Shown here: one piece after another, positions 1 to 28,864 of the stretch
How the letters are laid out: every line of letters begins with the position of its first letter
Numbering within the stretch: position 1 is the stretch's first letter
DNA from: a virus
DNA length: 28,864 bases
Reading direction: 5' to 3' (one strand)
IMG/VR virus record: IMGVR_UViG_3300031140_000028
Span: 1-28,864 of that record
Notes under the pieces: model-generated
What the model was told of the DNA's origin: nothing
The model's database searches: none
The model's input: only the letters and a program-made list of their open reading frames with translations
Translations under genes and position numbers: made by a program

Positions 1-1
1 G

Positions 2-3000
2 CAATTCTCTTTTAACACGGGTATATTATTTGAAAACAACTCTTTAAATGATACAAAAACAAGTATACTAAATGCATGGGCATTATTACCTGATTTAAAC
101 AAGTACCTAGATTTAACAGTAGACGATGCAACGAAATCATTTGTTATAACTGAAAGTCAAACAAACTTAGGAGATTTAAATATGTATATCTCAAGTGCAA
201 TAAGTTCTATTATAAGAGTTGATCAAATACAATCAAACATTAAAATTCAAAATAGAACGTATGTTGCTTCATATGCATTAGACAAGGGAACGTATCAAGG
301 TAATTTATTTTCTAATCAAGGTAGTGTCAGCGATATTACATTGGCGTTGGCTTCAGCAATACACATGGATGATAGCGAATTAGATGCAGTTAATTCTGGC
401 CAAAATATTTATATTAAAACAAAAATACCAGGTTATAGATTATTACAACATACTGTTTTAGTTAATAAATCAAATGTTGTGGATTTCATAAGAGTTGGTA
501 ATCACGATACTGGTAATATTTTAAAATTAAGAGAACAATTTAACGGTAATAATACGGTACTTTCTAATTGGTCTGCACATTATTTAAATGGTGGTAATTC
601 TACATCTAAATCAGTATATGTTGATAACACAACGGTTAGTGAAATATCGATCGGAGATTATTTAGAAACAAGACATAAGGGAAAATACAATAAGGTATTA
701 GATATAGTGGAAGATGTTAGATCTTTTGATTCTACCAAATCTAAATTAATATTGGAATCAAAATCAGATTCTGAAAGCGGAGAAGCAAGAGTATTTAATC
801 AAGATGTTGTTAGGATAGGATTATTTTCTGCGTATGACGTATACGACATGAACTTTGATTTTTATGATACATCTAATTCTGATTTAAAAGAACTTAGTTT
901 AGAAACCACAAGTAATATAGCGTACGCACCGTATGATCATGCAATACAGAACATTGAGGAACACCTTGATATGCCTGGATCGGAATTATCAGCGAATAAT
1001 ATATTTAACGATAATTATAACATGGCGCCTATAAATTACTTTTCGAATCTTTCTGGAATTTTAACAGAGGAATCTGTATATGAGGAATCTACTGAAATTA
1101 TCACGAGTGAATTTGATAGATTAAAAGAAAATCAATTAAAGGAATTTGCTATTAATTCTAGAATAGTACCCAATATTAATAAATGGGTTTTAAAAGATTC
1201 ATTAACAGTTAGAGATCAACCTTATTATTTAAATACAAACGAAGCTTTTGGTAGAACTAATTTTTCACCAGATTTAACAGCAACCGGTCGTAGTAAGGAT
1301 GATATGACACATGAATGGTTTTATATGGACAAAAAACCAAAGTATTTAAAATACGACAATTTAAACGACACTTTCTCTTATGTTAATTTCATGGAAGACT
1401 TTGATTTAACTGCTAACTTATTTAAAAGTACTAATAATGATTACTTTGACAAGTTCATGATCACTGAAGGTTTTGAGAAAAACTTAAGTGAAGCAGATAC
1501 ATCAAGTATATCTACATTGTTTGGAGAATATGACAGCGGTTATTTAAATACTGAAGATATTAATAATACATTCTTCAAAACTAATTTAAAAAAGAAATAC
1601 ACCACAATTGACGGCGGAGCTAGCGGATCTTTTGCTAGTACTATTTTTAAAGGTTTGAAAGTTGTATTAAAAAACAGGAAAGAATTTATTAATAAGACTG
1701 CTGTAGATTTTGTAAAAAACAGTGAATTTAACGGATACAAATTTAGTATTTTATTAAAAACAAACACAGATAATAATAAAAACGACATAGAATTTGAAGT
1801 TATTCAAAATAAGAAATTCAAATTTGTAATATTCTTTATTAATCTAAACTTAAGTGATTATTGGATAGATGGTAATATGAATAGAAAATTATTATATGAA
1901 TTAAATCATAAAATTATATATGATCAAACAATTGGCGATTATGTATATGCAAATACAGCAATTGACGGAGCATTGAAGTGGAACACTGCTGATTTAACTG
2001 GAGGTTCACCTTATACAATCGAAGGTATTAATAACTTTGATGGATCTATTCCTGATTTCAACAATCAAATACTCAGAGGTGAAAATGGCTTATACGGAGA
2101 CATATTAATGGATATTTACCCTAATGAGTCTGGTAATAAAATGTACAAAATTTCAATAGCATCTATTGAAAGCGATAATGTGATTACTATTAGAAATAGA
2201 CCAGTGAATGTTATTGATGATACTGACTTCTTAGATATCTCTTATTTACCTAATTTATTACAAAGTAATATTAAATATTATTATGTAGGTGGTGGAATTG
2301 ACATATACAAAAACGTACTGGAAAAACTTTCTATTAATGAGGTTGCAGACATAATTAACAAAGATGATGACCGTATTACATATACATCAATAGAAGAGGA
2401 CGGTACAGTAAATAATAACAGATTTACGATCAACTTTGAGGATGGAAATGAAATAATCAAACAAGCTACTCTTTCAATAGAAGAAGATAACAATAAACCG
2501 AAAAGCCATAAATTATCCAAGGGTATTATTGGATATGATTTGGTTTCATCAAAAGATACTTCATATTATCCATTTTTAATAAGACACAATGGATCATATA
2601 CTGTTGATTTTAAACCAGTAATTACATTTACTGATATGTACACTCATTTCAAATCTAATAGAATTCAAGCGAGCGCAGATAACAGGGAAATGGGATTAGA
2701 GTCTAAACTTTACAAACATTCATTGTCTGACAGTTATGAATTAACTACTGCTAAATCATATTATGAAAGATATAATAGATGTGGAACTACGTTTAATTTA
2801 GGATTTATACAGGACGGTGGCTTACATGATAAGAATTGGGGTGTTATTAAAAACCATTTCTATCATAAGGTAAATGAAATAAACCCAAGTGGTGTAACCA
2901 AATTATCTGAATCTTCTGATAAACTTCCATTGTATCCAGCAATTGATGAAATTGCAATTGCTAAAAAAGATATTAACGTGTTTAGATCTTCATGGGATTC

Positions 3001-3619
3001 TGGATATTATACTAGATCATTTCCTGGTGGAAAATCAGAAAGTGTTCCGGGAACGCTAGACAATACTGAAGAAAGATCATACTTTGCTTCAACATTAATG
3101 AAAATTAAAAATGAATATAGTATTGTATCGTTTACATATGAAATTGTAGAGGATTATGAAGAATTGAATTATATCATGAAGAATTCGATAAACAAATCAG
3201 AGGTTTTGTTATTTGAAGACGATAAACAAATTACGGCAGATTTTTATATCACAGATGCTACTATTAGGTTATTAAAGGAAGACGGTGTATTAGCTAGAAT
3301 TCAGAAACACGTTAACGCAGAAAATTCAGCAGGTGATAAAACTACGCTTTCTGATGATGCTGACTTTTATATAAATAAAAATATTATTGAACAATTTGTA
3401 GTGAATTCTATATCTTTATATACAAGGAGTTTTAAAGGAGCTGCATCTAGCATAGTAGATGTAACTGACATTGAGTCATTAAGTGATGGTGAATATACAC
3501 CAGACAATAATTTCATATATAAATCACACAGGCAAAAGCCTATGAATTTTAGATTGATATATAATAAAAGATTAGGGTATTCTTACGACATTAAACCTAT
3601 GATAAAAATAAAGTCTTAA
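2..3619 (+). CDS. Large virion structural protein (5' end outside window)
   Basis: The frame is open without a stop from position 2, so the ATG at 182 is probably internal and the gene enters from the left edge. At least 1205 residues are visible. I see no signal peptide, membrane segment or catalytic motif. The protein is rich in Asn, Asp, Ser, Thr and Tyr with many short beta-type stretches, as is common in large tail or baseplate proteins. The stop is followed after one base by the start of the collagen-like fibre gene, so the two are probably co-transcribed. In T4 the large baseplate-wedge genes (6, 7, 8) precede fibre and collar genes, so a baseplate or tail role is likely, but this is inferred from size and position. 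I do not recognise the family. Confidence 0.6.
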   Translation, partial: QFSFNTGILFENNSLNDTKTSILNAWALLPDLNKYLDLTVDDATKSFVITESQTNLGDLNMYISSAISSIIRVDQIQSNIKIQNRTYVASYALDKGTYQGNLFSNQGSVSDITLALASAIHMDDSELDAVNSGQNIYIKTKIPGYRLLQHTVLVNKSNVVDFIRVGNHDTGNILKLREQFNGNNTVLSNWSAHYLNGGNSTSKSVYVDNTTVSEISIGDYLETRHKGKYNKVLDIVEDVRSFDSTKSKLILESKSDSESGEARVFNQDVVRIGLFSAYDVYDMNFDFYDTSNSDLKELSLETTSNIAYAPYDHAIQNIEEHLDMPGSELSANNIFNDNYNMAPINYFSNLSGILTEESVYEESTEIITSEFDRLKENQLKEFAINSRIVPNINKWVLKDSLTVRDQPYYLNTNEAFGRTNFSPDLTATGRSKDDMTHEWFYMDKKPKYLKYDNLNDTFSYVNFMEDFDLTANLFKSTNNDYFDKFMITEGFEKNLSEADTSSISTLFGEYDSGYLNTEDINNTFFKTNLKKKYTTIDGGASGSFASTIFKGLKVVLKNRKEFINKTAVDFVKNSEFNGYKFSILLKTNTDNNKNDIEFEVIQNKKFKFVIFFINLNLSDYWIDGNMNRKLLYELNHKIIYDQTIGDYVYANTAIDGALKWNTADLTGGSPYTIEGINNFDGSIPDFNNQILRGENGLYGDILMDIYPNESGNKMYKISIASIESDNVITIRNRPVNVIDDTDFLDISYLPNLLQSNIKYYYVGGGIDIYKNVLEKLSINEVADIINKDDDRITYTSIEEDGTVNNNRFTINFEDGNEIIKQATLSIEEDNNKPKSHKLSKGIIGYDLVSSKDTSYYPFLIRHNGSYTVDFKPVITFTDMYTHFKSNRIQASADNREMGLESKLYKHSLSDSYELTTAKSYYERYNRCGTTFNLGFIQDGGLHDKNWGVIKNHFYHKVNEINPSGVTKLSESSDKLPLYPAIDEIAIAKKDINVFRSSWDSGYYTRSFPGGKSESVPGTLDNTEERSYFASTLMKIKNEYSIVSFTYEIVEDYEELNYIMKNSINKSEVLLFEDDKQITADFYITDATIRLLKEDGVLARIQKHVNAENSAGDKTTLSDDADFYINKNIIEQFVVNSISLYTRSFKGAASSIVDVTDIESLSDGEYTPDNNFIYKSHRQKPMNFRLIYNKRLGYSYDIKPMIKIKS

Positions 3620-3620
3620 A

Positions 3621-5279
3621 ATGGCAATTAACATTCAAGAGATATTACACCCAAGCGATTCTGACTCTATAAAGTTCGGGAAAATCAATTATAACTTTGA
3701 CCAAATTTTAGCAAATGGCGGTGGACCAATGGGGCCAATCGGTCAAACGGGAGATCAAGGTTTACCAGGTACAACTGGACAAAAAGGAGATCAAGGAGAA
3801 AAAGGAGATCAAGGAGATCAAGGTGTTGCTGGATTAACAGATACGCCGTGGTATAGAGTTGAGGTAAATGCTGGCAATGGTAGTACAAACACTGTTTCTA
3901 TTTTAAAACCAAAGAGAAGTAGCGATAATAATTTACCTATAATATGGTTAGGAGATCCTGCATTTACAGAGAGTGTAAATGACGGTGATACGTTAACTAA
4001 TGCTAGATTGACTATAGCTATAGACAATATATATGAAAACTATATTAAATTACAACATGTCAATTTAGGTGTTATTAGTAGCTTAGTGATAACAAGCACT
4101 GAAGTTTCTGGTTTTTCTAAATTTAATTTGAAAAAGGATTATGGAAGTTCTAATGTAGAATTTGCAATCACAACAGATAAAATTACGTTCACATCAGATA
4201 CTGCACCATTAACAATGACAGGTCACGGCGTTGGTTTAAAATCAATAAATAATCAAAACATTACACTTGAAACAACAGGTTCTGGTATATTAGATGTTGA
4301 TATAGATGCAGAATTTAAAGGTTATTTAAGACTACCGTATGGAACAACAATACAGAGGCCGGCGATTTCGAAAGTTGGGATGATTAGATTTAATCACACA
4401 TTAGATATAGTTGAAGCATATTATTATAATTCAAATTCACCCGAATGGAGAGAATTATGTACTGAATGCGGGACAGCTGTTAATGATAGTATAAATATTA
4501 TAGGTGGTAACATTAATGCAAATGCTGATGGAACGCCTATAACAACTGCAACACCAACACCTACTGTAACTGCAACACCGACTGCAACACCAACTAGTAG
4601 TGGAGGCGGAGGAACAGGTTCTGACGCGGTCACAGTGACTGCAACACCAACACCGACTGCAACACCAACATTATCAGTAACTGTAAATGTGACAAAAAAT
4701 AATCCAACTGCGGTACCGACTGCAACACCGACTGCAACACCGACTGTTAGCACAGGTGGAGGGGGAGGAGGATGTCACTTGGCAGGTGAATTAATAACAT
4801 TAGCAAACGGGCAAACTAAATTGATCGAGGAATTAATAGTAGGTGATTCATTATTATCATTAAACATAAATGGACTCGGTGTTGATGAATCTGATTTATT
4901 GGAATTCAATACACCATTTGTTGATTACATAGACGAATATACAACAGCATCTGTTGTAAACATAAAGGTAGATACTTACACTTCATATTATAACATTAAC
5001 AATGATGCACTTAAGATTACATACGAACACCCTGTTTTAGTTAAGACAGTTGCAAATGAAGTTAGATTTAAAATAACTAAAGATGTTGCAGTTGGTGATA
5101 AAATGTTGAATGAAAATAACGAATGGATTGATGTTACAAGTATTGTAAAAGTGACACCAACTGAATCGTTTGTTACTTATTCATTAGATATTGAAGATTA
5201 TGATGTATATTTCGCAAACGGATATTTAGTGCACAATTTAGTATTTGCAAAAGAGGAGGAATTTAGTAACCCCCTATAA
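3621..5279 (+). CDS. Collagen-like tail-fibre protein with C-terminal Hint (intein-like) domain
   Basis: The 552-aa protein has four visible parts. Residues 1-34 form a conserved-looking head (contains IKFGKINYNFDQIL). Residues 35-73 are about 13 collagen-type G-x-y triplets. A beta-rich body runs to about residue 300. Residues 305-384 are Thr/Pro repeats (TATPTATP) broken by Gly-rich linkers, ending in a run of six Gly. From Cys385 a Hint domain begins: CHLAGELITLANG as block A, T467-x-x-H470 (TYEHP) as block B, and FANGYLVHN ending at Asn539 as block G. The domain is about 155 aa with no room for a homing endonuclease. Residue +1 is Leu, not Ser/Thr/Cys, so full splicing is doubtful and self-cleavage, as in bacterial intein-like domains, is more likely. 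It is probably a tail or baseplate fibre. The stop overlaps a TATAAATA sequence. Confidence 0.8.
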   Translation: MAINIQEILHPSDSDSIKFGKINYNFDQILANGGGPMGPIGQTGDQGLPGTTGQKGDQGEKGDQGDQGVAGLTDTPWYRVEVNAGNGSTNTVSILKPKRSSDNNLPIIWLGDPAFTESVNDGDTLTNARLTIAIDNIYENYIKLQHVNLGVISSLVITSTEVSGFSKFNLKKDYGSSNVEFAITTDKITFTSDTAPLTMTGHGVGLKSINNQNITLETTGSGILDVDIDAEFKGYLRLPYGTTIQRPAISKVGMIRFNHTLDIVEAYYYNSNSPEWRELCTECGTAVNDSINIIGGNINANADGTPITTATPTPTVTATPTATPTSSGGGGTGSDAVTVTATPTPTATPTLSVTVNVTKNNPTAVPTATPTATPTVSTGGGGGGCHLAGELITLANGQTKLIEELIVGDSLLSLNINGLGVDESDLLEFNTPFVDYIDEYTTASVVNIKVDTYTSYYNINNDALKITYEHPVLVKTVANEVRFKITKDVAVGDKMLNENNEWIDVTSIVKVTPTESFVTYSLDIEDYDVYFANGYLVHNLVFAKEEEFSNPL

Positions 5280-5282
5280 ATA
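5275..5282 (+). promoter_or_regulatory. Candidate T4-type late promoter (TATAAATA)
   Basis: An exact TATAAATA lies across the stop codon of the fibre gene, 49 bases before the ATG at 5332. This is the T4 late-promoter consensus. The same octamer also occurs inside genes here (for example near 3368, 4492 and 13182), so with this base composition the match is weak evidence. Confidence 0.25.
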
Positions 5283-5331
5283 TTCTTAGATAAAAGAAGA
5301 CGAATATATATAATATAAAAAAGAAATAACG

Positions 5332-5904
5332 ATGAGCGCAACTAATCAATATACGAGAACAGTAAATATTACTCCAATAGGAACGTCATACACATGGAAT
5401 CAGACTTCTATGCCTGTGTGGATTACGGTTACACAACTCGGTGCAACTGCAAACAACGAATGGCGGATTGAATTAGGAGTTAATACTGGTATTGCAAGGA
5501 CTGCTACTCTTACTGTAACTCATGATAACGGCACTACTACTGATGCAATAACAGTATCGCAAGCTGCTGGTACAGGAATTACTGCAACACCAACTGCAAC
5601 GCCAACTGCAACGCCAACTGCAACGCCAACTGCAACACCAACTGCAACACCAACAACTAGTGGAGGTGGAGGAACTGGTTCTGGAGCAACACCAACACCG
5701 ACTGCAACACCATCACAATCAATTATTGCGACGTTTGCAACACCAACACCGACTGCAACACCATCACAATCAATTATTGCGACGTTTGCAACACCAACAC
5801 CGACTGCAACACCATCACAATCAATTATTGCGACGTTTGCAACACCAACACCGACTGCAACACCAACAACTAGTGGAGGTGGAGGAACTGGTTCTACACC
5901 ATAA
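5332..5904 (+). CDS. BACON-like domain protein with Thr/Pro tandem-repeat tail
   Basis: The 190-aa protein has an N-terminal domain of about 85 residues with an Ig-like beta pattern ending ARTATLTVTHDNGTTTDAI and then TVSQAAG. This is the signature of BACON domains, which in Bacteroidetes are often attached to carbohydrate-active or surface proteins. The rest (86-190) is low-complexity: six TATP units, a SGGGGTGS linker, three perfect copies of a 17-aa unit containing PSQSIIATF, and a second SGGGGTGS linker just before the stop. The same Thr/Pro and SGGGG linkers occur in the preceding fibre gene, so the two share sequence and probably a virion location. It may be a host-binding or decoration protein. 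The repeats may be O-glycosylated; this is inference. It has no SD sequence, only an A-rich leader. Confidence 0.7.
   Translation: MSATNQYTRTVNITPIGTSYTWNQTSMPVWITVTQLGATANNEWRIELGVNTGIARTATLTVTHDNGTTTDAITVSQAAGTGITATPTATPTATPTATPTATPTATPTTSGGGGTGSGATPTPTATPSQSIIATFATPTPTATPSQSIIATFATPTPTATPSQSIIATFATPTPTATPTTSGGGGTGSTP
5581..5652 (+). repeat. 12-bp tandem repeat, six copies (TATP-coding)
   Basis: Six head-to-tail copies of ACTGCAACRCCA, varying only at the ninth base. They keep the reading frame (unit TATP), so copy-number change would lengthen or shorten the linker without a frameshift. Confidence 0.9.
5686..5865 (+). repeat. 51-bp tandem repeat, three perfect copies plus a partial
   Basis: Copies begin at 5686, 5737 and 5788 and are identical by eye; a fourth copy starting at 5839 keeps only its first 27 bases. 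Each codes for 17 residues. Identity at third codon positions indicates very recent expansion by recombination or slippage. Spacing is zero and the unit is coding, so it is not a CRISPR array. Confidence 0.95.
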
Positions 5905-5926
5905 TAAACGATGAATATATAATAAT

Positions 5927-6730
5927 ATGAATAAATTAAAAAATATATTTGCTAATAAAAACACTGTTATATTCATAGCAATTGCTTTATTTGCTTTACT
6001 GTTTCTTAGACAATGTAATCAAACTGAAAATCTTAAAAGAGAAGTAGAGATTGCTAAAGAAGATTCTAATAGAAATTTCAATAATTATTTAGCATCAAAG
6101 GATACTATCAGAACAATGACTTCCAGTAATGGCAGTTTAGTCTCTGAGATTAGAAGCTATGAACTTGATTTAAGTGATTTAAAAGATGATCAATCTATAT
6201 TAATAAAGAAATATAAGAATGCATTAAATATAAATAAAGATTTAAATAAAGTAAATTCATTATTATCTGCAAACATTGATATTAAAGATAGCATAATAGT
6301 AAATACGGTTTCTACAGAGGTAGATTCAGTAACAACTAAATTAACTTTTAATAAGTTTAATGATTTTGGCGATAGTAATTCTAGAGATCTTAAAGGTATT
6401 ATGTTTGTAACAAAGGATTCTACTGGATTTAATTACGGGGATGCAACGTTTGACATAACACATAAAATTAGTTTATTAGCTGCTATTGAAAATATCAACG
6501 GTGCTGATCAATTAAAAATATCAACAAAATATCCTGGATTAACTTTCACAGATATTGAAAACATAAATCTAATAAATACAAAATTGAATAGAAAGCCAGT
6601 TAAGAAAGGTGGATTTGCTATAGGATTTGGTATTGGATATGGAATCAACTTAAACAATAATCAGGTCATAAGTACTGGTCCTTCAATAGGCATTGGATTA
6701 TACTACTCACCAAAATGGTTAAGATTTTAA
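5927..6730 (+). CDS. Membrane-anchored coiled-coil protein, possibly spanin-like
   Basis: The 267-aa protein has a short basic N-terminus (MNKLKNIFANK), one hydrophobic segment at about residues 13-28 (TVIFIAIALFALLFL), then a charged, heptad-like helical region to about residue 125. The C-terminal part is glycine- and aromatic-rich (KKGGFAIGFGIGYGI, later GIGLYYSPKWLRF). This single-pass, N-in topology with an exported coiled coil resembles inner-membrane spanin (Rz-like) proteins and related uncharacterised Bacteroidetes-phage proteins. No partner outer-membrane lipoprotein gene is visible next to it, so a lysis role is a guess. It lies between two structural genes, 22 bases after the BACON-like gene. 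Confidence 0.65.
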   Translation: MNKLKNIFANKNTVIFIAIALFALLFLRQCNQTENLKREVEIAKEDSNRNFNNYLASKDTIRTMTSSNGSLVSEIRSYELDLSDLKDDQSILIKKYKNALNINKDLNKVNSLLSANIDIKDSIIVNTVSTEVDSVTTKLTFNKFNDFGDSNSRDLKGIMFVTKDSTGFNYGDATFDITHKISLLAAIENINGADQLKISTKYPGLTFTDIENINLINTKLNRKPVKKGGFAIGFGIGYGINLNNNQVISTGPSIGIGLYYSPKWLRF

Positions 6731-6744
6731 AATAATATAAAAGA

Positions 6745-8808
6745 ATGGCACAATCATCAAGATATTTCTATTTAGACTCTGATATTTTATTAGAGTTTAT
6801 ATACCACGATCAAAGTAATCCTACCAAATATCAAATTGAAGTAGATGATAACGGTAGTGAAGTAAAATTCCTAGACACTGTCAAAGGAGATCCTTCTAAA
6901 CAACGCCACTTAATTAATGAATTGGGTAGTGCTGTAGTAAATTTTGATGTTACGTCATCTAGCGGATATTTGTCTGTAGAGAACTTTGCTGCTAGAACAC
7001 TTTTATTACAAAACGGTAAAACATATAAGTTTAACTTAAGTCTATTACCAGATCCTTCTGCATTCAATTTATCTGGAGCACTTGGAATTTATTCATATTC
7101 TTCAACTACAAAGATAGGTCAATTTACACCAACACAAAACGGTACTATTGATTATACATATACTGGATTAATAGGTGGTAAAATAATTGTAGACACTAGA
7201 GCTAACCCTCTTTTTGCAAACCCTGATGAAAATACTGGTAATGATATCAACCAAACAATTGGAAGATACCACGCAGTAAAGTCTGATGCTACCGGATCTA
7301 AATATGCTTTATTAGGATATGATTCAACTGGAGATTATGATATGTTTAATTACATTAATAATAATATTGATTGGACCGGTGGAAATGAAACAGATCTTTT
7401 AAATTCACAAACGAATGCAATGGATAATATTAATCATATCAAATATGATAGTATTAGATTACACCTTAGAAGTGGATATAGTTTTGCGGCAAGAGGATAT
7501 GAAGGTTTCTTATTTGAAGTTGCAGCCGCTAGAACATCTGGAGTTAAAAACAATTTAACACAATTAGTATACTTAAATACAAGTAACTACGAATACGCAA
7601 ATCCTAAACCTTTTATTTTAGGTGAAGCACTTTATAGTAAATTCATTGATCTTAAAGTACCTACATTAGTACAACAGAATACTGAATTTAATGATTTATT
7701 TTATGGAACAGGCGTTATAGGTTCTAGTGATCTAAATCCAACTGCTAACTATGAACTTACATTTAAGCTTATAGATTCTTTAGAGACATTTAATGGTTAT
7801 GATTATTTTCAAACAGCTGAAGAAAACAAGTTTACAGTTTCTAGAGAAGATGAATTTCAAGATTTTACAGTGGTTGTAGAAGATGCTGATGATGGTGATT
7901 ACTTTAAAATATACGGAGAAAAGGATGATTCAATTGGAGCATTCGAAGGATATATTCTAAATCAAATACAAACATCATCCGACGATATTATAGCAATGTT
8001 TGATGTAGATGTCTTTGAAACAATAGGTACATCAGAAGTTAAAACATTCCAAACAACTTATACTCAATATGATGATTTCAGTACTCCAATAGTTTTTAGA
8101 CCTGTTATTATTAATAGTAACATAGCATCTAGTTTTTCTATTGATGTTACAATGAGAATATGGAATCAAACTGATAATACACAGATTGTAAAAAGAGCTA
8201 GTTTATCAATTAATCAAGCCGCTAAATATGGTAAGAGATTGAGTAAGCTACGTATTAATTCTCCGAATCAATTAACTGAAGTTTATAATGTATTACCTGC
8301 AATGGCTTCTAATAAAATAGTAGAAGGTATATTTACAGATAATTTACCACAAAGTATTAAGCACATACCAACATTTATTGAAAGACATAACGTAATTGCT
8401 AGTAGTTCTAATATAATGTTTACTACTAATAATACAAACATAACAACACAAAGCGTTGAAGAAATAGATACAAAGCCGTTCGTATCATCTGGTGATTTGA
8501 ATATTGAAATTTCACCATTTGCAAGTTATTATAAATTTGTAATAGCTAAACAAAGAGGTGGAGATATTGAATATGTTTCTTTAACAGGTATAAAGTCTGT
8601 TATAATGACGTTTGCGGATGGGAAACAAAAACTTAAATTTAATAACATATCTAATAAAGATATTGATATGGAAAGAGGTGAAGTACTCTTTCAAATAAAT
8701 GAAGCAAACGCAAATACAATAAGAGGCATGCAGAATAAAACATTCTATATCAGTGTCAATAACGGAATAGATGAGAACATGATCTTGTCTGGTAAATTTA
8801 AAATTTAA
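6745..8808 (+). CDS. Large virion structural protein, unknown role
   Basis: The 687-aa protein has no signal peptide or membrane segment and a beta-rich, Asn/Ser/Thr/Asp-rich composition. The N-terminus (SRYFYLDSDILLEFIYHDQ) and a later block (VTMRIWNQTDNTQIVKRASL, about residues 470-490) look like conserved structural-protein segments seen in marine T4-like phages, but I recall no assigned function. It ends two bases before the tail-tube-like gene, so a tail or baseplate component is likely. The start follows an A-rich leader without SD. The evidence supports a virion protein by context and composition only. Confidence 0.55.
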   Translation: MAQSSRYFYLDSDILLEFIYHDQSNPTKYQIEVDDNGSEVKFLDTVKGDPSKQRHLINELGSAVVNFDVTSSSGYLSVENFAARTLLLQNGKTYKFNLSLLPDPSAFNLSGALGIYSYSSTTKIGQFTPTQNGTIDYTYTGLIGGKIIVDTRANPLFANPDENTGNDINQTIGRYHAVKSDATGSKYALLGYDSTGDYDMFNYINNNIDWTGGNETDLLNSQTNAMDNINHIKYDSIRLHLRSGYSFAARGYEGFLFEVAAARTSGVKNNLTQLVYLNTSNYEYANPKPFILGEALYSKFIDLKVPTLVQQNTEFNDLFYGTGVIGSSDLNPTANYELTFKLIDSLETFNGYDYFQTAEENKFTVSREDEFQDFTVVVEDADDGDYFKIYGEKDDSIGAFEGYILNQIQTSSDDIIAMFDVDVFETIGTSEVKTFQTTYTQYDDFSTPIVFRPVIINSNIASSFSIDVTMRIWNQTDNTQIVKRASLSINQAAKYGKRLSKLRINSPNQLTEVYNVLPAMASNKIVEGIFTDNLPQSIKHIPTFIERHNVIASSSNIMFTTNNTNITTQSVEEIDTKPFVSSGDLNIEISPFASYYKFVIAKQRGGDIEYVSLTGIKSVIMTFADGKQKLKFNNISNKDIDMERGEVLFQINEANANTIRGMQNKTFYISVNNGIDENMILSGKFKI

Positions 8809-8810
8809 AT

Positions 8811-9362
8811 ATGGTTCTTAATAGTAGAAATAACGGTTTTGATTTTAGATTTCCTAGAGGATTTGTACCCAAAGAGGTAGCCGATAAATATAAGAAATAT
8901 CTTAATAAGGTTCCAGGTGGATTATTATCTGAACCCGTTGATTTTGTTAATTATAGTATTCAAGGTATTAATATACCTGGTGTTTCATTTGATCCAATTA
9001 CACAAGAGGATAACGATGGTACTAAAAGACATCATAGAGGTGCAATGCCAATTCAAAATACAATTAACAGAGAATTTACAGTTAGTATGCAACTACTAGA
9101 TGGTTTTATTAATTATTGGATTATGATGGATACTCTATTATATTATTATGCAAGATCAACTAAGCAAGCATATACTGAACCTTTAACTTTAAGAATACTA
9201 GATGCCGAAGGTGCATCAGTAGCATATTTAGAATTTACTGATTGTATTATGAATTCTATAAATGAATTAAGTTTAAACTTTGCAGAAAACGTATCTTCGT
9301 TTAACACATTCGATATTACGTTCTTTTATAATAAATTGAATCTACGTTTAGAAGTAGAATAA
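8811..9362 (+). CDS. Tail-tube-like protein (gp19/gp54-type fold)
   Basis: The 183-aa protein matches the length and layout of T4 tail tube protein gp19 (163 aa) and its tube-initiator relatives. A short N-terminal arm is followed by a strand with the phrase INIPGV, then the central helix region (INREFTVSMQLLDGFINYW), and a C-terminal pattern of strand - SINELSLNF - (N)TFDITFFY resembling gp19's GELQLDWDSNNEIQTFEVTL ending. Such proteins stack as hexamers to form the tail tube. Similarity was judged by eye and is remote; a tube-like baseplate or terminator protein is the main alternative. Confidence 0.5.
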   Translation: MVLNSRNNGFDFRFPRGFVPKEVADKYKKYLNKVPGGLLSEPVDFVNYSIQGINIPGVSFDPITQEDNDGTKRHHRGAMPIQNTINREFTVSMQLLDGFINYWIMMDTLLYYYARSTKQAYTEPLTLRILDAEGASVAYLEFTDCIMNSINELSLNFAENVSSFNTFDITFFYNKLNLRLEVE

Positions 9363-9381
9363 AATATAGGATATATAACAT

Positions 9382-9750
9382 ATGAAAACATTTAACAAAT
9401 ACATTGTCGAAGAATCTATTTCTGAAAACGATATGGAACTAATCAACGAAGGACTACAAGAAGAATGGACTCCGGAATTAGAAGCTAGAATTGATGAAGC
9501 ACTTGCTTTATTTGATGAGCAATACATGAATGAAGATGGTACATATGACATCGAAAGCTTTAACGAAGAAATAACTAATGAAGGATTCTTTGGATCTATT
9601 ATTGGTGGTCTTACTGGATTTGCACTAGGTAAATCAGTTGGTAAGATGGTTGCTAAAGTCCTTGGTATACAAAAGGGTATTATTTACGATTTATTAACCT
9701 CAAGACTTGTTGGTGCCGCATTAGGTGCTAGTCTTGGTAAAAGAATATAA
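9382..9750 (+). CDS. Leader-tagged glycine-zipper internal protein (predicted capsid-packaged)
   Basis: The 122-aa protein starts MKTFNKYIVE, which aligns without gaps to the T4 internal-protein leader MKTYQEFIAE, including the hydrophobic-x-Glu cleavage site at residues 8-10. A second candidate site is LINE (20-23), and a TNE at 65-67 sits right before the next domain. Residues 11-67 are strongly acidic. Residues 68-122 are glycine-zipper-like (GFFGSIIGGLTGFALGKSVG and later GAALGASLGKRI), suited to packing in or against a membrane. I infer a pro-protein packaged in the head with its acidic segment removed by the prohead protease, leaving a membrane-active segment for ejection. A prohead core protein is the main alternative. 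The stop abuts the next ATG. Confidence 0.6.
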   Translation: MKTFNKYIVEESISENDMELINEGLQEEWTPELEARIDEALALFDEQYMNEDGTYDIESFNEEITNEGFFGSIIGGLTGFALGKSVGKMVAKVLGIQKGIIYDLLTSRLVGAALGASLGKRI

Positions 9751-10401
9751 ATGAATTACTTAGCAGTAGACTTTTCCCTCAATTCCCCTGGAATATGCAT
9801 ATATAATGATAAGAGTAAGAACTTTCATTTTATTAGTTACATAAAACCCAAAACAGGTACTAAAGCAGAACAGAGACTTCAAGAAGAGATATCATTATTT
9901 AGTGATGTTACTTTAGTGAGCCAACCAGATTTTACAAATAAAGAATCATTCTCAAGTGCAGAACTTTTAAAGATCAAGCGTTATGATAAGATGGCTGATG
10001 ATATTATTAATTTAGTATTACAGAACTCTCATGATGGTGATGGTTTTACTATAGCATTTGAAGGTACTTCTTATGGTTCTAAAATGGGAACTAACAATAT
10101 GATTGACATGGCGGCTGGCGCTGCAATCCTCAAACTTAAACTTTTAAGAACTTTAAATCCAGAAGATATTCTAACTGTTGCTCCAACCACTATTAAGAAA
10201 TTTGCTGGTAAAGGTAATATGAATAAGCTTCAATTATTTGATGCCTTTCAGCAAAATGTGAACGAAGACCCAGTCTTGGCTAAAAGCCCTTTGTGGAAAT
10301 ACGTTAAAGGTTTGGAAGTTGAAAAGAAGATCCCAAAACCATTGGACGATTTGGTGGATGCTTATTTCTTAGTTGCATACATATCTACACCTCAAGCCTA
10401 A
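9751..10401 (+). CDS. RuvC-like Holliday junction resolvase / RNase H-fold nuclease
   Basis: The 216-aa protein has the RuvC-family acidic layout. It has a first-strand Asp7 in LAVDFSLNSPG, Glu104 in IAFEGTSYGS after a hydrophobic strand, and a C-terminal cluster Asp199/Asp200/Asp203 in LDDLVDAYFL. The central KLKLLRTL and TVAPTTIKKFAGKG segments also fit the RuvC pattern in which a strand ending in P-x-x-x-K precedes the last helix. Such enzymes cut branched DNA as dimers. Here it would resolve recombination and replication intermediates before packaging, the role of endonuclease VII (gp49) in T4. It starts directly after the previous stop and precedes the gp32-primase-UvsY-UvsW set. Confidence 0.75.
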   Translation: MNYLAVDFSLNSPGICIYNDKSKNFHFISYIKPKTGTKAEQRLQEEISLFSDVTLVSQPDFTNKESFSSAELLKIKRYDKMADDIINLVLQNSHDGDGFTIAFEGTSYGSKMGTNNMIDMAAGAAILKLKLLRTLNPEDILTVAPTTIKKFAGKGNMNKLQLFDAFQQNVNEDPVLAKSPLWKYVKGLEVEKKIPKPLDDLVDAYFLVAYISTPQA

Positions 10402-10560
10402 TCTATCTTTGACTTTAAGACATTTATTATATGCACGTGGCGCAAAACTGTTTCATAATTACTAAAAAATAATTAAAAAATAATTAAATAGGCTAGTTTT
10501 GAAACAAACAGAAAGTGTGATATATAATAGGTAGTTAGCAAGATTAACTAAAATATTAAT
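10402..10560 (+). other. Intergenic gap carrying a promoter
   Basis: This 159-base gap has no credible gene; the longest start-to-stop frame I see codes for 13 residues. It is very AT-rich, with direct repeats of AAAAAATAATTA around 10462-10484, and contains the sigma70-like promoter listed separately. It probably separates late structural transcription from the recombination/replication unit. Confidence 0.5.
10499..10528 (+). promoter_or_regulatory. Candidate sigma70-type promoter
   Basis: TTGAAA (10499-10504) and TATAAT (10523-10528) are separated by 18 bases, close to the primary-sigma consensus used by T4-type early genes. It lies 33 bases before the ATG at 10561, in the longest gap of the left half. 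A Bacteroidetes-type TTTG also overlaps the -35 region. AT-rich DNA makes chance matches common. Confidence 0.4.
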
Positions 10561-10743
10561 ATGCAAAAACTAGTTACAATAGATTACTTCCACCTTAATA
10601 AGGTTCTCATAAAAATGGTGAGAAATAACCAGCTTAGTCAAACTGAGCGCGAAGAGTTATTACACAAATCTGGACTGATTAAGTCAGAGAACGGAAAGTG
10701 GAAAGAAGATAATGGAGCTATTTTAACCATGGATAATAAATAA
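10561..10743 (+). CDS. Small hypothetical protein
   Basis: The 60-aa protein starts MQKLVTIDYFHLNKVLIKMV and continues with a Glu/Lys-rich helical segment (SQTEREELLHKSG). There is no signal peptide or membrane segment. It is the first gene after the candidate promoter at 10499-10528 and precedes gp32, a position where T4-like phages often carry small early regulators. I do not recognise the family. It is supported as a gene by its clean start after a promoter-like region and an in-frame stop just before the gp32 leader. Confidence 0.5.
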   Translation: MQKLVTIDYFHLNKVLIKMVRNNQLSQTEREELLHKSGLIKSENGKWKEDNGAILTMDNK

Positions 10744-10833
10744 GTGAAACTTTGCTAAAGTTACATATATAAGTATTGAAAATAATTTCAAGGTAAACAA
10801 TTAAACAATTAACAAACTAAACAATTTAAAGGT
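10744..10833 (+). promoter_or_regulatory. gp32 mRNA leader, candidate autogenous operator
   Basis: The 90-base leader has two small hairpins followed by an A-rich tract. Hairpin 1 is AACTTT-GCT-AAAGTT (10748-10762). Hairpin 2 is TTGAAA-ATAA-TTTCAA (10776-10791). The remaining 40 bases up to the ATG carry repeated AAACAATTAA-like units and no G pairs, so they should be single-stranded. T4 gp32 represses its own translation by binding a leader with a folded 5' element followed by an unstructured A/U-rich stretch over the start site; this leader has the same design. The function is inferred from the layout. Confidence 0.4.
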
Positions 10834-11742
10834 ATGAGCGAATCATTTGACATTTTTAATTTGGGCATCGAAGACGTGGAAACACATCAAGTCCAAGCAA
10901 GTACATCTTCACAAGAGATCTACAAACCATCCGCAGACGACGGAAAAGACGGAACTTACAAAGCACTAATACGTTTTGTACCAAATCCTGAAAATCCTCG
11001 TAATTCACTAATTCAAAAATACGTACACTGGTTAACTAATTCTAGTGGTGACGGTAAATTGGTAGATTCTCCATCAACTATTGGTGAGAAATGCCCTATC
11101 GCAGATGTATTTTGGAAACTACGTAAATCAGATTCAGCAGTAGACCGTAAGTCTTCTGAGAAACTGAAAAGACGTCAACAATACTACGCATTAGTAAAGA
11201 TCATTAAAGATCCACAAAACACAGATTTAGAAGGACAATACAAAATCTTCAAATTTGGTTATAAGATCAAAGAAAAGATCGATGCAGAATTAAAGCCAAA
11301 CTTTGGTGAACCAACTCAAGTATTTGACCTTTTCGAAGGAAAGAACTTTGAATTAGTTATCACTAGACAAGGTGAATATAACAACTATGATACATCTAAA
11401 TTCTCAGCTAGTCAATCAGCGGTAATTATGGGCGATGCACCAGCAGAGCGTAATAAAGAAACTATGACTGCTATTAAAGCAGAATTAGAGTCAGCTCCTT
11501 CATTGAAAGGATATGATTACCAAGCATGGGACGAAGATACAAGGTCATTTGTAAATGACGTATTAAGAATGTATCTTAATCCAGGTGATTCGATCGGTGA
11601 AATGACATCGAGCGCTCCTAGAAAAAAGACTAAAACTGCAACAGCAGTTGCAGAAAAGGCAGCGCCAACTAAAACAGAATCAACTTCAAGTGTTTCAACA
11701 GATGATGATCTAGATTCTTTTTTAGATGACCTTGATATCTAA
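10834..11742 (+). CDS. 32: Single-stranded DNA-binding protein, gp32-like
   Basis: The 302-aa protein matches T4 gp32 (301 aa) in length and order. It has a short N-terminal cooperativity arm, a core with LIRFVPNPE, KRRQQYYALVKIIKDP, EGQYKIFKFGYKI and NYDTSKF, a basic Ala/Thr/Ser-rich linker, and a very acidic tail (DDDLDSFLDDLDI). It coats single-stranded DNA during replication, recombination and repair and recruits partners through its tail. Unlike T4, the zinc-binding set is incomplete: His65 and Cys87 remain, but the positions of T4 Cys77 and Cys90 are not Cys, and Cys87 is the only cysteine in the protein. The gene follows a candidate autoregulatory leader, and its last 17 bases overlap the primase gene. 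Confidence 0.9.
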   Translation: MSESFDIFNLGIEDVETHQVQASTSSQEIYKPSADDGKDGTYKALIRFVPNPENPRNSLIQKYVHWLTNSSGDGKLVDSPSTIGEKCPIADVFWKLRKSDSAVDRKSSEKLKRRQQYYALVKIIKDPQNTDLEGQYKIFKFGYKIKEKIDAELKPNFGEPTQVFDLFEGKNFELVITRQGEYNNYDTSKFSASQSAVIMGDAPAERNKETMTAIKAELESAPSLKGYDYQAWDEDTRSFVNDVLRMYLNPGDSIGEMTSSAPRKKTKTATAVAEKAAPTKTESTSSVSTDDDLDSFLDDLDI

Positions 11743-12802
11743 TATAGAACTTACTGAAGAGTTAAAGGATAAAATAAGATACGCACTTAAACAAGTAGTA
11801 TCTCAAGTACATCCTGAACCTAATAAGAAACTACTTAAAGACATGCATGGGCGTATAACCTGTGCATGTCCTTATTGTGGTGATTCTTATTCGGATGACA
11901 CTAAGAAAAGAGGCAATATATTCTGGGATACTCTACAGTATCATTGTTACAATTGTAGTCATCATACAAATGTTTATACATTTTTAAAAGATCATGATGT
12001 TAAGATGGACACATCTGATGCATCTTTCTTGATCATAGATTACATAAAGCAAAACAAGATACAAGTCAACCCTGAGTCTGTATTAAAGCACCAAGCACTA
12101 GAAAAGGTTCATGAATTAGCAATAGACATTGATACGTTTAAAGTAAAATTCAGAGCAAAATCAATAGTTCCAGGTGATTGGATATGGTTTCAATTGAAAG
12201 ATAGATTATTACACAATAGACTTGACGACTTCTTATATTCAGAAAAAGAACACAGATTGTGGATTTTAAACTTTAGTAAAGATAACAAAATAATAGGTGC
12301 ACAGACGCGTAGGATGAAAGGATATGGCCAGAGATATTTGACATATGATTTACCTAAACTCTATGAAGAAATGGGAGCACCGCTTGAAATGACTAATGAA
12401 GAGTTAAATACTCTTACGAAGATTTCAACATTGTTTGGTATTATGCAATTAAATTTCCAACGGCCTGTTACATTATTTGAAGGACCATTAGATGCAAAGT
12501 TCATGAATAATTCATTAGCGCTTGCAACTGCCGGAAGATCAACTGATGATTTTGATGAAATACCAACTGTCAGATATATGTTTGACAATGATATAACTGG
12601 TAAAAAGAAAATGGCAGAGAAGCTTAAAAAAGGCAGACCTGTATTCATGTGGGCTAAATTCCTTAAGGACAGTAAGTTAGATATATATAATATTAAAGAT
12701 CTAAACGACTTAATGAAGAAATGCTTTGAGCTTAAAATCGATGCTCATAAAAAGATCGATCAATATTTCACTTCAAGTCAATTAGATTTATGGTACGTTT
12801 AA
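11726..12802 (+). CDS. 61: DNA primase (T4 gp61-type)
   Basis: The 358-aa protein has an N-terminal zinc ribbon, Cys48-x2-Cys51 (CPYCGDSY) and Cys74-x2-Cys77 (CYNCSH). A TOPRIM-type catalytic half follows, with Glu252 in LFEGPLDAKF and Asp287-x-Asp289 in MFDNDITGKKK. T4 gp61 is 342 aa with the same order. It makes RNA primers for lagging-strand synthesis together with a hexameric helicase, which is not in this window. It could also be annotated generically as a DnaG/TOPRIM primase. The start overlaps the end of gp32 by 17 bases in another frame, and its end overlaps the next small gene by 13 bases, so translation is probably coupled along this unit. Confidence 0.85.
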   Translation: MTLISNIELTEELKDKIRYALKQVVSQVHPEPNKKLLKDMHGRITCACPYCGDSYSDDTKKRGNIFWDTLQYHCYNCSHHTNVYTFLKDHDVKMDTSDASFLIIDYIKQNKIQVNPESVLKHQALEKVHELAIDIDTFKVKFRAKSIVPGDWIWFQLKDRLLHNRLDDFLYSEKEHRLWILNFSKDNKIIGAQTRRMKGYGQRYLTYDLPKLYEEMGAPLEMTNEELNTLTKISTLFGIMQLNFQRPVTLFEGPLDAKFMNNSLALATAGRSTDDFDEIPTVRYMFDNDITGKKKMAEKLKKGRPVFMWAKFLKDSKLDIYNIKDLNDLMKKCFELKIDAHKKIDQYFTSSQLDLWYV

Positions 12803-13011
12803 TAGATATTAACAACATGGTTGAAGACAGTTTTGATGAATTTCAAAAGGACAGTGACAGATTTAAAGGCATGAAACTCATGATAGATTTTCAGTCATTA
12901 GATCTTAGCGTCAATGCCCCAGAAATTGCATTTCCAAAACCTAAATTTAAGAAGAGGCATATTACTTCAACATTTATAAAACCTAACCCCAACAAGAAAT
13001 CATTATTTTAA
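12790..13011 (+). CDS. Small hypothetical protein between primase and uvsY
   Basis: The 73-aa protein starts MVRLIDINNMVEDSFDEF; a second Met at residue 10 is an alternative start. The C-terminal third is basic and Pro/Lys-rich (FPKPKFKKRHITSTFIKPNP). The gene overlaps the primase end by 13 bases and ends one base before the uvsY ATG, a spacing typical of a real gene in this unit. No family is recognised. The location suggests a replication or recombination accessory role, which is inference. Confidence 0.6.
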   Translation: MVRLIDINNMVEDSFDEFQKDSDRFKGMKLMIDFQSLDLSVNAPEIAFPKPKFKKRHITSTFIKPNPNKKSLF

Positions 13012-13012
13012 T

Positions 13013-13435
13013 ATGAGCAAAGAAAACATATTAGCATTAGATAGGAAGCTGAGCGGTCAAAGAACCGAATGGACTAGAATTATCAAAGGATTAGCTCAAA
13101 GTTTAAGAAACATAAACGAATTAGAGGTAACCATTGCTGAAGTGCTTTCGTCTAGACAATCGCTTGTCGAACAGATGTCATATATAAATATGAAAGTTAA
13201 GGAACAAAAGGCTAAAATAGCCATTAGATATAGAGAAGCATATATCAGATATTACGAGTACGATTACAAGCTTGGTGAAAAGCAGAAAGAAAAGTTTATT
13301 GAAACTGACTTAGCCACTGAAAACATGATATTGTCTCATTTAGAAAATCAAGTAGAATTTTTTAGAGACTCGGTAAAAACCCTAGATAATATGGGATTTG
13401 CCATTCGCAATAGACTTTCATTGAAGGATCTATAA
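13013..13435 (+). CDS. uvsY: UvsY-like recombination mediator
   Basis: The 140-aa helical protein matches T4 UvsY (137 aa) in length and in its C-terminal pattern. ETDLATENMILSHLENQVEF followed by LDNMGFAIRNRLSLKDL corresponds to T4's D-x-x-L-K-V-D-T-S-L-Q-Y-W and SRGFAIKHIQDMR segments. UvsY helps load the UvsX recombinase onto gp32-coated single-stranded DNA. The neighbouring gene is uvsW, exactly as in T4, which makes the assignment strong although sequence identity looks low. UvsX is not in this window. Confidence 0.8.
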   Translation: MSKENILALDRKLSGQRTEWTRIIKGLAQSLRNINELEVTIAEVLSSRQSLVEQMSYINMKVKEQKAKIAIRYREAYIRYYEYDYKLGEKQKEKFIETDLATENMILSHLENQVEFFRDSVKTLDNMGFAIRNRLSLKDL

Positions 13436-13460
13436 CGATAAATAAAAATGCTCTTACAAT

Positions 13461-14969
13461 GTGGAGCTTAGTTTAACTGAAAACAAGCAGCTGCTTCGTA
13501 TTGACGACGCAACTGAACTAGAATTAGAACAACTCAATATATCTTTGAATAAAAGAATTGAGTCATGGCGATTTAACCCTCTGGTTAAAAAGGGACTATG
13601 GGATGGATACGTATCATATATTAAAGATGATAAGTGGATTCCTGCTGGTTTATGGAGAGAAGTCATGGGTATATGCAAGGACTATAAGTTTGAGTTTAAA
13701 CTTAATGGTATTGCAGAGATATTTGATACTGGTATTAATCAAGAAAGATTTAACGAATGGGCTTTAGCATTCTTTGATAAATCGGAAATCAAACCGAGAG
13801 ATTATCAATTAGAAGCAGCCTTCAATATATTAAAATTCAAAAGATGTTTAAGTGAATTGGCGACTTCTGCCGGTAAAACACTTATATCATTCCTAACCGT
13901 AGCATACTTATTAGAACACGAAAAAGCAAAGAAAATACTTTTTATAGTACCTAATGTTTCATTGGTATTACAAGCCAGTGAAGATTTCTTAGATTATAAT
14001 TATAGAAATGCTATAGATATTAAAGTACAACAAATTTATAGTGGCCAAAAATTAAGACCAGGTAGAAACGTTATTATTGGTACATATCAATCACTTGTCA
14101 AAAAGGATAAAGCATACTTTGCAGAATTCGATGCAGTTATTGTAGATGAGACACATAAAGCAAAATCTGCTTCAATTAAAACAATCTTACAAAAATGTCT
14201 TAACGCTGATTACAAATTTGGATTGTCAGGTACAATACCAAAAGAAGGTACATTAGACAGACTGACATTAATGGCATATACTGGCCCTTTGATTACAGAG
14301 ATCAGTGCAAACTATTTACAAAATGAAGGGTATATTGCTCATTGTAAAGTAAAGGTTATAAAAATGGATTATGCACCACAGTCAACTAAGGATGCGTTCA
14401 GAGAAATGTCACAGAATAGATATGAATCAAAAGATGTATATAAGTTTGAGCAAAACTATGTGATTAACTCACCAGGACGTCTTAATTTCATAACTAATAT
14501 CATTTCTAAAGTAAAAGGTAATGGTTTAGTTTTATTCCATCGAATTGAACATGGTAAAAAGATATACGAAAAGTTACGTCAAGAAAGTAATAAGACTGTA
14601 TATTATGTTGATGGTGGAATTGACAAAGATGTTAGAGAAGAACACAAAAAGAAAATGGAAGCAGGTGAAGAGGTTGTTATTGTTGCATCTTATGGAACTT
14701 TCTCAACAGGTATTTCTATTAACAAAATACACAACATATTCTTTACAGAATCATTTAAATCAGAAGTTGTAATTAGACAATCAATTGGTCGTGGATTAAG
14801 ACAACACTCATCAAAAGACTTTGTAAACATCATTGATTTCGTAGATGATCTAAGCTCACCTGATTGGGATAATTATCTAATGAGACATTCTAAAGAAAGA
14901 CAACGAATCTACAGGGAACAGAAGTTCCAGTACGATATAAAAAATGTGGATTTTGAAGGAGATATATAA
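13461..14969 (+). CDS. uvsW: UvsW-like DNA/RNA helicase
   Basis: The 502-aa superfamily 2 helicase has Walker A TSAGKT (135-140), Walker B DETH (229-232), the SGTI motif III, and motif VI QSIGRGLRQHSSK near the C-terminus. The N-terminal domain carries ESWRFNPLVKKGLWDGYVSY, which parallels T4 UvsW's FNPRFRYGNWDGRI. UvsW unwinds branched DNA, drives fork regression and branch migration, and removes R-loops, switching the phage from origin-dependent to recombination-dependent replication. The start is a GTG: the only nearby ATGs (13448, 13459) are in other frames and stop within a few codons, while the GTG begins a sensible N-terminus. Confidence 0.92.
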   Translation: MELSLTENKQLLRIDDATELELEQLNISLNKRIESWRFNPLVKKGLWDGYVSYIKDDKWIPAGLWREVMGICKDYKFEFKLNGIAEIFDTGINQERFNEWALAFFDKSEIKPRDYQLEAAFNILKFKRCLSELATSAGKTLISFLTVAYLLEHEKAKKILFIVPNVSLVLQASEDFLDYNYRNAIDIKVQQIYSGQKLRPGRNVIIGTYQSLVKKDKAYFAEFDAVIVDETHKAKSASIKTILQKCLNADYKFGLSGTIPKEGTLDRLTLMAYTGPLITEISANYLQNEGYIAHCKVKVIKMDYAPQSTKDAFREMSQNRYESKDVYKFEQNYVINSPGRLNFITNIISKVKGNGLVLFHRIEHGKKIYEKLRQESNKTVYYVDGGIDKDVREEHKKKMEAGEEVVIVASYGTFSTGISINKIHNIFFTESFKSEVVIRQSIGRGLRQHSSKDFVNIIDFVDDLSSPDWDNYLMRHSKERQRIYREQKFQYDIKNVDFEGDI

Positions 14970-15006
14970 TAAAATAATAACTACATACAAAAATAAAAAT
15001 AATATT

Positions 15007-16593
15007 ATGCAAAAATTAAAATCTTTTGAACAATATGCCACAGAGGCAAAGATTTCAAATGCTAGAACAGTAGAAGAAGACGCTTCTACAAAAAGATCAA
15101 ACGAAGCAGAAACTTACAAGAATTTATTATCTGAATTCAAAGTTACATCTGTAAAAGAATTAACAGAAGATCAAAGATCTGATTTTTTCATCAAGCTAAG
15201 GGATTCAGAAGTTAATGAAGCACTTTCACTTATTGAAGAAGGTACAAGAGGTCAGTTTGGTAAAATTGACAAAAAAGGTAATATCACTTCAGTTTATACT
15301 CATTATGATTCATATCCAGAAAACATTTTACCACTTCTTCAAAAAGATTACAAAAACGGTAAAAACGTTGACGATGTAATTAAAAGAGGAGATAGTTCTG
15401 GTTTAGATGCTATGAATAAAATGAATTTCTATGGAGATAATAGTAAACCATCTACAGGAAGCATATCTAATATTTCTAAATATCTAAGAGATGCAAATGA
15501 TAAAGGTGGAGCAGAATTTGTTTATTTATGGGATGAAGGTAATAAAGAATGGTTAATGGCAGATCTTTACGGTAAAGGTCACGATGACGTATATCCTGCA
15601 TTCGAATCACTTTCAGCTTCAGTAAATGAAGCAATTAAAGTAGAATATAAAAGAGACGCTAAAAAAGTAGCTACTGTTTATAATAATTTATTCGCTAAGA
15701 AATTAACTGATTTAGGTGCAATGTCTAAAGAAGGTAAATTAGGTTGTATTAAATACTTATTTGAAATGGCAATGGAAGACGCAAACTTTTCAAGAGAAGG
15801 TTTCAAGATTTCTAAAAACATTAAAGGATCAATTAAAAGCTTTGAAATTAAAATGTCAGGCTTAGGTAATTATTTCGTTAAGATTGGTGCAACAACAACT
15901 AAGAGAGTATTAGATCAATATTATTCAGATCTTGCAAATGCAGCAAGTTGGGCAGGTATTAGTATTGTAGAAGGTACAGCACTTTATTTAGAGAGCATGA
16001 AAGAAGAAGCAGCAGGTCAATCATTATTAAATGCATTTAATATGGCATTTGAAGGTAATGAAAATATATGCGAAGCAACTGCAGTAATGGATGCAATTGA
16101 TCCTAAATCTAAAGGACTTGCAAAATTACTAAAGAAGAATAAAGTTACAATGGAAATATTGGATATGAACGGACCATCTGGTCATCCAGAAGTTGAACTT
16201 ACAGGAAAAAGAAAAGATATAACAGCAGTACTCGCAGATGACGAATATGGATGGGATGACGCTGACTTGGCAGAATACATCGAAGAATCTAAAGTCAATG
16301 AAGATATTAAGTGTTCAAATAAAAAAGGACATTCATATAAAGAAATAGACAAAGACGGAACAGTAGAATGTGAACACTGTGGTTTAAGAAATTCATTATC
16401 GGAAGCAGAAATTACTGAAGCTGAAGTTTCTTCAATTGAAGACTTTCAAGAATATGCAACTACTGTATTGAAAAAAGCATTCGGTGAAGAATTTGACGAA
16501 GCAAAGGCACAAAAGGTAATTGATGGCATTTTAGCTAAATCTGATGGAGATTACGGAACAGCAGTTGGAATCTTAACAAACTCATTAGGTTAA
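15007..16593 (+). CDS. Leader-tagged multidomain internal protein with GTR/HYDSYPE domain and zinc ribbon
   Basis: The 528-aa protein begins MQKLKSFEQYATE, matching the packaging-leader pattern with a candidate cut after Glu13. The upstream extension to 14944 is rejected because it lies inside the uvsW end and lacks the leader. Residues about 78-185 carry GTRGQF...THYDSYPENILPLL...VIKRGDSSGL, which resembles a widespread phage/bacterial family of unknown function with GTR and H-x-DGYPE motifs. A helical central region follows. After ESKVNE (cut candidate after Glu432) comes a ribbon with Cys436, His442, Cys455 and Cys458, then an acidic helical C-terminus. Repeated V-N-E sites between domains suggest processing in the prohead. 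Function unknown. Confidence 0.7.
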   Translation: MQKLKSFEQYATEAKISNARTVEEDASTKRSNEAETYKNLLSEFKVTSVKELTEDQRSDFFIKLRDSEVNEALSLIEEGTRGQFGKIDKKGNITSVYTHYDSYPENILPLLQKDYKNGKNVDDVIKRGDSSGLDAMNKMNFYGDNSKPSTGSISNISKYLRDANDKGGAEFVYLWDEGNKEWLMADLYGKGHDDVYPAFESLSASVNEAIKVEYKRDAKKVATVYNNLFAKKLTDLGAMSKEGKLGCIKYLFEMAMEDANFSREGFKISKNIKGSIKSFEIKMSGLGNYFVKIGATTTKRVLDQYYSDLANAASWAGISIVEGTALYLESMKEEAAGQSLLNAFNMAFEGNENICEATAVMDAIDPKSKGLAKLLKKNKVTMEILDMNGPSGHPEVELTGKRKDITAVLADDEYGWDDADLAEYIEESKVNEDIKCSNKKGHSYKEIDKDGTVECEHCGLRNSLSEAEITEAEVSSIEDFQEYATTVLKKAFGEEFDEAKAQKVIDGILAKSDGDYGTAVGILTNSLG

Positions 16594-16612
16594 AATAATA
16601 AAACTCAAAACA

Positions 16613-17896
16613 ATGAAACAATTTCTATCATATCAACAATTTCTAGTTGAAAAAGTAAACGTATCTATATTAGACGACTTAATTGTTGAAGGCGGTGCAG
16701 CAGGACACATGTCGCATCCTTTCGATGAAAGAGATTTAACATTTGGAGACTTTAAAGAGATCATAAGTGCAGGACTTTCTGGTAATTTAACATTCGATGA
16801 AGAGCCTACAGAAAAAACGGATGGTCAAAATGTATTCGCTACAGTACAAGACGGAGAAGCTAAATTTGCAAGAAACAAAGGTGATATGAAATCTCCAATG
16901 TCGTTAGCAGATTTTAAACAGAAGTTTGAAGGACATCCTAGTCCATTAGTACAAGATACATTTCAATTTGCTGCTGAAGATTTAGCACAAGCATTGATAA
17001 AATTACCAAGTAAAGATTTAGAAGTGTTTAACAACGGTAAGAGTTTCATGAATATGGAATTGATTTACTCTAAGAACCCTAATGTAATTTACTATGATCG
17101 CGATATAATCCAATTTCATGGAATTAAGCACACTGACGGTGAAGGTAATATAATCGGTGACGATAACAAATATGCATCTTCAATTGCTAAAGCTCTACAA
17201 AAAGTTAAGGCAGATGTTGGTAATACATTTACTGTAATTCCACCCCAAATCGTTAAGATAGGAAAGGATATTGATTTTGAAAAGAACAAAGATAAATTCA
17301 TCAAAAAAGTAGAAGACTTAAAAGCTGTATATAAATTAACAGATGCTGATGAAGTTTCTAGATATCACGAAATGTGGTGGAGAGATCAAATAGAATCTAA
17401 TTTCCCAGATATATCGCAAGATCAAAAAGAAGGTCTATTATTAAGATGGGCATATGGTGATAAAAAGACGCTTAATTTAAGATCTCTTGATAAAGATCTT
17501 GGAAAAGATAAAGCAGCAGCCATTAAGAAATTTGACAAGGAAGATGTTAAAAAGAAATACAAAGAAAACATTAGACCTTTCGAGGATTTATTCTTAGAAC
17601 TTGGAAGTGTTATTCTTAAAAATGTAAGTAACTTTGTTGCTGCAAATCCAAGTGATGAAATGCAAAGGTTACATACTCAAATTAGAACAGAGGCTGACAA
17701 GGTTAAAAAGGGTGGAGATATTAAACAAATAGAGAAAGTTGTTTCAGAACTTGAAAGACTTGAACGAATCGGAGGTATTGAATCTATTATACCAACTGAA
17801 GGTATTGTTTTCATATATAAAGGTAAAACAATGAAACTTACAGGAACATATGCTGCGATAAATCAGCTAATGGGTATTATAAAATACGGTAGATAA
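16613..17896 (+). CDS. Leader-tagged nucleic-acid-ligase-like nucleotidyltransferase
   Basis: The 427-aa protein starts MKQFLSYQQFLVE, a packaging leader with a hydrophobic-x-Glu site at 11-13 and a second, LIVE-GG, at 23-26. Residues 67-71 are EKTDG, the K-x-D-G active-site motif of ATP-dependent ligases, with Lys68 the expected AMP-accepting residue. KFARNKG (84-90) follows, FMNMELIY (145-152) resembles motif III, and EGIVFIYKGKTMKL (396-409) resembles motifs IV and V. The opening GHMSHPFDERDLTFGDFKEI is shared, as I recall, with an uncharacterised marine-phage family (possibly DUF6267). Its substrate is unknown. The unusual point is the leader, which predicts that the enzyme is carried inside the capsid. 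Confidence 0.65.
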   Translation: MKQFLSYQQFLVEKVNVSILDDLIVEGGAAGHMSHPFDERDLTFGDFKEIISAGLSGNLTFDEEPTEKTDGQNVFATVQDGEAKFARNKGDMKSPMSLADFKQKFEGHPSPLVQDTFQFAAEDLAQALIKLPSKDLEVFNNGKSFMNMELIYSKNPNVIYYDRDIIQFHGIKHTDGEGNIIGDDNKYASSIAKALQKVKADVGNTFTVIPPQIVKIGKDIDFEKNKDKFIKKVEDLKAVYKLTDADEVSRYHEMWWRDQIESNFPDISQDQKEGLLLRWAYGDKKTLNLRSLDKDLGKDKAAAIKKFDKEDVKKKYKENIRPFEDLFLELGSVILKNVSNFVAANPSDEMQRLHTQIRTEADKVKKGGDIKQIEKVVSELERLERIGGIESIIPTEGIVFIYKGKTMKLTGTYAAINQLMGIIKYGR

Positions 17897-17905
17897 TTAA
17901 GATAC

Positions 17906-17919
17906 ATAATCTAGATTAT
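17906..17919. repeat. 14-bp perfect palindrome
   Basis: ATAATCTAGATTAT lies in the 47-base gap between the two ligase-like genes. It could be a small operator, but AT-rich palindromes of this size also arise by chance. Confidence 0.3.
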
Positions 17920-17943
17920 TAAATACTGAATACAAAAAACACT

Positions 17944-19791
17944 ATGGCTTTACAAAACTTAAGAACGTATTATCAATCATCTAACATCAATGACTTCGTG
18001 TCAATGTTAGATATTCCATGTGTCGTATCAGAAAAGATACAAGCGTCATCTTTCCATGTTAAAAGAACTAAAACAGGGTTTGAATACTTCAAAAGTGGTT
18101 CAAAACATGCAATGGACAGAGTAGACAGGACGATGATTAAATACTATGAAAGTGGTATTAAGTATTTCAATACTATATTAACAGAATTGACTGAAGATAT
18201 GCCATTGGATTGGAAGTTTGGATTTGATTATATGTTAGATAATAAAACGGTAGATATTGAATACGATGCTTTACCCAAAAATCATTTAATATTAACACAT
18301 ATTCAAATATTAAAACCAAATGATTTAACACAAGTCAAAAAGGTTATTAGAGATCCTGTTATTTTAAATAAATGGGCAGATCTATTAGGAGCACAAAGAC
18401 CTCCTGTTATATTCCAAGGTAAACTACAATCTAATCAAAAGGATGATCTACTTAATCTTCTAGAAATATCAGATAAAGATTTTGAAATCAAATACGGATC
18501 ACAATCTTTTACAAGAACAATATACAACATATTCAACAATGGACTTAATACTCCAGCGTTAAATCATTCATTAGATAATGACATTGATGGTTTAATAATT
18601 AATTTCTCTGATGGTAAAGGCATGAAAAGCTTTAAATTGGAGAGATTTGATAGAAAGCCACAAGAAGCAAGAAAACCATCTGATATGTACCAACTTTCAA
18701 TTTTGGATTTGGTAGAATTTATTACTGCGTTTGACATTACTGCTATTAAGTTAGAAGAAGAAGAGGCTGATTCAAGATACATTGAAATAATCTCTAATAT
18801 ATTTAATGCGTATGTTGAAAAGAACGCAACAAAATATGTCGGCACTAATTTCAACTCTGCAGATTTTTCAGAAAGGAAAGGTTTTGAACTTAATAAAGTA
18901 TTCATAAAAAATGAAAAGACTTTATCATTAGTTCAGAATGAAATCTTATCAGAATTATTTAAAATTGCTTTAGGCAGTTTTAGAAAAACAAGACACAAAG
19001 AAACTGACATCATTAATAAAGATTTAATGAATCAGATCAATTCAATAGTAGATGCTATTGAAACGTCAGTTATGGCGAAAACCAATGAAAATGATGTTAT
19101 GAACTTTAAATCATATTTAGTTAATCAAAAACTGCAGTATACAGAAACTCCAATATTAGAAGCATTGACAGTTAATTATCCAGAACAAGGTAAAACACCA
19201 GTTAACATGTTTGTTGGTAGATTTCAACCGTTTACATTAGGACATATTAAAGTTATAGAAACAATTCACAAACAGAATGGATTTCCTGTTGTAATATTCT
19301 TAGTTAAGTCTAAGACTAAAAAAGCAGAAGATGCATTTAAGAGACCATTCGACGAAGAAACACAAGTCGAAATGATTAAGAATCTAAAAAGCAAATATCC
19401 TATAGAAGAAGTATTTGTAATACCGACAGGCGGAATTGATCACATGTTTAATGCAATGAGACCTAAATACGAACCAGTATTATGGGGAACTGGAAGTGAT
19501 AGAATGAAAACTTATGGATTCCAAGTAAATAAAGATTCTTATAGAGAAGATCTTGGCGTTAGACCTGATTTCGGATTATATGAAATACCAAGAACAGGTA
19601 AAAACATTTCAGCAACACAGGTTAGAAACGCAATGTTAGATGACGATGAGAAGTTGTTTAAGAAGCTTACACCGAAACCAATACATAACATGTATAAAGA
19701 ATTAAAAGCTAAATTAGAAGAGTCCATGGGAGTCGTAACAGAATCAGAAGACGACACTTTGACATTTGATGAATTTATCAAAAATATATAA
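17944..19791 (+). CDS. Ligase-like domain fused to NMN-adenylyltransferase-like domain
   Basis: The 615-aa protein has two nucleotidyltransferase halves. Residues 1-240 look like a diverged RNA/DNA-ligase core. EKIQASSF (30-37) stands at motif I with Lys31 as nucleophile but without the usual Asp-Gly; DWKFGFDYM is at motif III, NDIDGLIINF (about 209-218) at motif IV, and KSFKLERF at motif V. After a helical linker, residues about 419-600 form a Rossmann nucleotidyltransferase with GRFQPFTLGH (a T-x-G-H variant of HxGH) and ISATQVR (an ISxTxxR motif), as in NadM/NadR-type NMN adenylyltransferases. It has no N-terminal packaging leader. Possible roles are NAD synthesis or repair coupled to RNA/DNA end joining; this is inference. 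Confidence 0.7.
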   Translation: MALQNLRTYYQSSNINDFVSMLDIPCVVSEKIQASSFHVKRTKTGFEYFKSGSKHAMDRVDRTMIKYYESGIKYFNTILTELTEDMPLDWKFGFDYMLDNKTVDIEYDALPKNHLILTHIQILKPNDLTQVKKVIRDPVILNKWADLLGAQRPPVIFQGKLQSNQKDDLLNLLEISDKDFEIKYGSQSFTRTIYNIFNNGLNTPALNHSLDNDIDGLIINFSDGKGMKSFKLERFDRKPQEARKPSDMYQLSILDLVEFITAFDITAIKLEEEEADSRYIEIISNIFNAYVEKNATKYVGTNFNSADFSERKGFELNKVFIKNEKTLSLVQNEILSELFKIALGSFRKTRHKETDIINKDLMNQINSIVDAIETSVMAKTNENDVMNFKSYLVNQKLQYTETPILEALTVNYPEQGKTPVNMFVGRFQPFTLGHIKVIETIHKQNGFPVVIFLVKSKTKKAEDAFKRPFDEETQVEMIKNLKSKYPIEEVFVIPTGGIDHMFNAMRPKYEPVLWGTGSDRMKTYGFQVNKDSYREDLGVRPDFGLYEIPRTGKNISATQVRNAMLDDDEKLFKKLTPKPIHNMYKELKAKLEESMGVVTESEDDTLTFDEFIKNI

Positions 19792-19810
19792 TAAAACAAA
19801 CAAATTAAAA

Positions 19811-21256
19811 ATGGATACATTTGACAATCACATAAATGAAAATTTCGAAGTACATTATTCTGATGGGATAAGAGCTGCAAAAAAGTTTAAATCAGAAAAA
19901 GATGCAAGAGCATTCATGTCTGATGCTATAGAAAACAAAAAAGGTTTACAAGAAATTGCAATTTACAAAGCAGGTTCTGGATTCCATTCTACTGCAGATA
20001 CTAAGGCAGTTATTTCTTTTTGGGGAGAAGGTTCTTATTTAGATAACGTTTCTAAAAAAGATTCTAAATTAGCAGCTAAGAAATTAGAAGAGTCATTAAC
20101 TGAAAGACACATCACAGTAAAACGAAAGTATACTGAAAATCACCCAGCAGTTAAAGTTGGTAAAGCAGCTAAAATCAGAAACAAAGTTTTAGAAGCTATC
20201 AAAGATGGTAAAATTACCAAAGAAGAATTCAATACGATTTTAAGAGAAATGACTACGGATTCTGGCAGATGGATGAGAAGAAACTCTACTTATTTAAATG
20301 TAAGCGAAGATGGAATTACACTTTCTAAAACAGGTAAAAGAGTACTTAACGAATTAACTCCGGTTATAAATACACCAGATATTAATGAAAAGGCAAGTGC
20401 TTTTAAAATAGCAAATGCAAATGCAGAAGAAATATTCGGAGAATTCGGAATAGCAACATTATCATATGATGAGATTGCAAGAGTAATAAACATAAAGAGA
20501 GCTGACAAATTAGCCAAAAAATACGGTGAAGACAGTTTTATGGCATTAACCGAATTAGATATGGAAGAGCTTTTAAACAAGAATCCAAAATTAGTAATAG
20601 AAAATAAACAAAACAATAACATGAAAACAAATTTTATATTTGAAAGCTTTAAAGAATTCACAGAATCTTTAAACGAGGCTACAAGAAGTCGTTTTAACAT
20701 CAAGTCGTTAAAAATTGGAAAAAGACAATTTCCATTTCCAGGTATTAAAGAAACAGTAAAGTCATTGTGGAATGAAGAAGTTGAAGATTATAAGAATCCA
20801 ACTAGTATGGATTATATGAATAATCCTTCAGATTTAAAAAAGGTAAAATCAGCAATTTTAAAAGGTGTTAATGCTAACCTAAAGGAACAGATTCGTGCTG
20901 AATGGACAAATGGAGGCGAGGAGCTAGAACTTTCATTAGAATTGAAACATCGTGATTTCATTAGAGTTACATTAAGAACTGGTCGATTCCAAGAATATTG
21001 GAAAGATATGCTTAAAGCCGAAGTAATTTCTACTAGATATTCAGGTAGAGGTAACTATCCAGAAACAACTGATGTTGGAAAGGGCTCAGTTTCACCAAAT
21101 TCAATTATAATATATTTAAGAGAAGATGGCGAATATGGTAAGCAGATAAACCACATGCACCGCGCAGTATCGGACATTCTTGATGTATCGGAATCGGTTA
21201 TTGATTTTTACAATGGTATACCTCAGATTGCAATAATTGGCTCAGAATCAGATTAA
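19811..21256 (+). CDS. Apparent fusion of two leader-tagged internal proteins
   Basis: The 481-aa product starts MDTFDNHINE, a leader variant with a cut candidate after Glu10; the start at 19766 is rejected because it lies inside the preceding gene and misses the leader. Residues 11-264 form a mostly helical, Lys/Glu-rich unit of unknown family. Then comes a short Asn/Gln/Lys stretch (ENKQNNN), whose DNA looks like an ordinary A-rich intergenic spacer, and at Met271 a complete second leader ending ESLNE (cut candidate after Glu289). Residues 290-481 form a second unknown unit. The simplest reading is two genes fused in frame by loss of a stop, with the prohead protease able to separate them again. 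Independent initiation at 20621 is also possible. Confidence 0.7.
   Translation: MDTFDNHINENFEVHYSDGIRAAKKFKSEKDARAFMSDAIENKKGLQEIAIYKAGSGFHSTADTKAVISFWGEGSYLDNVSKKDSKLAAKKLEESLTERHITVKRKYTENHPAVKVGKAAKIRNKVLEAIKDGKITKEEFNTILREMTTDSGRWMRRNSTYLNVSEDGITLSKTGKRVLNELTPVINTPDINEKASAFKIANANAEEIFGEFGIATLSYDEIARVINIKRADKLAKKYGEDSFMALTELDMEELLNKNPKLVIENKQNNNMKTNFIFESFKEFTESLNEATRSRFNIKSLKIGKRQFPFPGIKETVKSLWNEEVEDYKNPTSMDYMNNPSDLKKVKSAILKGVNANLKEQIRAEWTNGGEELELSLELKHRDFIRVTLRTGRFQEYWKDMLKAEVISTRYSGRGNYPETTDVGKGSVSPNSIIIYLREDGEYGKQINHMHRAVSDILDVSESVIDFYNGIPQIAIIGSESD
20621..20677 (+). other. Internal packaging leader (second leader in fused ORF)
   Basis: Codes for 19 residues starting MKTNFIFESFKEF and ending TESLNE. 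It shares 15 of 19 residues, and an identical 20-base stretch GAATTCACAGAATCTTTAAA, with the N-terminal leader of the next gene (21298). It is preceded by AAACAAAACAATAAC, the same kind of A-rich DNA that precedes true starts here. Confidence 0.65.
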
Positions 21257-21297
21257 AATCATATTAAAAACAAAACAATAAACAAAACAATATAAAC

Positions 21298-22290
21298 ATG
21301 AAACACAAATTTTTATTCGAATCATTCGAAGAATTCACAGAATCTTTAAATGAATCATTTGCTTCAGCTATATTAGCGGGCATATTAACAGGTAAAGGCT
21401 CTAAAGCTGACAAATCATTAACTAAGGCATTTTATGGTAAAACTAAATTAGCGTTAGACAAAGTACAAGATGAAGATATTATAGTGACTGATCCAATGAC
21501 AGCATATAAAGAGAAGTCTGATAACGCAATCGTATTTTATATTTCAGATAATCAAAAAGAAAATCCATATGCACCAAGCGACGCATACGAAAGTAGCAAA
21601 GTTATACCAGGTGGAGGTTATTTATTAGCACTTGCATCGGGAGATAATAGTTTTTATGAAAACACATGGAAAAGAGGATTGATTAGAACAGGAAATAATC
21701 CAGCAGATTCCATAGGTATTTCTAAGAAGTATAAAGGTTGGGATGCAACGGGACTTTATAATGTTAAAAGAATTGCAGAAGTTGCTGATAGAGCAATTGT
21801 AATCAATTTAACATTATTACAACAAAAATATTCAACAGCGAACATAAGAGCTGAAAGAAATTCTGCTAAATCAGGTGCAATCGCATTCAAATCTGATAAA
21901 GATTTCAAATCTGATAACATGACAAGATACCAAGAAATTTTAGCAACTAAAGCTTCAAAATTACCATTAGACAAAATGGTTGCAGATGCAATTGATTCAT
22001 TAGCAGAACAAATCAAATCTGGATTAAAGTCTGGTGAAAAAACAAGATATGGTGATCCGATGATTGGTAAATCATCAAAAGGTAAAGAAGTTAAATTAAG
22101 AGATGCTTCTCAGCACATGAACAATATATTAGATGACTACTCTAGATATGCTGATTATGTTAGACAAGAAGAAGATGAAATCAAAGCATATGGTAAAGCT
22201 TCTAATTGGTATGGTAAATCTGCAAAAGAATATGCAAAAAGATGTGCTGATAATATCAAGAAAATTGAAGACATGACATACGCTTGGTAA
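21298..22290 (+). CDS. Leader-tagged internal protein, paralogue A
   Basis: The 330-aa protein starts MKHKFLFESFEEF with the cut candidate ESLNE at Glu19. The mature part begins SFASAILAGILTGKG. It aligns along its length with the next gene: KLALDKVQDEDII, YSTANIRAERNSAKSGAIAF, DKDF...RYQEIL, PLDK and a helical C-terminus all have counterparts there. The conserved Y-S-T-x-N block with Asp/Glu-Arg and Lys-rich stretches does not match an enzyme family I know. T4 internal proteins include host-shutoff and anti-restriction effectors, so an effector role after ejection is plausible but not shown. The leader DNA upstream contains two AAAACAAT-type repeats. Confidence 0.7.
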   Translation: MKHKFLFESFEEFTESLNESFASAILAGILTGKGSKADKSLTKAFYGKTKLALDKVQDEDIIVTDPMTAYKEKSDNAIVFYISDNQKENPYAPSDAYESSKVIPGGGYLLALASGDNSFYENTWKRGLIRTGNNPADSIGISKKYKGWDATGLYNVKRIAEVADRAIVINLTLLQQKYSTANIRAERNSAKSGAIAFKSDKDFKSDNMTRYQEILATKASKLPLDKMVADAIDSLAEQIKSGLKSGEKTRYGDPMIGKSSKGKEVKLRDASQHMNNILDDYSRYADYVRQEEDEIKAYGKASNWYGKSAKEYAKRCADNIKKIEDMTYAW

Positions 22291-22320
22291 TAAAACAATA
22301 ATAAAACAATAATAAAACAG
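22291..22320 (+). repeat. 11-bp tandem repeat in intergenic leader
   Basis: Two copies of TAAAACAATAA plus the start of a third (TAAAACAG) fill the gap between the two paralogues, ending two bases before the ATG at 22323. Similar AAAACAAT units precede the ATG at 21298 and the internal leader at 20621. They probably form the A-rich, SD-free translation start region used in Bacteroidetes. Confidence 0.7.
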
Positions 22321-22322
22321 AT

Positions 22323-23372
22323 ATGAAACACATTAAATTATTTGAACAATTCATAAACGAATCAGATTCATCATTAAACGAAGCATTTGCTTCTACTAAA
22401 TTAGCAAATATATTAACAGGTGCTAATAAATTACCAGAAGGTCTTCCAGCTGCATTTTACAAAATGACTAAACTTAAATTAGATAAAATAAAAGATGAAG
22501 ATATCATCGAATTGGATCCAATGGTTGCTAGGAGAGAAAAACGAGCAAACGCAGTATACATGTACTTTGTAACAGATGAAAAAGAAAACGATTACCATAT
22601 ACAAAATCCATATGATAAAGATGAAGAAATATCAATATACAACGGTGGTATTATTCCAGCAAATACTTTATTGGCAATTACTAATGTAGATAATAAATGG
22701 ATGAATATTGATTGGGCTAAAGATAATAAATACACACGACATGGTTCTAACCTTAAATATGCAACTATTGTACCTGATGTTGATGGACATCAAGAACTTC
22801 AACAATCTAAAAGGAAAGATTCAGCAGGAATCGACAAAGGAAATACAGGTCTAGATACTGTTATGAAAGTAGCAAGAACTGCAGATATATGCTATTGTCT
22901 TGATTTAGATATTCTTACTGCAAGATATTCTACGGTAAACCTTAAAGATGAAAGAAAAGCTGCTCAGAAAGGAGCAACTGCATTCATATCAGATAAAGAC
23001 TTTAGAAAACAAACACATGCAAGATATCAAGATATCATAGCAGATCGAGCTCTTGCAATGCCACTTGATAAGAAAGTTAAAGAAGCGACAGAATTAATAG
23101 GTGAGATTATTGCAAACGCAAATGCTCGCGGACATAGAGATTCGAAAGGTGATATTCTGATAGGTACTGGTAGCCATAAATATAAAATATCAGGTATTTT
23201 GCAACACATGGACTTTCTATTGAATAGATTTTCAACATATGTACATTACACTGATCTAGATGCGCACGAATATAACGCTGGTTATGATATGGCATATCAT
23301 AAAAGAAATATAAAAGATTGTGCCAAGAAGGTTTGGGATAGTATTAAAGACATTAAAAGATACCAAAAATAA
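22323..23372 (+). CDS. Leader-tagged internal protein, paralogue B
   Basis: The 349-aa protein starts MKHIKLFEQFINE (cut candidate after Glu13) with a second site SSLNE at Glu20. The mature part then begins AFASTKLANILTG, closely matching paralogue A (SFASAILAGILTG). Shared blocks include KLDKIKDEDII, YSTVNLKDERKAAQKGATAF, DKDF...RYQDII, and MPLDKK. Divergence is substantial, so the duplication is old or the proteins evolve fast. Paralogue B has an extra segment around residues 95-150 and a different C-terminus (NAGYDMAYHKRNIKDCAKKV). No family recognised. As with its twin, delivery with the phage DNA is inferred from the leader. Confidence 0.7.
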   Translation: MKHIKLFEQFINESDSSLNEAFASTKLANILTGANKLPEGLPAAFYKMTKLKLDKIKDEDIIELDPMVARREKRANAVYMYFVTDEKENDYHIQNPYDKDEEISIYNGGIIPANTLLAITNVDNKWMNIDWAKDNKYTRHGSNLKYATIVPDVDGHQELQQSKRKDSAGIDKGNTGLDTVMKVARTADICYCLDLDILTARYSTVNLKDERKAAQKGATAFISDKDFRKQTHARYQDIIADRALAMPLDKKVKEATELIGEIIANANARGHRDSKGDILIGTGSHKYKISGILQHMDFLLNRFSTYVHYTDLDAHEYNAGYDMAYHKRNIKDCAKKVWDSIKDIKRYQK

Positions 23373-23379
23373 AACAGTT

Positions 23380-23700
23380 ATGAAACGCACTAAATTATAC
23401 GAGGAATTTATCTCAAAGAAAACAGTAACAGAAGGTAGAAAAACAGTAGATCCTTCTACATTCGGAGATGATAAATTATCATATGACGATCAATTTAGAG
23501 GAAACACTTCATTGGCACAATCTCTTTCTTCAGATCTAGGATTTGATCCTAAAAAACCATGGTCAGAAGGAATTGGATTTGATAGTACAGATATGTACGC
23601 TTCCGGTAAAAAAGATGGAACTGTTTTATCAAATGCATTATCTAGTAAGTTCACATATGCTGAGTTATTAGACGCAGCTAAAAAGTTTTTAGAAGCTTAA
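23380..23700 (+). CDS. Small leader-tagged internal protein
   Basis: The 106-aa protein starts MKRTKLYEEFISKKTVTE; the candidate cut is after Glu18 (V-T-E). The frame is open upstream to 23320, but that region is inside paralogue B and lacks the leader, so 23380 is the start. The mature part (GRKTVDPSTFGDDKL onward) is soluble and Ser/Asp/Lys-rich, ending in an amphipathic helix (AELLDAAKKFLEA). The stop is one base before the next ATG. No family recognised. Confidence 0.65.
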   Translation: MKRTKLYEEFISKKTVTEGRKTVDPSTFGDDKLSYDDQFRGNTSLAQSLSSDLGFDPKKPWSEGIGFDSTDMYASGKKDGTVLSNALSSKFTYAELLDAAKKFLEA

Positions 23701-23701
23701 T

Positions 23702-24520
23702 ATGTCAGATATTAGCAAAAAATTAACAGAAACAGTTTCAACCGCAGCAATGTCAGGTATGGGTCCAGTAGAATTACCGGGCAACGGAACATTAGGTTCT
23801 GGTGATGTACCAGCTGGTAGTGGCGATGCCGAAGAAGAATATAAAAAGAAAAAGAAAAGAATGAAACACTTAAAAACATTAGAATCTTTCATATCAGAAG
23901 GAGTAAATCTTAAACAATCTCATTTGTCATCTGAAGATTATCAAAAAGCTAAAAAACTTAAAGGTTTTGATGAAGCTGATTGGGAATGGAACGGAGATAA
24001 AGGACTTTATTCTAAAGTAAACGAATCTAGAGTTGATAAAACTTCAGATCAAGATAGAATTTATTATGACTTTCTATTAACACTAAGAGATTCTGGTAAA
24101 ACCAATATGTTTGGTGCAGCTCCATATTTACAAAAAGAGTTTGATCTTAGTAAAAGCGAAGCAAGAAATGTATTAGCAGAATGGATGAAATCATTTAATG
24201 AATCTAAAGTTAATGAAGCAGATGCTCAAAAACCAAGAGGCATAGATCAATTTGCAGAAGATATGGAATCTGATAAGATGAATCCAGAAATTCATTTAGC
24301 TACATTTAGTGGTAAATCATTCAAAGCACAATCAACTGATAAAACATGGGAAGACGGAGTACCTGTAACTAAGAACTTCACAAGAGGTGGTTATAAGTCT
24401 ACGAGTCCTAAAGGAGAACACTATATAATTGAAACAGATAGATTCTGGTATTTCGTTATAGGAAGAATGTGGTTCGCTGTTAAAAGAGCAGATTACGGAA
24501 CACCTCCATTTGAGTATTAA
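23702..24520 (+). CDS. Two-part protein with internal packaging leader
   Basis: The 272-aa product has a 53-residue front part (MSDISKKLTE...AMSGMGPVELPGNG...GSGDVPAGSGDAEEEY then KKKKKR) followed directly by MKHLKTLESFISE, a full leader with a cut candidate after Glu66. Translation could also begin at that internal ATG (23861), which has an A-rich stretch upstream. The rest contains LYSKVNE and ESKVNE, two more V-N-E sites, around a helical domain, and ends in a beta-rich domain (HYIIETDRFWYFVIGRMWF). Cutting at all sites would release three or four pieces. It is the last gene before a strong terminator. No family recognised. Confidence 0.65.
   Translation: MSDISKKLTETVSTAAMSGMGPVELPGNGTLGSGDVPAGSGDAEEEYKKKKKRMKHLKTLESFISEGVNLKQSHLSSEDYQKAKKLKGFDEADWEWNGDKGLYSKVNESRVDKTSDQDRIYYDFLLTLRDSGKTNMFGAAPYLQKEFDLSKSEARNVLAEWMKSFNESKVNEADAQKPRGIDQFAEDMESDKMNPEIHLATFSGKSFKAQSTDKTWEDGVPVTKNFTRGGYKSTSPKGEHYIIETDRFWYFVIGRMWFAVKRADYGTPPFEY
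23861..23899 (+). other. Internal packaging leader (second copy type)
   Basis: Codes for MKHLKTLESFISE in frame inside the 23702 gene. It follows a Lys-rich stretch encoded by almost pure A/G DNA, which could serve as an SD-free start region. The spacing L7-x-x-F10-I-x-E matches the N-terminal leaders elsewhere in the window. Confidence 0.6.
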
Positions 24521-24537
24521 ATCAAAATTATCAACTG

Positions 24538-24554
24538 TTCGTAAGTTTTACGAA
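24538..24554 (+). repeat. Hairpin upstream of the terminator
   Basis: TTCGTAA-GTT-TTACGAA is a perfect 7-bp inverted repeat with a 3-base loop, 17 bases after the stop of the preceding gene. It lacks a T tract, so it may protect the mRNA 3' end or pause polymerase before the real terminator. Confidence 0.5.
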
Positions 24555-24561
24555 AATAATT

Positions 24562-24591
24562 AGCCAAACATTTTTTTGTTTGGCTTTTTTT
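24562..24591 (+). terminator. Rho-independent terminator
   Basis: A perfect 8-bp stem, AGCCAAAC (24562-24569) with GTTTGGCT (24578-24585), has an 8-base AT loop and is followed by six T. It closes the long internal-protein transcription unit. Confidence 0.9.
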
Positions 24592-24630
24592 GTTTATATT
24601 AGTAGTATAATAAAACAAGTGATATTGTTA

Positions 24631-24671
24631 TGTTTAGAATAATAGACAAATTGTCCTAGAATTTCTAAACA
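24631..24671. promoter_or_regulatory. 41-bp nested dyad, candidate operator
   Basis: Outer arms TGTTTAGAA (24631-24639) and TTCTAAACA (24663-24671) are perfect 9-bp inverted repeats. They enclose a second palindrome, GACAAATTGTC (24645-24655). A TATAAT sequence lies at 24688-24693, so the right outer arm sits where a -35 element would be, and the gene starts at 24708. The arrangement suits a repressor site controlling the next unit, or an RNA hairpin in its leader. No protein is known to bind it. Confidence 0.4.
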
Positions 24672-24707
24672 AAATGTCAAACCTTCATATAATAATAAAC
24701 ACGAGAC

Positions 24708-25010
24708 ATGAGTAAATTAAATATTTTAGCTGAAGCTAATAAAATTGTTAACGAGCGATCAGAAGAAAAGGCCAGACAATATGGTCCATTTGAAGAAGGT
24801 ATGCGTAGAGCTGCTATGGTTTTCAATGGCATGACTGGTAAAGATCTTAACGGATCTGATATGTATGCTGCACTTGTTGCATTGAAATTAAGCCGACACT
24901 CTTATAACTATAAACAAGATAATCTATTAGATGCGGTTGCATATTTAGGTGCTCTTGATAATTATGTTGAAAAACATGGTTATGGTGAAACTGAAGATCC
25001 TATTAAATAA
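24708..25010 (+). CDS. Small phage protein, DUF6378-like
   Basis: The 100-aa all-helical protein has the pattern ILAEANKIVNERSEEKARQY, YGPFEEGMRRAAMVFNGMTG, and ALKLSRHSYNYKQDNLLDAV then AYLGALDNY. This is the layout of a family common in phages of many hosts that I recall as DUF6378. The conserved Tyr-Gly-Pro, Lys-Leu-Ser-Arg and Asp-Asn-x-x-Asp-Ala residues recall the metal-binding helices of MazG-like nucleotide pyrophosphohydrolases, but that link is only a suggestion. It is the first gene after the terminator and the 41-bp dyad, so it probably leads a new unit. Confidence 0.65.
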   Translation: MSKLNILAEANKIVNERSEEKARQYGPFEEGMRRAAMVFNGMTGKDLNGSDMYAALVALKLSRHSYNYKQDNLLDAVAYLGALDNYVEKHGYGETEDPIK

Positions 25011-25016
25011 TTACAT

Positions 25017-26111
25017 ATGACAGAATTCAAATATCTTACTGACTATATTTCAGATAAGTCTGCTAAAATTGGAATAGCAGCATTGGTTGGTAAATTAAGT
25101 CCAAAAATTAGCTCGCATAAATCAGGTTGGGCATTTCACCTAGCAAATCAATGTGTGAATGCTGGCTATGAAAACGTAGAAGTGATCACAGATATTACAA
25201 CAAACTGGGATGACTTTGATGCAATTCTATTAGAACATGGTATGGAATTCAAAGGTACCTTCAATATATTCGGAGGCGCTAATGATGATTTATATCATCA
25301 AATCATGAGAATTTTTAGCAGTACGTTGATTTATTCTTTACATCATGACATGCCATGTATTGGCAAGTTGATTGATCAACGATTACATACTGGAACTGAT
25401 TTGTTTAAACAATTAGGCGATGTACGACCGGATGGATATTCTCAAGTTGATCATATAAAGGAAATATGCGCTGTAGATATTCCAAGAATTGATTGCATTG
25501 AAAAAACTGATAAACTGTGCTTTGGTGATAGCCATTCATTTAGTCAGTATACACCAGGTTATATGACACAACGTCATGATGGTTTGACTATGCATGGCGC
25601 ACTCAAAAAAGGTTTAGATGCATACATATACCCATGGGTCAAATCTCTTAGGGTTTACATGGGCAACATTGATGTGCGACACCATTTAATGAGACAAAGT
25701 AACCCGTCAGCTTCAGTTAAAACAATACTAATTGACTTTGAAAATGAACTACGTGAAATGTACGAACGTGGAATAAAAGAAATAGAAGTTGTTCATGTAT
25801 TACCAATTGAAAATGAAAGTAGAGCTTTACCAAAAACAGGGTATTATAAAGATACACCATTTGCAGGAACATGGGCACAAAGAACTGCATTGGTCAAAGA
25901 AATCAATGATGGTATAGACAGTATGTGTGAAAGAAATAATTGGCAATCACATAAACATCCAGAAGTTTATTATAATTCTAAAAATGAATTAACATTTGAC
26001 GTAATGGAAAAGCCAAAATCAGTTCATATCGCCAGGGAATATTACAGATGGGATTTAACCAGTAATGAACCTAATGCTAAATTAATTAAACAAACTATGT
26101 CACTTTTTTAA
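25017..26111 (+). CDS. SGNH-hydrolase-like protein, possible DNA-modification accessory
   Basis: The 364-aa protein has an N-terminal half with alternating strands and helices. A central CFGDSHSFSQYTPGY follows, with Ser172 in GDSHS placed like the block I nucleophile of SGNH hydrolases. YMGNIDVRHHL (214-224) stands in the place of the block III G-x-N-D element. WQSHKHPEVYY near residue 305 could supply the late His. SGNH folds act as esterases, acyltransferases or, when degenerate, as binding modules. There is no signal peptide, so it works in the cytoplasm. It lies six bases after the previous gene and just upstream of a pair of possible thymidine-modification enzymes, so a role in base decoration is conceivable but unproven. 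Confidence 0.45.
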   Translation: MTEFKYLTDYISDKSAKIGIAALVGKLSPKISSHKSGWAFHLANQCVNAGYENVEVITDITTNWDDFDAILLEHGMEFKGTFNIFGGANDDLYHQIMRIFSSTLIYSLHHDMPCIGKLIDQRLHTGTDLFKQLGDVRPDGYSQVDHIKEICAVDIPRIDCIEKTDKLCFGDSHSFSQYTPGYMTQRHDGLTMHGALKKGLDAYIYPWVKSLRVYMGNIDVRHHLMRQSNPSASVKTILIDFENELREMYERGIKEIEVVHVLPIENESRALPKTGYYKDTPFAGTWAQRTALVKEINDGIDSMCERNNWQSHKHPEVYYNSKNELTFDVMEKPKSVHIAREYYRWDLTSNEPNAKLIKQTMSLF

Positions 26112-26114
26112 AAT

Positions 26115-26258
26115 ATGAAAAAATACAAAATACTCATCACACCACATGACGACACTAAAGAATCTTATTCGTTTGAAATAAAAACAAAGGATATAGAGTG
26201 GGTTATGGAACAATATCAAAGAAATAGAAATCCATTCAAATGGAAAATCATAGAATAA
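26115..26258 (+). CDS. 47-aa hypothetical protein
   Basis: A short gene fills the gap between the SGNH-like gene and the next gene, starting three bases after one stop and ending one base before the next ATG. The product begins MKKYKILITPHDDTKESYSF and ends NRNPFKWKIIE; a strand-turn-strand followed by a helix (KDIEWVMEQYQRN) is likely. The tight fit and ordinary codon use support a real gene. No family recognised. Confidence 0.65.
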   Translation: MKKYKILITPHDDTKESYSFEIKTKDIEWVMEQYQRNRNPFKWKIIE

Positions 26259-26259
26259 G

Positions 26260-27486
26260 ATGGAAATAAAAACTACTAAATATTACGATGAGTTTTTGAG
26301 ATACTTTGAACTTGCTAAGAAACAGCAAGAGCTTAGTAACTTAGGTATTGTACCACATGAAGAAAGCGGCATGAATGATCCTTTAATGGAACACGTGCAC
26401 TTATATGATGTAGTGGAAAGAAAATATGCAGGTTTTAGTCAGATCATAAACGATTGTTTTTATGGTTGGACAGAAGATCATCCATATTGGGAACACATGA
26501 AAGCCGGCAAAATATTCCCTCAAAGAGAAGAAGTTGCCAAAAACTGGACTGGAAAGCACAAAGACTTTGGATTAGAAGAATGGTTATATCTGTTTATTCT
26601 ACATCGAGTTTGTGGTAGTGCAATTAATTATGCTACCAAACCATCTGGTTATCACAACACAGTTATCTTTGCATTACATGAATGTAAAACAATTGAAGAA
26701 ATGTGCGAGGTTATTAAATATCATCCTACGCCATTTTATACTTCAGTTGGTTATCAGTTTCCAGCATTTCCTAAACCACCAAAGCCTTCAGGTAATGAAG
26801 ATAGTTTTGTAGGTATGGAATCGTTTACAGAACCTGAATATGTTTACAAAAGAGGCGGAGATTATTTCTTATGTGAATTTGCACCAAGACTTTCAAGAGA
26901 CTTAGCTGTCTTTTTAAGAAGTGACGGTAAAAAAGATTTAAGAGAGATCGGAGAATGGATGTTTAAGTGGAATGCTGATAATGGCCTAAGAGCTTATAGA
27001 TTCCAGTATGCTGCAGTTCTTGCAGATTTAGCAGATTGGTATCCAGAATATGTAAACAGAGAATCAATGTTTTATTATGGTACAAATGCAGTAGAATGCA
27101 TTGGATATCTTGCAGATCCTGTTGAAAAGAAAGGTAAAAAGAGTGAAGAATTCTTGGATGCAGTAATGACAAGAATATACGAAGATACAGGAAGCTTACC
27201 ATATAATGCTGAAGATGTAGCATGTGATTTTATTAGATGGATTGAAAACTATTTAAGACCGGGCGCGGCATATAATCATATAGACTTTGATGGTATTTGG
27301 AACAGTTCATTTATATTAGATCATCCATATGGAAGACAGAAAGCGATGTTAGAATTAGGTCTAGTAGACACATTCAATGGTATCACATCATTTCCATCAG
27401 ATGACAAAGTTATAGCATCTGTTAACCTAACGGCCGCCGAATATAAAAGCAAAATAAATAGTATACTACCAACGACATATGAATAA
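26260..27486 (+). CDS. Possible thymidine-hypermodification enzyme (aGPT-PPlase/HMUDK-helical-like), copy 1
   Basis: The 408-aa, mostly helical protein has HRVCGSAINYA (115-125), SVGYQFPAFP (162-171), CEFAPRLSRDLAVFL (about 206-220) and AAVLADLADWYPEYVNRESM then FYYGTNAVECIGYL (about 251-285). The layout, with a polar Arg/Cys/Asn helix, a G-Y-Q-F turn and D-L-A...P-x-x-V-[ND]-x-E-S...G-T, recalls the helical aGPT-PPlase / amino acid:DNA transferase and 5-hmdU kinase helical families of hypermodifying phages. The match is from memory and moderate. It shares the P-[ED]-x-V-[ND]-x-E-S...G-T block with the next gene, which overlaps it by 8 bases. The pyrimidine hydroxymethylase such a pathway needs is not in this window. 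Confidence 0.45.
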   Translation: MEIKTTKYYDEFLRYFELAKKQQELSNLGIVPHEESGMNDPLMEHVHLYDVVERKYAGFSQIINDCFYGWTEDHPYWEHMKAGKIFPQREEVAKNWTGKHKDFGLEEWLYLFILHRVCGSAINYATKPSGYHNTVIFALHECKTIEEMCEVIKYHPTPFYTSVGYQFPAFPKPPKPSGNEDSFVGMESFTEPEYVYKRGGDYFLCEFAPRLSRDLAVFLRSDGKKDLREIGEWMFKWNADNGLRAYRFQYAAVLADLADWYPEYVNRESMFYYGTNAVECIGYLADPVEKKGKKSEEFLDAVMTRIYEDTGSLPYNAEDVACDFIRWIENYLRPGAAYNHIDFDGIWNSSFILDHPYGRQKAMLELGLVDTFNGITSFPSDDKVIASVNLTAAEYKSKINSILPTTYE

Positions 27487-28618
27487 AGAACAAGAATTGG
27501 AAAAGGATACGAAACTTATAATTGAATTTAATCCAAAAAATGGTTCAAGTAATGCAAACTTTTTAAAAAATAGTTTGTTTGAATTTAACGGAAATGACAA
27601 AATGAACAAACACAATATATCATATAAAGGCACTTCTGAAATCCTAATGAAAAAGGGAAAACCAATGGAAAGTTGGATGAAGGATTGGACTCAAGAAGAA
27701 AGATTTGATAAATTCTTTGAATTCTGTCATGCTTTTGATAAGAGACAAGACAGCTTACTTTTAGAAGATTACCAAATATTCTCACATAGATTACACTGGC
27801 ATGAACATCCATATTGTTATATGATGAAACATGAAACAGATTTAGAAAAGCTATTATATTATACAATAGTATTTTCTTTTAGTAATGAACATTGGGGAAC
27901 TATTAATAGATTGATCAATGACGGTGAAGTAAAAACAAGAAAACACTTTGTTGAAAACAGACATGCTCGTAATGATCTATTTCAAATATATTATCCAAAG
28001 GGCACAATAGTTAAGGATTGGTTATTAGAAGGACCTAAAAAAGCAGCCAAAGATATGGCTCATATTTTAGAGAATTTAGAAAGACCATACACTATGATGG
28101 AATTTGCTAAAATATTAGAAGCTTATTTTAAAGAACATCAAAACTTTAGAAGTCCATTATATCCATGTAAAAACACTGCAAGATATGTTGCAATGAGTAG
28201 ACCGGATCTAGTTGATCCAGAATCAGTGCTTTTTGGTGGAACTGGACATTTTGATGGTATGATGCAAATCTTTGGAGGACCAAACTTAAATGGTAAAGTA
28301 AAATACTCAATTGACGAAGATGGTCAATTTATAGCAGAGAATAAACATGCTGAAGAATGGATTAGACAAATGCAAGTTTTATCAGATCATCCAAGTAATC
28401 CAATGACTACTCAAACGATGTTAAATGTAGAGGATAAAACATGTTTTTTTTACAAACACATCGCAATCAGTCATGGTATTAAATCTCCCACTAAAAGAAT
28501 TCCATATACTTGGATCTTTGATGGAGCATTTAATTTAGCAAAACATCCAACAGAGGATGTTATCGTAAACGCAGAAACAACACGTCACATTTGGGGTAAG
28601 AATTACCCTAACGAATAA
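27479..28618 (+). CDS. Possible thymidine-hypermodification enzyme, copy 2 (diverged paralogue)
   Basis: The 379-aa protein starts within the last codons of the preceding gene (8-base overlap); Met42 (MNKHNISYKG) is an alternative start. Features are FFEFCHAFDKRQDSLLLEDY, RLHWHEHPYCYMM, YTIVFSFSNEHWGTINRL and a strongly patterned block PCKNTARYVAMSRPDLVDPE followed by SVLFGGTGHFDGMMQIFGG (about 228-267). That block parallels the P-E-Y-V-N-R-E-S...G-T segment of the upstream gene, so the two are probably distant paralogues working together. Lys231 and Arg235 could contact a nucleotide phosphate. Assignment to the aGPT-PPlase / amino acid:DNA transferase group is tentative; a phage-specific unknown enzyme is the alternative. 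Confidence 0.45.
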   Translation: MNKEQELEKDTKLIIEFNPKNGSSNANFLKNSLFEFNGNDKMNKHNISYKGTSEILMKKGKPMESWMKDWTQEERFDKFFEFCHAFDKRQDSLLLEDYQIFSHRLHWHEHPYCYMMKHETDLEKLLYYTIVFSFSNEHWGTINRLINDGEVKTRKHFVENRHARNDLFQIYYPKGTIVKDWLLEGPKKAAKDMAHILENLERPYTMMEFAKILEAYFKEHQNFRSPLYPCKNTARYVAMSRPDLVDPESVLFGGTGHFDGMMQIFGGPNLNGKVKYSIDEDGQFIAENKHAEEWIRQMQVLSDHPSNPMTTQTMLNVEDKTCFFYKHIAISHGIKSPTKRIPYTWIFDGAFNLAKHPTEDVIVNAETTRHIWGKNYPNE

Positions 28619-28629
28619 ATACAAACAAG

Positions 28630-28864
28630 ATGAAAAATAAAGCAGATGATGCATGGCAAATTCTAAGAATTCAAGGAGAATTTACAAAAGGATTTGACAC
28701 TTTTAATGAAATAGATGTACCATGTGTATCGATATTCGGAAGTGCAAGAACAAAACAAGGTAGTAAATGGTATAACGAAGCAAGAGAATTTGCTAAGCTT
28801 ATATCATGTGAAGGATTCGGAGTAATTACAGGCGGAGGTCCAGGAATAATGGCTGCAGCAAATC
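28630..28864 (+). CDS. LOG-family phosphoribohydrolase-like protein (3' end outside window)
   Basis: The first 78 codons are present and the gene is cut by the right edge. VSIFGSARTKQGSKWYNEA and GFGVITGGGPGIMAAAN are hallmark segments of the LOG / TIGR00730 family: a first Rossmann strand ending FGSAR and the GGGPGIM phosphate loop. Members remove the base from nucleoside monophosphates or bind nucleotides. The catalytic PGGxGTxxE loop would lie beyond the edge, so activity cannot be judged. The gene begins 11 bases after the preceding stop, which puts it in the same unit as the possible base-modification genes. Confidence 0.8.
   Translation, partial: MKNKADDAWQILRIQGEFTKGFDTFNEIDVPCVSIFGSARTKQGSKWYNEAREFAKLISCEGFGVITGGGPGIMAAAN

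Follow-up and report, generated by a model that had tools for sequence, protein, structure and literature searches.

We found that a collagen-like phage fibre ends in a complete Hint domain, and that the short tail behind this type of domain carries a near-invariant single lysine across viral relatives. This residue suggests that the domain hands the end of the fibre to a lysine, in a ubiquitin-like manner. The gene lies in the window, by which we mean the whole stretch of 28,864 nucleotides that we analyzed, which lies within a viral contig of 149,989 bases from a marine phage. The contig carries genes for T4-like replication (gp32-like protein, primase, helicase and RuvC-like resolvase) together with tail genes. 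Since the closest annotated relatives of the tail genes are found in uncultured megaphages and in Flavobacterium phage MaF61, the host probably belongs to the Bacteroidota. From the place of the gene within a tail and fibre cassette, the fibre likely sits at the virion surface.

The last 168 residues of the fibre ORF are composed of the complete Hint domain (residues 385-539) and the 13 residues behind it (Table 1). The conserved N-terminus was found in more than 230 viral relatives, and in the 80 of these that we compared the C-terminal parts differ completely from one protein to the next. The body of the fibre (residues 72-288) returned a poor AlphaFold2 model (pLDDT 63.7). Within the linker that precedes the Hint domain, the internal SSGGGGTGS probably marks a former C-terminus of the fibre.

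Table 1. Positions in the window of the fibre gene, its Hint domain and the adjacent BACON gene
Feature	Position	Strand	Basis
Collagen-like tail fibre with C-terminal Hint domain, 552 aa, ATG start	3621..5279	+	ORF and profile matches
Conserved fibre N-terminus, residues 1-34, MAINIQEILHPSDSDSIKFGKINYNFDQILANGG	3621..3722	+	Common to >230 viral loci
Gly-X-Y collagen-like repeat, residues about 35-72	3723..3836	+	Pfam Collagen E 1.1e-4; several PHROG tail-fibre families
Low-complexity T-P-T and poly-Gly linker ahead of Hint, residues about 303-384	4527..4772	+	
Internal SSGGGGTGS, residues 326-334; same motif as the end of the neighbouring BACON protein	4596..4622	+	
28 bp identical to 5736-5763 of the BACON gene (T-P-T codons)	4640..4667	+	
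Poly-Gly, residues 379-384; Gly384 is the acyl end of the predicted thioester	4755..4772	+	
Hint domain, residues 385-539	4773..5237	+	PHROG, PDB profile, AlphaFold2, Foldseek
Cys385, predicted nucleophile of the N-to-S acyl shift	4773..4775	+	Cys in 76/76 relatives with complete N-edge
Block B, T467-x-x-H470 (T467-Y-E-H470)	5019..5030	+	
Block G, H538-N539, predicted Asn cyclisation	5232..5237	+	Invariant in alignment of 58 domains
13-residue tail after N539, LVFAKEEEFSNPL; first residue Leu540; disordered in AlphaFold2 model	5238..5276	+	
Lys544, sole lysine of the tail, proposed acceptor amine	5250..5252	+	Tail-lysine statistics
BACON and T-P-T protein; gene carries the Hint in relatives	5332..5904	+	
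GGGGTGSTP, poly-Gly C-terminus of the Hint-less BACON partner	5875..5901	+	

By sequence profile and modeled fold, the domain belongs to the HINT superfamily, shows features of A-type BILs and is nearest to BIL2. Residues 352-540 of the fibre match PHROG 38766 (E 8e-14), and a profile of 54 relatives, when compared to PDB sequences, retrieved Tetrahymena BIL2 (2.7e-14) and Clostridium BIL (2.7e-13). The AlphaFold2 model of the Hint domain has a pLDDT of 88.5 and a pTM of 0.83. Among the Foldseek matches listed for this model, BIL2 comes first (E 2.7e-10, TM 0.67/0.78) and Clostridium BIL fifth (TM 0.65/0.83); inteins and then Hedgehog, whose structures are at ranks 22 and 32, lie below these two. 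Overall, 57 PDB chains were matched at E <= 0.001, and the best 50 of the 57 are BIL, intein, Hedgehog or Vint structures. The domain missed the curated Pfam/NCBIfam cut-offs (Intein_splicing, 17.8 versus 35.8 bits; Hint, 16.3 versus 29.7 bits) and is therefore a divergent member of the superfamily.

Both the Hint fold and the Cys1/TxxH/HN set that define the superfamily are present. A preliminary description of this DNA had read a complete small Hint domain from Cys385, T-x-x-H at 467-470 and His-Asn at 538-539, with Leu540 as the next residue and 13 residues in all to follow; each of these is found at its number, in agreement with profile and fold. The terminal His-Asn lacks a +1 nucleophile (HN-L here; V, K, A or L at +1 in relatives), and the domain is seated in the variable region of a variable protein, whose N-terminus is kept and whose C-terminal region varies among the 80 relatives, as in A-type BILs. 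The intein-like block G (HN) excludes a B-type BIL. A class 1 intein is excluded by Leu540, where Cys, Ser or Thr would be required, and by the lack of a C-extein that would complete the host protein: the 13 residues are all that follows, and relatives lacking the Hint form complete proteins without this end.

In an alignment of 58 domains, which are about 25-54% identical to that of the window, the Cys, the block F Asp, the His and the Asn are invariant. The residue at -1 is Gly in 46 of the 76 relatives with a complete N-edge and Pro in six of them; Pro at this position disfavours thioester formation in inteins. Poly-Gly was rejected as a universal feature, with at least four Gly within the last eight positions in 33 of the 76 relatives only. 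At +1, the short viral tails have V, K, A, L and other residues, with Ser once, Thr six times and Cys never. Two alternative HMMER matches on long ORFs, which have no Cys and a frame cut at the contig edge, were excluded as unreliable.

To characterize the tails, we gathered them from Hint scans of IMG/VR, from the fibre scan and from phage records, and obtained 84 distinct viral sequences after HN. The scan patterns were taken from inside the Hint domain and excluded the tail, which thus had no influence on which proteins were found. Most tails (77 out of 84) are short, defined as up to 30 residues and actually ranging from 2 to 22. Lysine occurs in all 77 short tails and exactly once in 72 of them, at positions that wander from +1 to +10. 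The same trend is detectable in cellular relatives, which read HN-K or HN-[YFIMV]K, have Lys in 38 of 42 short tails and in some cases end exactly at HN-K. Hints that precede toxin-like C-terminal domains have no Lys at +1 or +2.

We compared the 76 tails with a complete N-edge (76 with Lys, 71 with exactly one) with two expectations. When residues were shuffled among these tails, 48.1 ± 2.8 had Lys (maximum 57 in 5,000 shuffles), and the same-tail shuffle returned 26.2 tails with exactly one Lys. Length-matched C-termini of 353 other ORFs from the same contigs gave 48.2 and 32.0, respectively. The log10 P of all tails having Lys is -16 when derived from these control C-termini, but the tails are kin by descent, so that raw probabilities overstate the evidence and the cluster-level figure is safer. 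With one tail per Hint cluster, Lys is found in 46/46 tails at 70% identity, 33/33 at 50% and 20/20 at 40% (log10 P of -10.9, -8.3 and -5.5 or lower, respectively, from the tails' own Lys frequency). The next commonest tail residue is Glu (45 out of 76), and none but Lys is universal. Cys is absent from the tails, and Arg never stands in place of the Lys; both are rarer than in control C-termini. Since Arg never replaces Lys, an amine rather than a charge seems to be needed, and an amine with chemical work to do would be the natural explanation for a lysine that wanders in an unconserved, disordered tail. In the PMC papers that we searched, we found no report of the tail lysine or of Hint-processed phage fibres; relative to these papers, the single-lysine rule and the lysine-capturing reading of the fibres are new.

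The Hint module is optional and mobile. We defined a cassette as the region from the fibre gene through the gene for a 267-residue membrane protein, and compared 50 distinct cassettes. The Hint is missing from 29 of them, lies on the gene downstream of the fibre in 17 and on the fibre itself in four, and no cassette has two; we therefore rejected the Hint as an essential component. The downstream Hint gene of the relatives is the orthologue of the BACON gene of the window and reads ..TPT..GGGGGG-C-Hint-HN-tail, while the corresponding fibres have endings of their own, often ..CGGGGGGS or ..GGGGSPSS. The window shows the reverse arrangement, with GGGGGG-C-Hint on the fibre and a BACON protein that ends in SGGGGTGSTP. 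In the Hint tree, the copy of the window falls inside the BACON-borne group (98/93), together with L116, L017 and L018 (94/92); the copies borne on the fibres of L070, L072 and L084 are placed separately. The simplest reading of these data is that the Hint moved by recombination from the neighbouring BACON gene to the fibre, and the 28 bp that the two genes share are a possible recombination site. Close relatives of the window cassette (L013 and L039/L069) lack the Hint, both on the fibre and on the genes behind it. The membrane protein that closes the cassette in the relatives read is encoded at 5927-6730 of the window; it has a single span and a strongly conserved C-terminus (GPSIG..SPKWLRF).

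The Hint domain is probably active. We propose that it undergoes autoprocessing of the A-type BIL and BIL2 kind, a reading to which we give roughly even chances. A-type BILs, with HN and no +1 nucleophile, mostly cleave, and some join their flanks when a freed alpha-amine attacks the thioester (PMC4031507, PMC7664689, PMC7765530). BIL2 is reported (PMC8616854, citing Chiarini et al. 2021) to form an isopeptide bond between the epsilon-amine of a lysine in the C-extein and the C-terminus of the N-extein, and also to conjugate the N-extein to separate substrate proteins. In the fibre, Cys385 would attack the Gly384-Cys385 bond and leave a thioester at the poly-Gly end, from which a lysine amine would take the acyl group, the result being a Gly-(N-epsilon)Lys isopeptide. 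The single tail lysine, Lys544, of the same or of a neighbouring fibre chain would be the dedicated acceptor. Asn539, aided by His538, would then cyclise and set the Hint free. The expected products would be a fibre of about 384 residues, bearing the short tail as an isopeptide branch on its poly-Gly end, and a free Hint of 155 residues. The thioester and the Asn cyclisation are predicted from complete and invariant residues, and the capture by lysine from the lysine statistics and one precedent, BIL2. Release of the Hint is expected because the Asn is strictly conserved; a lasting link between chains would need an unreacted Asn.

Some observations speak against lysine capture. A lysine found anywhere from +1 to +10 of a disordered tail has no fixed position in an active site, and Pro at -1, as seen in six relatives, would disfavour the thioester. 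Moreover, after Asn cyclisation the sole lasting effect would be a small branch on the fibre end, and the absence of the Hint from most same-family cassettes indicates that assembly does not generally depend on it.

The preliminary description had considered cleavage or coupling more likely than ordinary splicing, which is borne out by the lack of both a +1 Cys, Ser or Thr and a real C-extein. It had also proposed that the poly-Gly end is coupled to another molecule. This idea gains from the near-invariant single tail lysine and from the isopeptide bond reported for BIL2 (PMC8616854), and the coupling chemistry itself stays a prediction. Its further suggestion of a Hedgehog-like attachment did not hold: the terminal His-Asn is kept, 13 residues give no room for a sterol-recognition region, and Hedgehog structures rank low among the fold matches listed. 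For these reasons we rejected lipid attachment of the Hedgehog type. Lys544, the recurrent poly-Gly at 379-384 and the presence of the Hint on the next gene in relatives were not part of that description.

Plain autocleavage, in which water resolves the thioester or Asn cyclisation alone removes the Hint, would leave a fibre ending in poly-Gly; we regard it as possible but rather unlikely. In this case, the Hint would assist assembly from the C-terminus and could be removed, and the role of the tail lysine would lie in folding, solubility or Asn cyclisation. Shedding of chaperone domains from the C-terminus is common among phage fibres and in line with such a role. Hint-less fibre relatives often end in poly-Gly plus one to six residues, as does, with its own poly-Gly, the Hint-less BACON partner in the window; as these proteins already end so, the poly-Gly end may be the mature form. 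Type A BILs also yield mostly cleavage products (PMC4031507, PMC7664689). What autocleavage leaves unexplained is a Lys in every tail, nearly always one, never Arg and at shifting positions.

Conjugation in trans seems distinctly unlikely. Here the poly-Gly thioester would be passed to lysines or other amines of a virion protein, for instance the BACON neighbour, or of the host surface, resulting in a covalent link between the fibre and its partner or host, and the tail Lys would act as a guard or as a competing acceptor. The reported conjugation of the BIL2 N-extein to separate proteins (PMC8616854) is a precedent, and the Hint is carried by one of two adjacent adhesin-like proteins, never by both, in a place that can change. 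Yet no partner was identified, more than half of the cassettes have no Hint, a dedicated tail Lys would be unnecessary, and so would the Asn, which is strictly conserved although transfer does not need it.

We consider low-yield splicing of the BIL type very improbable. Asn cyclisation would free the alpha-amine of Leu540, whose attack on the thioester would produce a linear poly-Gly-LVFAKEEEFSNPL. Such a route has been suggested for those A-type BILs that lack a +1 nucleophile (PMC4031507), and its product resembles the natural ends of Hint-less relatives, with poly-Gly and a short tail. However, an alpha-amine makes the tail lysine superfluous, and tails that vary freely in sequence and length would gain little from being joined. 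Finally, a decayed intein retained as a structural or binding domain is scarcely credible, since the missed Pfam cut-offs and the absence of a homing endonuclease from the 155-residue domain are outweighed by a complete catalytic set that is invariant across about 76 divergent relatives, and remnants decay first in their catalytic residues.

Hint domains were also found in other proteins. The same phage has a second one (G001:5293-5754; L240 2623-5880, L103) at the end of a Thr/Ser/Trp-rich repeat protein of 1086-1093 aa, in which HN is followed by RKGEAGLCPTVNF.., 44 residues with a Cys-rich end; a relative of this protein (L102) has a Cys-rich tail too. A phage-specific Hint was rejected, as the domain occurs in 12 of 300 bacterial genomes of one family and in several protein types. 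Secreted proteins from six loci (Legionella, Sedimentisphaerales, Lentisphaerae and others) contain two or three tandem Hints with HN-K-G(n)-C spacers in between (HN-KG-C, HN-KGGGG-C); behind the Hints they have a stretch rich in Gly, then a membrane helix and finally a C-terminal domain that is conserved. Proteins at five loci from Bacteroidota MAGs end exactly in HN-K, HN-KT or HN-KI, one or two residues past the Hint. In Flavobacterium, two Hint genes (L187:4620-5477 and 8446-9432), with the tails FKAPI and MKKPDEL, flank an ORF that ends in a chaperone of the endosialidase type (S74); the region resembles the fibre locus of a prophage.

Should the lysine act as the acceptor, an isopeptide-forming enzyme would be built into the phage fibres themselves. 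In the papers searched, isopeptide chemistry of Hint domains is reported for one ciliate domain only, BIL2. More broadly, C-terminal Hints of many phages and some bacteria may form a class of built-in, ATP-free ligases that turn a Gly end into a thioester and then into a ubiquitin-like Gly-Lys isopeptide, marked by a single invariant lysine behind His-Asn; we advance this generalization tentatively, with chances somewhat short of even. If true, the mature ends of many adhesins would have to be drawn differently, a new family of small ligation domains would be added, and the frequent seat of Hint domains at the very end of proteins would be explained. The signature of HN plus one Lys offers a simple search rule and a test that involves a single residue.

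Among known systems, class 1 inteins share with the fibre domain the fold, Cys1, TxxH and HN, but the latter has neither the +1 Cys, Ser or Thr nor a meaningful C-extein. The Hedgehog Hog region has the Hint fold and a thioester at the C-terminal position of its precursor, and differs in lacking the terminal HN and in possessing a sterol-recognition region. Sortase-assembled pili, in which an acyl enzyme is captured by lysine, work alike through a different catalyst and are not homologous. The same is true of the FrpC clip-and-link reaction, where lysine captures an anhydride (PMC5472700). Fibres of Erwinia and Dickeya jumbo phages (Yoloswag gp103, AD1 gp108 and Y3_110; PHROG 38766) have collagen-like repeats and, behind them, a Hint with its HN and a Lys-containing tail of 10 residues; unlike the fibre of the window, they belong to unrelated phages, their Hint is about 29% identical and they have no poly-Gly run. 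Y3_110 is annotated as a 'putative phage tail protein, contains intein domain', so that there is some precedent for a Hint at the C-terminus of a phage fibre. In these jumbo phages (L003-L005, L007), two more collagen-like fibre genes follow the Hint fibre gene with little or no gap, and the virions bear 'hairs' (PMC6143709).

The A-type BIL of Clostridium thermocellum (PDB 2LWY) resembles the fibre domain in its His-Asn end, in the lack of a +1 nucleophile and in the location of such BILs within variable regions of variable proteins. In contrast, Hints of the type found in the window are always at the extreme C-terminus, with a tail of 2-22 residues that contains lysine. The closest solved structure by profile and fold, among the matches listed, is BIL2 of the Tetrahymena BUBL1 polyubiquitin locus (PDB 6Y75, 6TMM). 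BIL2 has the same Cys1 and His-Asn end, mutated to Ala in the solved constructs, and identity is 20-21% only. Its surroundings are ubiquitin-like domains, as compared to a collagen-like phage fibre with a T-P-T/poly-Gly linker, and its acceptor is a folded domain rather than a 13-residue tail. An isopeptide bond to a C-extein lysine has been reported for BIL2 (PMC8616854), whereas in the window the proposed counterpart is the conserved lysine.

Follow-up and report, generated by a model that had tools for sequence, protein, structure and literature searches.

The short leaders that open many genes of the uncultured T4-type phage studied here are very probably T4-type capsid-targeting propeptides, belonging to a greatly expanded version of that system. 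What can be read from the sequence is the tag, its spread, the protease, the position of the genes, the boundaries seen between orthologs and the repeats in the scaffold; binding, cleavage, packaging and injection are inferred, without virion data. Since there are no data on presence in virions, cleavage or ejection, the mechanism is strongly inferred rather than demonstrated. The DNA analysed (the window, 28,864 nucleotides) constitutes a record by itself (G000), and the same virus is also represented by a 150-kb record (G002), in which a profile search found the T4-superfamily order of gp20, S77 protease and gp23 (Portal_T4, 7.2e-74; Peptidase_S77, E 1.9e-11, at 111307-113367; Gp23, 9.8e-47). 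The original prediction, in which the leaders were read as T4-type capsid-targeting sequences, is supported: its predictions about the sequence have been met, and T4 IPII and IPIII are picked up by the pattern used here. Further support comes from the leader gene next to the protease, from orthologs that bear on the cut point and from a tag-less ortholog.

Nine leader peptides had been proposed in the window and all are present at the positions given below (+ strand), seven of them at or near ORF starts. MKTFNKYIVE (9382..9411), with 10 residues and T4 spacing, is on a 122-aa protein (9382-9750) that has a glycine-zipper-like C-terminus (Gly-zipper below the Pfam cut-off); across nine long records (the window's virus and eight relatives) this leader fits the strict pattern in seven, the other two reading MKTFLELIKE and MKTFVDYMKE. 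The word GATATATA (9370..9377, + strand), a candidate late promoter, ends 4 nt before the 9382 ATG, but it is only mildly commoner before leader genes (17/100) than before others (155/1683) and was thus not used as evidence. MQKLKSFEQYATE (15007..15045) is on a 528-aa protein (15007-16593) matching phrog_1987 in PHROGs (unknown function), the ORF being also open from an ATG at 14944. MKQFLSYQQFLVE (16613..16651) is on an RNA-ligase-like protein (16613-17896), in the orthologs of which (80 kept of 271 found) the relaxed leader pattern occurs with Glu in 76/80 and Asp in two, and is internal by first-ATG calling in 2/80. MDTFDNHINE (19811..19840) opens reading frame 19811-21256, which is identical in L001, L002 and L003, while related ORFs in relatives start with MNFNEFLNE, MNFNQFLNE, MNFDQFLNE, MNFKSFLSE or MSTFDKYLNE. 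MKHKFLFESFEEFTESLNE (21298..21354), the cut site of which is displaced, is on a 330-aa protein (21298-22290), and MKHIKLFEQFINE (22323..22361) is on its 349-aa paralog (22323-23372; 37% identity). A structure search with the model of the latter (pLDDT 73.7 overall, under 50 for residues 1-20) retrieved no solved relative with an E value of 0.001 or lower. MKRTKLYEEFISKKTVTE (23380..23433), with a cut site displaced by 5, is on a 106-aa protein (23380-23700). None of these leader proteins has a Pfam family over its cut-off.

Several details of the original prediction needed amending. A core at residues 7-13, claimed for most of the peptides, is found in 15007, 16613, 22323 and the internal 23861 only; 21298 and 23380 do have the aromatic pair at 7 and 10, but [LIV]xE is shifted to 17-19 and 16-18, respectively. 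The exact T4 spacing attributed to both 9382 and 19811 holds for the former, whereas the latter has His instead of F/Y at T4 position 7. The cohort was also said to extend over 9382-24520, but the gene at 17944..19791 (+ strand) within this stretch has no leader. This untagged neighbour encodes a C-terminal cytidylyltransferase domain (PF01467, 2e-10), the only Pfam match over its cut-off among these genes, and its orthologs, among those listed, likewise begin MALQ.

The two other peptides are internal. MKTNFIFESFKEFTESLNE (20621..20677, + strand) lies in frame within 19811-21256 with 286 open codons upstream, and a long ORF with a related internal leader exists in seven relatives. MKHLKTLESFISE (23861..23899, + strand) comes after a GSGDAEEEYKKKKK stretch inside ORF 23702-24520, in frame and with 56 open codons upstream, an arrangement that recurs in G006 (77169) and G004 (23157). 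Deep internal leaders gave nine strict matches against 0.78 in shuffled sequences, one of the nine being a scaffold repeat. Such internal leaders might be cut, might start translation or might be fusions.

A motif search over the whole genome, proposed as a way of finding further members, revealed that leaders are far more numerous than had been claimed. In the window, 3/28 first-ATG ORFs match the strict pattern where 0.04 would be expected by column permutation, and there are additional strict matches in 15007, when read from the second of its ATGs, and in 23861, which is internal. In the nine long records, 88/1783 ORF starts match against about 0.9 expected (0.05-0.19 per record). Because these records are mutually related the 88 matches are not independent, and a better measure of spread is that 100 leaders sit on 52 body families (51 once a probable false pair is removed). 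As had been proposed for a transferable tag, the leader occurs on mostly unrelated bodies, although the paralogy of 21298 and 22323 means that not all bodies are unrelated. Leader genes are scattered over the genome, beyond the head cluster, and some are in tandem; an exact-codon scan of IMG/VR retrieved 80 bodies, which fall into 34 families. Among the 100 pattern hits, G013 37276 and G016 178347 are membrane-protein-like and probably false. The counts cover nine of 16 long records (G001, G005, G007, G009, G011, G014 and G015 were left out), and G003 was included to 80 of its 94 kb only.

The design of the leader is equally distinctive when ORFs are selected on residues 1-5 alone. F/Y7, F/Y10 and E13 then occur together in 49/63 ORFs against 49/1720 others, with frequencies of 0.95 for F/Y7 and 0.95 for F/Y10 against 0.15 and 0.13, and 14/63 lack the full triad. 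Leaders are 13 residues long in 87/100 cases. An [LIV]xE site is present at +3 after the aromatic pair in 89/136 cases, compared with 2.8 after shuffling; of the 47 ORFs with the core but no such site, 24 have one within 25 residues (18.1 +/- 3.1 shuffled), so that, taken together, displaced cut sites hardly exceed chance. Ten sites fall at +6, of which four belong to ordinary leaders with the core read too early and four come from one ortholog group, and some starts (MKHVKLFEEFRADLKDE, MKKVKLFEEFNSDSK) display no clear cut site. Removal of the leader after Glu is inferred and has only indirect support: a tag-less ortholog (M/GRSKYDSL) of a tagged protein (MRHIETYNDFINE/GRSKYDGL) begins at the predicted cut point, marked here by a slash, and no leader was found upstream of it in the three frames of its strand.

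The gp21-like protease that the original prediction required is encoded by the same virus, between the portal and capsid genes, and has counterparts of T4 gp21's LGELNHP and SSR. S77 was found in 12/16 long records, including the window's virus, and the four without it likewise show no gp23; the G004 record breaks off within the portal gene. Among 30 leader-bearing records, all 18 of at least 76 kb have gp23 and 17 of these 18 have S77. The gene between portal and protease (110912 in G002), in the slot of T4 gp67/68, has a leader in 6/6 genomes, and the orthologs of the second head-cluster leader gene (114992) have FEEFAE and FEEFTE in G006 and G008, those in G012 and G016 being different. An S77 protease is not by itself accompanied by leaders: no strict leader occurs in the 33 of 190 kb of Mel-JY01 covered, despite a prohead protease and capsid genes, LR756500 has a portal-protease interval without a leader gene and one strict leader among its 92 ORFs, and there is one in 55 ORFs of LR756501 and none in 42 of Lak-A2. 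No strict leader was found in 145 ORFs of P-SSM2 (50 of 252 kb, head genes not included), and none of 186 lambda ORFs matches the pattern.

A clue to how leaders might work comes from the protease gene itself, which in 6/6 genomes forms one ORF of 638-734 aa with a long acidic scaffold tail. This tail contains heptapeptides that resemble the leader core and are often 14 residues apart: 3-5 by the leader's strict core against 0.03-0.07 shuffled, and 5-7 against 0.04-0.09 by a widened pattern that was set after seeing the repeats (6/6 in both cases). A protease-fused scaffold with leader-like repeats is a new observation, suggesting that leaders may be detached scaffold repeats. In the proposed mechanism, the prohead core would be bound by the first half of the leader, M-K-x-[IV]-K-L-[FY]-E-x-[FY], which is basic and aromatic; with several similar heptapeptides in the scaffold, mimicry of one of these repeats is the leader's probable route into the core. 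The cutting half, [ILV]-x-E, would then allow the S77 prohead protease to remove the leader, releasing the body within the head. The tag has spread to dozens of body families within the clade. The bodies would enter the head together with DNA and would likely be injected, and those few that can be recognised are enzymes suited to counter-defence or host modification. A broader scheme, to which we give slightly less than even credence, is that of general head delivery, in which genes would enter the head via one detached scaffold repeat that co-assembles with the scaffold and carries the cutting site. Dozens of exchangeable effectors, including anti-CBASS and protein-modifying enzymes, would thus be loaded into the head, and internally tagged polyproteins would be cut apart in the prohead.

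It is conceivable, if unlikely, that the shared peptide is merely an S77 recognition sequence, with the aromatic pair as a protease contact and head entry or cutting achieved otherwise, since the leader-like scaffold heptapeptides have [IVL]AE at their ends too and would likewise be cleaved, and most leaders have their two halves side by side. However, the halves are separate in T4 IPI (MKTFKEF...ITE/AT) and in the 110912 orthologs (FITE/DAMRAGEDS, SLQE/DAIDAGEDS, KIDE/AAIDAGGDS), where the length between them varies and [LI]xE is still directly before the body, and a zinc-ribbon-like stretch seems to split them in G010 2844, G003p 79184 and G004 85019. Moreover, the conserved MK[HK][IV][KQ] start falls outside a short protease site and, according to PMC9026906, an Asp at position 10 leaves T4 IPIII targeted but unprocessed. 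The same source has IPIII targeting depending chiefly on residues 4 and 7 and processing on residues 8 and 10, with gp21 cleaving at L/I-X-E (PMC9026906), all of which have corresponding columns in these leaders.

Two points leave some room for an N-terminal signal unrelated to the head, for example one that directs proteins to the host membrane or serves translation initiation or protein stability: genes with leaders occur outside the head cluster as well as within it, and virion data are absent. We consider this improbable in view of the terminal Glu (invariant in 72 aligned leaders), the match with T4 internal proteins, the invariably tagged gp67/68-slot gene, the co-occurrence with gp23 and S77 and the likeness to scaffold repeats. 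The alternative that gene starts carry copies of a mobile or regulatory DNA element, with the peptide as a by-product, could account for the many near-identical starts and for the tandem genes, but is already disfavoured and scarcely credible: synonymous codons are mixed (L6: TTA 36, CTA 29, CTG 2; E13: GAA 59, GAG 28), which implies that the conserved element is the peptide, and the upstream stretches compared by eye (45 of 87) share nothing beyond an occasional GATATATA.

Recognisable cargo in the window's virus comprises a GNAT, an ATP-grasp and the RNA-ligase-like protein 16613. In the latter, KTDGQ is invariant in 22 aligned orthologs, and KxDG is a ligase/nucleotidyltransferase motif. 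Its model (pLDDT 67) retrieved ligases in the first 17 rows of a structure comparison at Z 4.7-6.5 (the tool's caution level is 8); the best Foldseek E value was 0.12, there was no sequence match in PDB and the PHROGs RNA-ligase match was weak (E 0.009). An Acb1-like protein with a leader, absent from the window, is encoded by the relatives G013, G016 and G010. Like Acb1, the anti-CBASS nuclease (T4 57B), it has PF23474 above the cut-off of 27 (31.5 and 31.3 bits in G013 and G016) and two HxT motifs (HCT and HMT), and its best PDB Acb1 match is only E 0.013. It is likely an anti-CBASS enzyme, the activity being inferred. Unlike Acb1 of T4 it carries a leader, and is hence predicted to arrive with DNA. 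The injected proteins of uncultured phages are mostly unknown because their bodies share nothing, and a readable tag yields candidates directly from sequence, here from several to more than twenty per record; among them are likely counter-defence enzymes, whose action would precede phage gene expression. The scaffold repeats suggest, in concrete and testable form, how so short a leader might locate the prohead core, and the tag could serve to load proteins into such heads.

No report of such a leader cohort was found among listings and abstracts of the openly licensed literature or in passages of PMC3012670 and PMC9026906. The latter describes phiKZ, 201phi2-1 and SPN3US as phages in which a gp21-like protease cleaves many head proteins behind a Glu, some of these proteins being ejected, much as proposed here, and no shared short tag is mentioned in those passages; phiKZ sites are S/A-X-E, unlike the near-unchanged tag that recurs here (PMC9026906). 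The closest parallel is T4, in which the capsid-targeting sequence of IPI, IPII and IPIII has the same aromatic pair three apart, terminal [IL]xE and unrelated bodies, and IPI has the separated halves seen in some leaders here. However, the T4 leader has 10 residues, whereas 13 residues with a basic MK[HK][IV]K start are usual here, and the T4 tagged set consists of IPI-III and perhaps gp61.1 (about 145 of 169 kb examined), compared with at least 17 ORFs, displaced sites counted, in the window's virus. Internal copies in fused ORFs and similar heptapeptides in the scaffold also set this system apart from T4 internal proteins; T4 gp22 has no leader-like heptapeptide repeats, and scaffold mimicry therefore lacks a T4 precedent. 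110912 resembles gp67 and gp68 by position but, unlike these two proteins, neither of which matches the pattern, bears a leader. Finally, the protease belongs, like T4 gp21, to the S77 family, with LGELNHP/LGELDHP and SSR and the same location between portal and capsid genes, but in contrast to gp21 and gp22 the protease and scaffold tail are here fused in one ORF.

All nine leader peptides claimed by the original prediction are present in the window, seven at gene starts (9382, 15007, 16613, 19811, 21298, 22323 and 23380) and two internally (20621 and 23861). The 28,864 bases (GC 31.7%) are a complete IMG/VR record with T4-type content by PHROG matches (tail tube, RuvC-like protein, gp32-like SSB, primase and helicase). 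Longer records represent the same virus: L001, L002 and L003 all have a 16613 protein with 100% identity and a letter-identical 19811 reading frame, and L003 comes from the 149,989-base record G002, whose position 69918 corresponds to window 9382. This longer record of the window's virus contains three internal leader copies and at least 17 leader-starting ORFs, including those with a displaced cleavage site (10600, 13796, 23892, 24589, 25007, 25356, 69918, 75543, 77149, 80347, 81834, 82859, 83916, 95512, 96605, 110912 and 114992). The T4-type head-targeting reading, inferred from sequence, holds for a tagged set larger than had been thought.

Could such leaders arise by chance? A strict pattern (M[KRQ]x(1,5)[FYL]x[EQDNKS][FY][ILVAT]xE) applied to the ORF starts of nine records matched 88 of 1783 (G002, 8; first 80 kb of G003, 5; G004, 6; G006, 9; G008, 5; G010, 7; G012, 9; G013, 21; G016, 18), while column permutation among ORFs gave means of 0.05–0.19 matches per record and a maximum of 3. 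These matches are not independent since the nine records are related to one another. Since the window had served as the model for this pattern, a second test selected ORFs by residues 1–5 alone (MK[HK][IV][KQ], n = 63). F/Y7, F/Y10 and E13 occurred together in 49/63 of these vs 49/1720 of the others, which include leaders with different starts (Fisher p = 3.8e-55, ORFs treated as independent), E13 having a frequency of 0.81 vs 0.09; the 14 selected ORFs lacking the full triad include displaced sites and a few without a clear site. The [LIV]xE site lies at +3 from the aromatic pair in 89 of 136 core-bearing ORFs (2.8 by shuffling) and at +6 in 10 (2.6 by shuffling). The latter comprise four ordinary leaders with the core read too early, four orthologs from a single group (SLQE) and two genes of G002. 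Taken together, displaced sites hardly exceed chance (24/47 vs 18.1 ± 3.1 shuffled).

The conserved unit is the peptide, not the DNA. Leader codons are mixed and no common upstream sequence was apparent by eye in the 45 stretches compared. Among 100 leaders, starting anywhere in the first 40 residues, 87 are 13-mers (consensus MKHIKLFE[EQD]F[ILV]NE↓[ASKG], the arrow marking the predicted cut). An alignment of 72, sampled at one or two per family, leaves out two leaders at piece ends and two probable false hits; its sole invariant positions are M1 and E13, K2 and F10 reach 90%, and the search pattern partly imposed both the final two positions and the Glu. In predicted structures, leader pLDDT is below 50 (residues 1–20 of 22323 and 1–32 of 16613; model means 73.7 and 67.0, respectively).

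The 100 bodies behind these leaders form 52 families (BLASTP at 1e-4), 28 of them single-member, and scanning IMG/VR with every nucleotide coding of MKHIKLFE[EQ]F[IV]NE yielded 83 stretches with 80 loci and 87 matches, the 80 bodies of sufficient length falling into 34 families. One body family is tagged in G002, G006 and G008, and untagged in G010, G013 and G016: the G010 protein has GRSKYDSL directly after its initial Met, while its G006 counterpart reads MRHIETYNDFINE↓GRSKYDGL, and no leader was found within 150 nt upstream of the G010 gene in the three frames of its strand. In both G013 and G012, the body of G016 24872 also forms the C-terminal part of a longer protein (junction LDE↓AVKF). 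Judged from sequence comparison, the leader is a transferable tag. Few bodies match a named family and most match none. Cargo in the window's virus includes a GNAT (G002 25007) and an ATP-grasp-like protein (G002 10600; CPSase_L_D2 and Dala_Dala_lig_C above cut-offs); 16613 is ligase-like by a motif and a modest fold match, and a glycine zipper match in 9382 is below cut-off. The 16613 homolog of Mel-JY01 forms part of a protein annotated as cytidylyltransferase-like, which is a domain of 17944, the untagged neighbour of 16613. Two leader-bearing Acb1-like proteins of relatives score 31.5 and 31.3 bits against PF23474 (cut-off 27) and contain two HxT motifs, both of which the G010 ortholog has as well.

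The predicted gp21-like protease exists: S77 (PF03420) is found in 12/16 long records, including that of the window's virus. In the four without it gp23 was likewise not found; G004 breaks off inside the portal gene, and no portal was found in G011, G014 and G015. Among 30 leader-bearing records chosen from the IMG/VR exact-peptide scan, mostly larger ones, 20 have gp23 and 18 have S77, figures that are 18/18 and 17/18 (exception G021) for those of at least 76 kb. In G002, the portal (109292, E 7.2e-74) is followed by a 112-residue leader protein (110912), the protease (111307, E 1.9e-11), gp23 (113482, E 9.8e-47) and a second leader protein (114992, MKLKSKLKLYEQFVNE) with irregular orthologs (FEEFAE, FEEFTE or a different start). 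The T4 order is 20, 67, 68, 21, 22, 23. The gene in the 67/68 slot is tagged in 6/6 genomes (FITE↓D, FIKE↓A, FIKE↓N, KIDE↓A, SLQE↓D and SLQE↓D), and hence the prohead-core position itself is tagged. No similar gene was found between portal and protease in the distant LR756500. G012 has an additional leader gene between protease and capsid genes (119080–119352, MKYIQLFEGFLNE), and a second, short S77 match above cut-off occurs in a 132-residue frame in G016 (156418–156672), as well as in G018 and G019.

The protease ORF is 638–734 residues long in 6/6 genomes, and the T4 motifs LGELNHP and SSR have counterparts in LGELDHP and SSR. Its tail contains heptapeptides (e.g. YSEHVAE, YAESLAE, YTEHVAE, FANYLAE and YAEYIAE), often spaced by 14 residues, which resemble the leader core F-E-E-F-I-N-E. 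The leader's own core finds 3–5 per protein vs 0.03–0.07 shuffled, and a pattern widened post hoc 5–7 vs 0.04–0.09. LR756500 retains YVKYVAE, YMEHIAE and YTQYVKE, and the same repeat search found none in T4 gp22. From this likeness the leader is inferred to imitate one scaffold repeat; a rival reading is that leader and repeats have only the protease site in common. A domain of the 15007–16593 leader protein (DPKSKGLAKLLKKNKV...) recurs within the G006 protease-scaffold (104769), with 44% identity over about 125 residues.

Strict matches deep inside ORFs number nine, including one scaffold repeat, vs 0.78 after shuffling. Leaders resembling 20621 lie within long ORFs of seven relatives, and those resembling 23861 follow GxGDAEEEYKKK in two. 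Internal copies may reflect polyproteins cleaved inside the prohead, translation that starts within the ORF, or fusions.

Elsewhere, the word GATATATA occurs at most 40 nt upstream of 17/174 G002 ORFs (0.6 expected), portal, protease and leader genes among them, and in the window at 3556, 9370, 10519, 12680 and 14961; it is a candidate late promoter. Window 3621–5279 encodes a tail-fibre-like collagen protein, possibly a self-cleaving fibre, ending after TPTATPT repeats in a Hint/intein-like stretch (E 0.008 and 0.003, both below cut-off). The ORF at 5332–5904 has long repeats, TPTATPT and TPTPTATPSQSIIATFA.

In about 145 kb of T4 the leader pattern matches IPII, IPIII (MKTYQEFIAE) and gp61.1; lambda has zero matches. 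T4 gp61.1 (record L171, 18966–19130, minus strand), whose start MKTFKEFIKEDMVAG fits the pattern, is by this resemblance a candidate internal protein. T4 IPI reads MKTFKEFTSTTTPVSTITE↓AT, and its gene product has 95 residues vs 76 for the mature form according to PMC3012670, which implies a cut after E19 and therefore leader halves that are apart in T4 itself too. For IPIII, PMC9026906 assigns targeting mainly to residues 4 and 7 and processing to 8 and 10, with Asp at 10 blocking processing but not targeting. Asp occupies the leader Glu position in 2/80 orthologs of 16613. A CxxC...CxxC zinc-ribbon-like stretch seems to separate the aromatic half from the proposed displaced site (ISE, LSE and LGE) in genes of three relatives (G010 2844, G003p 79184 and G004 85019). 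The closest named relatives by gp23 are LR756500 (462 kb, 51.5%), whose 16613 homolog retains the leader (MKFLKSYEEFLNE↓N), and Prevotella Lak phages (37%). Strict leaders start 1/92 ORFs in LR756500 (100 kb), 1/55 in LR756501 and 0/42 in Lak-A2 (50 kb each); on these samples, the leader expansion belongs to the window's clade. With packaging, cleavage and injection inferred and still to be demonstrated by experiment, this leader system represents a new version of the capsid targeting seen in T4.
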